64,000 nucleotides of DNA from an uncultured Prevotellaceae bacterium (GTDB lineage: Bacteria; Bacteroidota; Bacteroidia; Bacteroidales; Bacteroidaceae). Positions 1 to 64,000 of the stretch are shown one piece after another; the first letter of the stretch is position 1, and every line of letters starts with the position of its first letter. Made by a program: the position numbers and the translations under genes. A model generated the notes under the pieces. It was not told the origin of the DNA. It saw nothing but the letters and a program-made list of their open reading frames with translations, and ran no database searches. Location: positions 1-64,000 of the forward strand of contig CACXYH010000009.1 in assembly GCA_902771785.1 (NCBI GenBank). Direction: 5' to 3'.

Positions 1-1
1 G

Positions 2-2299
2 CTCAAGGCGAGCATGCTGCAGGGCTATAGCCGTATGTTTGCAGCCGACGAGATTGTGCGCATCGACGACTGGCTCAGCGAGCAGAAGGAAACCGACGAA
101 CCTGTATACATCGTCGTCGACCGCCTCTCTGCCTCCGACGACAAGGACACGATTGCCCGTCTCGTCGACTCCGCCGAAACCGCGTTCTACGAGGGTAACG
201 GCGAAATGAGGCTCATGGTGCTTCCCGCTAATCTTGCCTACGACTTCTCGACTCGCTTCGAAGCCGACGGAATAACCTTTGAAGAACCTACCGACCAGCT
301 GTTTTCGTTCAACTCTCCAGCTGGAGCTTGTCCTGAATGTCAGGGATTTGGCAAGATTATAGGCATCGACGAGCACCTCGTTATCCCCAATACTTCGCTC
401 TCGGTCTACGACGGATGCGTGGTGTGCTGGCACGGAGAGAAGATGGGCGAGTGGCAGCAATGGTTCATTCGACACGCAGCCAACGACGATTTCCCCATAT
501 TCGAGCCCTACTACAATCTGACGCGTAAGCAGAAAGACTGGTTGTGGCACGGACTGCCCTCCGACCGCAATAACAAGGAGAAACCCTGTATCGACAGCTT
601 CTTCCAGATGGTGAAGGAGAACCAATATAAGATACAGTACAGGGTCATGATGAGCCGATATCGCGGCAAGACCACGTGTCCCGTCTGTCACGGAACGCGC
701 TTGAAGCCAGAAGCCAACTATGTGAAAATCGGCGGACGCAGCATTACCGACCTGGTGGAGATGCCCGTCGTCAGGCTCAAAGAATGGTTCGCGCATTTGG
801 AACTGAACGAGCACGAAGCTTCTGTAGCCAAACGCTTGCTCACGGAAATCAACTCACGACTGCAGTTCCTTCTGGATGTGGGACTTGGATATCTGACACT
901 CAACCGACTCTCGAACACGCTAAGTGGTGGCGAAAGCCAGCGCATCAACCTCTGCACGTCGCTGGGTTCGTCGCTCGTTGGCTCGCTCTATATCCTCGAC
1001 GAACCCTCCATCGGACTGCATTCTCGCGACACCGACCGGCTCATCCACGTCTTGAAAGAACTGCAGGCGCTGGGCAACACGGTGATAGTAGTGGAGCACG
1101 ACGAAGAGATTATGCGGGCTGCCGACTACCTGATAGACGTAGGGCCGGACGCAGGACGACTGGGAGGCGAAATCGTCTTCGAGGGCAAAGCTGAAGACAT
1201 CAACGAACAGTCGTTGAAGAAATATCCCCGAAGCCATACGGTGAAGTACCTCACAGGGGCAGAGACTATTGCTGTGCCCACAAGCCGGCGCCCCTGGAAC
1301 CGACACATCGACATACGTTCAGCCCGCATGAACAACCTTCGAGGCATCGACGTGCAAATTCCACTCAACGTAATGACGGTGGTCACAGGTGTCAGCGGAA
1401 GCGGCAAGTCGTCGCTCATCAAGGGAATCCTCTACCCTGCCCTCAAACGCCACATGGGCGAAGTGTACGATGCTCCAGGCGAATATGCCGGCTTGGGCGG
1501 CGACGTCGACGCCATCAAGCATGTGGAGTTCGTCGACCAGAACCCAATTGGCAAGTCTACGCGTTCGAACCCTGCCACCTATGTGAAGGCCTACGACGCT
1601 ATTCGCGACCTCTTTGCTGAACAGCCGTTGAGCCAGCAGATGGGATTTACGAGCCAATACTTCTCGTTCAATGCCGACGGCGGACGTTGCGACGAATGCA
1701 AGGGTGCAGGCACCATTACGGTCGAAATGCAGTTCATGGCCGACCTCGTGCTGGAGTGCGAAGCCTGTCACGGGCACCGCTTCAAGCACGACATCCTCGA
1801 CGTACGCTTCGAGGGCAAGAACATCGACGACGTGCTCAACATGACCATCAGCGAGGCTATCGCCTTCTTCTCAGAGCATAAACAGAAGACCATCGTCAAC
1901 CGACTGAAGCCTTTGGAGGATGTAGGTCTGGGCTACATCAAGCTCGGCCAGAACTCCTCGTCGCTCTCTGGCGGCGAGAACCAGCGCGTAAAGCTGGCTT
2001 ACTTCATCGGACAGGAGAAGCAGGAGCCCACGCTCTTCATCTTCGACGAGCCGACGACGGGACTTCACTTCCACGACATCCGACGCCTCATGAGTTCGTT
2101 CGACGCCCTGATAGAACGCGGACACACCATCCTCGTCATTGAGCACAACCTCGACGTAGTGAAGTTGGCCGACTGGCTCATCGACCTGGGACCAGAAGGC
2201 GGCGACGAAGGAGGCAACCTCGTTGTGGCTGGTACGCCAGAGACTGTAGCCAACTGCAAGCAAAGCATCACAGGAAAATATCTAAAGCCAAAATTATGA
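2..2299 (+). CDS. uvrA: UvrA-family excinuclease ABC subunit A (5' end outside the window)
   Basis: ATP-dependent DNA damage recognition subunit of nucleotide excision repair. The reading frame is open from base 2, so the start codon and roughly 165 residues of the usual 940 lie to the left; the ATG at 14 is internal. Two ABC modules are visible: a first signature LSGGESQRINL near 922-954, a second Walker A (GVSGSGKSSL) near 1390, and a second signature LSGGENQRVKLA near 1966-2001 followed by a Walker B with DEPTTGLH. Zinc-finger cysteine pairs occur at CPECQGFG, CPVCHGTR, CDECKGAG and CEACHGHR. The stop overlaps the next start (ATGA). Bacteroidota often carry more than one UvrA, so this could be a paralogue; uvrB sits separately at 22.8 kb. 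Confidence 0.93.
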   Translation, partial: LKASMLQGYSRMFAADEIVRIDDWLSEQKETDEPVYIVVDRLSASDDKDTIARLVDSAETAFYEGNGEMRLMVLPANLAYDFSTRFEADGITFEEPTDQLFSFNSPAGACPECQGFGKIIGIDEHLVIPNTSLSVYDGCVVCWHGEKMGEWQQWFIRHAANDDFPIFEPYYNLTRKQKDWLWHGLPSDRNNKEKPCIDSFFQMVKENQYKIQYRVMMSRYRGKTTCPVCHGTRLKPEANYVKIGGRSITDLVEMPVVRLKEWFAHLELNEHEASVAKRLLTEINSRLQFLLDVGLGYLTLNRLSNTLSGGESQRINLCTSLGSSLVGSLYILDEPSIGLHSRDTDRLIHVLKELQALGNTVIVVEHDEEIMRAADYLIDVGPDAGRLGGEIVFEGKAEDINEQSLKKYPRSHTVKYLTGAETIAVPTSRRPWNRHIDIRSARMNNLRGIDVQIPLNVMTVVTGVSGSGKSSLIKGILYPALKRHMGEVYDAPGEYAGLGGDVDAIKHVEFVDQNPIGKSTRSNPATYVKAYDAIRDLFAEQPLSQQMGFTSQYFSFNADGGRCDECKGAGTITVEMQFMADLVLECEACHGHRFKHDILDVRFEGKNIDDVLNMTISEAIAFFSEHKQKTIVNRLKPLEDVGLGYIKLGQNSSSLSGGENQRVKLAYFIGQEKQEPTLFIFDEPTTGLHFHDIRRLMSSFDALIERGHTILVIEHNLDVVKLADWLIDLGPEGGDEGGNLVVAGTPETVANCKQSITGKYLKPKL

Positions 2300-4374
2300 A
2301 TAAGTTATTCATCCTCGCTTTAGCAGGTATGCTGACCGCTCTTCCTGCTAAGGCACAAACCGTATCATGGACTGCCGACAACGGCAACGGCACGTTTACT
2401 AACCCTCTCTTCTATGATGAGTTCTCCGACCCCGACATCCTTCGCGTGGGCGACGACTACTATCTGGCAGGAACTACGATGCACACCGTACCTGGTCTCG
2501 TCATCCTACATTCGAAGGACTTGGTGAACTGGGAGAACGTCAGCTACTGCTTCGACCGCTTCGACTTCCCTGAGGACCGCTTCTCGCTGAAGAACCACGA
2601 GGAAATCTACGGACAGGGTATCTGGGCGCCCTGCATCCGCTACGCCAACGGACAGTTCTACGTCTTCTCGAACGTCAACGGAAAGGGACTGCAATGCTAC
2701 ACCTCAAAGGACATCAAAGGCCCTTGGAAGCACCATAACATGAAAGGCAACATCTACGACCTGGGCGTGCTCTTCGACGACGACGGCAAGGTCTACGCCA
2801 TTCATGGTTACGGCACCGTGAAGTGCACAGAGCTGGAGCCCGACATGAGCGGTCCCAAGGAGGGAACGGAACGCGTGATAATCCCTGAGGGCAACGGTGT
2901 AGGCGAAGGTCACCACATGTATAAGATAAACGGCATGTACTACCTCATCTCCACCGACTACCGTCCCAACGGCCGCACGCTCTGCTCGCGCTCCAAGAGC
3001 ATCTGGGGACCCTACGAGACACGTGTGATTACGGCCGACGAGACCTATGGATATCACGCTGCCTCGCTGACGCAAGTGCCCAGAGGCACGAAGTACCGCA
3101 TTGGCGAAGACGGCACAAAGTTCGGCCTCGGCCCGCTCGACAAGGATGCTACGGCCTGCACCAACGCCCATCAGGGCGGCATCGTGCAGTTCAACGACGG
3201 CTCGTGGTGGGCACTCTTCATGATGGACTTCCACTCTATCGGCCGAACGGTATGCCTCATGCCTATGACTTGGGAAGACGGCTGGCCTATGGTGGGACTG
3301 AAGGGCAACCTGGGACGTGCGCCGCGCACTTGGTTCAAACCTGGCGTCGAGGAAGTTCCTTCGGCACAGCAACAAGCCGCTCACGCCCCTTACAACCGCA
3401 GCGAGAACTTCGACGGCAAGCAGCTGGGCCGCATCTGGCAGTGGAACCACAACCCCGACGACAAGATGTGGAGCCTGAAGAACGGACGTCTGCGCATCCA
3501 GGCACAGCCTGCCGAACAGCTGATGTGGGCCCGCAACACGCTGACACAGCGCGTCATCGGCCCGAAGAGTGTCACCACCGTGGAGCTGTATATCGAGGGT
3601 ATGAAGGACGGTGACGTCTGCGGCCTGGGCAACATCAACGTGCCCTGCTCGTGGATTGGTGTCGTCAAACAAAACACGGGACTGCGCGTGCGCTGCTTTG
3701 AGCAACTGACCAACGACACCGTAGATATTGACATAGCTTCTACCGACCGACCGCTTGAGAAGGTGTGGTTACGCATGGTGGGCGACTACGACCACGATCA
3801 GGCACACTATGAATACTCGCTCAACGGCGAGCAATTCCACTCGCTGGGCCGAGAGATGCCCCTCAGCTATCAGCTCATCAGTTTCCAAGGCTCGCGCCAC
3901 GCCCTCTTCGCTTTCAATACGAAGGGCAAGAAGGGCGGCTATGCCGAGTTCGATAACTTCACCGTTGAGGAGCCTTGTGCCGACCGCAGCCAGAACATCC
4001 CCTACGGCAAGACCTTCCGCATCATCAACAAGGCCAACGGACGGCCTGCTGTCTGCGACCCGCACGGCCTGCTCTACTTCCAGATTATAGACCGCGGTCA
4101 GGGAAAGGTGTCGCTGAAGTGCGTCGACGGCCGCTACGTGAAGGTTTATGGCGACGGCCTGCCGGGCGACGTGCGCTTCACCAACAGCGAGCAGGATGCC
4201 GAGCAGTTCCTCTGGCAGGATTATCTCGGCCACGATTTCATGCTCTTCTCCCTGCGCAACCACCGCTACATCGGCAAGAGCCCCACAACGGGCAGCCCCT
4301 ACTCTATGGACTTCGCAGGTCCCGACCCAGCACGCAAGAACGGCTCGGTGTTTGAATGGGAAGAAGTGAAATAG
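2296..4374 (+). CDS. Secreted glycoside hydrolase family 43 protein
   Basis: Predicted exo-acting arabinofuranosidase/xylosidase-type enzyme of the cell envelope. Residues 1-21 form a signal peptide ending AKAQ. The five-bladed GH43 propeller spans about 30-340, with the catalytic acids in the expected order: D45 in FSDPDIL (base), D155 in IYDLGVLFDDDGK (pKa modulator) and E204 in GEGHHMYK (acid). Residues about 365-560 resemble the concanavalin-like GH43 C2 domain, and about 570-692 a beta-trefoil (ricin/fascin-like) module. Translation is coupled to uvrA by an ATGA overlap, an odd pairing of repair and polysaccharide genes. Exact substrate cannot be read from sequence; the arabinose operon 30 kb away makes arabinan or arabinoxylan plausible (inference). 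Confidence 0.9.
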   Translation: MNKLFILALAGMLTALPAKAQTVSWTADNGNGTFTNPLFYDEFSDPDILRVGDDYYLAGTTMHTVPGLVILHSKDLVNWENVSYCFDRFDFPEDRFSLKNHEEIYGQGIWAPCIRYANGQFYVFSNVNGKGLQCYTSKDIKGPWKHHNMKGNIYDLGVLFDDDGKVYAIHGYGTVKCTELEPDMSGPKEGTERVIIPEGNGVGEGHHMYKINGMYYLISTDYRPNGRTLCSRSKSIWGPYETRVITADETYGYHAASLTQVPRGTKYRIGEDGTKFGLGPLDKDATACTNAHQGGIVQFNDGSWWALFMMDFHSIGRTVCLMPMTWEDGWPMVGLKGNLGRAPRTWFKPGVEEVPSAQQQAAHAPYNRSENFDGKQLGRIWQWNHNPDDKMWSLKNGRLRIQAQPAEQLMWARNTLTQRVIGPKSVTTVELYIEGMKDGDVCGLGNINVPCSWIGVVKQNTGLRVRCFEQLTNDTVDIDIASTDRPLEKVWLRMVGDYDHDQAHYEYSLNGEQFHSLGREMPLSYQLISFQGSRHALFAFNTKGKKGGYAEFDNFTVEEPCADRSQNIPYGKTFRIINKANGRPAVCDPHGLLYFQIIDRGQGKVSLKCVDGRYVKVYGDGLPGDVRFTNSEQDAEQFLWQDYLGHDFMLFSLRNHRYIGKSPTTGSPYSMDFAGPDPARKNGSVFEWEEVK

Positions 4375-4423
4375 GAGAAAGCGGGGAGCAAAGCCCCACA
4401 CGCTAAGCTTTATATTCTACCGC

Positions 4424-4475
4424 AGCACTGCAATTAGTTGCATTAACGCTTTGTTAATCAACTGATTGCAGTGCT
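4424..4475 (+). terminator. Long hairpin downstream of GH43
   Basis: A 17-bp arm at 4424-4440 (AGCACTGCAATTAGTTG) pairs with 4459-4475 with one G-U, and an inner ATTAAC/GTTAAT stem extends it, giving a near-perfect hairpin with a 5-nt loop. Only a short T-rich tail (CTTTCG) follows, so it may be a terminator or an mRNA-stabilising element. Confidence 0.55.
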
Positions 4476-4506
4476 TTCGTATGTTGGAAGCAGCGGCGAA
4501 GGCTTG

Positions 4507-4672
4507 GCGAAAAGTCACTTTGGCTATGCCGAAGGGGAACTTTGGCTATGCCGAAGTGCCCCTTTGACCAAGCCGAAGGGGAACTTTGACCAAGCCGAAG
4601 GGGAACTTTGACCAAGCCGAAGGGGAACTTCGACTAGGCCGAAGTGCCCCTTCCACTATGGCAAAGTGACAC
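4507..4672. repeat. Intergenic tandem array A, 22-bp period
   Basis: About eight imperfect units whose CCGAAG-like anchors start at 4507, 4529, 4551, 4573, 4595, 4617, 4639 and 4661, an exact 22-bp step. The core unit reads GAAGGGGAACTTTGACCAA. The unit is closely related to that of the array at 33.4 kb (RAAGSGGWACTTTG). The array fills most of the 403-bp gap between GH43 and the CotH gene. There are no unique spacers and no coding potential. Confidence 0.9.
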
Positions 4673-4744
4673 CTACGAACAAAAAACGTACAGGAAAAGC
4701 AACGAAAGATGCCGCAAGTTGTCGTTTATTTCAGAAAATCTTTG

Positions 4745-4752
4745 TAATTTTG
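4745..4752 (+). promoter_or_regulatory. Bacteroidota -7 element of the CotH gene
   Basis: TAATTTTG matches the TAnnTTTG -7 consensus and lies 25 nt before the start codon. The -33 element is weak: only TTG at 4719-4721, slightly too far upstream. Confidence 0.6.
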
Positions 4753-4777
4753 CAGCCGCATTCTAATCAACAAAGCA

Positions 4778-7684
4778 ATGAGAAGGTTCCTACTAATAGC
4801 AGTCTGCTTCATCACAAGCTCATTAGTGCTTCTGGCCAAACCAAACTTCAACGGCAGCAAGAAGTACCACATCGTGTGTTCGCAGTTCCCTTCCGGCTGT
4901 GTCACCGACGGGACTACAGCCCAGCAAAACACCCCTTTATTCTACCTCAGCACCTCGAGCAAAGACGAGGAAACCTATTGGGTTATGACTGAAGAAAGCG
5001 ATGAAACGTTCACCATAAGAAACTCTAAGACAGGCCAATACGTCACCTACGACGGCGTACGCTCCGATAGTCCGCTTCGCAGATACATCAGCATGACCGC
5101 TGCCAAGGACGGCGACTACTCGCTGTGGACGTTTGCAGAGCAGGAAGAAAGCGTCTACACCATTCGCAATGTCGGTCAGCAAGACCACATCTGGGACGTC
5201 CGCACAGACAGCTACTGCGTAGGAACCTACTCCAAGGAAGGCGACTACGGCAGCAACCAGCGCTTCATGTTCTACGACGCCAGCGGCACGCTCGTCAAGG
5301 AAGCAGCAGGCAACACGCCCCCCACTACCGGTATCGACGTGTCGAGCTGGCTTGCCGGCACCACCGAATCGCCCAACGGCTGGACCGAAACGGGCGGATG
5401 GAGCAGCCCCTCCTTCGGAAACTATCGCAACCAAAACGCCTCCGTTGTCGTTCCCTTCCTTGAGAAATGGCAGGAGAACTGGTGGGGAGGCCTGGCTGAC
5501 TACTCGATTGAGCAAACGCTGACCAACCTGCCGGAAGGCAAATACAGCATCGAGGCCGACATCATTGCCACCCTGCAAAGCGGCGGCATCGGCACGCCGG
5601 CAACCGGCGTCTACTTCTTTGCCAACGAACAGCAGACAGAAGCCAGCACCTACAACGAGCGCCCCAAGCGCTATTCTATCGCCACAAACGTAGGCCAAGA
5701 CGGTACCCTCAACCTGGGCATCAGGCTCGAAAGCACGACTGCCAACTGGGTGGCCTTCGACAACCTGAAGCTTTCGTTCCTGGGAACTGCCGACCAACTC
5801 ATTGCCGGCGAAAAGGAGAAAGTGCGCCAGGAGCTGGCCGACTACTTCTCGAAAAGCGAAATCGAGGAGCTCATAGCCCAGGCAGGCGACAGTTTCGAGA
5901 GCCTGGAACAGGTGCGCAAGCTCATTGCCAACATGCCCACCAAAGACCCACTGAGCAAGGCGCTGGCCAACCTGACCATCGGACAACACGGACTGAGCTA
6001 CGTGGGCGACCTTGACTTCTACCTCTACACGCTGCCCCTCTCTGCGTTCGGCAGCAACTACGAGACCGTCATCACCTACGACAAGCAGGAAGGATGGGGC
6101 AATCTGAAGATCAACGGCATTGAGGTGCCCAGCGGTTCGAACTACACCTTCAGAAGCGTCAAGGGCGAGAAGAACTACACGTTCAGAGTAGCAAAGGATG
6201 ACGGAACGAGCATCAGTCGAAGCGTCACCTTCACGTCGCTGCCCGTCGTCCACCTCTACGGCTCGTTCAACAACGAATATAGCAAGGGAACCATCCAGGT
6301 GCAGGAGCCCGACAGAGACCAGCAAGACTGGTTCAACATGAAGGCCAAATGGCGTGGAGGCATCACCAACTCCAACGGAAAGCACAAGCGAAACTACCAC
6401 GTGAAGCTGCAGGACGCCAACGGCGAGAAGCTCGAACAGAAGTTCTTCGGGCTGCGCAACGACAACTCATGGATACTGGAGTCGTGCCAAGTAGACATGA
6501 GCCGCATCCGCAACCGCATACTCACCGACCTCTGGAACGACTTCAGCTCCAAGCCCTACTACATTGGCCAGGAGCCGAAAGCTATGACAGGCTCGCGCGG
6601 ACGCTTCGTCGAACTGGTGCTCAACGACGCTTATCAAGGCATCTACTGCATGACGGAGAACGTAGACCGCAAGCAGATGAAGCTGAAAAAGTATGACGAG
6701 GCTACGGGCGAAGTGCACGGCCAGCTGTGGAAATCGAAAGACTGGAGCTACGCCACGCTCATGGGAACCCGCCCCGACGGCGGATATTATCCGAAGGACT
6801 TCCTCTCTACACCGAACGAATACAGCGAGGCGTGGGACAACTACAACGTGAAGTACCCCGACATCGACGACGTGATACCCACCGACTGGAGCGTGCTCTA
6901 CGATGCCGTCAACTTCGTCTGCACAGCCAACAACACCGATTTCAAGAGGTACATCGGCGAATATTTCGACCTGCCCGTCGTCATCGACTACTACATTCTG
7001 ATGGAAACCATCCTCGCTACCGACAACCACGGCAAGAACATGTTCTTTGCCTGCTACGACAAACAGCAGGACAAGAAGATCACCTTCAGCGTGTGGGATA
7101 TGGATGCCACCAGCGGACAGCGCTGGAGCGACGACTATTATCACCAGTCCTTCCTCGGCCCTGAGCAGGACTACGCCACCTTCATCAGCAACTATGAGCA
7201 CGGCGACTACAACCTGTTCCGCCGTCTGCGCAACACCAACGCCGACGACTTCAACATGAAAGTGCGCCTGCGCTATCGCGACCTGCGGCAAACCTACCTG
7301 GCCACCGACGCCATCATCAAGCGCTTCGAGGACCAACTGAACGAGTTCAAGACCAACGGAGCCGCCCAGCGCGAGCACGACAGATGGAGCTTCGACAGCG
7401 ACGTAGCCCACCTCGAACTGAACTTCGACGAAGAAATGGAGTACCTGCGCGACTGGTTTACGCGCCGCATGGACTATCTCGACAAGACGCGCTTCGACAT
7501 TGCATCGCTGCCTTCGGGCATCAAGGGCGTGCAGACCGACGCCAGCAGCCAGCAGGTAGCCGTCTATTCGCTGGGCGGACAGAAGATTGCCATCGCCTCG
7601 CGCGACGAGCTGAAAGACCTCCTGCACACACTTCCCGCAGGAGTCTACATCGTCGACGGCAGGAAAGTGATCGTGGGAAAATAG
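4778..7684 (+). CDS. Secreted CotH-kinase family protein
   Basis: Large exported protein of 968 residues with a signal peptide (residues 1-20, ending LLAKPN). Residues about 25-150 resemble a beta-trefoil-like module, and about 180-330 a carbohydrate-binding-like beta-sandwich (PNGWTETGGWSSPSFGNYRN region). The CotH atypical kinase domain covers about 510-880, shown by GRFVELVLNDAYQGIYCMTE near 605-625, RKQMKLKK near 630, TDNHGKNMFFA near 747 and the WDMDATSG motif near 771. The last 50 residues (YSLGGQKI, LPAGVYIVDGRKV) look like a C-terminal sorting or adhesion tail. CotH kinases phosphorylate secreted proteins in Bacillus; the target here is unknown. It has its own promoter and stands upstream of serS with a 39-nt gap. 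Confidence 0.85.
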   Translation: MRRFLLIAVCFITSSLVLLAKPNFNGSKKYHIVCSQFPSGCVTDGTTAQQNTPLFYLSTSSKDEETYWVMTEESDETFTIRNSKTGQYVTYDGVRSDSPLRRYISMTAAKDGDYSLWTFAEQEESVYTIRNVGQQDHIWDVRTDSYCVGTYSKEGDYGSNQRFMFYDASGTLVKEAAGNTPPTTGIDVSSWLAGTTESPNGWTETGGWSSPSFGNYRNQNASVVVPFLEKWQENWWGGLADYSIEQTLTNLPEGKYSIEADIIATLQSGGIGTPATGVYFFANEQQTEASTYNERPKRYSIATNVGQDGTLNLGIRLESTTANWVAFDNLKLSFLGTADQLIAGEKEKVRQELADYFSKSEIEELIAQAGDSFESLEQVRKLIANMPTKDPLSKALANLTIGQHGLSYVGDLDFYLYTLPLSAFGSNYETVITYDKQEGWGNLKINGIEVPSGSNYTFRSVKGEKNYTFRVAKDDGTSISRSVTFTSLPVVHLYGSFNNEYSKGTIQVQEPDRDQQDWFNMKAKWRGGITNSNGKHKRNYHVKLQDANGEKLEQKFFGLRNDNSWILESCQVDMSRIRNRILTDLWNDFSSKPYYIGQEPKAMTGSRGRFVELVLNDAYQGIYCMTENVDRKQMKLKKYDEATGEVHGQLWKSKDWSYATLMGTRPDGGYYPKDFLSTPNEYSEAWDNYNVKYPDIDDVIPTDWSVLYDAVNFVCTANNTDFKRYIGEYFDLPVVIDYYILMETILATDNHGKNMFFACYDKQQDKKITFSVWDMDATSGQRWSDDYYHQSFLGPEQDYATFISNYEHGDYNLFRRLRNTNADDFNMKVRLRYRDLRQTYLATDAIIKRFEDQLNEFKTNGAAQREHDRWSFDSDVAHLELNFDEEMEYLRDWFTRRMDYLDKTRFDIASLPSGIKGVQTDASSQQVAVYSLGGQKIAIASRDELKDLLHTLPAGVYIVDGRKVIVGK

Positions 7685-7723
7685 CTGAAACGAAACAAAG
7701 AAACAAAAAACACTCATAAAGAA

Positions 7724-9043
7724 ATGCTTACACTTAAACTTATCACAGAAGAGACCGAACGCGTAATACGCGGGTTGGAGAAGAAACAATTCAAAGGAGC
7801 CAGAGAGGCTGTCAATGAAGTGCTGGCCGTAGACAAGCGTCGCCGCGAAGCCCAGCAGCAGCTCGACAAGAACCTGAACGAGCAGAAGCAGCAGTCGGGC
7901 CAGATAGGACGACTCATGAAGGAAGGCAAGCGCGAAGAGGCCGAGCAGGCCAAGCAGGCCGTGAGCGCCCTGAAAGAAAGCTCGAAGCAGCTGGAAGAGA
8001 CCATGAACCAGGCACAGGAAGAGATGACGCGCCTGCTCTGCCAAATCCCCAACATACCCTACGACGAAGTGCCCGAGGGCAAGGCTGCCGAAGACAACCA
8101 CGTGGTGAAGAGCAACCTGAGGGAATGCACACCCGACGACACCGTAGGCAACTGGACCACGAACCCCACGCTGGGCATCAACAATCCGCTGCCCCACTGG
8201 GAGCTGGCCAAGAAGTACAACCTCATCGACTTCGACCTCGGCGTCAAGATCACAGGTGCCGGCTTCCCCGTCTACATTGGTAAGGGTGCCCGCCTGCAGC
8301 GCGCCTTGATCAACTTCTTCCTCGACGAGGCCCGCAAGAGCGGCTATACCGAAATCATGCCGCCCACGGTGGTCAACGCCGCATCGGGCTATGGTACGGG
8401 TCAGCTGCCCGACAAGGAGGGCCAGATGTATCATTGCGAGGTCGACGACTTCTATCTGATACCTACCGCTGAGGTTCCCGTCACCAACATCTATCGCGAC
8501 GTCATTCTCGACGAAGCCCAGCTGCCCATCAAGAACTGCGCCTACACCGAGTGCTTCCGCCGCGAAGCAGGCTCTTATGGCAAGGACGTGCGCGGCCTGA
8601 ACCGCCTGCACGAGTTCTCGAAAATCGAGATCGTGCGCATCGATAAGCCCGAACACTCGAAGGAGAGCCACAAGGAGATGCTCGAACACGTGGAGGGACT
8701 GCTGAAGAAACTGGAGCTTCCCTACCGCATTCTGCTGCTTTGCGGAGGCGACCAGTCGTTCACTTCCAGCATCTGCTACGACTTCGAGGTCTACTCAGAA
8801 GCACAGGGACGCTGGCTCGAAGTGTCGTCGGTATCCAACTTCGACACCTATCAGGCCAACCGCCTGAAGTGCCGCTACCGTCGTGCCGACAACAAGAAGA
8901 CGGAGCTGTGCCACACGCTGAACGGCTCGGCACTGGCCTTGCCGCGCATCGTGGCCGCCCTGCTGGAGAACAACCAGACGGAGAACGGCATCCGCATCCC
9001 CGCAGCACTCGTGCCCTACACAGGCTTCGAGATGATTGATTAA
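7724..9043 (+). CDS. serS: Seryl-tRNA synthetase
   Basis: Cytoplasmic class II aminoacyl-tRNA synthetase that charges tRNA(Ser). The length (439 aa) is normal. The N-terminal half-arm is a long, Gln/Glu/Lys-rich antiparallel coiled coil (about 30-110) that grips the tRNA variable arm. Catalytic-core motifs follow: TAEVPVTNIYRD near 247, motif 2 FRREAGSYGKDVRGLNR near 278, and motif 3 GSALALPRIVAALLEN near 401. It starts with ATG after an A-rich leader. The gene ends in front of a short 22-bp-period repeat array. Confidence 0.98.
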   Translation: MLTLKLITEETERVIRGLEKKQFKGAREAVNEVLAVDKRRREAQQQLDKNLNEQKQQSGQIGRLMKEGKREEAEQAKQAVSALKESSKQLEETMNQAQEEMTRLLCQIPNIPYDEVPEGKAAEDNHVVKSNLRECTPDDTVGNWTTNPTLGINNPLPHWELAKKYNLIDFDLGVKITGAGFPVYIGKGARLQRALINFFLDEARKSGYTEIMPPTVVNAASGYGTGQLPDKEGQMYHCEVDDFYLIPTAEVPVTNIYRDVILDEAQLPIKNCAYTECFRREAGSYGKDVRGLNRLHEFSKIEIVRIDKPEHSKESHKEMLEHVEGLLKKLELPYRILLLCGGDQSFTSSICYDFEVYSEAQGRWLEVSSVSNFDTYQANRLKCRYRRADNKKTELCHTLNGSALALPRIVAALLENNQTENGIRIPAALVPYTGFEMID

Positions 9044-9058
9044 GGCACCTTTCGCATA

Positions 9059-9142
9059 GATTGAAGCCACTAATCCTACCGATTGAACGGACTAATCCCA
9101 CCGATTAGTCCGTTCAATCTATATCGCCCTCGCCACTAATGC
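9059..9142. repeat. Intergenic tandem array B, 22-bp period, with internal hairpin
   Basis: Units aligned on ACTAAT at 9069, 9091, (degenerate at 9113) and 9135; GATTGAA occurs at 9059 and 9081. The unit GATTGAACGGACTAATCCCACC is related to the arrays at 41.6 and 50.2 kb. Two units form a strong inverted repeat, GATTGAACGGACTAATC facing GATTAGTCCGTTCAATC (about 9081-9118), which could end serS transcription. Confidence 0.8.
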
Positions 9143-9176
9143 CACCCACTTAGTAGTAAAAAAACAGGGCGAATTC

Positions 9177-9207
9177 TTTGCAATATGCTTACTTTTTCGT
9201 ACCTTTG
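9177..9207 (+). promoter_or_regulatory. Promoter of the NfnAB-like gene
   Basis: TTTG at 9177-9180, a 19-nt spacer, then TACCTTTG at 9200-9207: a full match to the Bacteroidota -33/-7 consensus, 30 nt before the ATG at 9238. Its position rules out the longer in-frame start at 9178. Confidence 0.85.
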
Positions 9208-9237
9208 CACGAAATATTGGAACTAAACAAACGGAAT

Positions 9238-11592
9238 ATGAATAAAATTGTCAGGAAAGAGCAGTTCTCCGAAAAGGTTTATCTCTTCGAGATTGAGGCT
9301 CCCCTCATTGCCAAAAGCCGCAAGGCAGGCAACTTTGTGATTGTGCGCGTAGGTGCCAAGGGCGAACGCATGCCCCTCACCATTGCCGCTGCCGACGTTG
9401 AGAAAGGCACCATCACCCTGGTAGTGCAGAAGGTTGGCCTGTCGTCGACCAAACTTTGCGCCCTGAACGTGGGCGACTATGTGACCGATGTTGTAGGCCC
9501 GCTGGGCAATCCCACCCGCATCGAGAAGTACGGAACCGTGGTCTGTGCAGGCGGCGGACTGGGCGTCGCCCCCATGCTGCCCATCATTCAGGCCCTGAAG
9601 AAGGCCGGCAACCGAGTACTCTCGGTGATGGCAGGCCGCTCGAAAGACCTCATTATACTGGAAGATAAGGTACGAGAGTCGTCAGACGAAGTGATCATCA
9701 TGACCGACGACGGCTCATATGGCGAGAAGGGCGTCGTCACCATAGGCATCGAGAAGTTCATCGAACAGGAGCACGTCGACAAGGTTTTTGCCATCGGACC
9801 TCCCATCATGATGAAGTTCTCGAACCTCACCGCACAGAAGCACGGCATTCCCTGCGAGGTATCGCTCAACACGATTATGGTCGACGGTACCGGCATGTGC
9901 GGTGCTTGCCGACTGACCATTGGCGGCAAGACCAAGTTCGTGTGCATCGACGGTCCCGAGTTCGACGGCGCTCTGGTCGACTGGGACGAGATGTTCAAGC
10001 GCATGGGCACCTTCAAGAAAGCCGAGCAGGAGGAGATGGAACACTACGAGGAGCACCTTGGAACGGATAAATCCGAAAGCATCAAGCGCTCTGAGAACTC
10101 CGACATCGTCATGGACGACGACCCGACAAACGACACGATCGAGGTTCTCACCGACCGCAACGCCCCGTGGCGCGACGAGCTGCGCAAGAGCATGAAGCCC
10201 AAGGAGCGCACGCAGATTGAGCGCGTCGTCATGCCCGAACTCGACCCCGTCTATCGTGCCACCACCCGTACAGAGGAGGTAAACATCGGCCTGACCAAGG
10301 AGATGGCGATGACCGAGGCCAAGCGCTGCCTGGACTGCGCCAAGCCTACCTGCGTCGAAGGTTGCCCCGTGAACATCAACATACCCTCATTCATCAAGAA
10401 CATTGAGCGCGGACAGTTCCTGGCTGCCGCCAAAGTCCTGAAGGACACCTCTGCCCTACCCGCTGTCTGCGGACGCGTTTGCCCGCAAGAAAAGCAGTGT
10501 GAGAGCAAGTGCATACACCTGAAGATGAACGAGCCCGCCGTGGCCATTGGCTATCTGGAGCGCTTCGCCGCCGACTACGAGCGCGAGAGCGGCAACATCT
10601 CGCTGCCCGAAATAGCACCTGCTAACGGCATCAAGATTGCCGTCGTGGGCTCGGGCCCTGCCGGACTGAGCTTCGCCGGCGACATGGTGAAGAAGGGCTA
10701 CGACGTCTATGTGTTCGAAGCCTTACATGAGATTGGCGGTGTGCTGAAGTACGGCATCCCCGAGTTCCGCCTGCCAAACAAGATTGTCGACGTTGAAATC
10801 GACAACCTTGCCAAGATGGGCGTGCACTTCCAGACCGACGTCATCGTGGGCAAGACCATCAGCGTAGAGCAGTTGGAGAAAGAAGGCTTCAAGGGTATCT
10901 TCGTAGGCAGCGGCGCCGGTCTGCCCAATTTCATGGGAATTCCCGGCGAGAATGCCATCAACATCATGTCGTCGAACGAATACCTGACTCGAGTGAACCT
11001 GATGGATGCTGCCAATCCGAAGACCGATACGCCCATCAATCTGGGTAAGCACGTGCTGGTCGTAGGCGGTGGCAATACCGCTATGGACTCTTGCCGCACG
11101 GCCAAGCGACTGGGTGCCGAGGTGACGTTAGTCTATCGTCGCTCGGAGGCCGAAATGCCGGCACGACTCGAGGAAGTGAAGCATGCCAAGGAAGAAGGCA
11201 TCGACTTCCTGACGCTCCACAACCCCATCGAGTACATTGCCGATGAGCAAGGTGCCGTGAAGCAGGCCGTGCTGCAGGTCATGGAGCTGGGCGAGCCCGA
11301 TGCCTCCGGACGTCGTTCGCCCGTACCCGTCGAGGGAAAGACGGTGACGCTCGACGTCGACCAGGTGATTGTTGCCGTGGGCGTAAGCCCCAATCCGCTG
11401 GTTCCGAAGAGCATCGAGGGCCTGGAGCTGGGCCGGAAGAACACCATCGCCGTGAACGAAGGCATGCAGTCGAGCCGAGCCGAAATCTTTGCCGGCGGCG
11501 ACATCGTGCGTGGCGGTGCCACCGTTATCCTGGCTATGGGCGACGGCCGTCGTGCTGCACTCAACATGGACAAGCATCTGCGCGGAGAATAA
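9238..11592 (+). CDS. Fused ferredoxin-NADP reductase/GltD-type flavoprotein (NfnAB-like)
   Basis: Bifunctional electron-transfer flavoprotein of 784 residues, usually annotated as dihydroorotate dehydrogenase B NAD-binding subunit fused to an NADPH-dependent glutamate synthase small chain. The N-terminal part (1-280) has the FAD/NAD fold and a [2Fe-2S] site (GTGMCGACRL near 217, C at FVCIDG). The C-terminal part carries a double [4Fe-4S] region (CLDCAKPTCVEGCP near 361-376) and two dinucleotide-binding motifs (VVGSGPAGLSFAG near 469, VVGGGNTAMDSC near 608). In NfnAB this fold bifurcates electrons between NADH, NADPH and ferredoxin; that role is likely here but not proven. The start was chosen from the promoter position. 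Confidence 0.88.
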   Translation: MNKIVRKEQFSEKVYLFEIEAPLIAKSRKAGNFVIVRVGAKGERMPLTIAAADVEKGTITLVVQKVGLSSTKLCALNVGDYVTDVVGPLGNPTRIEKYGTVVCAGGGLGVAPMLPIIQALKKAGNRVLSVMAGRSKDLIILEDKVRESSDEVIIMTDDGSYGEKGVVTIGIEKFIEQEHVDKVFAIGPPIMMKFSNLTAQKHGIPCEVSLNTIMVDGTGMCGACRLTIGGKTKFVCIDGPEFDGALVDWDEMFKRMGTFKKAEQEEMEHYEEHLGTDKSESIKRSENSDIVMDDDPTNDTIEVLTDRNAPWRDELRKSMKPKERTQIERVVMPELDPVYRATTRTEEVNIGLTKEMAMTEAKRCLDCAKPTCVEGCPVNINIPSFIKNIERGQFLAAAKVLKDTSALPAVCGRVCPQEKQCESKCIHLKMNEPAVAIGYLERFAADYERESGNISLPEIAPANGIKIAVVGSGPAGLSFAGDMVKKGYDVYVFEALHEIGGVLKYGIPEFRLPNKIVDVEIDNLAKMGVHFQTDVIVGKTISVEQLEKEGFKGIFVGSGAGLPNFMGIPGENAINIMSSNEYLTRVNLMDAANPKTDTPINLGKHVLVVGGGNTAMDSCRTAKRLGAEVTLVYRRSEAEMPARLEEVKHAKEEGIDFLTLHNPIEYIADEQGAVKQAVLQVMELGEPDASGRRSPVPVEGKTVTLDVDQVIVAVGVSPNPLVPKSIEGLELGRKNTIAVNEGMQSSRAEIFAGGDIVRGGATVILAMGDGRRAALNMDKHLRGE

Positions 11593-11606
11593 TCGTATTC
11601 TCCGCG
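11581..11606 (+). promoter_or_regulatory. Perfect hairpin spanning the stop codon before tatA
   Basis: CGCGGAGAATA (11581-11591) pairs perfectly with TATTCTCCGCG (11596-11606) around a 4-nt ATCG loop, and the NfnAB-like stop codon (11590-11592) lies at its apex. No T-run follows, so it is more likely an intercistronic mRNA-stability or attenuation element than a simple terminator. Confidence 0.5.
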
Positions 11607-11644
11607 TATTTCCAATAATACGAACCTCATAAACAATAACAAAC

Positions 11645-11842
11645 ATGTTTGGACTAAAAGCCTTGCTATTCGGACTGGGCATGCAGGAAATTCTCATCAT
11701 AGCCCTCATTGTTCTGCTGCTTTTCGGCGGCAAGAAGATACCAGAACTGATGAACGGATTAGGTAAAGGAGTGAAGAGTTTCAAGGACGGAATGAAGGAA
11801 ATAGAAGCCGACACCACCGACGAGAAGAAGCCGAATGAGTAG
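11645..11842 (+). CDS. tatA: Sec-independent protein translocase TatA/E
   Basis: Pore-forming component of the twin-arginine translocase, which moves folded proteins across the inner membrane. The 65-residue sequence has one transmembrane helix (about 13-28, [12 protein letters not shown]), the conserved GGKKIPEL hinge and an amphipathic helix with KSFKDGMKE, then a short charged tail. It overlaps tatC by 8 nt. No separate tatB is present, so this is a minimal TatAC system, as is common in Bacteroidota. Both downstream genes encode products with twin-arginine motifs. Confidence 0.95.
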
Positions 11843-12575
11843 CGAACCGACCACCTTCTGGGAACATCTCGACGAGCTGCGCTACTGCATTCTGCATGCT
11901 TTAGGCGTAACGATGGTGATGGCTGTGGTGGCTTTCTGCCTGAAAGAACAACTGTTCGACCTTGTGCTTGCACCCTGCTCCGACAAGTTCGTGGCCTATC
12001 GCATCCTGGGAGTGGAGCCTTTCAGCCTGCATCTGATGAACACCGGACTGACGGAGCAGTTCATGACCCACATGCGAGTGGCTCTCTACGCCGGACTTCT
12101 CATGGCTTCGCCCTACGTGCTCTACCAGCTTTTCAGCTTCGTCAGCCCCGGTCTCTATCAGAACGAGCGTCGTGCTGCACTCTGGGTCGTAGGTTCGGCT
12201 TATGTCATGTTCCTTCTGGGCACCACGGTCAACTATCTGCTCATCTTCCCCCTGACCGTCCACTTCCTCGGAACCTATCAGGTGAGCCCCGAAGTAGCCA
12301 ACATGCTGACGCTGCAAAGCTACATCGACACCTTCATTTCCATGAGCCTGGTCATCGGAGTAGCCTTCGAGCTGCCTGTGGTTTGCGCCATTCTCGGCAA
12401 GATGGGGCTCATCAACGGAAGGCTCATGTCGAAGTACAGGCGTCACGCCATCGTGGTTATCCTCATCGTGGCAGCCATCATTACGCCCACAACCGACGTG
12501 ATGACACTCATGGTAGTCTCACTGCCTATCTGGCTTCTCTACGAAGTAAGCATCTGGATTGTAAAACTAAACTAA
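11835..12575 (+). CDS. tatC: Twin-arginine translocase subunit TatC
   Basis: Signal-peptide receptor of the Tat system. The 246-residue sequence opens with the conserved cytoplasmic motif FWEHLDELR and has about six hydrophobic segments, with the typical [21 protein letters not shown] loop after TM2. Its start lies within tatA (8-nt overlap), and it ends 4 nt before the iron-sulfur membrane protein, so the translocase and its neighbours are co-transcribed. Confidence 0.96.
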
Positions 12576-12579
12576 TATT

Positions 12580-14085
12580 ATGCTACGTAAAATACGAATC
12601 GCTTTGGCAGCAGTGTTTCTCATCGGACTCTCGCTACTGTTCCTCGACTTCACGGGAACGGCCCACCACTGGCTGGCTTGGATGGCAAAGATGCAGGCGC
12701 TCGAAGCCATACTGGCGCTCAACGCCGTCGTCATCGTACTGCTTCTGGTGCTGACGCTCGTCTTCGGGCGCATCTACTGCTCGGTTATCTGCCCACTCGG
12801 CGTGCTGCAAGACATCTTCGGATGGCTGGGCAAGAAATCAAAGAAGAACCGCTACACCTACTCGGAGGCCAAGAGCTTGCTCCGCTATACCATGCTTGGT
12901 CTGCTGATTGCTGCCCTGGTGGCAGGCATCGGGTCGGTGGTTCAGCTACTGGCACCCTACAGTGCCTTCGGTCGCATCATGACAATGGTGCTTCAACCAC
13001 TGTGGAAGATGGGAAACAATGTGCTCGCTTCCTTTGCTGAGAGGGTCGACAGCTATGCGTTCTACACTGTCGACGTATGGCTCAAGTCGATGCCTGTACT
13101 CATCATTGCCTTGGCCACGCTCGTCATCCTCTTTGTACTTGCCTGGCGCAACGGACGCACTTATTGCAACACAATCTGTCCTGTCGGCACGCTACTCTCG
13201 TTCTGTGCCCGGTTCTCATGGCTCAAAATCAGATTCGTCGAAGGCAAGTGCAAGCATTGCTCACTATGCACGAAGAACTGCAAGGCGGCTTGCATCGACT
13301 ATACGACACAGCAGGTGGACTATTCACGCTGCGTAGTTTGCGGCGACTGCATCGACAAATGCAAGTTCGGAGCACTGGAATATGGAAGGCCGGCCCCCCA
13401 GTCGTCCCCTAAGGAGAATACTGCAGAAGCCCCTTCGAAGAATGCGGGGGAAGCTGTTCCTACAGGACGTCGCTCCTTCCTGCTTGCTACAGCCATGGCC
13501 ACTACAGCTGCACTGGCCCAAAAGCAGAAAATGTTTGATGGCGGATATGCCGACCTGGCAGACAAGGTAGCGCCCGAACGCCAGACACCGCTGACGCCTC
13601 CAGGCTCTCGCTCAGCAAGAAACATGGCCCTGCGCTGCACGGGATGTCAGCTCTGTGTGTCGGAATGTCCCAACGGTGTGCTCCGTCCTTCCACCGACTT
13701 GATGCACCTCATGCAACCAGAGATGAGCTATGAGCGAGGCTACTGCCGACCGGAGTGCAACCGCTGTTCCGAAGTATGCCCGGCTGGAGCCATCAACTTG
13801 GTGGACCTCGAAGAGAAGTCGAGCACGCAGATTGGTCATGCCGTCTTCATTCAGAAGAACTGCGTGAGCGTGAACGATGGCGTGGAATGCGGCAACTGCG
13901 CGCGCCACTGCCCGGTGCAGGCCATCGAAATGGTTCCCCTCGATCCCGACGACGACCTGTCGCCCTCTATACCCGCTATCAACGAAAGCCGCTGCATCGG
14001 TTGCGGAGCTTGTGAGTACGTATGCCCGGCACGCCCGTTCTCAGCTATCTACGTAGAAGGTCACGAAGTACATAAAACGATTTAA
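12580..14085 (+). CDS. NapH/NapG-like polyferredoxin fusion with internal twin-arginine motif
   Basis: Membrane-bound electron-transfer protein of 501 residues. Residues 1-220 hold several transmembrane segments with NapH-type cysteine pairs CSVICP (67-71) and CNTICP (196-200). Two 4Fe-4S motifs follow, CKHCSLCTKNC (224-234) and CVVCGDCIDKC (251-261). Then comes a Pro/Ser/Glu linker and a Tat-like motif TGRRSFLLATAMATTAALAQ (295-314). The rest (350-501) is a NapG-like ferredoxin with about four clusters, for example CTGCQLCVSECP and CIGCGACEYVCP. The layout suggests quinol-linked membrane and periplasmic halves joined by an internal Tat segment (inference). It lies directly after tatC and 3 nt before another Tat substrate. 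Confidence 0.85.
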   Translation: MLRKIRIALAAVFLIGLSLLFLDFTGTAHHWLAWMAKMQALEAILALNAVVIVLLLVLTLVFGRIYCSVICPLGVLQDIFGWLGKKSKKNRYTYSEAKSLLRYTMLGLLIAALVAGIGSVVQLLAPYSAFGRIMTMVLQPLWKMGNNVLASFAERVDSYAFYTVDVWLKSMPVLIIALATLVILFVLAWRNGRTYCNTICPVGTLLSFCARFSWLKIRFVEGKCKHCSLCTKNCKAACIDYTTQQVDYSRCVVCGDCIDKCKFGALEYGRPAPQSSPKENTAEAPSKNAGEAVPTGRRSFLLATAMATTAALAQKQKMFDGGYADLADKVAPERQTPLTPPGSRSARNMALRCTGCQLCVSECPNGVLRPSTDLMHLMQPEMSYERGYCRPECNRCSEVCPAGAINLVDLEEKSSTQIGHAVFIQKNCVSVNDGVECGNCARHCPVQAIEMVPLDPDDDLSPSIPAINESRCIGCGACEYVCPARPFSAIYVEGHEVHKTI

Positions 14086-14088
14086 ACG

Positions 14089-15474
14089 ATGGAAAAGAAT
14101 ATATCAAGGCGTTCGTTCCTCAAATATCTTGGTGCGGGAACAGCCACCACCCTCATTGTCTGTGCCGGCAACAAGCAGGGCAGCAATGCCACTGAAGAGT
14201 ACAAGAAGCAGGTAGAGCCTCCCGTAGGAAAGATGACGTACAGGACCAACTCCTCTACGGGCGACAAGGTTTCACTGCTGGGCTATGGCATGATGCGACT
14301 GCCCATGAAGGAGGGAAGCGACAATGAGTTTGACCAAGAGATGATTAACCGCCAGACAGACTATGCCATTGAGCACGGATTGAATTACTTCGACACGTCA
14401 CCCGTCTATTGCCAAGGACAGTCGGAGCACTGCACGGGCATTGCCCTGAGCCGCCATAAGCGCGAGGAATACTACGTAGCTACCAAGCTGTCGAACTTCC
14501 ATCCCAGTTTCCAAACCCGAGAAGGAGCCATCAGCATGTACAAGAAGTCGCTCAGCGAACTACAAGTAGACTACATCGACTACTACCTACTCCACGCTAT
14601 CGGCAAAGACATGGACGAATTCAACAAACGCTTTGTTGACAATGGTATCATGGACTATCTGGTCAAGGAGCGCGAAGCTGGTCGCATTCGCAACCTCGGC
14701 TTCTCGTTCCATGGGAAGAAGGAAGTGTTCGACGAGGTGCTCGCCATGCACGATAAATACCACTGGGACTTCGTACAGATTGAGCTGAACTACTTGGATT
14801 GGGACTTCGCCAACGAAATCAGCAGCAAGAACGTAGACGCACGCTACCTTTACGACGAGTTACAGAAACTCAACATCGCTGCAGTCATCATGGAACCGCT
14901 CTTGGGAGGACGTCTGGCTAACCTGCCTCAATACCTTGCCACCACCCTGAAGCAACGTATTCCAGAACGCAGCGTGGCATCATGGGCATTCCGCTATGCA
15001 GGAACTCCCAAAGGCGTGCTTACCGTTCTGAGCGGCATGACCTACATGGAGCACCTCAAGGACAACCTGCTGAGCTACTGTCCTTTGAAACCGCTTACCG
15101 AAGAAGAGCAGGAATTCCTGCACGGCGACATTGCCAAGCAAATCGTAGGGCTGGAGAACATTCCCTGCAACGATTGTAAATACTGCATGCCTTGTCCCTA
15201 TGGTGTGGATATTCCAGGACTGTTCGTGCACTATAACAAGTGCAAGAACGAGGGCTTGCTTCCCAGTGCACTGATGGACAAAACGTATAAAGAGAACCGG
15301 CGCAAGTACCTTATTTCGCTTGACCGTTCGGTACCACGTGCCCGTCAGGCCGACCATTGTATCGGCTGCGGACAGTGCCAGCCACACTGTCCTCAAAACA
15401 TCCGCATCCCGCAAGAACTGCGCAAGATTGACGAGTTTGTGGAAAAGCTGAAGCAAGACAAGCTACTTGAGTAG
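14089..15474 (+). CDS. Tat-exported aldo/keto reductase with C-terminal 4Fe-4S domain
   Basis: Predicted oxidoreductase of 461 residues. The N-terminus is a classic Tat signal, SRRSFLKYLGAGTATTL (RR at 7-8). The aldo/keto reductase barrel spans about 50-360, with active-site elements FDTSPVYCQGQSE (D and Y), ATKLS (K) and YLLHAIGKD (H). Two cysteine clusters close the protein: CNDCKYCMPCP and CIGCGQCQPHCP. Soluble NADPH is scarce outside the cytoplasm, so a periplasmic AKR with FeS clusters probably takes electrons from the adjacent polyferredoxin (inference). The substrate is unknown. It ends before a strong bidirectional terminator. Confidence 0.88.
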   Translation: MEKNISRRSFLKYLGAGTATTLIVCAGNKQGSNATEEYKKQVEPPVGKMTYRTNSSTGDKVSLLGYGMMRLPMKEGSDNEFDQEMINRQTDYAIEHGLNYFDTSPVYCQGQSEHCTGIALSRHKREEYYVATKLSNFHPSFQTREGAISMYKKSLSELQVDYIDYYLLHAIGKDMDEFNKRFVDNGIMDYLVKEREAGRIRNLGFSFHGKKEVFDEVLAMHDKYHWDFVQIELNYLDWDFANEISSKNVDARYLYDELQKLNIAAVIMEPLLGGRLANLPQYLATTLKQRIPERSVASWAFRYAGTPKGVLTVLSGMTYMEHLKDNLLSYCPLKPLTEEEQEFLHGDIAKQIVGLENIPCNDCKYCMPCPYGVDIPGLFVHYNKCKNEGLLPSALMDKTYKENRRKYLISLDRSVPRARQADHCIGCGQCQPHCPQNIRIPQELRKIDEFVEKLKQDKLLE

Positions 15475-15490
15475 CCCACAATACCTGCAA

Positions 15491-15529
15491 AAAAGAATCC
15501 CCTCCCTAAAAACAGGAGGGGATTCTTTT
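15491..15529. terminator. Bidirectional rho-independent terminator
   Basis: AAAAGAATCCCCTCC (15491-15505) pairs perfectly with GGAGGGGATTCTTTT (15515-15529) around a 9-nt loop, giving A/T-flanked arms usable in both directions. It sits between the convergent AKR and mgtC-like genes. Confidence 0.9.
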
Positions 15530-16007
15530 ATATCTGTTCTTCCTTTTCATCTATATCAGCATCAGCATGTTGGGAACCATGCAGACGCCGATGGATAACA
15601 TTCATTCCTTCGAGACACAGCAGCACCAATACCGTGGCCGTAGAAGCAAGCAGATACATACCGGCACCCGAGGTCATACCAATAGCCGATGTTACCCAAA
15701 GACCTGCCGCCGTGGTCAGTCCACGAACGGCATGCTTCTGCAAGATAATCGTTCCGGCACCGATAAAGCCGATGCCGCTGACTACCTGGGCTGCAATTCG
15801 TGAAGGGTCGAGACGCACGCCAGGAGTTCCGACGACGGCATCAAAGCCATGCGCCGAGAGTATCATAAAGAGCGCACTGCCAAGTCCGACAAGGAAATGA
15901 GTACGGAATCCGGCCTCCTTGGCACGGAACTCACGCTCCAAACCAATGGCACCACCCAACAGAGCCGCCACAAGAATGTTTAGAATATAAGTAATCGTAG
16001 AATCCAT
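15528..16007 (-). CDS. MgtC/SapB family membrane protein
   Basis: Small inner-membrane protein of 159 residues with four to five hydrophobic segments and the family hallmark GGAIGLEREFRAKEAGFRTH, followed by VGLGSALFMILS and GIGFIGAGTII. MgtC relatives affect Mg2+ homeostasis and ATP synthase activity in other bacteria; the role here is open. The start MDSTITYI at 16007 is preferred over a longer frame that would run into the GNAT gene. It is the last gene of the bamD operon, 2 nt after the acetyltransferase. Confidence 0.9.
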   Translation of the reverse strand: MDSTITYILNILVAALLGGAIGLEREFRAKEAGFRTHFLVGLGSALFMILSAHGFDAVVGTPGVRLDPSRIAAQVVSGIGFIGAGTIILQKHAVRGLTTAAGLWVTSAIGMTSGAGMYLLASTATVLVLLCLEGMNVIHRRLHGSQHADADIDEKEEQI

Positions 16008-16009
16008 GA

Positions 16010-16510
16010 CTATAGTATTTTTTGGTAAATGATAACGTCGTGATAGCTCTTTCCATCGAAAAGCCATTCATGCAGACGAGCCGAAGACAGCCAGCCGACA
16101 TGAGCGAACAGTGAGGACGAAGCCATATTGTCTGCATCGACCACAGCATAAAGCTGATGCAGGTGAAGCACACGAAGCGCATAGTCAGCAACCTGACCAA
16201 CGACTTCAACGGCATAGCCATTACGTCTGAACTTATTAATGATGACCAATCCCAGTTCTGCCCGCTGATGACGCGCATCGAAGTTCACCAGGTCAGCTAT
16301 ACCGACAACCTCGCTCTGCTCATTTTCTATCATCAGCCTCACCTGCCCGTCCTGATAGATATCGCCTGTTGTCTGTGCAATATAGTTATGAAGTGCATAG
16401 CGTGAATATGGCACGTTTGTGTTTCCAACGTCCCACAACGACTGGTCATTCTCGATGCTGTACAGCAAATCGAGGTCTTCTGGTTCAAGTGCACGAAGGC
16501 GGATTCTCAT
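16010..16510 (-). CDS. GNAT family N-acetyltransferase
   Basis: Cytoplasmic acetyl-CoA-dependent acetyltransferase of 166 residues. It starts MRIRLRALEPEDLDLLYSIE, typical of RimJ/RimL- and SpeG-like members, and has the acetyl-CoA-binding stretch ELGLVIINKFRRNGYAVE followed by the VDADNMASSSLFAHVGW motif near the C-terminus. The acceptor (protein N-terminus, polyamine or other amine) cannot be told from sequence. It overlaps the glycosyltransferase stop (ATGA). Confidence 0.88.
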   Translation of the reverse strand: MRIRLRALEPEDLDLLYSIENDQSLWDVGNTNVPYSRYALHNYIAQTTGDIYQDGQVRLMIENEQSEVVGIADLVNFDARHQRAELGLVIINKFRRNGYAVEVVGQVADYALRVLHLHQLYAVVDADNMASSSLFAHVGWLSSARLHEWLFDGKSYHDVIIYQKIL

Positions 16511-17640
16511 TTGATAATTTCTTTTGGGGTAATCAGTATACGGGTTTGAGTGCTATAAGTGCCAATCAAGCAGAGCCCATGCTGCTGTTGGGCTGCCATC
16601 TTAATGACGTTGCCAAAACCAAAACGCACGACATCATAGACGATGATGTAGTTATTCACGTCGGCAAGTGACGGCACACTGCCATGAAACTCAGCCAGCA
16701 AGCCCTTGCGACGGGCCAATTCACGGCATTGGTCCAACATCTCAGGTGAGCCTACAAAAACGAAACGTGTCTGCTGATCTACTTCATCGATGAAACCAAG
16801 CGACTGTCGCATGCGCCAATAGAGCATCATGACCAAAGCTATCAGGGCACGCAAGTAGATGGCTGCTTTGATGGGAGCAGTGACCAGGAACGACAGGTGT
16901 CCATAGTGTTTGCGGAAGAAGATGAGCATAGCCTGATAGAACACATGGACATAACGATACGATGACTTTTGAGTTGACTCCCCTTTATAGTGAACAATTG
17001 GTGCGGGCACATACCAGTTCTCGTATCCGCCTTGAGTGATTCGATAGGAAAGATCAATATCTTCACCATACATGAAGAAGTCCTCATCAAGTAATCCTAA
17101 CTCGTCAAGAGCCTTGCGACGCAGCATACAGAAGGCTCCGCTCATCACGTCGATACGCCCTGGCTCATCCCACGACAAATGCTTCATGTAGTAACGTTCG
17201 GAAAAGCCCAGCATCTTCTGCAGCGATACCCAAGGCGTAGGCAAGCCTCGCCTTGACTCCATAGCGAGCGTACCGTCGGAATTATGCATCATGACACCTG
17301 CTCCGCCCGCTTTCGGATGAGCATCCATAAAGTCGACAACCTGTCGAATACTTTGCTCTCCGACAAACGTATCTGGGTTTAACAGCAAAACATACTCACC
17401 CTGCGACTGCCTGATGGCTATGTTATTGGCGCGTGCAAAACCAAGGTTGTGATTGCTTTCGATGAAGATGACATCTTCGGGAATGCGTTGCTTCAGATAG
17501 TCAAGTGTGCCGTCTGTCGAATCGTTGTCTACTACAATGACTTCACAATCCATGCCTTCCGTGGCTTTCATGACACTGGCAAGACACTGTTCGAGATAAT
17601 AACGGACATTGTAGCTGACGATGACGACACTCAGTTTCAT
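16507..17640 (-). CDS. Glycosyltransferase family 2 protein
   Basis: Predicted sugar transferase of surface polysaccharide synthesis, 377 residues. The start [11 protein letters not shown] at 17640 opens the GT-A fold; the longer in-frame extension is upstream noise. Visible motifs are EVIVVDNDSTDGT (nucleotide binding), VLLLNPDTFVGEQ (DXD-like metal site) and a WbbL/rhamnosyltransferase-like FFMYGEDIDLSYRI. Two hydrophobic segments follow near 260-300. The C-terminal 90 residues form a separate small domain. The start overlaps the stop of the small membrane protein upstream (ATGA). Confidence 0.9.
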   Translation of the reverse strand: MKLSVVIVSYNVRYYLEQCLASVMKATEGMDCEVIVVDNDSTDGTLDYLKQRIPEDVIFIESNHNLGFARANNIAIRQSQGEYVLLLNPDTFVGEQSIRQVVDFMDAHPKAGGAGVMMHNSDGTLAMESRRGLPTPWVSLQKMLGFSERYYMKHLSWDEPGRIDVMSGAFCMLRRKALDELGLLDEDFFMYGEDIDLSYRITQGGYENWYVPAPIVHYKGESTQKSSYRYVHVFYQAMLIFFRKHYGHLSFLVTAPIKAAIYLRALIALVMMLYWRMRQSLGFIDEVDQQTRFVFVGSPEMLDQCRELARRKGLLAEFHGSVPSLADVNNYIIVYDVVRFGFGNVIKMAAQQQHGLCLIGTYSTQTRILITPKEIIK

Positions 17641-18068
17641 TCCAATTCTGCACGACAACGGTTCATACTGGGATAGACAAACGGCATGCAAAGCAACAGA
17701 ATGATGCCCATGTAGCCGAACGTAGTATTCATAAAGAGGTAGTAGAACAACACATTCATAAACAAAGGAAGAGCCAGCATTGCGAGCCGACACTGTCCCC
17801 ACTTCATCAAGGCTGTCTCTTGGCGTTGTAACAGGTCGTTATGCACTTTCTGAAACTTGAAGAGACGCAGTGCTAACGGAATAAGACAAACTGTAAGCAA
17901 TTCCATTCCGAAAGAAATGACGAACTCAGTCTGCTTGAATGTAGCATACACTCCAGTGGGCAACGTCTCAGTCTCAAAAGCGATAGCCATGAATAAAGTT
18001 ATAATGATGTATGACCAGAAGACACACATCAATACACGCTGCGTTCTATTTAATACATTATTTTCCAT
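17637..18068 (-). CDS. Small four-helix membrane protein of unknown function
   Basis: The 143-residue protein is not recognised as a characterised family. It has about four hydrophobic helices (roughly 13-33, 45-67, 92-110, 114-131) separated by a charged stretch [15 protein letters not shown], so it is probably an inner-membrane protein. It is coupled on both sides: 11 nt overlap with recR upstream and an ATGA overlap with the glycosyltransferase downstream. Confidence 0.8.
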
Positions 18069-18675
18069 CGAAAGGAGTTCGGTTTAGGATGGAGCGACCA
18101 AGCGTCACTTCATCAGTATACTCTAATTCGTTGCCCACGGCAATGCCTCGAGCTATAATACTTACTTTAATATTGAATGAAGCCAACTTACGAAAGAGAT
18201 AGAAGCTTGTTGTGTCGCCCTCCATCGTCGGACTGAGCGCCAAAATAACTTCCTGAATGTTGCCAAGGGCAACACGTGCTACCAACGACTCAATCTCCAA
18301 GTCGCTGGGACCAATGCCATCCATAGGCGAAATGATACCGCCAAGAACATGATACAGACCATGGAACTGCTGGGTATTTTCTATGGCCATCACATCTTGA
18401 ATATTCTCAACCACACACACCGTCGACGCATCGCGGCGCGGGTCTGAGCAAATGGGACAGGTGTCTGTATCGCTGATATTATGACACACATGGCAATGCT
18501 TCACCTCACGCTTCATGGTAGAAATGGTATCGGCAAAACGTACAACGTCGTCGGTGTTCTGCCGTAGTAAATGCAGCACAAGCCGAAGAGCGGTCTTGCG
18601 CCCTATGCCTGGCAAGCTTGCGAACTGCTGAACTGCCTGCTCTAATAGCTGGGATGGATATTGCTGCTCTGTCAT
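18058..18675 (-). CDS. recR: Recombination mediator protein RecR
   Basis: DNA-binding partner of RecO/RecF that loads RecA at gaps. The normal 205-residue length has an N-terminal helix-hairpin-helix ([20 protein letters not shown]), a four-cysteine zinc finger ([16 protein letters not shown], about 57-72) and a Toprim domain ([29 protein letters not shown]). Its start overlaps the ABC-F stop (ATGA). The operon lacks recF, recO and dnaX, the more usual recR companions. Confidence 0.97.
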
Positions 18676-20456
18676 GCCAATTCACTTAATTCCAACCATC
18701 GCATCGACTTTTCGTCGAGTTCCTCCTTCAAAAGAGGTAATCGCTTGCTCATCGCCGTAATCTCCTCGACCGAAGTAGTACCTCCACAAAGAGCCTCTTC
18801 TATCCGATGCTGTTCTTCCTCAAGACTTGCAATATCGGCTTCCAGCTGTTCAAGCTCTCGCTTTTCCTTGAAAGAGAGGCGTCGGCGCTGTTCTGGTTTG
18901 TGACTTCTCTTATTGTTTTCTTCCTCGTTGACGACAACAGGACTCTTGATCTTTTCATCTGAGAGCGACAACCATTCGCGATATTGAGTGTAGTTACCAG
19001 GAAAATCCTTAATAACGCCCTGCCCATTAAAGACCAAGAGATGGTCTACGACCTTATCCATAAAATAGCGGTCGTGGCTGACAACAATCACACAGCCGGG
19101 GAAATCCTGAAGATACTCCTCCAGAATTTGCAGGGTAACAATGTCGAGGTCGTTGGTAGGCTCGTCGAGAACAAGGAAATTCGGATTACGCATAAGCACC
19201 GTACAAAGATATAGTTTACGGCGCTCACCTCCGGAGAGTTTACTTACATAGTTATATTGCTGCTCAGGAGTGAAGAGAAAGTATTGCAGCAGCTGAGTAG
19301 CTGTCATATGCCGTCCACCCCCCAAATCGACATAGTCGGCAATATCGCGCACAATATCAATCACTTTCTGACCTTCATTGAACTGCAAACCTTCTTGCGA
19401 GAAATAGCCGAACCGCACAGTATCGCCTATATCGAAGCGCCCGCTGTCTAACGGCTCCAAGCCTAACAACATTTTAATAAATGTAGACTTGCCAGTTCCA
19501 TTATTGCCGACAATCCCCATCTTCTCGAAACGCGAGAAGTTATAGTAAAAGTCTTTAAGTATAACCATGTCGTCGCCAAACTTCTTCGACACGTATTGGC
19601 ACTCAAAGATTTTACTTCCGATATAAACATTTTTCGACTTCAGGCGTATTTGCCGTTCCTCTATACGCTGTTTTGCAACTCGCTGTAAATCATAGAAAGC
19701 ATCCTCGCGGTATTTAGCTTTATGACCACGAGCCTGAGGCTGACGGCGCATCCATTCGAGTTCTGTGCGGTATAGATTGTTTGCACGCGCAATTTCAGCT
19801 CGTTTGTTATCGATACGTTCCTGCCGTTTTTCTAAATAATAAGAATAGTTTCCACGGTAGGTGTAGATGGTGTGGTCGTCAAGTTCAAGTATAACCGAAC
19901 AAACACGATCAAGAAAGAAACGGTCATGGGTCACCATAAGCAACGTTTTATTTCCTCGGGCTAAGAAGCCCTCCAACCATTCTATCATCTCAAGATCCAG
20001 ATGGTTAGTCGGCTCATCGAGAATCAGCAGATCTGGTTCAGTTATCAGCACGTTTGCCAGTGCAACTCGCTTCTGTTGGCCTCCCGACAGCTGACCCATA
20101 GGCTGCTGCAAGTCTCTAATCTTCAGCTGAGTAAGTATTTGCTTAGCTTTAAGTATCTTTTCCGGTGCACCTTCATGATTGAAACAAGCATCAAGCACGC
20201 TCTCTTCCGGATCAAAGACGGGAGATTGTTCCAGAAACCCCACCTTGACACCACGTCGAAAGATGATGCTACCAGAATCATATCCATCTTTACCAGCTAG
20301 CAAGGACAATAGAGTGGACTTGCCTGTACCATTTTTGGCAATCAGCCCCACTTTCTGTCCTTCTGCAATAGAAAAACTTATATCAGTAAAAAGAACAAGT
20401 GCCCCGAACGATTTCGTCAGGTTTATGACTTCGAGATATGGGTTTTCCTTTGCCAC
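18672..20456 (-). CDS. ABC-F family ATPase (Uup-like)
   Basis: Soluble translation-associated ATPase with two nucleotide-binding domains and no membrane domain, 594 residues. Walker A motifs are [14 protein letters not shown] and [14 protein letters not shown]; signatures are [11 protein letters not shown] and [11 protein letters not shown]; Walker B segments end in DEPTNHLD and DEPTNDLD, the ABC-F hallmark. A charged linker (about 220-300) and a C-terminal coiled coil (about 525-590) match the Uup/EttA arrangement. The start is GTG, placed directly after the yihA stop codon (TAAGTG). Confidence 0.93.
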
Positions 20457-21059
20457 TTATTCTTGAATTGACTGATTGATTTGAGCTATATAATCAAGGA
20501 CCTCCTCTCTTCCTTCCTTATTTTCAGCAGAGGTAACGAAATAAGGGGGCATCTCCTCCCACGTCTCAAGCAGCTTTTTCTCGTATGCATCTACACTTGC
20601 ACGGGCTTTTGCCTTTGTCAGTTTGTCTGCTTTGGTAAAGAGAATAGAGAAAGGAATACAAGACTCACCAAGCCATTGCATAAATTCAAGGTCAATCTTC
20701 TGCGGTTCTAAACGGATATCGACCAGCACGAAGACATTCACCAATTGTTCACGTTGAAGGATATAACCACGTATCATCTGATCGAGACGCTGTACTTCGC
20801 TCTTCGAACGCTTGGCAAATCCATAGCCGGGTAGGTCAACAAGATACCACTCTCTATTAATGATAAAATGGTTTATTAGAAGCGTCTTGCCTGGAGTCGA
20901 CGAGGTCTTGGCGAGTTTCTTGTTGTTAGTAAGCATGTTGATAAGGCTTGACTTGCCTACATTGGAGCGTCCAATGAATGCATACTCAGGCTTAGTATCC
21001 TTAGGACACATACCAACGACGGGCGCACTTATCGTAAACTCAGCAGTCTTAATCAGCAT
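20457..21059 (-). CDS. yihA: Ribosome biogenesis GTP-binding protein YihA/YsxC
   Basis: Essential GTPase of large-subunit maturation, also called EngB. The 200-residue sequence shows G1 [12 protein letters not shown], the switch region TSSTPGKT, G3 [12 protein letters not shown]4 TKADKL and a C-terminal [13 protein letters not shown] (G5). It is 4 nt downstream of the DUF4293 gene, and its stop abuts the GTG start of the ABC-F gene, grouping two ribosome-acting proteins. Confidence 0.96.
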
Positions 21060-21063
21060 GTTA

Positions 21064-21507
21064 TTATCTTATTCTATCCATTGAACGCACAAGCTTCTCA
21101 TCGGCAATAATGCCTTTCCGTGCCATTAAGATCAAAATTATACCAATAGCAGGCAACACGGCAGGCCATTCCAATGCCAGTTCTCCACCGTTTTGGGTGG
21201 GTAACACGGCAAGGCCGAGATACCAAATTACCAACAAAAGCATGTTCCAAAGGCACATCGTAGCCTGTAATTTGCGCTTCATATACAGGAATACAGCGAC
21301 AATTGACAGTAAAGAAGACAAGAGCAGCACGGCCAACATAGGCCATACTACAAAACTATGAAGTCCTTGTCCGTTACTCAGCCACAGATTGTAGACTCTT
21401 GCTACCACTATTCCATCACTGGTTATCATGCCTATCCGAGTACACATGCACACCACTGTCAGGAGAAAAGCAAGAAGCAAGAAGACTGTTTGCTTACGCT
21501 GTATCAT
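21064..21507 (-). CDS. DUF4293 family membrane protein
   Basis: The 147-residue inner-membrane protein is specific to Bacteroidota. It starts [14 protein letters not shown] and has four hydrophobic helices, with the conserved order of a first short TM, a loop ([11 protein letters not shown]), two central TMs and a last TM ending [16 protein letters not shown]. The function is unknown. It overlaps the rpoZ stop by 4 nt (ATGA), the usual neighbourhood of this family. Confidence 0.88.
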
Positions 21508-21848
21508 AATTCTCCCTGAGTTTGCTGGTTGTCACGTGAGGGGTCGCGATAATAGACCTTACCCTCTATGAACTCTTGAGTTGCAAGCAGTGTGGGTTTC
21601 GGCAAACGCTCGTAGTAGCGAGAAATCTCTATCTGTTCACGATTCTCGAACACCTCCTCGAGGGAATCATTATAAGATGCAAACTCGGCCAGCTTTTTCG
21701 AGAGATCTTCCTTTATCTGTACAGAAATCTGGTTAGCACGTTTTGCAATAATAGCTACGCTTTCATAGATGTTACCTGTATCTTTACAGAGGTCCATGAT
21801 GTTGCGGGTCACGGTATCAACCGGAGCTTTTGATTTTTTGTAGTCCAT
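21504..21848 (-). CDS. rpoZ: RNA polymerase omega subunit, Bacteroidota type
   Basis: Small RNA polymerase assembly subunit (Rpb6/omega-like), 114 residues. It begins MDYKKSKAPVDTVTRNIMDL and carries the omega-like segment GNIYESVAIIAKRANQISVQIKEDL, followed by a lineage-specific tail that ends with the PKPTLLATQEFIEGKVYYRDP segment. The gene follows bamD by 34 nt in the same operon, as in other Bacteroidota. Confidence 0.88.
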   Translation of the reverse strand: MDYKKSKAPVDTVTRNIMDLCKDTGNIYESVAIIAKRANQISVQIKEDLSKKLAEFASYNDSLEEVFENREQIEISRYYERLPKPTLLATQEFIEGKVYYRDPSRDNQQTQGEL

Positions 21849-21882
21849 TGTATAAAATTATGTTTTTAATTTATTATTTGTC

Positions 21883-22710
21883 CTAGTCTCTTGTCACTTT
21901 CTTGCACTTGGCAATATACTTTTCAGCAAGTTCTACTTCCTTCGAATCCGGATACTCATTCAAGAAGCCATAGCATTCATCTTCAGCATCACGGTAGCGC
22001 TCTAATCTACGTTCTTCCGAGGAATTTTCTGCCAGTTCGAACTTACTTTTCATGATAAGCAACGAAAAGTCTTTGCGCAGACTGCTGAAAGGATAGGTCT
22101 TCAACGCGTTTTGGGCAGTGATGATACAAGCTGTATAATTACTCTCATTGCCAGAGTTAATGTTACCGAAGTATCCACCCAAGTTATAATATAGTTGAGC
22201 CGAAAGCAGCTCTTTCATTATGAGCTTGTCTTGAAGTTCAAACAATTTTGTCTGAGCCCTAGAACGCCACCTAGAATCGGGATAATAGTCAAGGAACTGC
22301 TGATAAGCATTAATAGCGCCGATAGTTGGCGACTGATCGAGTCGAGGTTCCGGAGCACTTTCATAGAGTGCTTCTCCTACATAGAAGGAAGCCTCTTCTG
22401 CATAAATGCCTTTCGGATATGTCTGATGATACTTCTTGAAAGTTTCCGATGCCGACTCAAAATCGCCACTCATAAACTGCGCCTTACCAAGCATATAGAG
22501 ACTTTCCTCTGCCTCGTCGGAACCTTTCTTGGCAGTAATTAGCCCCTCGAGCAATGCTACCGCCTTTAAATACTTCTGCTGAGCAAAGCACTGCTTGGCA
22601 TATTCATAACGGTAATCATTGTCAACTGACTTGTAAACCTTGTTAAATTCGCCAGCGCAACTGCACAACAACGCAGCCATACCGGCAATCAAAAATATTG
22701 TTTTCCTCAT
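21883..22710 (-). CDS. bamD: Outer-membrane assembly lipoprotein BamD
   Basis: TPR-repeat lipoprotein of the BAM complex that inserts beta-barrel proteins in the outer membrane. The start at 22710 (MRKTIFLIAG) gives a clean lipoprotein signal with lipobox LCSC (C18); a longer frame to 22734 would overlap the promoter. Helical TPR pairs run through about 25-265, for example YEYAKQCFAQQKYLKAVALLE and GDFESASETFKKYHQTYPKG. It is the first gene of a ten-gene minus-strand operon ending at the mgtC-like gene. Confidence 0.94.
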   Translation of the reverse strand: MRKTIFLIAGMAALLCSCAGEFNKVYKSVDNDYRYEYAKQCFAQQKYLKAVALLEGLITAKKGSDEAEESLYMLGKAQFMSGDFESASETFKKYHQTYPKGIYAEEASFYVGEALYESAPEPRLDQSPTIGAINAYQQFLDYYPDSRWRSRAQTKLFELQDKLIMKELLSAQLYYNLGGYFGNINSGNESNYTACIITAQNALKTYPFSSLRKDFSLLIMKSKFELAENSSEERRLERYRDAEDECYGFLNEYPDSKEVELAEKYIAKCKKVTRD

Positions 22711-22731
22711 TATTATCTTGAAATTGACGTG

Positions 22732-22762
22732 CAAAGGTACGCATTTTTAAGCAAAGAACAAA
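22732..22762 (-). promoter_or_regulatory. Promoter of the bamD operon
   Basis: On the minus strand TTTG (22762-22759), a 19-nt spacer, then TACCTTTG (22739-22732): a full -33/-7 consensus match, about 22 nt before the bamD ATG. Confidence 0.85.
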
Positions 22763-22813
22763 GCGATTATATATTTTTTAACCGCAAAATATGTAGTTTT
22801 CACTAATTATTTG

Positions 22814-22821
22814 TAATTTTG
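22814..22821 (+). promoter_or_regulatory. -7 element of uvrB
   Basis: TAATTTTG lies only 14 nt before the uvrB start codon, predicting a very short leader. No clear -33 TTTG is present at the expected distance. Confidence 0.6.
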
Positions 22822-22835
22822 CAAGCGAAAACGTT

Positions 22836-24866
22836 ATGGGAAACTTCAAACTAACATCAAAATACAAGCCTACAGGCGACCAGCCCGAGGCTATCAGACA
22901 ATTAACGGAAGGCGTGAAACGCGGCGACCGGGCACAGGTTTTGCTTGGCGTCACGGGCTCTGGTAAAACTTTTACAATGGCAAACGTCATTGCAAATGTA
23001 AATCGACCCACTCTTATTCTTAGTCACAACAAGACTTTGGCCGCACAGCTCTACGACGAAATGAAAGGGTTCTTCCCTGATAATGCTGTTGAGTATTATG
23101 TAAGTTATTATGACTACTACCAGCCAGAAGCATACCTTCCACATACTGACACATACATCGAAAAGGACTTAGCAATCAACGAAGAGATAGACAGACTTAG
23201 ACTAAGCGCAGTAAGCAGCTTACTTTCAGGAAGAAAAGACGTGGTTGTTGTATCTTCAGTTTCGTGTATCTATGGAATGGGGTCACCTGTTGCACTCCAG
23301 GAAAACGTAATTGAATTAAAACAAGGTTGCAAACTTGAGCGCAACGCTTTGTTAAGAAAATTAGTGCAGGCACTTTACACTCGAAACGACCTGACTCTTG
23401 AACGAGGAAACTTTCGAGTCAAAGGCGATACGGTAGATATTTACATGGCCTATAACGAGATGGTGCTGCGCATTACTTTTTGGGACGATGAGATCGACTC
23501 GATTGAAGAACTCGACCCCGTGACGCTCGACCGGCTCGGACGTTATGCCGAATACAGGCTTTATCCTGCCAACTTATTCATGACCTCACAAGAACAGACC
23601 AACAAGGCTATCCATGATATTCAGGACGATCTTACGAAACAAGTAGCTTATTTTGAAGAACTTGGCGATGAGATTAAAGCACAGCGCATTAAGGAGCGTG
23701 TAGAATATGACATGGAAATGATAAAGGAATTGGGACACTGTTCTGGTATTGAAAACTACTCGCGCTACTTCGACGGAAGACAGGCTGGCGAGCGTCCCTA
23801 TTGCTTGTTAGATTTCTTTCCCGATGATTTTTTACTCTTTATCGACGAAAGCCATGTCTCCGTTCCACAAATCGGAGCCATGTATGGAGGCGACCGTGCT
23901 CGTAAAAGCAATCTGGTTGAATATGGTTTCCGGCTACCTGCAGCTTTCGATAACCGTCCCCTGACATTCGAGGAATTTCAGCAAGAAACGAATCAGGTCA
24001 TCTATGTTTCTGCGACTCCTGCCGACTTCGAGTTGCAGGAGGCTGAAGGTGTTGTCGTTGATCAAGTTATCCGTCCCACAGGTCTGCTCGACCCAGAAAT
24101 CGAAGTACGCCCCTCAGAAAATCAGATTGACGATCTTTTAGAAGAAATACGCATCAGGACAGAACGACATGAACGCGTTCTAGTAACCACCCTGACAAAG
24201 CGGATGGCTGAGGAACTGACCGAATATCTGATGGACCACGGTGTTCAGACTGCTTATATTCACAGTGACGTAGCCACACTCGACCGAGTAAAAATACTTG
24301 AAGACCTAAGGAACGGTGTTTACGACGTACTCGTTGGCGTAAACTTGCTGCGCGAAGGCCTCGACTTGCCAGAGGTTTCCTTGGTGGCAATCCTCGATGC
24401 CGATAAGGAAGGATTCCTGCGTTCGCACCGAAGCCTAACACAAACGGCTGGTCGTGCTGCCCGAAATGTCAACGGAAAAGTTATCATGTATGCCGACACC
24501 ATTACGCAGTCAATGCAGTTAACCATTGACGAAACCACTCGCCGTCGCATTAAACAGATGCATTACAACGAACAACACGGCATCACTCCGACACAAATTG
24601 TAAAGACTCTTAAACAGAGTAGACTGAGTAAGGATGACAGTTCTGACATAAAAGAACTAAAACGTGCAGCCCTTAACACGCAAGATACCACAATCGACCT
24701 GGCTGCCGACCCAATTGTGGAGCGTATGACACGACCGCAAATGGAAAAACTGATAGAGGAAACGACTCGACGAATGAAAGAGGCCGCCAAGCAACTTGAC
24801 TTCTTGCAGGCAGCACAGTATCGTGACGAGATACTAAAACTGCAAAAGGAACTGGAGTTGAAATAA
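22836..24866 (+). CDS. uvrB: Excinuclease ABC subunit UvrB
   Basis: Damage-verifying helicase-like subunit of nucleotide excision repair, 676 residues (normal length). Features in order: Walker A GVTGSGKTFTMANV (about 38-51), the DNA-clamping beta-hairpin YYDYYQPEAYLPHTDTYI (about 90-107), the DEXH-like LLFIDESHVSVPQ, helicase motifs VSATPADFE and QTAGRAARNVNGKVI, and a C-terminal UVR motif (KQLDFLQAAQYRDEI) that contacts UvrC. It is divergent from bamD, and 40 nt separate it from the TonB receptor downstream. Confidence 0.98.
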   Translation: MGNFKLTSKYKPTGDQPEAIRQLTEGVKRGDRAQVLLGVTGSGKTFTMANVIANVNRPTLILSHNKTLAAQLYDEMKGFFPDNAVEYYVSYYDYYQPEAYLPHTDTYIEKDLAINEEIDRLRLSAVSSLLSGRKDVVVVSSVSCIYGMGSPVALQENVIELKQGCKLERNALLRKLVQALYTRNDLTLERGNFRVKGDTVDIYMAYNEMVLRITFWDDEIDSIEELDPVTLDRLGRYAEYRLYPANLFMTSQEQTNKAIHDIQDDLTKQVAYFEELGDEIKAQRIKERVEYDMEMIKELGHCSGIENYSRYFDGRQAGERPYCLLDFFPDDFLLFIDESHVSVPQIGAMYGGDRARKSNLVEYGFRLPAAFDNRPLTFEEFQQETNQVIYVSATPADFELQEAEGVVVDQVIRPTGLLDPEIEVRPSENQIDDLLEEIRIRTERHERVLVTTLTKRMAEELTEYLMDHGVQTAYIHSDVATLDRVKILEDLRNGVYDVLVGVNLLREGLDLPEVSLVAILDADKEGFLRSHRSLTQTAGRAARNVNGKVIMYADTITQSMQLTIDETTRRRIKQMHYNEQHGITPTQIVKTLKQSRLSKDDSSDIKELKRAALNTQDTTIDLAADPIVERMTRPQMEKLIEETTRRMKEAAKQLDFLQAAQYRDEILKLQKELELK

Positions 24867-24906
24867 GGTCTTACAATATTTGCCCACTTTCATCGTTATA
24901 AAAAAG

Positions 24907-27285
24907 ATGAAGATTCATTTCCACTTACACAGGCTCTTAGTGCTAACCATGTTTATCATAGCTAGCATCGATGTGTTTGCTCAGTCGTTCACGCTGAAAG
25001 GACGCGTTACCGACGATGAGGGTAATGCGCTTGAACTGGCCACTGTTAGTTGCATTGAACAGGCAAAAGTAACAATGACCAACCTGAAGGGTGAGTTTAT
25101 GTTAACACTCCAATCTAAAGATTCGGTTGTTGTCAAGTTCTCTATGGTGGGATACCAACCACGTACACGTACACTTCGCAAACCGAAAGGAACACAAACA
25201 TTACAAATACAGATGCATGCCGGGCTACAACTGGGCGAGGTAACCGCTGTAGAGCGACGGCGCCAAACCGACCAGATGCAGCAAATTGACCTGAAAGCAC
25301 TACAAGGAACTCCTACGTCTAGCGGTAACGCTGTAGAAGAACTCATTCAACAACAGGCTGGTGTGTCGACTCATAATGAGCTTTCGAGCCAATACAACGT
25401 TCGAGGCGGCTCTTTCGACGAAAATTCGGTATATATAAATGGTGTTGAAGTCTATCGTCCCTTACTCATTCGAAGCGGTCAACAGGAAGGGCTATCGGTC
25501 ATTAACCCCGATATGGTAGGCCAAGTTGGGTTCTCAAGTGGGGGCTTCTCAGCTAAATATGGCGACAAGATGTCATCGGCACTTGATATCACTTACAAAC
25601 AACCAAAGCAATTGGAAGCCGCAGCCATGGCCTCGCTGCTCGGAGCCAGTGCATATGTTGGCATGTCAACCAAAAAGATTTCCATGAGCCACGGCCTAAG
25701 GTATAAAACTAATCGCTATTTACTTGGTTCGCTCGAAACAACAGGAGAATACAAGCCAAACTTCTTTGACTATCAAGTGTTCTTTACTTATAAACCCAAT
25801 GCACGATGGACATTTGACTTGTTAGGAAACATATCGGAAAACCACTACAACTTCAAACCTAAAGATCGTGAGACATCATTTGGAACGATGGAGGACGTGA
25901 AAACATTTCGCGTGTATTTCGACGGTCAGGAGAAAGACCTATTTCGAACCTTCTTCGGCTCTGCTGCGCTGACAAGACTTTTGGGCGATAGCACGCAAGT
26001 AAAACTTCTATGGTCAGCCTTCACCACGAAGGAGCAAGAGCGATATGACATTCAGGGACAATACTGGCTTGACGATGCGCAAACCACTGAACAACTTGGA
26101 GTTGGCACCTATATGGAGCATGCACGCAACTATTTGACAGCTCGCGTACAAAGCGTGAAACTCACGGCCGAAAAAAGAACCAAGAAACATTTCTTCGAGG
26201 CTGGTGTAACAATGAAATGGGAATACGTTAAAGAGCAGAGCCGCGAGTGGGAAATGCGCGATTCAAGTGGTTATAGCATCCCCCACACAGGAAACAGGCT
26301 CGACCTGATTTACACGTTGTCGTCAAAACAAAGCATGAGTAGCCATCGATTGGAAGCCTATTTGCAAGATACCTATAAATGGAACCGTGGCGAGTCATTC
26401 TACACGCTGAACTACGGACTCCGCTTTGCCCGATGGTCGTTCAACAGTGAAGCCATCCTGTCGCCACGAGTGTCGTTTGCGATTGTACCCGCATGGAATC
26501 AGGACGTTACACTACGTTTTGCTACAGGACTTTATTATCAAGCACCATTCTATAAAGAGCTGCGCGACACAACTACTCAGGCTAACGTCACTGTAGTAAA
26601 ACTTAATAATCATATCAAAAGCCAGCAGTCGTTGCAGTTCTTGGCAGCCTTTGATTTTCGTTTCAAACATGGTGGACGCCCTTTCAAGTTTTCGGCCGAA
26701 GCCTATTATAAGGCGCTCTCAAACCTTATCCCCTACAACGTGCAAAATGTAAAGGTGACCTACTACGGCGAAAATCTTTGTTCTGGCTACGCAGCAGGCC
26801 TCGACATGAAACTCTATGGCGAGTTTGTTCCTGGTACCGACTCTTGGCTCAGTTTGTCGCTCATGCGCACACAGCAAAAGATGAATGGGCAGTGGGTACC
26901 ATTACCTACTGACCAGCGATGGGGAGTAAACCTGCATTTCACTGACTATTTCCCAGGAACAGAACGCTGGAAGATGACACTGAGGTTGGCTTTTGCTGAC
27001 GGTCTGCCATTCGGAGCGCCCCACCGTGGACTCGAAATACAGAATTTCCGGGCACCAGCCTATAAACGGGCCGACATCGGAATGAGCTATTTGGCCTATA
27101 AGAACACCAAGAAGACAGGCTTTGACCTTCGTAACGTATGGATTGAGCTTGACTGTCTGAATCTGTTTGGCATTTCAAACGTAAGCGGTTACTATTGGGT
27201 TACTGATGTTGCCTCGCGGCAATGGGCAGTTCCGAATTATCTGACAGGACGACAAATCAACGGAAGAGTTATCGTTGAGTTCTGA
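24907..27285 (+). CDS. TonB-dependent outer-membrane receptor
   Basis: Active outer-membrane importer of 792 residues with a signal peptide ending VFAQ. An N-terminal carboxypeptidase-regulatory-like beta-sandwich (about 22-110, FTLKGRVTDDEGNALELATV) is followed by a plug domain (QQAGVSTHNELSSQYNVRGG) and a long beta-barrel ending in an aromatic VIVEF. No SusD partner is adjacent, so it is not a standard glycan-utilisation pair; the ligand cannot be inferred. The ATG at 24907 gives the proper signal sequence; a start at 24880 would add a poor N-terminus. Confidence 0.92.
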   Translation: MKIHFHLHRLLVLTMFIIASIDVFAQSFTLKGRVTDDEGNALELATVSCIEQAKVTMTNLKGEFMLTLQSKDSVVVKFSMVGYQPRTRTLRKPKGTQTLQIQMHAGLQLGEVTAVERRRQTDQMQQIDLKALQGTPTSSGNAVEELIQQQAGVSTHNELSSQYNVRGGSFDENSVYINGVEVYRPLLIRSGQQEGLSVINPDMVGQVGFSSGGFSAKYGDKMSSALDITYKQPKQLEAAAMASLLGASAYVGMSTKKISMSHGLRYKTNRYLLGSLETTGEYKPNFFDYQVFFTYKPNARWTFDLLGNISENHYNFKPKDRETSFGTMEDVKTFRVYFDGQEKDLFRTFFGSAALTRLLGDSTQVKLLWSAFTTKEQERYDIQGQYWLDDAQTTEQLGVGTYMEHARNYLTARVQSVKLTAEKRTKKHFFEAGVTMKWEYVKEQSREWEMRDSSGYSIPHTGNRLDLIYTLSSKQSMSSHRLEAYLQDTYKWNRGESFYTLNYGLRFARWSFNSEAILSPRVSFAIVPAWNQDVTLRFATGLYYQAPFYKELRDTTTQANVTVVKLNNHIKSQQSLQFLAAFDFRFKHGGRPFKFSAEAYYKALSNLIPYNVQNVKVTYYGENLCSGYAAGLDMKLYGEFVPGTDSWLSLSLMRTQQKMNGQWVPLPTDQRWGVNLHFTDYFPGTERWKMTLRLAFADGLPFGAPHRGLEIQNFRAPAYKRADIGMSYLAYKNTKKTGFDLRNVWIELDCLNLFGISNVSGYYWVTDVASRQWAVPNYLTGRQINGRVIVEF

Positions 27286-27354
27286 AAAGTCCCAAGGTAC
27301 GCATATTATATAGTTAATCTTTGCCAAAACGTTTCTGTTATTCAGCTTTTTTTG

Positions 27355-27362
27355 TAACTTTG
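27355..27362 (+). promoter_or_regulatory. -7 element of the lon operon
   Basis: TAACTTTG with a weak -33 (TTTC at 27332-27335) places the transcript start near 27369 and argues against the upstream in-frame ATG at 27321. Confidence 0.65.
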
Positions 27363-27392
27363 CACCCCAATATGGATTGCATTAGATTTACA

Positions 27393-29855
27393 ATGAGTAA
27401 CGATAGTCAGAATAACAGGGCATTCTCTATGATTGCCGACATTGAAGGAGACCTTATTGATTTAATGGGAACAGAGGCACCCGAAGAGGTGCCCATACTT
27501 GCTGTTAGGAACCTCGTTCTATTTCCGGGAGTAGTATCGCCCATTCTTATTGGACGTGAAGCAAGCATGACACTTGTAAGGCGTGCCGAAAAGAAAGGTT
27601 CAATTATTGGTGTAGTTACGCAAATTGACCCCGAAGTAGAATATCCTCACAAAGAAGACCTATTCGAATATGGTGTTTACGCCAAAATAGTTAAAGAGCT
27701 GACCTTGCCCAACGGCAATGTTACTGCCATCGTCCAAGGATTGGGGCGTTTGCAATTACTCGACATCACCAGTACTTCACCTTATCTCACTGGCCGTGTC
27801 AAATTAAACCCTGAAATACAACCGGAACCGAACGACCGCGAATGGAAGACTGCTATAGAAGGTCTCCGACAGAAGGTTAACGAATATATCAACATTACGG
27901 AAGAAATACCCGACGAAGCCATATTTGCCATACAGAACATTCACAATAATGCCATGGCACTTAACTTCGTATGCTCAAACATGCCTTTCAGCGCTAAAGA
28001 GAAAATGTATCTCTTGAAAATGGAGTCTATGAAGGAGCGGCTCTTCGGAACCATGAAGGCACTGAACCGTGAAATCAACTTACAGAACCTGAAGGCGGAT
28101 ATTCGCAACAAGACCCGAGAGGATATCGACGAGCAGCAAAAGAACTATTTCCTGCAACAGCAAATCAAGAACCTGCAAGCAGAAATAGGCAACGAATCGA
28201 GTCCAGAGAAGGCCGAGCTACTTCGGAAAGCAAGAACAAAGAAATGGTCGGATGAGACTGCGAAAGTATTCTTCAAGGAGGTCGACAAACTGGACAACTT
28301 GTCGCCTCAGAGTCCGGATTTTAATGTGCAGCTGAACTATCTGCAAACTTTCATATCGCTTCCCTGGAACGAATATACTAAGGACGACCTGAACTTAGGT
28401 CGAGCTCAAAAGATATTAGACCGCGACCACTACGGCATGGAGAAAGTGAAGGAACGCATTCTCGAATACATGGCCGTCCTGTCGCTGCGTGGCGACTTGA
28501 AGAGTCCCATTCTCTGTCTTTATGGCCCTCCGGGCGTGGGAAAGACTTCGCTCGGCAAATCGATTGCTGCAGCCATGAAGCGCAAGTACGTACGGATGTC
28601 GTTGGGAGGACTGCACGATGAAGCCGAGATACGCGGACACCGCCGCACCTACATCGGCGCTATGCCCGGACGCATTATTAAGAGTATTCAGAAAGCAGGC
28701 TCGAGCAATCCAGTTTTCATCTTAGACGAGATAGACAAGGTGACGCAGGCTACTGTCAATGGAGACCCTGCCTCGGCTCTGCTTGAAGTGCTTGACCCCG
28801 AGCAAAACAATGCCTTCCACGACAACTATCTCGATGCAGACTATGATCTTTCTAAGGTTCTCTTTATCGCAACGGCCAACAACCTAAGCACTATTCCGCG
28901 TCCCCTACTCGACCGTATGGAGATTATAGAAGTGAGTGGCTACATCACCGAAGAAAAGATAGAGATAGCAAAGCGGCACTTAATTCCTCGCGAACTGGAG
29001 AACACCGGACTGAAAACGCTCAAGGACCTACCCAAGTTCGGCAAGGCAACCATTGAGAAAATCGTGGAGCAATACACCCGTGAAAGTGGAGTGCGCCAGT
29101 TAGAGAAACAAATCAACAAAGCCATGCGCAAGCTGGCATACAAACGGCAGTTGGAGGGTAAAATCGATAACTGGAAAATCTCCCCCGACAAACTAGAAGA
29201 CTTGCTTGGCAAGCCGCCTTTCTATCGCGACATATACCAAGGAAACAGTTATGCTGGTGTGGTCACCGGATTAGCATGGACAAGCGTTGGCGGCGAAATA
29301 CTCTTCATAGAGACATCACTTTCCAAAGGCAAAGGCTCGAAGCTCACGCTGACAGGTAATCTGGGCGATGTGATGAAGGAAAGTGCCGTTCTGGCATTGG
29401 AGTATGTAAAGGCACATGCTGACGTGCTCAATATCGACTACCGCATCTTCGACAACTGGAACATACACATCCACGTGCCAGAAGGAGCCACCCCCAAGGA
29501 CGGCCCTTCTGCTGGCATCACCATTGCTACCAGCATCGCCTCTGCACTCACCCAGCGCAAGGTTCGCAAGAACACCGCCATGACGGGTGAAATCACTTTG
29601 CGTGGTAAGGTGCTTCCTGTAGGAGGCATTAAGGAAAAGATACTGGCAGCCAAGCGCGCAGGCATCACCGATATTGTGATGTGTCAGGAGAATGAGAAAG
29701 ACATCAACGAAATCCCAGAGGTTTACCTGAAGGGGGTCACCTTCCACTATGTTGAGAACGTGCAAGATGTTTGGGCTTTTGCACTAACGAACGAGATAGT
29801 TGACAATCCCCTGAATTTCGAAATCAAGGACGAAGAAGAGAAAGAGAGCAAATGA
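27393..29855 (+). CDS. lon: ATP-dependent protease La (Lon)
   Basis: Cytoplasmic AAA+ serine protease that degrades misfolded and regulatory proteins, about 820 residues. It has an N-terminal substrate-recognition domain ([18 protein letters not shown]), a coiled coil, the AAA+ module with Walker [14 protein letters not shown] (about 377) and Walker [10 protein letters not shown], and a protease domain with the catalytic Ser in [10 protein letters not shown] (about 705) and Lys in [14 protein letters not shown] (about 748). The ATG at 27393 is preferred; 27372 is possible, and 27321 lies upstream of the promoter. The stop overlaps tgt. Confidence 0.96.
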
Positions 29856-30979
29856 CGTTCGAGCTGCAACATACCGACACGGCAAGCGATGCCCGCACTG
29901 GACTCATCACCACAGACCACGGGCAAATAAAAACGCCGATATTCATGCCCGTAGGCACCTGCGGCAGCGTTAAAGGCGTACACTTTTCTGAACTTCGCGA
30001 GCAAGTAAAAGCCCAAATCATTTTAGGCAACACCTATCACCTATACCTGCGCCCAGGTCTTGACACCCTGCGCAAGGCTGGCGGACTCCATAAGTTTAAC
30101 ACCTGGGACCGTCCCATACTGACTGACTCTGGCGGTTTTCAAGTGTTTTCACTGACCGGTATCCGCAAACTGCGTGAGGAGGGATGCGAGTTTCGCAGTC
30201 ATATTGACGGTTCGAAACATGTATTTACGCCTGAGAACGTGATGGACACCGAACGCATCATCGGTGCTGACATCATGATGGCACTCGACGAATGCCCCCC
30301 AGGACAGAGCGACTACCAATATGCCAAGAAGTCGCTGGGACTGACACAACGATGGCTTGACCGCTGCATCAAACGCTTCAACGAAACCGAACCGCTCTAT
30401 GGATACCACCAGGCGCTCTTCCCTATTGTTCAGGGCTGCACCTACAAAGACCTGCGGCAAGAGGCTGCAAAGTTTGTGGCCGACAAAGGTGCCGAGGGTA
30501 ACGCCATTGGCGGACTGGCCGTAGGTGAACCTACAGAAGTGATGTACGACATGATAGAAGTGGTGAACGCCATTCTACCTAAGGACCGGCCACGATATCT
30601 GATGGGAGTAGGAACCCCACAGAACATATTGGAAGCCATCGAGCGAGGCGTTGACATGTTCGACTGTGTGATGCCCACCCGAAATGGACGAAACGCCCTA
30701 CTCTTCACTTACGAAGGCACTATGAACATGCGCAACAAGAAATGGGAACAGGACTTCTCGCCCATCGACCCTGACGGATGCGACATTGACCGGCTTCATT
30801 CCAAGGCCTACCTGCACCACTTGTTCAAGGCGCAGGAACTATTAGCTATGCAGATAGCAAGCATCCACAACCTGGCTTTCTACCTACGCCTTGTAACTGA
30901 TGCACGCATGCATATAGAACAAGGTGATTTTACCCAGTGGAAACGCTCGGTAATAGACGACTTAGGACGTAGACGATGA
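29852..30979 (+). CDS. tgt: tRNA-guanine transglycosylase, zinc-site cysteines missing
   Basis: Exchanges the wobble guanine of GUN-anticodon tRNAs for a queuine precursor. The 375-residue TIM barrel is full length, with the base D92 in TDSGGFQVFS and nucleophile D271 in FDCVMPTRNGR. The canonical zinc motif C-x-C-x2-C upstream of SRAY is replaced by DGCDIDRLHSKAY (C310 the only cysteine), though the distal His (H339, SIHNLAFY) is kept. It overlaps lon and the LptF/G gene by ATGA at both ends. It is clearly Tgt by the rest of the sequence. Confidence 0.93.
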   Translation: MTFELQHTDTASDARTGLITTDHGQIKTPIFMPVGTCGSVKGVHFSELREQVKAQIILGNTYHLYLRPGLDTLRKAGGLHKFNTWDRPILTDSGGFQVFSLTGIRKLREEGCEFRSHIDGSKHVFTPENVMDTERIIGADIMMALDECPPGQSDYQYAKKSLGLTQRWLDRCIKRFNETEPLYGYHQALFPIVQGCTYKDLRQEAAKFVADKGAEGNAIGGLAVGEPTEVMYDMIEVVNAILPKDRPRYLMGVGTPQNILEAIERGVDMFDCVMPTRNGRNALLFTYEGTMNMRNKKWEQDFSPIDPDGCDIDRLHSKAYLHHLFKAQELLAMQIASIHNLAFYLRLVTDARMHIEQGDFTQWKRSVIDDLGRRR

Positions 30980-32121
30980 ATTTGAAGAAGATGAAAACGA
31001 AGAAAAACTGGCGACGGCTGAACCCGCTCGGCTTTTTGAAACTCCTTGATTGGTACATCATCAAGAAGTTCGTTGGCACGTACATCTACTCCATCGCGCT
31101 TATCATCAGCATTTCCATTGTTTTCGACATCAACGAGAATCTTGCTAAATTCACCACCAACCACGCACCGCTCAGGGCCATCGTTTTCGATTATTACGCC
31201 AACTTTGTACCCTACTTTGCCAACCTGTTCTCGCCTCTGTTCGTCTTCATTGCCGTCATATTCTTCACATCGAAGCTGGCAGGCAACTCTGAAATCATAG
31301 CCATGATGGCCAGTGGTACCAGTTTCAAGCGACTACTGCGACCTTATATGATTTCTGCTGCGCTCATCGCCGCACTGAATTTCTATCTGGGCGCCTATGT
31401 CATTCCGCATGGCAACGTCGTCCGACAGAACTTCGAGTCTCTCTACAAAAACAAACGGAAGAACACTTCGGCAAGCAATGTGCAACTGCAAGTGGGCCCC
31501 GGAACCATCGCTTATATTCAGCAATACGACAACCTGACCAAGCGTGGCTACGGTTTCTCGCTCGACAAGTTCGAGAACAAGAAGCTCGTCAGCCACATGA
31601 CTGCCAGCGTTATTCAGTACGACACCATCAGCGACTCGCGCTATCACTGGAAGGCGATGAATTACAAAATACGTACGCTGAAAGGCCTGCGCGAGCACTT
31701 CACCTCTGGAACCGAACTCGATACGCTTATCATGATGGAGCCTATGGACCTCGTTTATTCCAGCGGACAGCAGGAACAGTTCACCTCACCCGAGCTGAAA
31801 CGCTACATCTCGAAGCAACAGGAACGCGGCTCGTCGAACGTCGTGCAATACGAAGTGGAGTATCACAAGCGCATAGCTACATCGTTTGCATCATTCATAC
31901 TAACTATCATTGGTGCCTCCCTCTCTTCGCGCAAACGTAAAGGAGGCATGGGATTGTATTTAGGTATCGGACTGGCTCTGTCGTTTACCTACATTCTGCT
32001 GCAGACCGTTAGTGCCACCTTCGCCATCAACGCCGGCACACCTGCTGTCTTAGCTGCCTGGATTCCTAACTTATTATATGTGTTCATAGCCTACTTCTGT
32101 TATAGACAGGCACCGAGGTAG
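30976..32121 (+). CDS. LptF/LptG family lipopolysaccharide export permease
   Basis: Inner-membrane subunit of the Lpt ABC exporter, 381 residues. After a basic N-terminus, the helices begin LDWYIIKKFVGTYIYS (the family's opening motif). Three TMs precede a periplasmic beta-jellyroll (about 145-290), and three TMs close the protein, with ASFILTIIGASLSSRKRKGG typical of the family. A single copy here agrees with many Bacteroidota having a combined LptF/G-like gene or a second copy elsewhere. It is coupled to tgt by ATGA; lptC lies at 54.4 kb. Confidence 0.9.
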   Translation: MNLKKMKTKKNWRRLNPLGFLKLLDWYIIKKFVGTYIYSIALIISISIVFDINENLAKFTTNHAPLRAIVFDYYANFVPYFANLFSPLFVFIAVIFFTSKLAGNSEIIAMMASGTSFKRLLRPYMISAALIAALNFYLGAYVIPHGNVVRQNFESLYKNKRKNTSASNVQLQVGPGTIAYIQQYDNLTKRGYGFSLDKFENKKLVSHMTASVIQYDTISDSRYHWKAMNYKIRTLKGLREHFTSGTELDTLIMMEPMDLVYSSGQQEQFTSPELKRYISKQQERGSSNVVQYEVEYHKRIATSFASFILTIIGASLSSRKRKGGMGLYLGIGLALSFTYILLQTVSATFAINAGTPAVLAAWIPNLLYVFIAYFCYRQAPR

Positions 32122-32167
32122 GAAAGATTTAAGATTAAAGTATAAGAGATAAGAGATATAGATAATA

Positions 32168-33448
32168 ATGACATTTGAAGAAACCTATCTGAATGACAAC
32201 ATCCTCGATGCACTCTATGACATGCATTTCGAGACGATGACACCCATACAAGAAAAGTGTATTCCGGAAATTCTCGACGGTAACGATGTTTTAGGCGTAG
32301 CCCAGACGGGCACAGGAAAGACGGCAGCCTACCTGCTGCCTATCCTCTCGATGCTCGACGACGGGGGCTTCCCCGAAGATGCCATCAACTGTGTCGTCAT
32401 GTCGCCTACACGCGAACTGGCACAACAGATTGACCAGGCTATGGAAGGATTCTCCTACTATCTCGACGGCATCAGCTCGATTGCTGTCTACGGTGGCAAC
32501 GACGGCATCCGTTTCGACCAGGAAATGAAAGGACTTCGAGGCGGAGCGCCCGTGGTCATCGCTACGCCAGGACGACTGCTTAGCCACCTGAAGATGGGCA
32601 ATCTCGACCTTTCGCGCACCTCGTTCTTCGTGCTCGACGAAGCAGACCGAATGCTTGACATGGGCTTCTCCGAGGACATACTTGCCATCAACAAGCTTCT
32701 GCCGTCAACATGCCAGAAAATCATGTTCTCGGCAACCATGCCCGATAAGATAAGAGAGCTGGCCGTCAGCCTGTTGCATAACCCTGTTGAAGTGAAGATT
32801 GCCGTCAGCAAACCTGCCGAGAAAATCCAACAGTCGGCCTATATCTGCTATGAACCGCAGAAGGTGGGCATCATCGAGCACCTCTTCAAGAACGACGACC
32901 TGAAGCGCGTCATCATATTCTGCGGTAAGAAAGACCGCGTCAAGGACATCAACCGTGCCCTGCGCAAGCTCAACATCAACTGTGCGCCGATGCATAGCGA
33001 CCTGACACAAGCAGAACGCGACGAGGTGATGTACAAGTTCAAGGCTGGACACATCGACGTACTCGTAGCTACCGACATCGTCAGCCGCGGCATTGACATT
33101 GACGACATACAGATTGTAATCAACTTCGATGTGCCTCGCGACAGCGAAGACTATGTTCACCGCATTGGACGAACAGCGCGAGCCGACCGCGACGGACGTG
33201 CCATCACCTTCGTCAGCGAACGAGACATGACCTACTTTCAGCAGATAGAGAGTTTTCTGGAGAAAACCATTGAGAAGACTCCCCTACCCGATGGATTAGG
33301 CGAAGGCCCTGAATACAAGGCAGCACCCAAGAAAGCATCGGCCAAGAAGCACAGAAGAAATAGTAAAGGCCGCTCACAACGAGGACGAGACAAACGCGGC
33401 AACGGACGGAAAAGCCGCAACAAGTCCAATAACAAAGCGGCAGTTTAG
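32168..33448 (+). CDS. DEAD-box ATP-dependent RNA helicase
   Basis: RNA helicase of the RhlE-like group, 426 residues. Motifs in order: Q motif (MTPIQEKCIPEIL), motif I AQTGTGKTAAYL, Ia PTRELAQQ, Ib TPGRLL, motif II DEAD in FVLDEADRMLDMGF, motif III SATMP, and motif VI HRIGRTAR. A 65-residue Lys/Arg-rich tail follows (KKHRRNSKGRSQRGRDKRGN), probably for RNA contact. The last codons (NKAAV, stop) already form the first unit of the downstream 22-bp-period array. Confidence 0.95.
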   Translation: MTFEETYLNDNILDALYDMHFETMTPIQEKCIPEILDGNDVLGVAQTGTGKTAAYLLPILSMLDDGGFPEDAINCVVMSPTRELAQQIDQAMEGFSYYLDGISSIAVYGGNDGIRFDQEMKGLRGGAPVVIATPGRLLSHLKMGNLDLSRTSFFVLDEADRMLDMGFSEDILAINKLLPSTCQKIMFSATMPDKIRELAVSLLHNPVEVKIAVSKPAEKIQQSAYICYEPQKVGIIEHLFKNDDLKRVIIFCGKKDRVKDINRALRKLNINCAPMHSDLTQAERDEVMYKFKAGHIDVLVATDIVSRGIDIDDIQIVINFDVPRDSEDYVHRIGRTARADRDGRAITFVSERDMTYFQQIESFLEKTIEKTPLPDGLGEGPEYKAAPKKASAKKHRRNSKGRSQRGRDKRGNGRKSRNKSNNKAAV

Positions 33449-33556
33449 CACACGCAAAGCGGTACTTTGGCACACACAAAGCGGCACTTTGGCACTCAAA
33501 AAGCGGTACTTTGGCACACACAAAGCGGTACTTTGACATCGTCGAAGTGCCGCTTC
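33434..33556. repeat. Tandem array C, 22-bp period, starting inside the helicase gene end
   Basis: AAAGCGG anchors at 33434, 33456, 33478, 33500 and 33522, with a degenerate GAAG at 33544, stepping exactly 22 bp. The core is AAAGCGGTACTTTGGCACAC. The first unit includes the helicase stop codon. The unit is related to array A (RAAGSGGWACTTTG). Confidence 0.9.
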
Positions 33557-33588
33557 ATTAATTTCTAAACAAAAAAGTCACACAAAAG

Positions 33589-33620
33589 TTTGGCCATATC
33601 GTGAATAATGTGTAACTTTA
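33589..33620 (+). promoter_or_regulatory. Promoter of the arabinose operon
   Basis: TTTG at 33589-33592, a 20-nt spacer, then TAACTTTA at 33613-33620 (one mismatch to TAnnTTTG). It lies 44 nt before the mutarotase start. Confidence 0.7.
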
Positions 33621-33623
33621 CAC
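33610..33623. promoter_or_regulatory. Candidate AraR operator over the -7 element
   Basis: GTGTAACTTTACAC is an inverted repeat with 6-bp arms (GTGTAA/TTACAC) and a 2-nt centre. It coincides with the -7 box, so a bound repressor would block RNA polymerase. Assignment to AraR is inference from context. Confidence 0.5.
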
Positions 33624-33664
33624 CCAAATTCGAAACCTTATACTAAAAACAACTAAAAACAACA

Positions 33665-34834
33665 ATGAAACAGCTAAAAGGAATGATGCTCAGCATCGGT
33701 GCCGCTGCACTGATGATTTCAGCATGCACTGGTGGCCAGCAGGCTGCCCAGACAACGGTTTCGGGTCTCGACCCTGCCAAGTTCGACACAACCATTCAAG
33801 AGAAACCCGTGAAGCTTTACGTTCTTAAGAACGAGAGCGGAATGGAAGTGTGCATCACCAACTACGGCGGCCGTATCGTCAGCCTCGTAGTGCCCGACAA
33901 GGACGGCAAGCCCACCGACGTAGTTCTGGGCTTCGACAACATCGCCCAGTATGCCGACACCCTCAACTCGCCCAGCGACTACGGTTCAAGCGTGGGTCGT
34001 TATGCCAACCGCATCAAGGAGGGTAAGTTCAGCCTCAATGGCGAAACCTTCCAGCTGAAGCAGAACGACAACGTCAACTGCCTGCATGGCGGAGGCACTA
34101 CCGGATGGATGAACAAAGTCTACGATGCCGAGCAGCAGGGCGACTCTATCCTGAAGCTCACGATCGTAGCTGAGGATGGCGAGAACGGTTTCCCCGGCAC
34201 CGTCACAGCTATTACTACCTATAAGCTCACGGCCGACAATACGCTCGACATGACCTGGGAGGCCACGACAGACAAGGAGACCATCATCAACCAGACTAAT
34301 CACAACTACTACAACTTGAGCGGCGACTTCACGCAGGCTGCCTACGACCAGGTGCTCTACGTAAATGCCGATAAGTTCACGGCATCTGACAAGCTCTACA
34401 TCCCCACAGGCGAAATCCGCGACGTTGAGGGCACGCCTATGGACTTCCGCACTCCTCATGCCGTAGGCGACAGCATCAACTCTGACTACGACCAAATCCA
34501 GAACGCTACTGGCTATGACCATAACTTCTGCCTGAACACGGCCGGCGACGACACGCAGGTTTGCGCTTCACTCTACAGCCCCAAGACCGGCATTTTCATG
34601 GAGATGTACACCAACGAACCCGGCGTACAGGTCTATAGCGGCAACTTCCAGGGCGTAGGCAAGGATGCCGACATTATTCGCAAGCACGGTCTGAAGTATC
34701 CGAAGCACGTCAGCGTCTGCCTCGAGAGCCAGAAGTATCCCGACTCTCCCAACCATCCTGAATGGGCAAGTCCTGTGCTGAAACCCGGCGACAAGTACTT
34801 CAGTCATGCTGCCTACAAGTTCTCTGTGAAATAA
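33665..34834 (+). CDS. galM: Aldose 1-epimerase (mutarotase) lipoprotein
   Basis: Interconverts alpha and beta anomers of aldoses. The 389-residue protein begins with a lipoprotein signal, lipobox MISAC (C21), so it acts at the cell envelope rather than in the cytoplasm. The GalM fold is shown by NYGGRIVSLVVPDKDG, GRYANRIKEGKFSLNG, NCLHGGGTTGWMNKVYD, NQTNHNYYNLSG (catalytic His) and CLESQKYPDSPNHPEW (catalytic Glu). It is the first gene of the arabinose operon, where it would present the right anomer to the adjacent symporter (inference). Confidence 0.92.
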   Translation: MKQLKGMMLSIGAAALMISACTGGQQAAQTTVSGLDPAKFDTTIQEKPVKLYVLKNESGMEVCITNYGGRIVSLVVPDKDGKPTDVVLGFDNIAQYADTLNSPSDYGSSVGRYANRIKEGKFSLNGETFQLKQNDNVNCLHGGGTTGWMNKVYDAEQQGDSILKLTIVAEDGENGFPGTVTAITTYKLTADNTLDMTWEATTDKETIINQTNHNYYNLSGDFTQAAYDQVLYVNADKFTASDKLYIPTGEIRDVEGTPMDFRTPHAVGDSINSDYDQIQNATGYDHNFCLNTAGDDTQVCASLYSPKTGIFMEMYTNEPGVQVYSGNFQGVGKDADIIRKHGLKYPKHVSVCLESQKYPDSPNHPEWASPVLKPGDKYFSHAAYKFSVK

Positions 34835-34874
34835 AAGACAACAAAATCAATAATCTAAAAAACTTCAAAACAAA

Positions 34875-36857
34875 ATGAACAGTATTCTTGAAGCACTACG
34901 CAACAATGGTTTTGCGACGGCCGACTATATGGTCTTTGTAGTGTACATTATCATTCTCGTGGGCATGGGATTGTTCCTGTCGCGCACTAAGAAGGGAGAA
35001 GAGAAGTCGTCAACCGACTACTTCCTGGCAGGAAACACCTTGACATGGTGGGCAGTAGGTGCATCGCTCATCGCCGCCAACATCTCTGCCGAGCAGTTCA
35101 TCGGTATGTCGGGTTCAGCATTCGCATCGGGCATTGCCCAGGCAGCCTACGAGCTGATGGCAGCAGCCACGCTGCTTGTCGTGGGTAAGTTCCTGCTGCC
35201 GCTGATGATTGAGAAGAAGATATTCACCATTCCACAGTTCCTGCGCGAGCGTTACAACTGGGGCGTGGGCTTCGCTTTCTCTCTGTTGTGGCTGTTCCTC
35301 TATGTTTTCGTCAACCTGACTTCCGTATCATGGCTCGGCGCACTGGCTATCCAGCAAATCCTGGGTCTGCCCACTGATATGACCATCAACTTCGCTGGTA
35401 TGGAAATCGACCAGGTTCGCATGTGCATCATCCTCGCTCTGTTCATCATCGCCGGAGTCTACTCTATCTATGGCGGTTTGGCTTCAGTAGCCTGGACCGA
35501 CGTGATGCAGGTGACGTTCCTCGTGGGTGGCGGTCTGATTACTGCCTATGCAGCACTCTCCGTCATCGGTGGCGAAATGGGAATTGGCGGTGCATGGGAC
35601 GCCCTGATGCACATCAAAGACTATCTTGCCTCGATTGATGGCGACAAGCACTTCAACCTGGTGGTAACCCGAAACGAAGAGCTCTATCCCGTCATCAATG
35701 GCGTCGTCGACGCTGCCGGCAAAGTTGTCCAGAAGGAAGATCCCTTCTTCACCAACCCTGGTATTGTGCTGATTTTCGGTGCTCTGTGGCTGACGAACCT
35801 TGGTTACTGGGGCTTCAACCAGTACATCATCCAGAAGGGTCTGGCTGCCAAGTCGCTCTCTGAGGCAAAGAAAGGTATGGTATTCGCTGCCTTCCTGAAG
35901 ATATTGATTCCTTTCATCGTCTGTATCCCCGGTGTTTGTGCCTTCTACATCATGAACGCTCCTGAGTGCGATGCGCTGCGCGAGACGCTGGCTGGCTCGA
36001 TTACCCGTGCCGACGATGCTTATCCTTTCCTGATTCGCAACTTCACTCCTACGGTTGTCAAGGGTCTCAGCTTTGCTGCCTTGGCTGCTGCAGTTATCTC
36101 TTCGCTGGCTTCAATGTTCAACTCTACCTCAACGCTCTTCACGATGGATATCTACAAGCAGTTCATCAACAAGAACGCATCTCAGAAGAGACTGGTAGCA
36201 GTAGGTCGTCTGACGTCTGTCTGCGCCCTGATTATTGCGCTGATTGCCGTTTATCCTCTCATGGGTGGTATCGATCAGGCCTTCCAGTTCATTCAGGAAT
36301 ACTCAGCCTTCGTCTATCCTGGCGTAGTAGTCATCTTCGGTCTTGGCTTGCTGTGGAAGCGTGCCAGCGGTACCGCTGCTGTTGTCTGCGCCATCGGCAC
36401 CTTCGCCTTCTCTATCATCTATAAGTTCGCCTTCCCCGAAATGCCGTTCCTCGTTCGCTCCGGTGTTGTGTTCATCACGCTGGTCATCCTGTTCGTATGG
36501 ATTTCGCTGAAGAGCAACAAGGCCGTGCCGGCCGATGAGCTCGACGAGCACACCATCAAGACCCAGCTTCTGTGGAGCAACATCATGTTCTGCGTAGCAG
36601 CTGTCTCGTTCGTTCTCTTCATCGGTGGCTTCTTCAACTACACGATGCACATCCACGGATTCGAGGGTGCTATGATCTTCTTCGCAGCCATCACGGCAAC
36701 CATCGGCATCTACCTCCGTTCGAATGCACTCGACAAGTTGCAGGATCCGAAGTGTGTGGCTATCGACCTGAACATCTTCCACACCGACCGTACCTTCAAC
36801 ATTGGTGCCATCGGCGTGCTTGTCATCCTGACTATCCTTTACATCGTATTGTGGTAA
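34875..36857 (+). CDS. Sodium:solute symporter, SSS family (probable arabinose importer)
   Basis: Inner-membrane Na+-coupled sugar transporter of 660 residues with about 14 hydrophobic helices. SGLT-type motifs include STDYFLAGNTLTWWAVGASL near the N-terminus, ISAEQFIGMSGSAFASG and, near the middle, GIVLIFGALWLTNLGYWGFN. A charged loop at about 520-545 precedes the last helices. Its place between a mutarotase and araR-araDAB supports L-arabinose as substrate, though related SSS proteins carry xylose, glucose or galactose. It ends 4 nt before araR. Confidence 0.9.
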   Translation: MNSILEALRNNGFATADYMVFVVYIIILVGMGLFLSRTKKGEEKSSTDYFLAGNTLTWWAVGASLIAANISAEQFIGMSGSAFASGIAQAAYELMAAATLLVVGKFLLPLMIEKKIFTIPQFLRERYNWGVGFAFSLLWLFLYVFVNLTSVSWLGALAIQQILGLPTDMTINFAGMEIDQVRMCIILALFIIAGVYSIYGGLASVAWTDVMQVTFLVGGGLITAYAALSVIGGEMGIGGAWDALMHIKDYLASIDGDKHFNLVVTRNEELYPVINGVVDAAGKVVQKEDPFFTNPGIVLIFGALWLTNLGYWGFNQYIIQKGLAAKSLSEAKKGMVFAAFLKILIPFIVCIPGVCAFYIMNAPECDALRETLAGSITRADDAYPFLIRNFTPTVVKGLSFAALAAAVISSLASMFNSTSTLFTMDIYKQFINKNASQKRLVAVGRLTSVCALIIALIAVYPLMGGIDQAFQFIQEYSAFVYPGVVVIFGLGLLWKRASGTAAVVCAIGTFAFSIIYKFAFPEMPFLVRSGVVFITLVILFVWISLKSNKAVPADELDEHTIKTQLLWSNIMFCVAAVSFVLFIGGFFNYTMHIHGFEGAMIFFAAITATIGIYLRSNALDKLQDPKCVAIDLNIFHTDRTFNIGAIGVLVILTILYIVLW

Positions 36858-36861
36858 GCAA

Positions 36862-37539
36862 ATGACAGCATACTATCGAGAACATCAGAAACTATTCGTC
36901 TCTGTCGACTGCATCATCTTCGGCTTCGAAGAAAACAAGCTGAAAGTGCTCATCGGCAAGCGACAGATGAATCCCGGACGCGGCGAATGGAGCCTCTATG
37001 GAGGCTTCGTCGCCGCCGACGAGAGCATCGACGAGGCTGCCAATCGTGTGCTCTTCCACCTCACCGGCCTGCGCAATCTCTACATGAAGCAGGTGGGAGC
37101 CTTCGGAAGTGTAGACCGCGACCCTGGTGAGCGTGTCATCTCGGTAGCCTACTATGCGCTCATCAACGTAAAGGACTACGACGATAAGTTGCGCAAGGAG
37201 CACGGCGTGCAGTGGGTGAGCATCAACGAGATTCCCCCACTCTACTCCGATCACAACGAAATGATCATGGAGGCGCTCCGGCTCATGCGGCAGAAAATCA
37301 AGACCGAGCCCATCAGCTTCAGGCTGCTGCCCTCGCTCTTCACGCTCACACAGCTGCAACGGCTCTACGAGGCAGTCAACGGCGAGGAGGTCGACAAGCG
37401 CAACTTCCGCAAGCGCATCAAGGACATGGACTTCATTGAGAAGACCGAGCTCATCGACAAGAGCAGCTCCAAGCGCGGAGCCTACCTCTATCGCTTCAAC
37501 AAGAAGGCTTACAACGAAAGCAACAACTTTAAACTGTAA
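36862..37539 (+). CDS. araR: Nudix-type transcriptional regulator of arabinose use
   Basis: NrtR-family repressor of 225 residues: a Nudix-like sensor domain (1-145) plus a C-terminal winged helix (about 155-225). The Nudix box is catalytically dead: from G48 the consensus GX5EX7REUXEEXGU keeps G48, E54, R62 and G69, but REUXEE reads R-V-L-F-H-L. This fits ligand sensing instead of hydrolysis. The Bacteroides AraR regulator is of this type and responds to L-arabinose (established knowledge). The gene sits inside the operon it should control. Confidence 0.85.
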   Translation: MTAYYREHQKLFVSVDCIIFGFEENKLKVLIGKRQMNPGRGEWSLYGGFVAADESIDEAANRVLFHLTGLRNLYMKQVGAFGSVDRDPGERVISVAYYALINVKDYDDKLRKEHGVQWVSINEIPPLYSDHNEMIMEALRLMRQKIKTEPISFRLLPSLFTLTQLQRLYEAVNGEEVDKRNFRKRIKDMDFIEKTELIDKSSSKRGAYLYRFNKKAYNESNNFKL

Positions 37540-37548
37540 TTAAACATT

Positions 37549-38247
37549 ATGTTAGAAGAACTGAAAGAAAAAGTGTTCAAGGCCAACCTCGACTTGGTCA
37601 AGCACAACCTCGTTATATTCACATGGGGCAACGTCTCGGGCATCGACCGCGAAAAGGGCCTCGTCGTCATCAAGCCCTCAGGCGTAGAGTACGACGTGAT
37701 GAAGGCCAGCGACATGGTGGTGGTCGACCTGCAGACGGGCAAGGTGGTCGAAGGCGACCTCAACCCCTCGAGCGACACACCCACACACCTTATATTATAT
37801 AGGGCATTCCCAGAGCTGGGCGGTATCGTCCACACTCACAGCACCTATGCCACCGCTTGGGCACAGGCCGGCAAGGACATTCCCAACATCGGTACCACCC
37901 ATGCCGACTATTTCCACGACTGCATTCCCTGCACCGGCGACATGACGGCCGAGCAGATGCCTGAGTATGAGAAGGAGACGGGCGTGGTCATCGTCAACCG
38001 CTTCGAGTCGGCCGGCATCAATCCCGTCCACACCCCTGCCGTGCTGGTCAAGAACCACGGTCCCTTCGCCTGGGGCAAGGATCCCGACCAGGCTGTTTAT
38101 CATGCAGTAGTCACCGAGCAGGTAGCCAAGATGGCCTTCATCTCGTTCATGGTCAATCCCGAAACCACGATGAACCCCCTGCTCGTAGAGAAGCACTTCT
38201 CGCGTAAGCACGGCCCCAACGCCTATTACGGACAGAAGAAGAAATAA
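37549..38247 (+). CDS. araD: L-ribulose-5-phosphate 4-epimerase
   Basis: Cytoplasmic class II aldolase-fold enzyme converting L-ribulose 5-phosphate to D-xylulose 5-phosphate, 232 residues. Zinc ligands are visible in [14 protein letters not shown] (two His) and [10 protein letters not shown] (third His); WGNVSGID and KPSGVEY are the substrate and phosphate loops. Operon position before araA supports L-arabinose rather than ascorbate (UlaF) use. It follows araR by 9 nt. Confidence 0.95.
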
Positions 38248-38290
38248 AGAAAAGAAACAACTAATAACTGTAATACTATTCTAAAAGATT

Positions 38291-39829
38291 ATGAAAGCAT
38301 TTGAGAATTTAGAGATTTGGTGGGTGACTGGTGCACAGTTGCTCTACGGAGGCGACGCTGTAGTAGCCGTCGACGGACACTCCAAGGAAATGGTAGAAGG
38401 ACTTAACAATAGTGGCATCATCCCCATTAAGGTAGTCTATAAGGGCACCGCCAACTCGTCGGACGAGGTGGAGGCCGTGATGAAGGCAGCCAACAACGAT
38501 GCCAAGTGCGTGGGTATCATCACCTGGATGCACACCTTCTCGCCTGCCAAGATGTGGATTAAGGGTCTGCAGGCTCTGCAGAAGCCTCTGCTCCACTTCC
38601 ACACTCAGTATAACGCCGAGATTCCCTGGGAGACGATGGACATGGACTTCATGAACCTGAACCAGAGCGCTCACGGCGACATCGAGTTCGGCCACATCTG
38701 CACCCGTATGCGTGTTCCCCGCAAAGTGGTGTGCGGCTACTGGAAGACCAAGGAAGCTCAGGAGAAGATTGCCGTATGGGCCCGCGTCTGCGCCGGCGTT
38801 GCCGATGCTCACAACGTACGCTGCCTCATGTTCGGTATGAACATGAACAACGTAGCCGTGACCGATGGCGACCGCGTGGAGTTCGAGCAGCGTCTGGGCT
38901 ACCATGTTGACTACTACCCCGTCAGCTCGCTGATGGACTACTTCAAGAAGGTGACCGACGCTGAGGCCGACGCCCTGGTCGAGGAATACAAGAAGGAGTA
39001 CACCATCAAGATCGACGAGAGCGGCGAGGAGGTATACTGGCAGAAGGTGCACAACGCAGCTAAGGCCGAGATTGCCCTGCGCCGCGTGCTGAAGGACGAG
39101 GGCGCTACCGCCTTCACCACCAACTTCGACGACCTCGGCGATGCCGACATCGACGACCCGAACTTCTGCGGCTTCGACCAGATTCCCGGTCTGGCCTCGC
39201 AGCGCCTCATGGCCGAGGGCTATGGCTTCGGCGCCGAGGGCGACTGGAAAACGGCTTGCCTCTATCGCACGCTGTGGGTCATCCAGCAGGGCATGCCTAC
39301 GGGCTGCTCGTTCCTGGAGGACTACACCCTCAACTTCGCCGGCGACCGCTCGAGCTGCCTGCAGAGCCACATGCTCGAGGTTTGCCCGCTCATCGCCGTC
39401 GACAAACCCAAGCTCGAGGTTCACTTCCTCGGCATCGGCATCCGCAAGCAGCAGACCGCCCGTCTCGTGTTCACCTCGAAGGTGGGCCGCGGCATCAAGG
39501 CTACCGTCGTAGACCTGGGCAACCGCTTCCGCCTGATTTCGCAGGAAGTAGAGTGCATCGAGCCGAAGCCCATGCCCAACCTGCCCGTGGCCAGCGCCCT
39601 CTGGGTGCCCCAGCCCACGTTCGAGATTGGTGCCGGCGCATGGATTCTGGCCGGTGGTACTCACCACAGCGCCTTCTCTTACGACATCACCGAGGAGTAC
39701 TGGGAAGACTTCGCTGAAATCCTGGGCATCGAGTATGTCAAGATCAACAAGGAGACGAAGACCTACGAGTTCAAGCAGACCCTGCGCAACAACGAGGTCT
39801 ACTTCATGCTGAACAAAGCACTTCGCTAA
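38291..39829 (+). CDS. araA: L-arabinose isomerase
   Basis: Converts L-arabinose to L-ribulose, the first pathway step, 512 residues (family about 500). It begins FENLEIWWVTGAQLLYGGDA and shows the family segments MHTFSPAKMWIKGL, HFHTQYNAEIPW and NLNQSAHGDIEFG, plus the C-terminal metal-site region GGTHHSAFSYDITEEYW (His). Strong use of GC-ending codons suggests high expression. A hairpin with a T-run follows before araB. Confidence 0.97.
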   Translation: MKAFENLEIWWVTGAQLLYGGDAVVAVDGHSKEMVEGLNNSGIIPIKVVYKGTANSSDEVEAVMKAANNDAKCVGIITWMHTFSPAKMWIKGLQALQKPLLHFHTQYNAEIPWETMDMDFMNLNQSAHGDIEFGHICTRMRVPRKVVCGYWKTKEAQEKIAVWARVCAGVADAHNVRCLMFGMNMNNVAVTDGDRVEFEQRLGYHVDYYPVSSLMDYFKKVTDAEADALVEEYKKEYTIKIDESGEEVYWQKVHNAAKAEIALRRVLKDEGATAFTTNFDDLGDADIDDPNFCGFDQIPGLASQRLMAEGYGFGAEGDWKTACLYRTLWVIQQGMPTGCSFLEDYTLNFAGDRSSCLQSHMLEVCPLIAVDKPKLEVHFLGIGIRKQQTARLVFTSKVGRGIKATVVDLGNRFRLISQEVECIEPKPMPNLPVASALWVPQPTFEIGAGAWILAGGTHHSAFSYDITEEYWEDFAEILGIEYVKINKETKTYEFKQTLRNNEVYFMLNKALR

Positions 39830-39840
39830 TTATCAACACC

Positions 39841-39894
39841 AGAGATACAGAAACGCAGAGCATCAGCAGCTCTGCACTTCTGTGTCTCTTTTTT
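39841..39894 (+). terminator. Hairpin with T-run between araA and araB
   Basis: The arm AGAGATACAGAAACGCAGAGC (39841-39861 region) pairs imperfectly with GCTCTGCACTTCTGTGTCTCT, followed directly by TTTTTT. It looks like a complete rho-independent terminator placed inside the operon, so araB may be expressed by read-through. Confidence 0.75.
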
Positions 39895-39907
39895 AATTAT
39901 AATAACT

Positions 39908-41497
39908 ATGACCGCAAAACAAACAATCGAAGCAGGCAAAGCCATTCTCGGCATCGAGTTCGGCTCCACCCGCATCAAAGCCGTTCTCATCGACGAGGAC
40001 AATAAGCCTATTGCACAGGGAAGCCACGAGTGGGAGAACCAGCTCGTAGACGGACTCTGGACCTACTCTACCGAAGCCATCTGGTACGGACTGCAGGACT
40101 GCTACGCCGAACTGCGCAAAGACGTGCTCAAGCAGTACGACTGCGAAATAGAAAGCCTCGCCGCCATCGGCTTCTCGGCCATGATGCACGGCTACATGGC
40201 CTTCAACAAGGAGCAGCAGATACTCGTGCCCTTCCGCACCTGGCGCAACACCAACACAGGCAAGGCTGCTGCCGAGCTGTCGAAGCTCTTCAACTACAAC
40301 ATCCCCCTGCGCTGGAGCATCTCACACCTCTACGAGGCCATCCTCGACAACGAGGAGCACGTCAGCGACATCAAGTACCTGACCACGCTGGCAGGCTACG
40401 TACATTGGCAGGTAACCGGCCAGTTCGTGCTCGGCGTGGGCGACGCTTCAGGCATGCTGCCCGTAGACCCAGAGACCAAGACCTACGATGCCGAGATGGT
40501 GCGCAAGTTCGACGAGCTGATAGCTCCGCGCGGCTTCTCGTGGAAGCTACTCGACATTCTGCCCCGCTCGCTGAGCGCCGGCGTCAACGCAGGCTTCCTG
40601 ACACCCGAGGGCGCCAAGCGCCTCGACGTCAGCGGCCATCTGAAGGCAGGCATCCCCGTTTGTCCGCCCGAAGGCGACGCCGGAACGGGCATGGTGGCCA
40701 CCAACGCCGTGAAGCAGCGCACGGGCAACGTGTCGGCCGGCACCTCGTCGTTCTCGATGATTGTGCTCGAGAAGCCCCTGTCGAAGCCCTATGAGCCCAT
40801 CGACATCGTCACCACCCCCGACGGAAGCCTCGTGGCTATGGTCCACTGCAACAACTGCACCAGCGACATCAATGCCTGGGTAGGCCTGTTCAAGGAGTTC
40901 CAGCAGCTCATGGGCATGCCTGTCGACATGAACGAGCTCTACGGCAAGCTGTTCAACAAGGCCCTCGAGGGCGACACCGACTGTGGCGGCCTGATGGCCT
41001 ACAACTACGTGTCGGGCGAGCCCGTCACCGGTCTGCAGGAGGGTCGTCCGCTGTTCGTGCGCTCGGCCAACGACAAGCTCAACCTGGCCAACTTCATGCG
41101 TGCCCACCTCTACGGCGCCATCGGCGTGCTAAAAATTGGCAACGACATCCTGCTGAAGGAAGAGCAGGTGCGCGTAGACCGCATCACCGGCCACGGCGGC
41201 TACTTCAAGACCGCAGGCGTTGGTCAGCGCATGCTGGCTGCTGCCCTCAACTCGCCCATCTCCGTCATGGAGACCGCCGGCGAGGGTGGCGCATGGGGCA
41301 TCGCCCTGCTGGCTGGCTATGTGGTGAACAACCCCAACAAGCTGTCGCTGGCCGACTATCTTGAGGAGGTCGTCTTCGCAGGCAACACAGGCGTGAGCAT
41401 TGCTCCCACCGCCGAAGATGTGGCCGGCTTCAACCGCTACATCGAGAACTACAAGCGCTGTCTGCCCATTGAGCAGCAGGCTGCCAGCTGCAAGTAA
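39908..41497 (+). CDS. araB: FGGY-family carbohydrate kinase, probable L-ribulokinase
   Basis: Sugar kinase of the actin-like ATPase superfamily, 529 residues. The N-terminal phosphate-1 motif is GIEFGSTRIKAVLID, and the catalytic-base region MHGYMAFNKEQQ and C-terminal GYFKTAGVGQRMLAAAL and GGAWGIALLAGY segments are present. Residues GTSSFSMIVLEK form the adenosine region. It differs from the enteric AraB, but its position after araD-araA makes ribulose phosphorylation the obvious role; xylulokinase activity cannot be excluded. Confidence 0.87.
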   Translation: MTAKQTIEAGKAILGIEFGSTRIKAVLIDEDNKPIAQGSHEWENQLVDGLWTYSTEAIWYGLQDCYAELRKDVLKQYDCEIESLAAIGFSAMMHGYMAFNKEQQILVPFRTWRNTNTGKAAAELSKLFNYNIPLRWSISHLYEAILDNEEHVSDIKYLTTLAGYVHWQVTGQFVLGVGDASGMLPVDPETKTYDAEMVRKFDELIAPRGFSWKLLDILPRSLSAGVNAGFLTPEGAKRLDVSGHLKAGIPVCPPEGDAGTGMVATNAVKQRTGNVSAGTSSFSMIVLEKPLSKPYEPIDIVTTPDGSLVAMVHCNNCTSDINAWVGLFKEFQQLMGMPVDMNELYGKLFNKALEGDTDCGGLMAYNYVSGEPVTGLQEGRPLFVRSANDKLNLANFMRAHLYGAIGVLKIGNDILLKEEQVRVDRITGHGGYFKTAGVGQRMLAAALNSPISVMETAGEGGAWGIALLAGYVVNNPNKLSLADYLEEVVFAGNTGVSIAPTAEDVAGFNRYIENYKRCLPIEQQAASCK

Positions 41498-41516
41498 ACT
41501 CCCGTCTACAAGTATT

Positions 41517-41560
41517 GCTCCGCGTTCATATCCTTTGCATATAAACGCGGAGCTTTTTTT
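41517..41560 (+). terminator. Rho-independent terminator of the arabinose operon
   Basis: GCTCCGCGTT (41517-41526) pairs with AACGCGGAGC (41544-41553), extended inward by ATAT pairs, and is followed by seven T (41554-41560). Confidence 0.92.
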
Positions 41561-41720
41561 CATCGCGCCGATGAGCAACCTTCATCGCGCCGATGACCAC
41601 CCTTCGTCGCGCCGATGAGCAACCTTCATCACGCCGATGAGTACCGCTAATCGCGCCGATTAGTACCGTGAATCCCCCCGATTAGTCCCGTGAATCCCCC
41701 CGATTGGTTCCTTGTATCGG
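41561..41720. repeat. Tandem array D1, 22-bp period
   Basis: Seven units anchored on CGCCGA or CCCCGA at 41566, 41588, 41610, 41632, 41654, 41676 and 41698. The unit drifts gradually from CATCGCGCCGATGAGCAACC to AATCCCCCCGATTAGTCCCG. The last units are the reverse complement of the 50.2-kb array (GGATTCACGGGACTAATCG). The array begins directly after the terminator T-run. Confidence 0.92.
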
Positions 41721-41744
41721 CTGTGGGCTCCACCTTGAGGTTGG

Positions 41745-41880
41745 CGAGCTACCGGTTCGTCGGCCTCGAGCTACCGGTTCGTCAGCCTCCTACTGCCGGT
41801 TCGTGGGTCTCCTACTAACGGTAAGAGGGTCGACTACTAACGGGTCGCGGGCGGCTGAAGCCGGTTCTTGCCCCTCCTTT
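41745..41880. repeat. Tandem array D2, 22-bp period, different unit
   Basis: Six units anchored on CCGG or ACGG at 41752, 41774, 41796, 41818, 41840 and 41861 (last step 21). The core is GCTACCGGTTCGTCAGCCTC. It has a different sequence from D1 immediately upstream but the same period. Together D1 and D2 fill most of the 503-bp gap between araB and the DUF2461 gene; I see no gene in the gap. Confidence 0.85.
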
Positions 41881-42000
41881 CAGTCGACCTTCGTCCTTGG
41901 CTATGTTGTGAGCCACGTTACAATAATTCTTTCACACAACAATTAAATAATCTATGATTTCCTTGCACGATTCAGAGTTTCTTGCTTCCTCAGGGAAGTA

Positions 42001-42675
42001 ATGATGAATAACAACCGCCCTTGGTTCATGGAACATAAGGACGAGTATGAGGCCGTGAGGGCTGAATGGGAACAGGGCGTGGCTCAAGCGCTGGAACGCA
42101 TCACGACCTTCGACGAGAGCATCGGCAACCTACGAGTGAAAGACTGTACTTACCGGTTCTATCGTGACACGCGCTTCTCGGCCGACAAGTCGCCCTATAA
42201 GAACCACTTCGGAGCCTACATCAACGCGAAAGGCAAGAAGGCACTTCGCGGCGGCTACTACTTGCACTTGGAGCCCGAAGGCTGCCTGCTGGCCGTTGGC
42301 AACTACTGGCTGCCGACGAACATTCTGACGGCCTGCCGCAACGAAATCATGGCCAACGAAGAGGAATGGCTGAAGTGCGTAGAGAGCCGGCAGTTCAAGA
42401 AGTACTTCACAGGGAAGAAGGAAACGACGTCATGGGAGGAGTCGTGGAGCGAGCCACAGGGCTTCGGACTGACGAAACTGAAGACCTGCCCCGCCGGATT
42501 TCCGCGTGACTATGAGCACGTTAAGTATCTTCGGCTGAAGGACTACTGTGCCTGGCACCACGTGGCCGACGACTTCTTCGAGGGCGACGGCTGGCTCGAC
42601 GAGATGGACCGCATCTTCAAGGCAGCGAAGCCGATGATGGACTTCATGAACAACGTCATCGACGACTACGAATAG
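42001..42675 (+). CDS. DUF2461 (TIGR02453) family protein
   Basis: Conserved protein of unknown function, 224 residues from the ATG at 42001. The family's opening motif FLxxLxxNNNRxWF is split by the annotated start: FLREV is encoded in frame just upstream of MMNNNRPWF, but an in-frame stop at 41944 and the lack of a standard start there leave the N-terminus short. Later family segments are FYRDTRFSADKSPYKNHFGA, GGYYLHLEPEGCLLAVGNYW and a C-terminal helical part. An ATG at 41954 in another frame (MISLHDSEF) may be the original start, lost to a frameshift. Confidence 0.85.
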   Translation: MMNNNRPWFMEHKDEYEAVRAEWEQGVAQALERITTFDESIGNLRVKDCTYRFYRDTRFSADKSPYKNHFGAYINAKGKKALRGGYYLHLEPEGCLLAVGNYWLPTNILTACRNEIMANEEEWLKCVESRQFKKYFTGKKETTSWEESWSEPQGFGLTKLKTCPAGFPRDYEHVKYLRLKDYCAWHHVADDFFEGDGWLDEMDRIFKAAKPMMDFMNNVIDDYE

Positions 42676-42697
42676 CGTGCTGCAACGGGCACGCTAT
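42672..42697. terminator. Compact bidirectional hairpin holding both stop codons
   Basis: ATAGCGTGC (42672-42680) pairs with GCACGCTAT (42689-42697). The DUF2461 stop (TAG, 42673-42675) and the convergent lipoprotein stop (42694-42696) are both inside the stem arms. No T-runs follow. Confidence 0.6.
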
Positions 42698-44208
42698 CGA
42701 CCCAGCTTATTGACATACTTCACTGGCGGCTCGCCGTCGCTCTTCAGCACATCGGCAAAGGTCTGAGGAGTGACGGTGACTCGTCCTTTCATGAACTCAG
42801 GAATGTTGTAGCTGCGCATCAGCTGACGATGATAGTCGGGGTCGGCCTGCGGCAGTTCGAAGGGTCGCGTGGCGCGGCCTTCCTTGTCGACGTGGGCAAT
42901 AAAGGGACGCGTGTAGCCACCATCGTCGCGACGCGAGCTGAACACAATCCAGCGCCCGTTGCTCGACCAAGAGTGGTAGCTCTCCGTGTCGTCGGAGTTC
43001 ACCTCGTTCATAGCCCGCAGGCTGTCGGTGGCCAGGTCGAGCATCCACAGGTCGGCGTCACGATGCCAGATGTGAAAGCATCCCCAGCCTCCAAGGGTGA
43101 AGAGCAGGAAGCGTCCGTCGGGCGAGATGCGTGGCAGCGTGGCGCTCTTGTCCTGAGCAGCAGCATCGAACACCATTTCACGCTGTCCGAACTGGCGCGT
43201 CTCTGGGTCGAAGCTTTTCTTGTAGATGCTGTACTTCACCTCGTAAGCCCGCTGAATGGTTTCTATCTCGGCCGAAACCGTGTCGCGAAACTCGAAGTGG
43301 GCGCTGCAGAAGTAGAGCGTCTTGCCGTCGGGGGCCCAGAAAGGGAACACCTCAAACTCGTCGTCGGTCTTCTCAATATTGGTCACCTCATTGCGGTCCA
43401 CGTCGTAGGCAATGAGGTCGCTGGCCGAGTCGAACACTTCTATCTTATTAAGGTCGCGCGTATGGAAGGTCTGCCCCGTCTTGTTGGTAGAATAGACGAT
43501 CAGCTTCAACCAAGGATGCCACGTAGGATAGACGCCGGCAGAGAGAATAGAGTCGTTCTTCATGTTGATCTTCTTCACCTCCCCGTCGTAGACGATCACC
43601 GTGCCGCCGTGGTTCTGGCGGGCATGAAACTGCATGCGCTCAGGGTTGTACTGCTGATAGTTGTGGCAGTTGATGCACTGGCCCTGCTCCTCGGTAGTGC
43701 ACAGCATGTTGTCGTAGACCACGCTTTCGTCGTAGTTCTCCAAGCAGCGCTGGTTGATGGTCAGGTCTTCGTAGGCCACGTACGAGGGCGAGATGAGTCG
43801 ATAGCTCAGGTAGGGGTCGATAGAATCGGGCGACACGTGAATGCTGAAGGGCTTGTGGAGCGTCCACTGCCCTGCCCTCTCGGCATAGACTTCCACGCTG
43901 ATGCTCTTGCCTGAAGCCTTGGCGGTCAGGTCGCGCCAGTCGTCGAGGTCGGGCTGAGCCTTGCCTTGACACACAATCTCGTCGTCGCCGAAGCTGTAGC
44001 GGGCCACCATATCGTCAGCTCCGTCGTCCATCTGGAAAGTCAGGGGTGCTATGTTCACGGGCACCGTCACGTCGATATAGTCAGGATATATCTTGGGCAG
44101 TTGCTCGCTCTTGACATACTGTTCGGGCACGTGGGCCGAGTGGCAGGCCGCCAGCAAGAGGGGTAATGCACCACATATAATCATTCTAAAGAAGTCTTTC
44201 GTCTTCAT
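42694..44208 (-). CDS. PD40 beta-propeller lipoprotein with a c-type haem motif
   Basis: Envelope lipoprotein of 504 residues with lipobox LLAAC (C22). A CINCH sequence at 178-182 is a canonical CXXCH haem-attachment motif. Residues about 195-480 contain TolB/PD40-like propeller repeats, for example VYPTWHPWLKLIVYSTNK, VFPFWAPDGKTLYFCSAH, LPRISPDGRFLLFTLGGW and YHSWSSNGRWIVFSSRR. The function is unknown; a haem-bearing sensor or electron carrier docked on a propeller is plausible. It lies 14 nt downstream of the DUF6057 gene in one operon. Confidence 0.85.
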   Translation of the reverse strand: MKTKDFFRMIICGALPLLLAACHSAHVPEQYVKSEQLPKIYPDYIDVTVPVNIAPLTFQMDDGADDMVARYSFGDDEIVCQGKAQPDLDDWRDLTAKASGKSISVEVYAERAGQWTLHKPFSIHVSPDSIDPYLSYRLISPSYVAYEDLTINQRCLENYDESVVYDNMLCTTEEQGQCINCHNYQQYNPERMQFHARQNHGGTVIVYDGEVKKINMKNDSILSAGVYPTWHPWLKLIVYSTNKTGQTFHTRDLNKIEVFDSASDLIAYDVDRNEVTNIEKTDDEFEVFPFWAPDGKTLYFCSAHFEFRDTVSAEIETIQRAYEVKYSIYKKSFDPETRQFGQREMVFDAAAQDKSATLPRISPDGRFLLFTLGGWGCFHIWHRDADLWMLDLATDSLRAMNEVNSDDTESYHSWSSNGRWIVFSSRRDDGGYTRPFIAHVDKEGRATRPFELPQADPDYHRQLMRSYNIPEFMKGRVTVTPQTFADVLKSDGEPPVKYVNKLGR

Positions 44209-44222
44209 AACGCTTGTCGTTT

Positions 44223-46064
44223 TTAGTATAGTTTCTGGTTCCTGATGAGGAAGTATTCATAATAGAAGGTGCCGCCAAAGCGCGGATAGAAGATGGGCTT
44301 CATCTGCTCTTCGCTCATTCCGGCACAGCGCTTGGCCAACGCCATGAACTCCTGATAGTCCTGCACAACCTCACGGTCGAAGGGCATGCGACTGATGTCG
44401 ACCGTATGCTCGAGGTTGCCATAAAGCAGCGCAGCCTCCTGATAGTGTCGCGGTATGTGCTGACCTTTGTGCAGCTCGGCATAATGGAAGAAGTGAGGCC
44501 AGAACAGCTGAATATCTTTCATCCAGAGCGACCCCAGCAACGTGAGCTCCTGAAGCACGGGGTCGTTGCTGTCGCCATAAGCAAAGTGGCGCATGAGGAA
44601 GTACTCCACCAGTCCGTTGTCGCTGGTCAGCAGGTCGTCGTAGGCCATGACGGGAAATACGGGCCCGTACTCAGGATCTTTCTTCATCGCGTCGCGATGG
44701 CCTATGAAGCTCGCCTGACGGTCGGCCCAGGCACGGCCGTAGAGACTGCTGCGCAGAATATTGATATACTTCAGGGCTACCTGCTCCTCGCCGTTCATCA
44801 TGGCACAGCGCGTCAGATATTTGTAGTACTCCGTACACCAGCCATGCTCCACGCCGTCTTCCAGACACCAGCGATAACAGTAGTTCAGCTGACCATAATG
44901 GAAATAGATGGCACGACCCACGACCTGCGCCATGTTCACGGAGATGGGGGTAGCGCTGGGCTTGGCACCTGTACGATAGTGATACATCTCGTCGCCCTGA
45001 CGTCCCAGACGGAACAAGGCCAGGTTCTTCATCATCACGATAGCACGTGTAGGTTCGTCGTCGAGCTGAGCGGCCTCACGCACAATGCCGTTCCAGTCGA
45101 GTTCCTCCATGTAGTGACTCATGCGAAGCTCCTTATGGAAGTTGAAGTCCTTATACCAGAAGTGCCACGTAGCCACACTCACCACCAACAGCACACCCAT
45201 CTGGAGCATAAGCTGCAGCGCAGGCTTCTTCGGCTCAGGCTGCTGTCCGCTCCGATAGCACACAGCCATGAGCAGCAACACGGCCACTAATAAATAATAA
45301 GGAATATAGTAGTTGGGATAGCTTTCGGCGATGGCAAACACGGGAAGCACAGCCACGTAGATGTCGTCGATGTTCGTCTGATAGAACACGAAGCGATAGT
45401 AGAGCAGCGGAAAAGCCACCGCACTGAGCAGCGCCAAGAGCATCGTTGCGGCCTTCATGCCTTTGCCCATGTCGTCGAGCCGCCAGGTGAGCACAGCCAT
45501 CAGGGCCACGGCCAGCAATGCATAGAAGCCTGCCAGAGGATAGAACAAGGCAGGGGTCAGCACTACGAGCACCTGCCGCAGGAAGAACTTCGAAGGCAGG
45601 CTACGGAAAGCCCATGTCAAAGCCACAGCCAGCACCACGCCCAGCGTGGGAATGAAGAACCAGCCGCGCAGCTTCAGGTAGTAAACCCAGTAGTCCATCG
45701 TCACGTTGGCCAGCAGTAGCAGCGCTATGGGCACCACCGTGAGTACGAGCCAGTGGGCAGGAAGGCGGAACGCCTTGGCCAGCAGCCAGGCCAACAGCAC
45801 CCACCAGCCACAGAGCATCGACACGCCCAACCAGGGATGATAGAAGAACTGCGTGAAGAACTGGCCCAGATACATGAGCATGCCGCCAGGCACTATCATC
45901 TGTTGCTTGAAGAAAAGGGAGGTGTTGAGAAACAGGTTTAGCTCCTGAACCTTCCAGAGATAGTCGCGTTCGTAGGTCAGCAGCACGCCCGCAACTACCA
46001 GCAGCAGCACTACCGCTACTGCTACGGGAAGCTTCTTGAAATGAATTTTCAGTATCTTGCTCAT
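44223..46064 (-). CDS. DUF6057 family multi-pass membrane protein
   Basis: Bacteroidota-specific protein of unknown function, 613 residues. About nine hydrophobic helices occupy residues 12-300, beginning LPVAVAVVLLLVVAGVLL. The C-terminal half (310-613) is soluble and helical, resembling TPR-like pairs (REAAQLDDEPTRAIVMMKNLA, CAMMNGEEQVALKYINILR). It is the first gene of the operon with the haem-motif propeller lipoprotein, a pairing that suggests a joint role. Confidence 0.83.
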   Translation of the reverse strand: MSKILKIHFKKLPVAVAVVLLLVVAGVLLTYERDYLWKVQELNLFLNTSLFFKQQMIVPGGMLMYLGQFFTQFFYHPWLGVSMLCGWWVLLAWLLAKAFRLPAHWLVLTVVPIALLLLANVTMDYWVYYLKLRGWFFIPTLGVVLAVALTWAFRSLPSKFFLRQVLVVLTPALFYPLAGFYALLAVALMAVLTWRLDDMGKGMKAATMLLALLSAVAFPLLYYRFVFYQTNIDDIYVAVLPVFAIAESYPNYYIPYYLLVAVLLLMAVCYRSGQQPEPKKPALQLMLQMGVLLVVSVATWHFWYKDFNFHKELRMSHYMEELDWNGIVREAAQLDDEPTRAIVMMKNLALFRLGRQGDEMYHYRTGAKPSATPISVNMAQVVGRAIYFHYGQLNYCYRWCLEDGVEHGWCTEYYKYLTRCAMMNGEEQVALKYINILRSSLYGRAWADRQASFIGHRDAMKKDPEYGPVFPVMAYDDLLTSDNGLVEYFLMRHFAYGDSNDPVLQELTLLGSLWMKDIQLFWPHFFHYAELHKGQHIPRHYQEAALLYGNLEHTVDISRMPFDREVVQDYQEFMALAKRCAGMSEEQMKPIFYPRFGGTFYYEYFLIRNQKLY

Positions 46065-46089
46065 TGGCTTTCTTGTCGTTTTATTGCTG

Positions 46090-46097
46090 CAAAGGTA
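46090..46097 (-). promoter_or_regulatory. -7 element of the DUF6057 operon
   Basis: TACCTTTG on the minus strand (46097-46090), 26 nt upstream of the start codon. No clear -33 TTTG was found. Confidence 0.6.
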
Positions 46098-46116
46098 TAA
46101 AATAATTATGAAATAG

Positions 46117-46148
46117 TTTGCGGTTCTAACAGAAAATGATTAATTTTG
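46117..46148 (+). promoter_or_regulatory. Promoter of the beta-galactosidase locus
   Basis: TTTG at 46117-46120, a 20-nt spacer, then TAATTTTG at 46141-46148; 30 nt to the ATG at 46179. The promoter is intact although the gene is broken. Confidence 0.8.
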
Positions 46149-46178
46149 TGGCATAAAACAAACCTAACTATACAACTT

Positions 46179-49222
<3,044 letters not shown>

Positions 49223-49226
49223 CATC

Positions 49227-50126
49227 ATGTACAGATTATCGTTTGTGCTGGTAGCGGCCTTCGTGTCGCTATCAGCACTTTCTCAAACCACACTACTGAA
49301 GCAGCGAAAGTTTCCACGCGACATTCCTGCAGGCAATTACAGCGGAGTGACGCCATTAGGCAACGGGCGCTTTGCCGTAGTAAACGACAAGTCGGCAGAA
49401 GACGGTTTCTACATCTTCAGCATCGACATCGACTCGCTGTCAAACTGCATTCGCTCGGCCAGAAACGAGGGCTTCGTAAGTAGTGGGAAAAACAACAGCG
49501 ACCTGGAGGCAATTGCCTTCTGCCCTAACTCAGGCACGCTCTTCATGGCCAGCGAAGCAAAAAGCGAGGTGCTGGAATACAACCTGACCGGACAGCCAAC
49601 AGGCCGCAGTCTGCCCCTGCCCGCGGTATTCAAAAAGGCTTCAGAGAATTGTGGCATCGAGTCGCTCACCTTTGGCCACCAACGATTCTACGTCACCACC
49701 GAGCGACCGTTGCCTGGCGACTCGCTGTTGCGCATCCAGTCGTTCGACAGCCAGCTAAAGTGTAGCAAGCAATACTTATACAGACCAGACGGACAAACGC
49801 TAAAAAAAGGCTATTGGGGAGTGAGCGAGCTGTGCGCCCTAAACGACGGGCGGCTACTCATACTCGAACGGGAAATACGAGTGCCCAAACTGAAAATAGG
49901 CGCACAAGCCCTTATCAAAATCTATGCTACACGTCCTGCTGAGGCCGACACCTTGCAGAAAGAACTGCTCTGCCAGTTCAAAACCCGCCTCACGCTGACC
50001 TCTCGCCGCTTCGCCAACTACGAAGGAATGTGCGAAGCGCGTCCTGGCCTGCTGCTATTGATTGCCGACTCGCAGAACCGATACAAGGGTTTTCTACGCG
50101 ATTGGCTACTCACCATCTCGCTCTAA
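49227..50126 (+). CDS. Secreted esterase-like phytase-family protein
   Basis: Exported beta-propeller of 299 residues with a signal peptide ending ALSQT. The sequence matches the 'esterase-like activity of phytase' domain: GVTPLGNGRFAVVNDKSAEDGFY, DLEAIAFCPNSGTLFMASEAK, GIESLTFGHQRFYVTTERPL and GVSELCALNDGRLLILERE repeat as blades. The substrate is unknown. It starts 4 nt after the beta-galactosidase stop, so both share a transcript; the ATG at 49227 is chosen because the longer frame overlaps that gene. Confidence 0.85.
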   Translation: MYRLSFVLVAAFVSLSALSQTTLLKQRKFPRDIPAGNYSGVTPLGNGRFAVVNDKSAEDGFYIFSIDIDSLSNCIRSARNEGFVSSGKNNSDLEAIAFCPNSGTLFMASEAKSEVLEYNLTGQPTGRSLPLPAVFKKASENCGIESLTFGHQRFYVTTERPLPGDSLLRIQSFDSQLKCSKQYLYRPDGQTLKKGYWGVSELCALNDGRLLILEREIRVPKLKIGAQALIKIYATRPAEADTLQKELLCQFKTRLTLTSRRFANYEGMCEARPGLLLLIADSQNRYKGFLRDWLLTISL

Positions 50127-50156
50127 GCAAAAGATTCTTTATTGATTAGTGCCATA

Positions 50157-50294
50157 CATCGGCAGAATTAAAGAAACCAATCGACTGGATTCACGGCACC
50201 AATCGATTGGATTCACGGGACTAATCGACTGGATTCACGGGACTAATCGACTGGATTTACGGGACTAATCGACTGGATTCACGGGATGAATCTA
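50157..50294. repeat. Tandem array E, 22-bp period
   Basis: AATCGACTGG anchors at 50179, 50201, 50223, 50245 and 50267, with degenerate copies at 50157 and 50289: exact 22-bp steps. The unit GATTCACGGGACTAATCGAC matches array D1 on the opposite strand and array B. The last unit reaches the stop codon of the minus-strand gene at 50292. Confidence 0.92.
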
Positions 50295-50714
50295 TCGCTT
50301 CCTAAACTCCAGCTCTTTGGGCAGCTTCTGCCACTTGCGATCCTTAGGCACTTTGAGGGTGCTTCCATCCTGCTGCCGAAGCACGTAGGTAGAGTCGTTC
50401 AGGCAAGTAAGCGTAGCAGTCAAGTCTTCGCTCCCATAGTCGTTGATCATCGTTAGCTCTGCCACATTGCCGCTCATCTTTGCCGAAAGCACCAGCCAAC
50501 AAAAGGAATTGTGGGTCTTTGAGAGAAAGCCAGGCAACTGTCCATAGAATTCCTGCCCAGGCACAACGACGTCCTGCCCATAGAAATTAATACGCATATA
50601 GACATCGTATTCTTTATTATATAGGTACGCGCGAAAGGCCGTACTGTCGTTCTGCTGAGCACTAACGCCCAGCGAGCAGAGCAGAAGCGCCATCACAAGT
50701 AGTTTCTCTTTCAT
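50292..50714 (-). CDS. Small secreted protein of unknown function
   Basis: Not recognised. The 140-residue protein has a clear signal peptide (MKEKLLVMALLLCSLGVSAQ). The mature part looks like an all-beta fold with short alternating strands (YDVYMRINFYGQDVVVPG, TYVLRQQDGSTLKV) and a basic C-terminus. Its 3' end touches the 22-bp repeat array, and a hairpin separates it from the PpiD-like gene upstream. Confidence 0.75.
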   Translation of the reverse strand: MKEKLLVMALLLCSLGVSAQQNDSTAFRAYLYNKEYDVYMRINFYGQDVVVPGQEFYGQLPGFLSKTHNSFCWLVLSAKMSGNVAELTMINDYGSEDLTATLTCLNDSTYVLRQQDGSTLKVPKDRKWQKLPKELEFRKR

Positions 50715-50754
50715 GTCTTTAAGCTTTTAAACGGATTAGTGGAAGAAAGAAATT

Positions 50755-50806
50755 ACGCAGATTACACAGATTTGAAGACAATCTGCGAAATCTGCGTAAT
50801 CTGCGT
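50755..50806 (-). terminator. Hairpin downstream of the PpiD-like gene
   Basis: ACGCAGATTACACAGATTT (50755-50773) pairs with AAATCTGCGTAATCTGCGT (50788-50806) with one mismatch and a 14-nt loop. On the minus strand it is followed by AATTTCTTTC, a weak T-rich tail. Confidence 0.6.
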
Positions 50807-50823
50807 TGCTATCAGGCCTTGAC

Positions 50824-52983
50824 TTAGAAGAACAAGTAGCGCTTGTCCTCTATGTTGGCGTTGCGCAGCAGCTCCTGCAGGAACATGCCGCGATTAATCA
50901 TCATAGCCTGCTGCTGCTGAAGCATCAGCTCCTGCTGCTTAGCATCGAAAGTCATACCCTCGCGCTGACGCTGGTCGAGCACCTGGAACATGAAGGCACC
51001 ACCATTACCCTTGATGGGCTTCTTCGACATCTCGCCCTTCTTCAGCACCGATACGGCACCACTCAGAGCGGGCTCCTGCGAATTGGTAGCGCTGATAGAA
51101 GCAGGCGATGTGGTCGAGAACATAACGTGCTTCACCGTATCAACGATAGCACCCTGTGCCTTTGCATCTTCAATGCTCTTCAGACCATCGAACTTCTTAG
51201 CAAGTACTTCGAACTTCTTGTCGCGAAGCACGAGCTGACGCACAGCATCCTTCACCGACTCAAGCTCACGATAGCCCTTAGGATTGACCTTCGTCAGACC
51301 TACCACAAGAAGCACGTCGTTATTACCACACTCATAGAGTTCAGAAACATCACCAGGCTTGCTGTCGAACACCCACTTCAGAGCGTCGCGAGTACCACGG
51401 ATGCCTGCTACATAGTGAGCATCAGAGGTAACACCCGAGTTCTCCATCATGCGGAAGCCAAACTTCTCGGCATTCTGCTCCAGCTGGTCGATGGTCTTGT
51501 TCTCGCTGACATACTGGCTGAACTTATTGTAAGCATCGCTATAGGTCTGCTTCGAGAAGTCAATAGTGCGCTTCACAACAGCAACCACATACTTGTCGAC
51601 CATCTTCTTGCGGGCGGTCACCTGCAGTATCACGTTGCCCTGAGCGAGCTCAACGTTCCTCAGCTCGTTCACAGCCATATTGTTCATAGCCTCAAAGAGT
51701 AGCTTCGTATCGGCAGATGTTGAATACTGAGGATTGTCCATCACCTGAGAAGTCATCCACTCCTTAGCACCTGTCTGGCCATACTTCACAGCCAAGGTGT
51801 CGAACGGAGCACCACCCTTCACGGCCACAAGAATGCTGTCAGCCGTTTTGCGAGCTGCATCGAGCGTAGCGCCACCAACCTGAATCATGCGATATTCAAT
51901 CGAATCGGGCAACTGCTGCTTCGAAATCAGCTTCACCACGTTGAGCGTGTTCTCATAGCGCGTCTCAAAAGGAGCCGACGTCTGACCAACGCTCATCGAG
52001 TCAATCTTAGCTGCGGCATCGGTGGGCAGAGCAGAACGAGTAACAGGAATGCTGTTGAAAGCTACCTGAGAATGTGCCTGACGAACGACCTGAGCAGGTG
52101 CGGCACCTGCAGCAAGGCTGTCGGCAGCAGTCTTCATCTCCTTCATCAGCTCCTCGCGGTCGCTGGCAGAAGGCAGAACCTGATAAGACACATACTTAAT
52201 CTCACGAATTTCCTGGTCGGTCTTGAAAGCTTCCTTCATTTCGTTGTACTTCGCCTTCAGCTCGGCATCAGTCACCTGAACGGTGCTGTCGCTAACCTGC
52301 GTATAGGGGAAGGCTGCCAAGAGAATGTCGCTCTCAGTGGTCTGTGCGTCGAAAGCAGCCTTAGCCGAAATGGGGTTCGACAGCTGGCAAGCACCCAGCA
52401 AAGTCTGATACTTACTGATAAGCAAATACTGACGCAAGGTCTTTTCAATGTACTTCCAGAACGTGTTGAAGCTCTCATACTGCTGAGCCACCTCAGGGTT
52501 GTTCAGCTGCTGCTTCATCATGTTCAGCAGATAGCTCACCTGATTATAGTCGAAACGCTGTGTCTGAGGGTTGATGAACTGCTGCAAAGGAAGCTGACGC
52601 AACATCGGGTTGGTTCCTTCCTTCAGCACATTCTCCAGTTCCTCGTCGGTAACAGTCAGACCCAGTTTGTCGGCCTCGTCCTTCACCACCTCATAGATGC
52701 TATAGAACTGCCAAACTTCATCGCGAAGACGGTTGAGTTCATCTTCCGTCAGGTTGTCGCGACCCTGGGTCAACTTCATGACTTCCTGGCGCTCGTCTAC
52801 GAGAGTCTGGAAGTCTTGAACTGAAATCTTGTTACCTAACACTGAGCCTACCTGCTGGCGCTGCTGATTGCCTGTAGCTTCACAGGATTTCCACAAGTCG
52901 CCGGCAATAAAGGCAAAAAGGGCAATACCGATAACTCCTACGAGCACGGGGCCCCAGCTTCTAATTTTTCCAATTGCTGCCAT
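50824..52983 (-). CDS. PpiD/SurA-like peptidylprolyl isomerase foldase
   Basis: Membrane-anchored periplasmic chaperone of 719 residues. One N-terminal helix (SWGPVLVGVIGIALFAFIAG, about 9-28) anchors it. A SurA-N-like helical region follows (VGSVLGNKISVQDFQTLVDE, then LTVTDEELENVLKEG), then a parvulin-like domain around 340-450 and a repeated second segment. It probably helps outer-membrane proteins fold, in keeping with its neighbours. It has its own promoter upstream. Confidence 0.88.
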   Translation of the reverse strand: MAAIGKIRSWGPVLVGVIGIALFAFIAGDLWKSCEATGNQQRQQVGSVLGNKISVQDFQTLVDERQEVMKLTQGRDNLTEDELNRLRDEVWQFYSIYEVVKDEADKLGLTVTDEELENVLKEGTNPMLRQLPLQQFINPQTQRFDYNQVSYLLNMMKQQLNNPEVAQQYESFNTFWKYIEKTLRQYLLISKYQTLLGACQLSNPISAKAAFDAQTTESDILLAAFPYTQVSDSTVQVTDAELKAKYNEMKEAFKTDQEIREIKYVSYQVLPSASDREELMKEMKTAADSLAAGAAPAQVVRQAHSQVAFNSIPVTRSALPTDAAAKIDSMSVGQTSAPFETRYENTLNVVKLISKQQLPDSIEYRMIQVGGATLDAARKTADSILVAVKGGAPFDTLAVKYGQTGAKEWMTSQVMDNPQYSTSADTKLLFEAMNNMAVNELRNVELAQGNVILQVTARKKMVDKYVVAVVKRTIDFSKQTYSDAYNKFSQYVSENKTIDQLEQNAEKFGFRMMENSGVTSDAHYVAGIRGTRDALKWVFDSKPGDVSELYECGNNDVLLVVGLTKVNPKGYRELESVKDAVRQLVLRDKKFEVLAKKFDGLKSIEDAKAQGAIVDTVKHVMFSTTSPASISATNSQEPALSGAVSVLKKGEMSKKPIKGNGGAFMFQVLDQRQREGMTFDAKQQELMLQQQQAMMINRGMFLQELLRNANIEDKRYLFF

Positions 52984-53035
52984 TTTTTTGATTAAATTAT
53001 TTTGTTGTTATTTATTATCTTTCAAATTCAGCCGA

Positions 53036-53043
53036 CAAAGGTA
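53036..53043 (-). promoter_or_regulatory. -7 element of the PpiD-like gene
   Basis: TACCTTTG on the minus strand (53043-53036), about 52 nt before the start codon; the -33 element is not clear. Confidence 0.55.
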
Positions 53044-53087
53044 CTAAATTTCGAGCAAACACCGACATTTTTTCCCAAAAAAATGCC

Positions 53088-54365
53088 TCATTCGCCGACT
53101 TTTAGCCTGACAAGCTCTATTTTTGTTGCCGTATTCTTCACTATTTTGAACTCAAAGTGCCCTATTTTCACCACCTCATTGAGCTTTGGGAAACTCTGAT
53201 ACTCATGCAGGATGAGTCCGCCCACGGTCATATAGTCGTCGCTCTCAGGCAGGTCGAGGTCAAACAATTCGTTCACTTTTTCTATCTCCAGTCGTGCCGA
53301 AAGAATGTATTCTCCGTCGCTCAGCTGCTTGGCAACATAATTAGTTGAGTCGTGTTCATCTTCAATGTCGCCGAATATTTCCTCGACGATGTCTTCCAGC
53401 GAGATGAGTCCGCTTGTGCCGCCAAACTCATCGACCACAACCCCAAGTGACTTCTTTTGAGCCAAAAACATCTGAAGCATCTTGCTTGCCGCCATCGTCT
53501 CAGGAACGAAAATCATGGGACGTATCAGAGAATGGAGAGAGAACTGCTGCGTTGCGGTGCCCGACAACTTGAAAAGCTCTGACGAATGGATATAGCCAAT
53601 AATGTGGTCGATATCCTCATGATACACCACCACTTTCGAGTGTCCGCTTTCTATGAACATCTGGCTCAACTGCTCCATATCGCAGGTATCCTCTACTGCA
53701 TCAATCTCTGTACGTGGAATCATGCAGTCACGTACTTTAGTGTCGCTAAAGTCGAGCGCGTTTTGAAAAATGCGTACCTCTTCTTCAATCTCGTCGTCGT
53801 TCTTGGCGTTGTCAATGCTCGACTGAACCAAGTAGTCAAGGTCTACTTTCGTAAACTCCTTGTCCTCTGTCTCCTTGTCCATTCTGACGCCTACCAAACG
53901 AAGCATACCCTTGGAGAGCAATGTAGCAAAACGTGAGATGGGATAGAGCAGCACATAACATACAAAAGCAGGAACGGCAAAAACCGTCAGCATCGTATTG
54001 GGATTACTTTTGAAGATAGTCTTAGGCAGGAACTCACCCGTGAAGAGAACGACAAGCGTCGAAAGGATCGTGTCTGCCGTAACACGCGCCGCATCGTTCA
54101 TGATGTCGTTGAATAACAGCTGGTCGAAAATTTGTGCAAACAGAATACCATAAACCACCAACGCAATATTGTTGCCAACGAGCATCGTCGAGACAAATGT
54201 ATTGGGATGCATATAGAACAAGGAGATGGCTTTCTGCGAAAGTCCATTCTTCTCCTTATCCATCTCAGCCCTCAGCCTGTTGCTCGACACAAAGGCAATC
54301 TCCATACCTGAGAAGAAGGCGGAGAAAAGCATTGTGATGAGTAATCCTATAATCTGTGCCGTCAT
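53088..54365 (-). CDS. CNNM/CBS-domain hemolysin-family membrane protein
   Basis: Inner-membrane protein of 425 residues of the HlyC/CorC (GldE-like) family. It has a DUF21/CNNM domain with about four helices (FSAFFSGMEIAFVSSNRLRAE is the family opening), a CBS pair (CMIPRTEIDAVEDTCDMEQL, VVYHEDIDHIIGYIHSSEL) and a C-terminal CorC_HlyC domain (LPESDDYMTVGGLILHEYQ). Relatives take part in Mg2+/Co2+ efflux or, as GldE, in gliding-related membrane functions. It follows lptC by 4 nt. Confidence 0.9.
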   Translation of the reverse strand: MTAQIIGLLITMLFSAFFSGMEIAFVSSNRLRAEMDKEKNGLSQKAISLFYMHPNTFVSTMLVGNNIALVVYGILFAQIFDQLLFNDIMNDAARVTADTILSTLVVLFTGEFLPKTIFKSNPNTMLTVFAVPAFVCYVLLYPISRFATLLSKGMLRLVGVRMDKETEDKEFTKVDLDYLVQSSIDNAKNDDEIEEEVRIFQNALDFSDTKVRDCMIPRTEIDAVEDTCDMEQLSQMFIESGHSKVVVYHEDIDHIIGYIHSSELFKLSGTATQQFSLHSLIRPMIFVPETMAASKMLQMFLAQKKSLGVVVDEFGGTSGLISLEDIVEEIFGDIEDEHDSTNYVAKQLSDGEYILSARLEIEKVNELFDLDLPESDDYMTVGGLILHEYQSFPKLNEVVKIGHFEFKIVKNTATKIELVRLKVGE

Positions 54366-54369
54366 CTTT

Positions 54370-55074
54370 CTATCGTGTAATGGAATGTTTGGTTGCAGCA
54401 GGTCTTACGTAGGGTTCTTCGTTCACCGTGTCACCATTGATTTTCAATGTTGACTGTGACTGCTGCTGTTCCTTGTCGCCATCAATATCTTCGGCTATAA
54501 ACGAGCCTTTCGAGTTGGATACTAAATAGTGGTTCATCTGCTCGTCGCTGCGGAAGTAAGTACCTTCAAGCGTACGCTCAGGAGTAACTACACGTGAGAA
54601 GACATTCGAGTAGAACTCATGCTTCAATCCGTCCCAATAGAGTTCTTCACTCTTGTAAATGAGGCCGTTCACATTGCGAATATTCACCCGACCACGCAGT
54701 TTCCACAGCCGCAGCTGGTCGAAGTACCACGCCGTGTCGGCCTGAATATATGCCTGTACGTGAAACTGCTCGTCGAACTGCTCAAAGAATATGCCCTTCA
54801 TGAATTCCCAGCGCGAAGGTTGTCGAACCGTGTTCACGTCCCATCGCTCAGTAATGATTCGATACTTGATAACGCCTGAGTCACTTATAAGCGTATTGAC
54901 ACCATAACTCGTCATCATCGAGACCGAATCTTCAGGAAGAATGGCTGCTGCCGTATGTTCCTGTGCTTCAGAACACGACGACGCAAGCACGACATGAAAA
55001 AGCACAACCGCCCATAGGCAACCATGCAGGCATCTCGTTATCGACAAGTCGACTCCCTCGCTGAGCTTCATCAA
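54370..55074 (-). CDS. lptC: LPS export protein LptC
   Basis: Periplasmic bridge component of the Lpt machinery, 234 residues. A signal with lipobox LASSC anchors it. The core is a beta-jellyroll with the LptC hallmark opening DSGVIKYRIITERWDV and repeated strands such as YDFxx-like LKGRVNIRNVNGLIYKSEEL (here LRGRVNIRNVNGLIYKSEEL). A hydrophilic tail ends the protein. It sits between the outer-membrane protein and the CNNM/CBS gene; the matching permease family member is at 31 kb. Confidence 0.87.
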   Translation of the reverse strand: MMKLSEGVDLSITRCLHGCLWAVVLFHVVLASSCSEAQEHTAAAILPEDSVSMMTSYGVNTLISDSGVIKYRIITERWDVNTVRQPSRWEFMKGIFFEQFDEQFHVQAYIQADTAWYFDQLRLWKLRGRVNIRNVNGLIYKSEELYWDGLKHEFYSNVFSRVVTPERTLEGTYFRSDEQMNHYLVSNSKGSFIAEDIDGDKEQQQSQSTLKINGDTVNEEPYVRPAATKHSITR

Positions 55075-55090
55075 ATACTATTTTAAGAGC

Positions 55091-56371
55091 TTATTCCACT
55101 TTCCACTTAGCAAACCAACGCTCATTGAACGTCAGAGCCACATTTATGCGGAAAGTATTCTCAGTAATCAGGTCCTTTGCCGAGGCATGCAACCACTGCG
55201 CACTAATATTCAGCACAGGACGCAGTCTGCCTTTAGCCGACCACTGGTTTTGCAGGGGGATACCCAAACCAGCACTTATGCTGTATTCTTTAGGACCATC
55301 CTGGCCATTTACTTTATAATAAGGTGTAGCATAGCCTGCACCCAAACGATAATGAATGCGCTTCAAAATATTCGAACGACTTGCCTCATTAGGCACCCAT
55401 TCGCCGCCGACCTTCAGTTCATAACGGTCGCTGAGCAACCCCTTCTGTATGGTATACTTGCTACCATCGAAGGTTGCCTGACCTATATTGCCCCATTTCT
55501 GCATACTGAAGTCTGTACCTATCATCCATTTGTTGGCATGCGTCCAGGCAAAGCCCACACCATAGGTCATCGGAAGCTCAATAGCATCAGCAGCAACGAA
55601 ACGCGTTGTGTCAGCATTACCTAAGTTGATTTGCTCAAGCGTTGCATCTTCACCAAGCTTGTGTCCCAAACCAACAGTTGCGCCCAATGTGGCCATATCC
55701 TTCATGCCCAGCTGTTTGTACAGTTGCAATCCCAGGTCTATCTTGTAGCTGTTCACATTAGCGCTGTAAACACGCTTCAAAGAAGCAACGTTAGAAGCAC
55801 CACTTGTAGTTACTGTGCGGTCATAGCCGCCCCAAAGATAAGCTACATTGGCACCTACAGAAAGAAAACTTGCCGGTTGCCATCCTGCGCCTATAAAAGC
55901 CTGATGCAATCCACCAGAACCTGAATAGTTTTCGCTCATGAAGCCATTGGTCTGGTCGAGGTAAGAACTAACTGCGTAATCGTAGCCCACATTGGTGAGA
56001 GGCAGGATACCAAATGCCATACCCACATGAGGCAAGAGCCGGAAACTGGCAACGGCATACTCAACGCTGGCTGTATTGGCATTCACCTTACGAGCACCCT
56101 CTTTAAAATTTGTTGTCTGCAAAGACATGCCTACATCGAAAAGCATCGTCAGCGAGTCGACAGAAGAATAAGATGCTGGGTTGAGTGTATTGACCAACGT
56201 GCTTTGGCGGAAAGCCAATCCAATACCATTCATACCGCGGTTGGCTGCCTGTGAATGGTCACTAAGTACGCCTAAGCCATACTGGCTATAAGGCGATTTA
56301 GTACCACCTTGTGCCATCACTTGCATAGACATTGCAGCCATCAAAAGGCCACATATTGCATATTTGTTCAT
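55091..56371 (-). CDS. Outer-membrane beta-barrel protein (FadL/OmpP1-like)
   Basis: Predicted outer-membrane protein of 426 residues with signal peptide ending QVMAQ. The mature start GGTKSPYSQYGLGVL and the amphipathic strands throughout (VGYDYAVSSYLDQTNG, LSVGANVAYLWGGYDRTV), plus the aromatic C-terminal region NERWFAKWKVE, indicate a barrel related to Bacteroidota OmpP1/FadL-like transporters. It is the first gene of the operon with lptC. The ATG at 56371 is chosen; 56377 is equally possible. Confidence 0.82.
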   Translation of the reverse strand: MNKYAICGLLMAAMSMQVMAQGGTKSPYSQYGLGVLSDHSQAANRGMNGIGLAFRQSTLVNTLNPASYSSVDSLTMLFDVGMSLQTTNFKEGARKVNANTASVEYAVASFRLLPHVGMAFGILPLTNVGYDYAVSSYLDQTNGFMSENYSGSGGLHQAFIGAGWQPASFLSVGANVAYLWGGYDRTVTTSGASNVASLKRVYSANVNSYKIDLGLQLYKQLGMKDMATLGATVGLGHKLGEDATLEQINLGNADTTRFVAADAIELPMTYGVGFAWTHANKWMIGTDFSMQKWGNIGQATFDGSKYTIQKGLLSDRYELKVGGEWVPNEASRSNILKRIHYRLGAGYATPYYKVNGQDGPKEYSISAGLGIPLQNQWSAKGRLRPVLNISAQWLHASAKDLITENTFRINVALTFNERWFAKWKVE

Positions 56372-56394
56372 TATCATCATTTTATTTCAGCGTG

Positions 56395-56402
56395 CAAAAT
56401 TA
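56395..56402 (-). promoter_or_regulatory. -7 element of the outer-membrane protein/lptC operon
   Basis: TAATTTTG on the minus strand (56402-56395), 23 nt from the start codon and back to back with the divergent DUF4105 promoter. Confidence 0.65.
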
Positions 56403-56447
56403 TTGAAAAAAATCGAATTAATTGCACCGAAACTGAAAAATATAGCG

Positions 56448-56455
56448 TAATTTTG
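56448..56455 (+). promoter_or_regulatory. -7 element of the DUF4105 gene
   Basis: TAATTTTG ends only 4 nt before the GTG start at 56460, predicting an almost leaderless transcript. Confidence 0.6.
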
Positions 56456-56459
56456 CATC

Positions 56460-57635
56460 GTGAAACGTTTAAAGAGCATTTTTAAGACAATTTGTCTATT
56501 TATTTTATGCCTTCTGCCTACGACCTCAGCCACGAGTCAAAACGAGACAGAAGCAATGGATTCTGTGGAGTTGAGCCTGCTCACCTGCCAGCCCCATAAT
56601 GAGATTTACAGTCTCTATGGTCATTCAGCATTGCGCTACCACGATCTGAGGACAAAGGAAGACATCGTATTCAACTATGGCGTCTTCAACTACAAAGCTC
56701 CTCACTTCGTGCTACGCTTTATCTTCGGCCTAACCGACTACGAGCTGGGCATCGCCCCTTTCGATGGTTTTTGTGCATATTATCGTCGCTGGGGCAGTAT
56801 GATAGTCGAGCAAAAGCTTAACCTGACAAATGAAGAGAAGTTCAGAATCAAGCGAGCGCTGGCCATTAACCTAAGGCCAGAGAACCGTATTTATCGCTAC
56901 AATTTCTTTTACGACAACTGCTCTACACGTCCAAGAAACATTATTGAGAGCCAGATTGACGGAAAAATAGTGTATGACCCCCGTCAGGACTACGAGCCTT
57001 CTTTCCGCGAGATGATACACCAATACACGAAGGAACATCCCTGGGCAGCATTTGGCAACGATTTGTTGCTGGGTTTGAAAGCCGACCTGAAAACAATACG
57101 TAGCGAACAGGAGTTCCTTCCAGACAATCTGATGTTCGACTTCGATCATGCCCGAATCCAAGGAGCCGACGGAAAATACCGTCCACTCATCAAAGAACGC
57201 AAAGTGGTTGTTCCTTCTGGAGTTCAGACTACTGAGGGTGGCTTCCCACTATCGCCAATGGCATGCGCACTTATTCTGCTAGCAGCCTCTCTGGTTATTG
57301 CAGCTATAGAGTATAAGCATAAGAGCATCTATTGGGTGTTTGACGTCATTTGGATGCTGGCTCAAGGCCTGGCAGGCTGCATAATATTTGTCATGCTCTT
57401 CTCGCAGCATCCTACCACAAGTACGAACTTACAGATTTTGCTACTCAATCCAATACCTCTATTCTTCATTCACGCTGCTGTCAGGAAACGCCACAGCAGC
57501 TACTTCCGACTGCTCGCTATCATGATAGCACTATTCCTTGTCGGAGCATTTTTCCAAGACTATGCTGAGGGAATGGAAATTTTGGCATTATGTTTGCTTA
57601 TACGTTGTTGCATACACTTCAAAAATGAGAAATAA
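56460..57635 (+). CDS. DUF4105 (Lnb-like) membrane protein, GTG start
   Basis: Envelope protein of 391 residues with a signal peptide (KRLKSIFKTICLFILCLLP). The DUF4105 domain (about 35-215) has the typical LLTCQPHNEIYSLYGHSALR, DIVFNYGVFNYKAPHFVLRF and YNFFYDNCSTRPRNIIE motifs; the family has a papain-like/NlpC-like fold with conserved Cys-His. Four helices follow at 265-390. The substrate is unknown. The GTG is the only codon that keeps the signal sequence. It overlaps the next gene by 11 nt. Confidence 0.88.
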   Translation: MKRLKSIFKTICLFILCLLPTTSATSQNETEAMDSVELSLLTCQPHNEIYSLYGHSALRYHDLRTKEDIVFNYGVFNYKAPHFVLRFIFGLTDYELGIAPFDGFCAYYRRWGSMIVEQKLNLTNEEKFRIKRALAINLRPENRIYRYNFFYDNCSTRPRNIIESQIDGKIVYDPRQDYEPSFREMIHQYTKEHPWAAFGNDLLLGLKADLKTIRSEQEFLPDNLMFDFDHARIQGADGKYRPLIKERKVVVPSGVQTTEGGFPLSPMACALILLAASLVIAAIEYKHKSIYWVFDVIWMLAQGLAGCIIFVMLFSQHPTTSTNLQILLLNPIPLFFIHAAVRKRHSSYFRLLAIMIALFLVGAFFQDYAEGMEILALCLLIRCCIHFKNEK

Positions 57636-59208
57636 GTATCTATATATCACACTACTGGCCATTCTGGGGTTCAATGCTGAAACCATACAGGCGCAAGAGC
57701 GACAGCTCAAAATGGCTCCCCGATTGGTGGTGAACATCACTATCGACCAGCTGCGCTCCGACTATTTAGAAGCCTTTTCGCCATTATATAGAACTGATGG
57801 CTTTCGCCGGCTCATGGACAAGGGTATGGTCTTCAGCAACGCCTCTTTCCCTTTCCTCCCTATAGATCGGGCTTCGGCTATTGCCTCAATTGCAACCGGC
57901 ACTACACCTTATTATAATAATATAGTAGGCGAACAATGGTTGAACCGTGAGACTCTCCGGCCTGTCTATTGCATCTATGATGCTAATTATGTCGGTCTGC
58001 TAACGAATGAACCTTCAGCACCTTCGGCCCTTAAGACATCGACCATCAGCGACGAGCTGAAAGTGGCCACTGGTGGAAAAGCCATCGTCTTTGCCATCGC
58101 TCCTACGGGCGATGCTGCCGTTTTGTCGGCCGGACATGCTGCCGACGGAGCAATCTGGCTCGATGACAACAGTGGAAAGTGGTGCTCATCGCAATATTAC
58201 TTCAGCGACATGCCAACTTGGCTGCTCAACTTTAATAGTGCCTACGCTCCAAGCCAAACAATCGGACGTATGGCATGGGAGCCAATGAATGCATCTGTAA
58301 GTAACTTCGGCTATTTCATGCAAAGTGGTCAGCAACAGAAGTTTAAGCACAAGTTCACAGGTGCACGACGTTTCAACGAATACAAGGCCAGCGCCTTGAT
58401 AAACAGCGACATCACGTCGCTCGCCCTGCAATGCCTGAAGAACAACAACATGGGCAATGACTGGACGACTGACATGTTGTGCCTTACCTATTATGCAGGC
58501 AACTACGACCATCGTACCGTGACAGAATGTCAGACCGAAATAGTCGACACCTATGTGCGGCTTGACTATGAAATGGCACGTCTCATGAGCAGCATCGAGC
58601 AGCTCTACGGGCTGGACAATGTGCTGCTTATTGTCAGTAGCACCGGATGTAGCGATGAAGAGAATGCCGACTACGCCAAGTACCGCATCCCCACAGGAAC
58701 GTTCTACATGAACCGCACCGCCAATTTGCTGAACATGTATCTGGGCGCCATCTGGGGACAAGGGCAATATGTAGAAACGTGCTTCCGTAACCAAATATTC
58801 CTGAACCACAAGTTATTGGAGCAGAAACGCATAAGTATGTCGGAAGCACTCACCCGATCACAGGAATTATTGGCCATGATGTCGGGGGTACGCAATGTCT
58901 ACACATCACTCCAACTGCTCACAGCCAATAATGAACAGCTGCAGAAAATACGCAATGGCTTCAATGCTGAGCAGTGTGGCGATATACTGATTGAAACTGC
59001 TCCAGGATGGCACTTGCTTAACGAAGAAGCAAAACAAGACCAGCTTTCACGGGCTTCATTCACACAATTTCCTATCATTATCTATGGCTCCGACATCAAG
59101 TCTGAACGCATCACCACTCCCGTAACTACAGACCGTATAGCTCCGACTATTGCCAAAGCTATACGAATACGTGCCCCAAATGCCTGCTCGGCAGCCCCAC
59201 TCTATTAA
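57625..59208 (+). CDS. Alkaline-phosphatase-fold protein, predicted inactive (PafA-like)
   Basis: Secreted protein of 527 residues with a signal peptide ending IQAQ. The fold follows PafA: APRLVVNITIDQLRSDYL (metal Asp D41 kept), ASIATGTTPYYNNIVGEQWL, VDTYVRLDYEM, FPIIIYGSDIK and DRIAPTIAKA. However the nucleophile position reads R82 (PIDRASAIAS in place of PTxTApGHAS). The TADHG motif is VSSTG, and the late THGS..D.HVP ligand region is SRASFTQFP. It is therefore probably a pseudoenzyme used for binding or as a structural scaffold. The ATG at 57625 is chosen for the signal peptide. Confidence 0.85.
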   Translation: MRNKYLYITLLAILGFNAETIQAQERQLKMAPRLVVNITIDQLRSDYLEAFSPLYRTDGFRRLMDKGMVFSNASFPFLPIDRASAIASIATGTTPYYNNIVGEQWLNRETLRPVYCIYDANYVGLLTNEPSAPSALKTSTISDELKVATGGKAIVFAIAPTGDAAVLSAGHAADGAIWLDDNSGKWCSSQYYFSDMPTWLLNFNSAYAPSQTIGRMAWEPMNASVSNFGYFMQSGQQQKFKHKFTGARRFNEYKASALINSDITSLALQCLKNNNMGNDWTTDMLCLTYYAGNYDHRTVTECQTEIVDTYVRLDYEMARLMSSIEQLYGLDNVLLIVSSTGCSDEENADYAKYRIPTGTFYMNRTANLLNMYLGAIWGQGQYVETCFRNQIFLNHKLLEQKRISMSEALTRSQELLAMMSGVRNVYTSLQLLTANNEQLQKIRNGFNAEQCGDILIETAPGWHLLNEEAKQDQLSRASFTQFPIIIYGSDIKSERITTPVTTDRIAPTIAKAIRIRAPNACSAAPLY

Positions 59209-59313
59209 CAAATCGAAGCAGGAGGGCCACATTGACATCGCAAAAACGACCCGTCTGCACACAATAAGCGTTAAATAATGAGGCATTTGTGCTGTTTTCA
59301 GCAAAAAAAGCAG

Positions 59314-59321
59314 TACCTTTG
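59314..59321 (+). promoter_or_regulatory. -7 element of secA
   Basis: TACCTTTG, 42 nt before the secA start; the nearest TTTG (59286-59289) is 24 nt upstream, a little too far for an ideal -33. Confidence 0.65.
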
Positions 59322-59363
59322 CAACCAATTTCAATGTAGATAAAAACAAAAGAACATCAAGAT

Positions 59364-62300
59364 ATGAATTTCAACAATTTACTAAAGTCTTTGTTCGGCG
59401 ATAAATCGTCGCGCGATATGAAGCTCGTGCAGCCGCTCGTAGAGAAGGTTAAAGCTATCTACCCCCAGGTACAGCAGCTGAGCAACGACGAACTACGTGC
59501 CCGCACTCAACAAATCAAGCAGCAAGTGCAAGAATCGGCCCGCGAGCAGAAGGCCGAAATAGAAAAGCTGAAAGCTACCATCGAGGACACTCCGCTCGAC
59601 GAACGCGCCGACATCTTCGCAAAGATCGACAAGATAGAAAAAGACGTGCTCGAAGTGTATGAGAAAGCACTCGACGAGGTTATGCCAGAAGTTTTCTCTA
59701 TCGTCAAAGAGACCGCACGCCGTTTTGCCGAGAACGAAGAGACCGTAGTTACAGCCACCGACTTCGACCGCGAGCTGGCCGGTGACCCTCGAAAGGACTT
59801 TATTACCATCGATGGCGACAAGGCTATCTACCATAATCATTGGACAGCAGGAGGCAACGACCTTAAGTGGGAAATGGTGCATTACGATGTGCAGCTCTTC
59901 GGAGGTGTAGTGCTGCACCAAGGAAAAATTGCCGAAATGGCTACTGGTGAAGGTAAAACGCTTGTTGCCACATTGCCTGTATTCCTCAATGCGCTCACCG
60001 GCAATGGCGTTCACGTGGTGACAGTAAACGATTATCTGGCCAAACGTGACTCCGAATGGATGGGTCCTCTTTACATGTTCCACGGCCTCTCCGTAGACTG
60101 CATCGACAAGCATCAGCCCAACAGTGAAGCTCGCCGTCGCGCCTATCAGGCCGATATCACATTCGGCACCAACAATGAATTTGGTTTCGACTATCTACGC
60201 GACAACATGGCTATCTCGCCAAGCGACCTCGTGCAGCGTGCACATAACTATGCCATCGTCGACGAGGTTGACTCCGTGCTGATTGACGACGCACGTACGC
60301 CATTGATCATTTCTGGTCCTGTGCCCAAGGGCGACGACCAGATGTTCGAGGAATACCAGCCGCTGGTTGAGAAGCTCGTGGGCGTTCAGCGCCAACTGGC
60401 TACTCAATATTTAGCCGAGGCCAAGCAAAAAATCACCGAAGGCCAGCAGAAAAACGACAAGAAGATGCTCGAAGAAGGTTTCCTCTCGCTTTATCGCTCG
60501 CACAAAGCTCTGCCCAAGAACAAGCCTCTCATTAAGTATCTCTCAGAAGAGGGTATCAAGGCAGGCATGCTGAAGACCGAGGAAATCTACATGGAAAACA
60601 ACAACCGCCGCATGCCCGAAGCTATAGAACCCCTATACTTCGTGGTCGACGAGAAGCTGAATTCCTGCGACCTTACTGACAAGGGTACAGCATGGTTAGC
60701 CGGCCAGGTGAATGATAAAGACCTTTTTGTGCTACCCGACATTGCCGGTCAACTTTCGGCACTTGAAGCACAGACAGAACTTAGCGACGAAGATCGCCTG
60801 AACAAGAAAGACGAACTACTAAACCATTATGCCGTACAGAGCGAACGCGTGCATACCCTGCAGCAGCTACTCAAGGCATATACCATGTTCAACAAGGACG
60901 ATGAGTACGTCGTCATTGACGGCGAGGTTAAAATTGTCGACGAGCAAACTGGCCGTATCATGGAAGGACGCCGCTGGAGCGACGGTCTGCACCAGGCCGT
61001 TGAAGCCAAAGAGCATGTAAAGGTAGAAGCAGCCACACAGACTTTCGCAACCATCACCCTGCAGAACTACTTCCGTATGTATCACAAGCTGGCAGGTATG
61101 ACGGGTACGGCTTCTACCGAAGCAGGTGAGTTCTGGGACATTTACAAGCTCGACGTGGTGGAAATTCCCACCAACAAGCCCGTTATTCGTAACGATATGG
61201 ACGACCGCGTCTACAAGACCGCCCGCGAGAAGTATCGTGCCGTAATTGAAGAAGTGGTGAAGATGCGTAAATCAGGACGCCCCACCCTGATTGGTACAAC
61301 ATCTGTTGAAATTTCAGAGCTGCTCTCCCGCATGCTCGATATGTACGTTGACCCAGAAACGGGTAAGCGCGAAGGAATTCCTCATCAGGTGCTGAACGCC
61401 AAGCTTCACCAAAAGGAGGCCGACATCGTAGCTCTTGCCGGACAGCAGGACAGCAACGGAATGGGTGCTGTCACCATCGCCACCAACATGGCCGGTCGTG
61501 GTACAGATATCAAGTTGTCGCCTGAGGTAAAAGCGGCTGGCGGTCTTGCCATCATCGGAACCGAGCGCCACGAGAGCCGTCGCGTTGACCGTCAGTTGCG
61601 CGGACGTGCCGGACGTCAGGGAGACCCAGGTTCATCCGTGTTCTACGTGTCACTCGAAGACAAGCTTATGCGTTTGTTCGCATCTGAACGCATCGCCTCT
61701 GTAATGGACCGTCTGGGCTTCAAGGAGGGTGAGATGATTGAGAGCCCTATGATTTCGAAAAGCATCGAGCGTGCTCAGAAGAAAGTCGAAGAGAACCACT
61801 TTGGTGTGCGTAAGCGCCTGTTGGAGTACGACGACGTAATGAACAAGCAGCGTAAGGTGGTCTATGAGAAGCGCCGCCACGCATTGATGGGCGAGCGCAT
61901 CGGCATGGATATCGCCAACGTAATATGGGACCGCGTTTCTACCATTATAGAACGCAACGACTACGAGGGATGCAAGGAAGAGTTCATCCGCCTCTTTGGC
62001 ATGGAAGTGCCCTTCAGTGCCGAGGAGTTTGCAAACCAAAAGCCTGATATGCTTGCAGAGAATGCATTCCAAGCAGCCTTAGGAACGTTCAACCGTAAAA
62101 CCGACCGTATCATGGAGGTTGCTATGCCTGTAATCAAACAGGTCTACGAGAACCAAGGCCACATGTACGAGAACATTCTCGTTCCCATTACCGACGGACG
62201 TCACATGTACAACATCCGTTGCAACCTGAAAGAAGCTTACGACACAGAGTGCAAGACGATTGTTAAGGAGTTCGAGAAGCAAATTCTCCTTCATATCATC

Positions 62301-62738
62301 GATGATGCTTGGAAAGAGAACCTGCGTGAGCTCGACGAACTGCGTCACTCCGTACAGAATGCCAGTTACGAGCAGAAGGATCCATTGCTTATCTTCAAGT
62401 TGGAGAGCGTAAAGCTGTTCGACGAGATGGTGAATACGATGAACAACCGAACCGTAAGCATCCTGACGCGTGCTGCCATCCCCGAGATGCAACAGCAAGA
62501 CGTTCAAGAGGCTGCACCAGAGCAGCGCACCGACCGCCGTCAGTACACAGAGAACAAGCAGAATGCCAGCGATGAACAACTGACAGACCCCAACCAGGCT
62601 GCAGCTGCTGCCCACGACACGCGTGCACAGCAGCCTCGTAATCCCATCATCAAGGATAAGCTACCTGGTCGCAATGATCCCTGTCCTTGCGGAAGCGGCA
62701 AGAAGTTCAAGAACTGTCACGGAAAAGGTATCGTGTAA
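59364..62738 (+). CDS. secA: Preprotein translocase ATPase SecA
   Basis: Motor of Sec-dependent export, 1124 residues, the large size usual in Bacteroidota. The first nucleotide-binding fold has [19 protein letters not shown] and the Walker B region [15 protein letters not shown]; the cross-linking domain and helical scaffold follow. The second fold shows [11 protein letters not shown] and [18 protein letters not shown] Gln/Ala-rich linker leads to a C-terminal zinc motif [14 protein letters not shown] that contacts SecB or ribosomes. It is preceded by its own promoter. Confidence 0.98.
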
Positions 62739-62778
62739 AAATGATAATTGAGAGTTTGGCTCTTGAGAACAGAATATT

Positions 62779-63480
62779 ATGATTACAGTAGAGAATCTGA
62801 AAAAGCAATTTGGCGAGACTGTGGCTTGCGACATTCCTTCACTAACCATTAACGATGGTGAGATAATGGGCCTTGTCGGCAACAATGGTGCAGGAAAGAC
62901 CACACTCTTCCGCCAGATACTCGACCTGCTGAAACCCGACGAGGGAAGCGTCAGCATCAACGGTATTAACCCCGCAGAAAGTGAAGACTGGAAGGAGTTC
63001 GTCGGTGCCTATATTGACGAGGGGTTCCTTATTGACTACCTCACTCCTGAAGAGTACTTCGCTTTCCTCGGAAAGATTAGCGGCATCAGTCAGGAGGAAA
63101 TCGACGAGCGTCTGAAAGGCTTTGAGCACTTAGCCAATGGTGAAGTGCTGGGACAGAAGAAGCTCATTCGCAACCTCTCGGCTGGTAACAAGCAGAAGGT
63201 AGGCATCATTTCGGCCCTGCTGCGTCATCCGCAAGTACTAATCCTGGACGAGCCCTTCAACTTTCTCGATCCCACGAGCCAAAACGTATTGAAGCATCTG
63301 CTAGTACAATATAATAAGGACACGCGCGCGACGATTATCATCAGTTCCCACAACCTCCAGCATACCGTCGACATCTCAACACGTATCACGTTACTAGAGC
63401 GAGGTGTCATTGTGAAAGACTTGATGAACCAAGATGGCAGTGCAAAGGAGGAGTTAGAAAGCTATTTTGGAGGCGAATAA
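62779..63480 (+). CDS. ABC transporter ATP-binding protein, no partner permease
   Basis: Single nucleotide-binding subunit of 233 residues. Motifs: Walker A GNNGAGKTTLFRQ, signature NLSAGNKQKVG, Walker B VLILDEPFNFLDP, and the switch His in IIISSHNLQH. It resembles the ATPases of Bacteroidota type ABC-2 exporters, which usually stand beside a multi-pass permease. Here secA lies 40 nt upstream and an HU gene follows, so the partner must be elsewhere or lost. The substrate is unknown. Confidence 0.9.
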   Translation: MITVENLKKQFGETVACDIPSLTINDGEIMGLVGNNGAGKTTLFRQILDLLKPDEGSVSINGINPAESEDWKEFVGAYIDEGFLIDYLTPEEYFAFLGKISGISQEEIDERLKGFEHLANGEVLGQKKLIRNLSAGNKQKVGIISALLRHPQVLILDEPFNFLDPTSQNVLKHLLVQYNKDTRATIIISSHNLQHTVDISTRITLLERGVIVKDLMNQDGSAKEELESYFGGE

Positions 63481-63534
63481 GAAGTTTTTTCAAAAAAAGT
63501 CGAGAGAAAATTTTCCTATCTCACTGAAAAACAG

Positions 63535-63542
63535 TATCTTTG
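63535..63542 (+). promoter_or_regulatory. -7 element of the HU gene
   Basis: TATCTTTG, 43 nt before the HU start codon; the -33 region is T-rich without a clear TTTG. Confidence 0.6.
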
Positions 63543-63585
63543 CAGTCCCAAAGAGAAAAGTACAATCAGACAAGCAAAAAAGAAT

Positions 63586-63861
63586 ATGACAAAGCAAGAA
63601 ATCATCAATCGTATTTCACTCCAGACAGGAGTCCCCAAGAAGGATGTATCTACCACCATTGAGGCTTTCATGGAAGAGATACGCAACAGTTTATCCGTAA
63701 GTAAGGAGAACATCTACTTGCGTGGTTTCGGCAGCTTCATCGTGAAGCATCGTGCCAAAAAGACTGCGCGCAACATCTCGAAGAACACAACATTGGTCAT
63801 CGATGCCCACGATTTCCCTGCCTTCAAGCCAGCAAAGAGTTTCATCGAGAAAATGAAGTAA
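63586..63861 (+). CDS. HU/IHF family DNA-binding protein
   Basis: Nucleoid-associated DNA-bending protein of 91 residues. The dimerisation helices (MTKQEIINRISLQTGVPKKD) and the beta-arm core (IYLRGFGSFIVKHRAKKTAR) are typical. The arm tip reads ARNISKNTTLVIDAHDFPAF, a Bacteroidota variant without the GRNP tip, ending in FKPAKSFIEKM. It is probably co-transcribed with the small basic protein downstream (45-nt gap). Confidence 0.94.
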   Translation: MTKQEIINRISLQTGVPKKDVSTTIEAFMEEIRNSLSVSKENIYLRGFGSFIVKHRAKKTARNISKNTTLVIDAHDFPAFKPAKSFIEKMK

Positions 63862-63906
63862 ATACAAATTACTCAAATCAGTTAAATATTAAAAACATTA
63901 AGAATT

Positions 63907-63996
63907 ATGCCTAACGGAAAGAAGAAGAAGGGCCACAAGATGGCCACCCACAAGCGCAAGAAGAGACTGCGTAAGAACAGACATAAGAGCAAGTAA
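63907..63996 (+). CDS. Tiny basic ribosome-associated protein (bS22/mS38-like, AURKAIP1/COX24 type)
   Basis: A 29-codon gene. The product, MPNGKKKKGHKMATHKRKKR followed by LRKNRHKSK, has about 18 Lys/Arg/His residues. The pattern KMxTHKRKKRLRKNR resembles the AURKAIP1/COX24 motif of mitochondrial mS38 and mycobacterial bS22 (RRKRMSKKKHRKLLRKTR type), which insert into the small-subunit rRNA. Strong start context and conservation of this motif across Bacteroidota (as I know it) support a real gene. A ribosomal role here is inference. Confidence 0.8.
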   Translation: MPNGKKKKGHKMATHKRKKRLRKNRHKSK

Positions 63997-64000
63997 GCAA

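Follow-up and report, generated by a model that had tools for sequence, protein, structure and literature searches.

Tandem arrays with a period of 22 bp are the commonest intergenic repeats by far in the genome of the uncultured Prevotellaceae bacterium investigated here, and in many cases their units are interrupted palindromes. The inverted arms (AAAG/CTTT, AATC/GATT or GCAC/GTGC) and the pitch are kept, and the 5-bp centre and the 9-bp spacer drift. Arrays are rare near gene starts and densest in convergent gaps. We give an even chance to the reading that they are two-turn (22 bp) rows of mirror-image motifs which serve as side-by-side docking sites for a putative dimeric DNA-binding protein. 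The array class is larger than a preliminary description of the same DNA stated, and the palindromic units, the flipped centres, the polarity of the arrays and the avoidance of gene starts go beyond that description.

The window, by which the whole analysed stretch of 64,000 nucleotides is meant, contains six arrays, all located between genes, and Tandem Repeats Finder (TRF) assigned each of them a period of 22 (or 44/66). When the sequence was written out with 22 letters per row, the register given in the preliminary description was confirmed, one 21-bp step included. Its view that the period belongs to the class and not to one copied sequence was also borne out, as several arm families with unlike unit sequences share the same pitch. 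Two arrays, listed like the other four without a strand, belong to the AAAG/CTTT family (F1). The array at 4507..4671 (TRF 4501-4652; about 7 units of 22 bp) is flanked by a GH43 gene (2296-4374) and a CotH gene (4778-7684), had further matches in the rest of the genome in a genome search, and contains the cores GAAG-GGGAA-CTTT and GAAG-TGCCC-CTTY, i.e. the centre in both orientations. Directly before it, at 4424-4475, is an imperfect palindrome (GCACTGCAAT ... ATTGCAGTGC) with an opposite-strand self-match of 83% over 52 bp, perhaps the terminator of the GH43 gene. The other F1 array, at 33432..33556 (TRF 33432-33535; about 6 units), runs into the 3′ end of a DEAD-box helicase frame (32168-33448) by approximately 17 bp, and the centre of its last unit is inverted (GAAG-TGCCG-CTTC).

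The AATC/GATT family (F2) is represented by a short array of 2.2 copies at 9059..9106, directly following the seryl-tRNA synthetase gene (7724-9043), and by an AATC-N5-GATT array of 5 core units in a convergent gap at 50157..50286 (TRF 50179-50286). The arms switch within the row at 41559..41705, located after an FGGY carbohydrate kinase gene (39908-41497), where both arm sides changed together from CATC/GATG to AATC/GATT. A polarity set by the replichore was rejected, given that F2 units occur in opposite orientation within 9 kb (41559 and 50157). The array at 41749..41860 (TRF 41749-41843), of the ACCGG/AACGG family and with a weak palindrome, precedes a DUF2461 gene (42001-42675); it advances in steps of 22 bp except for the closing step of 21 bp (CGG box 41839 to 41860), as read in rows of 22.

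The abundance of the class was assessed in an 840-kb sample of the genome to which the window belongs (G000; 3.29 Mb, 123 contigs), the window included, with a TRF score of at least 55 as the cut-off for arrays and a simple hexamer model for gene calls. A period of 22, 44 or 66 was found in 58 of the 108 tandem arrays of this sample. Intergenic positions were occupied by 55 of these 58, two were on a gene edge and one was in a gene; the arrays with periods 15, 18, 21 and 24 in the same sample were mostly genic. The earlier statement that no array lies inside a gene body thus holds for the window and fails for the sample, where 2 of 58 reach the edge of a gene and 1 of 58 is in frame in a gene for a DUF6298 protein. 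One of the 58 arrays, C3:92357-92767 with its 66-bp unit, may fall outside the class. This array and that at C6:5181-5367 (43-bp units), the latter less than 100 bp from a 22-bp array, are longer and near-identical, with 94 and 93% matches, respectively.

In lag spectra, which count 22-bp windows with at least 17 matches at each lag, intergenic DNA displayed 28.87 windows per kb at lag 22, 1.5 at lag 21 and 0.05 at lag 23, and the next-best intergenic lag that is not a multiple of 22 was lag 14, at 2.4 windows per kb. A chance origin of the 22-bp arrays is ruled out by these spectra. The preliminary description held that a broad spread of periods would speak against it; in the own genome, 22 bp was far ahead of the other intergenic periods. 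Some stretches of the sample (C28, C36, C48, C49 and C9:64001-80000) had been chosen for similarity matches, which is a sampling bias; without them 52 of the 58 arrays were left in approximately 749 kb, a density that corresponds by extrapolation to about 230 arrays in the whole genome.

The F1 unit in the own genome has a 7-5-7 layout, two inverted arms around a 5-bp centre, with a 3-bp linker. The 125 strict cores RAAG-N5-CTTY were detected in 27 runs, of which 2 were single, and the 98 successive distances of at most 90 bp were 22 (n = 92), 44 (n = 5) and 66 (n = 1). Looser AAG-N5-CTT pairs at most 100 bp apart occurred at 22 (n = 110), 44 (n = 85), 66 (n = 61) and 88 (n = 40), making 296 pairs at these four distances compared to 10 at all others. 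The F1 half-site reads G-N-C-R-AAG, followed by the 5-bp centre, and the 3-bp linker is nearly without information; the information at AAG/CTT in the F1 logos is there by construction, because the search pattern fixes AAG and CTT. The outer R and Y were nearly independent (79 of 136 paired, 66.9 expected, SD 5.9). Both orientations of the centre were present, CGGCA (n = 43) and TGCCG (n = 23). For F2 (AATC-N5-GATT), all 26 successive distances were 22, and 9 of the 20 runs were single, seven of these single matches being outside arrays. The pitch was also evident when any pairs of 4-bp arms around 5 bp were compared and at least 3 differences outside the arms were demanded: the own genome contained 50 such pairs at distance 22 and a mean of 0.56 at the other distances from 16 to 34.

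By a dyad score the arrays exceeded permuted columns at p ≤ 0.05 in 22 of 58 cases (mean 3.66 vs 2.57), and a palindrome test on the consensus unit was significant in 13 of 58. The arms co-vary within arrays, with 137 of 219 cells paired (94.5 expected, SD 6.0), and do so likewise in the arrays of relatives (161 of 242; 111.8 expected, SD 6.6) and in 21-bp arrays (128 of 209; 85.8 expected, SD 6.1). This co-variation fits a paired structure or template switching too.

Distinct sequences made up 86 of the 110 F1 spacers of 9 bp, with 5.2 of 9 bases shared between adjacent spacers. The preliminary description had rejected CRISPR for the lack of unique spacers, and this ground did not survive, as the strict core recurs at 22 bp with mostly distinct spacers; the rejection itself was upheld on other grounds. 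CRISPR arrays have direct repeats of about 21-48 bp and unique spacers of about 25-40 bp. Here, the repeat is 13 bp (up to 19), the spacer is 9 or 3 bp, and the repeat is present in both orientations within one array. A gene scan of the ten window genes adjoining the arrays or one further out identified no cas family.

Called intergenic gaps harboured 53 of 57 arrays. Relative to random placement within the same gaps, the number of array edges at most 50 bp from a gene start was low (4 vs 11.1 expected, SD 2.5), and 27 edges were at most 50 bp from a gene end (23.7 expected, SD 2.4). Convergent gaps contained 14.3 arrays per 10 kb, and the other gap types 4.0-6.7.

Genome pairs allowed the parts of the unit to be compared over time. 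Between G158 and G144, which are about 95% identical over long blocks, six orthologous arrays were aligned in which no 22-bp unit had been gained or lost, and one of the six contained a 1-base indel. Another array, with a 22-bp step (TTTTCATGA), had more copies in G359 (L291) than in G158 and G144 (L289, L290). In five F1 or GCAC-family arrays from two genome pairs, one further array (G144/G359) being unalignable and left out, the changed positions between related genomes were 0 of 92 in arms, 8 of 65 in centres, 13 of 170 in spacers and 82 of 1000 in flanks (Fisher p = 0.0016, arms vs centre plus spacer). Judged from these changes, the arms appear to be kept and the centre and spacer to drift at about the rate of the flanks, which is how protein half-sites behave.

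The single array inside a gene is an F1 array in frame in the gene for a 1019-residue DUF6298 protein (L016:10242-10367, i.e. G000 C2:50242-50367). Among the 39 homologues aligned, out of 120 listed, an 81% identical protein has 22 residues (66 bp, three units) fewer at the place of the array. A 99% identical protein displays CPF → GHF at the array, as a TGCCC → GGGCA flip of the centre predicts, and a recent flip between the two 99% identical proteins is probable from the protein letters.

Exact centre flips were found in 36 of 195 neighbouring pairs of F1 units in G000, and the arrays proved to be polar, with the centres pointing one way to the left of the switch and the other way to its right. 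This applied to 14 of 16 mixed arrays in G000 (p = 0.004; 11 of 13 without the match-chosen stretches) and to 21 of 23 in G390 (p = 6.6e-5; the first places among those listed), the arrays of G390 not being independent because spacers are common to them. Such polarity could arise if an array grew from an inverted founder pair, or from a protein assembly with two-fold symmetry. The complementarity of mirror-placed spacers, out of 9 bases, was 5.18 in G390 (5.37 for random) and 3.50 in G000 (3.66 for random). In G200, multi-unit arrays with identical spacers were seen on several contigs, as if whole arrays had been copied.

The distribution of the class was followed in named loci around the seryl-tRNA synthetase gene (80 kept of 594 found) and in stretches of other genomes. 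Relatives contained 22-bp arrays with quite other palindromes, e.g. AAAGTTGTACAACTTT, GTCCGAAGGCTTCGGAC and TGTACATAGCCTATGTACA. When loci were pooled, lag 22 came first in the Prevotella-like and Bacteroides-like ones; in 258 kb of sequence from other families of this order, 0 windows were counted at lag 22. For 13 single relatives, sampled at 40-100 kb each, lag 22 was leading in four (G016, G010, G006 and G308) and tied in G071; lag 21 was leading in G008, G262 and G084, lag 23 in G003 and G004, and lag 24 in G009 and G109, and G007 had none at lag 22 in its sample of this size. Lags 21, 23 or 24 were thus leading more often than 22 among these 13. Repeats of another class, stepping by 7, 14 or 21 bp (e.g. 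CAACACC, AACTCCT), were common in L306-L311, G003, G006-G009 and G084.

The places of the arrays differ between species. The array at 9059..9106 was not found in 9 listed relatives in which seryl-tRNA synthetase is followed directly by the same gene, and none of the matches listed spans the arrays at 41559-41860. The preliminary description had made its case depend on the presence of such arrays in close relatives; arrays of the class were present in relatives, with 22 leading in 4 and tied in 1 of 13 small samples, and none of the relatives' arrays was found at the same places as those of the window.

Runs of three successive F1 cores spaced 22 bp apart were detected in 86 of 398 genomes of the genus, in one genome at as many as 338 places, and the reversed control pattern in 28 of 398, mostly at few places with the exceptions of G355 (n = 266) and G374 (n = 46). 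Over the phylum, the F1 triple was present in 1 of 148 genomes, the window's own, in a sample which held no other genome from the order of the window's genome. F2 pairs were found in 6 of 150 genomes, with 84 places in the window's own. The genome G390 (L284, L333-L360) displayed dispersed four-unit arrays of up to about 180 bp by similarity. Eighteen stretches were from IMG/VR, and every unit had AAAG/CTTT arms only in L313 and in L322/L329; L322 and L329 are one contig (IMG/VR 2558860931_000002) with the centre CATAG throughout and unlike spacers. Searching phage and plasmid records with a G390 array gave no match under the limits applied, and with so few all-AAAG/CTTT stretches a viral origin was rejected.

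If the rows are docking sites, a dimer would read the two inverted arms of one unit, the dimers next to it would face the same side of the helix and bind with cooperativity, and a single site would be of little use and hence be lost. Between transcription units, and chiefly where convergent genes end, a bound row would be a roadblock or insulator in both directions, or would anchor the nucleoid. A row of cooperatively bound dimer sites that share one helix face is the simplest account of the pitch, the kept arms, the free centres and spacers, the rare lone F1 cores and the avoidance of gene starts, and the earlier suggestion that the units present the same helix face to a protein remains the best-fitting reading. 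As in phased arrays generally, the pitch stays near whole helical turns whatever the spacer, the exceptions being the 21-bp step and the 1-base indel, and conserved half-sites with free spacers were found in five arrays. The stems are read as DNA and not as RNA because G.T (n = 26) and C.A (n = 27) are about equally frequent on their sense strand. Since the arms differ between species, the specificity of the protein, or the paralogue used, would change between lineages. Several observations speak against docking sites: the arms differ so widely between arrays and species that one protein would not easily read them, lone runs are frequent in F2 (9 of 20), the palindromes are significant in a minority of arrays and the pitch is not absolute. 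The same holds for the co-variation of arms, the lead of lags 21, 23 or 24 over 22 in most single relatives, the small number of arrays (five) behind the constraint test, and the single-strand folds of window arrays. Two candidate binders were rejected. HU-HIG proteins, an idea reportedly stemming from a 2017 survey of HU proteins, had 3-14 copies in 13 F1-rich genomes and 2-22 in 14 genomes without the F1 triple, and AsnC/Lrp proteins, with 1-4 vs 2-3 copies, did not follow F1.

The arrays may alternatively be neutral or selfish palindromic repeats, a less likely reading and yet the main and a serious rival, in which both units and entire arrays multiply and disperse, are tolerated away from promoters and genes, and need no host protein. 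It comes with the equally doubtful proposal that the centres flip by template switching at palindromes and that the 22-bp pitch was inherited from a founding inverted pair. Copying is suggested by the whole multi-unit arrays with identical spacers on several G200 contigs, and flipping by the two centre orientations, the 36 exact flips in 195 neighbouring pairs and the probable recent flip in DUF6298; growth from an inverted pair would give the centre polarity of 14/16 arrays in G000 and 21/23 in the listed places of G390, and the placement also fits tolerance. Against this reading, the arms are constrained and centre and spacer are not, lone F1 cores are rare, unrelated arm families of different lineages occur at the same period, and a Y1/RAYT transposase was not found in the genome. 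A mechanism in which 13-bp units inserted one by one, each duplicating 9 bp of target, is likewise disfavoured by the rare lone F1 cores and the unlike spacers.

That the rows work by structure, as RNA hairpins or DNA cruciforms (terminator, RNA stability, supercoil buffer) whose pairing is kept, is unlikely. The 22-bp pitch is not required by pairing, G.T pairs are without strand bias, and the outer bases of the two arms vary almost independently. AAAG/CTTT stems that enclose 5 bp are weak, the complementarity of spacers in mirror positions does not exceed that of random ones, and Rfam had 0 matches in the window at gathering scores. These points are set against the co-variation of arms within arrays, the preference for convergent gene ends and the single-strand folds of four window arrays, which beat shuffles (z −6.4 to −3.2), as palindromic arrays would do anyway. 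RNA hairpins in particular were rejected, strand asymmetry being absent in the stems. Plain minisatellites made by replication slippage, with 22 bp as a mutational preference, are very improbable, despite near-identical units in some arrays (C4:5090-5188, 100% matches) and unit numbers that differ between homologues: a single intergenic period dominates, spacers diverged at constant pitch, the arms are conserved and six aligned orthologous arrays are without unit gain or loss. The fixed-step copying process that the preliminary description offered as its alternative is weakened for similar reasons, as the pitch outlives spacers and centres, no unit changed in the six orthologous arrays and the arms alone are conserved; the 1-base indel in one of the six and the 66 bp fewer in the DUF6298 homologue point the other way.

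Extended further, the docking-site reading would make the rows a chromosome-wide lattice in Prevotella and relatives, with hundreds of rows, a polymerising dimer, an arm specificity that turns over, a 22-bp geometry that stays, and two-way insulators as the outcome; this extension is speculative. The comparison of such a lattice to insulator or nucleosome-positioning DNA, of which it might be the bacterial counterpart, is a similarly doubtful one. If a protein binds the rows, it would be a hitherto undescribed chromosome-organising or transcription-insulating factor in a leading genus of the gut and rumen, with a binding geometry readable from the sequence. If no protein does, these are repeats whose spacing outlives their sequence, beyond what simple slippage gives. 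The pitch, the arms and the flipping centres give direct tests either way.

A literature search, mostly outside subscription journals, found no description of a class of palindromic arrays with a fixed 22-bp pitch. Phased operator arrays, such as plasmid iterons or the sites of BvgA, whose dimers bind 7-bp inverted half-sites, have steps of about 22 bp. They resemble the arrays here in that sites two helical turns apart share one face, and differ in being located at an origin or at promoters, whereas the arrays here are dispersed throughout the genome and keep away from gene starts.

The nearest described systems are REP/BIME, BrickBuilt and PINSR. REPs carry GTAG or CGTC tags, occur also single or in dimers, and are associated with Y1 transposases (PMC3733652). 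Like the arrays here, REP/BIME are short extragenic palindromes in many copies, grouped, with arms free of the centre; no fixed 22-bp pitch is described in the passages cited (PMC3733652). The GTAG/CGTC tag was not found beside the F1 core: the information at flank positions −10 and −11 is 0.04 bit, and G-N-C stands at −9 to −7. The Y1 transposase family PF01797 had 0 matches in the window's assembly (97.8% complete) and matches in 5 of 14 control genomes, and REP/BIME with a RAYT was rejected on the absence of the transposase from this assembly.

BrickBuilt is a minisatellite within a MITE of Porphyromonas gingivalis, described in the cited passages as one sequence family of 23-nt units to which a leader segment, a tail segment and short terminal inverted repeats belong (PMC4596501). 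It belongs to the same order and is likewise intergenic, with near-22-nt units, imperfect copies, many loci and variable copy number. Its period is 23, compared to 22 here (28.87 windows per kb at lag 22 vs 0.05 at lag 23), and its one sequence family differs from the many unrelated arm families found here at one period. When the genome was searched with one array and its surroundings (404 bases), the matches to other arrays were confined to the array and its near edge.

The Prevotella intermedia/nigrescens group has an intergenic repeat of 188 bp, PINSR, present in four related species in 177-184 copies per genome (PMC4755523). According to the passages cited, it is without terminal inverted repeats, about three quarters of its places are common to two strains, and its function was left open by the authors (PMC4755523). 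Compared by description only, it is one 188-bp sequence, with neither a 22-bp pitch nor palindromes mentioned in these passages (PMC4755523). It resembles the arrays here in being intergenic and in many copies, and 188 is close to 8.5 × 22. The dispersed arrays of G390 (up to about 180 bp) recall PINSR (188 bp, about 180 copies). The array class described here may bear on both BrickBuilt and PINSR.
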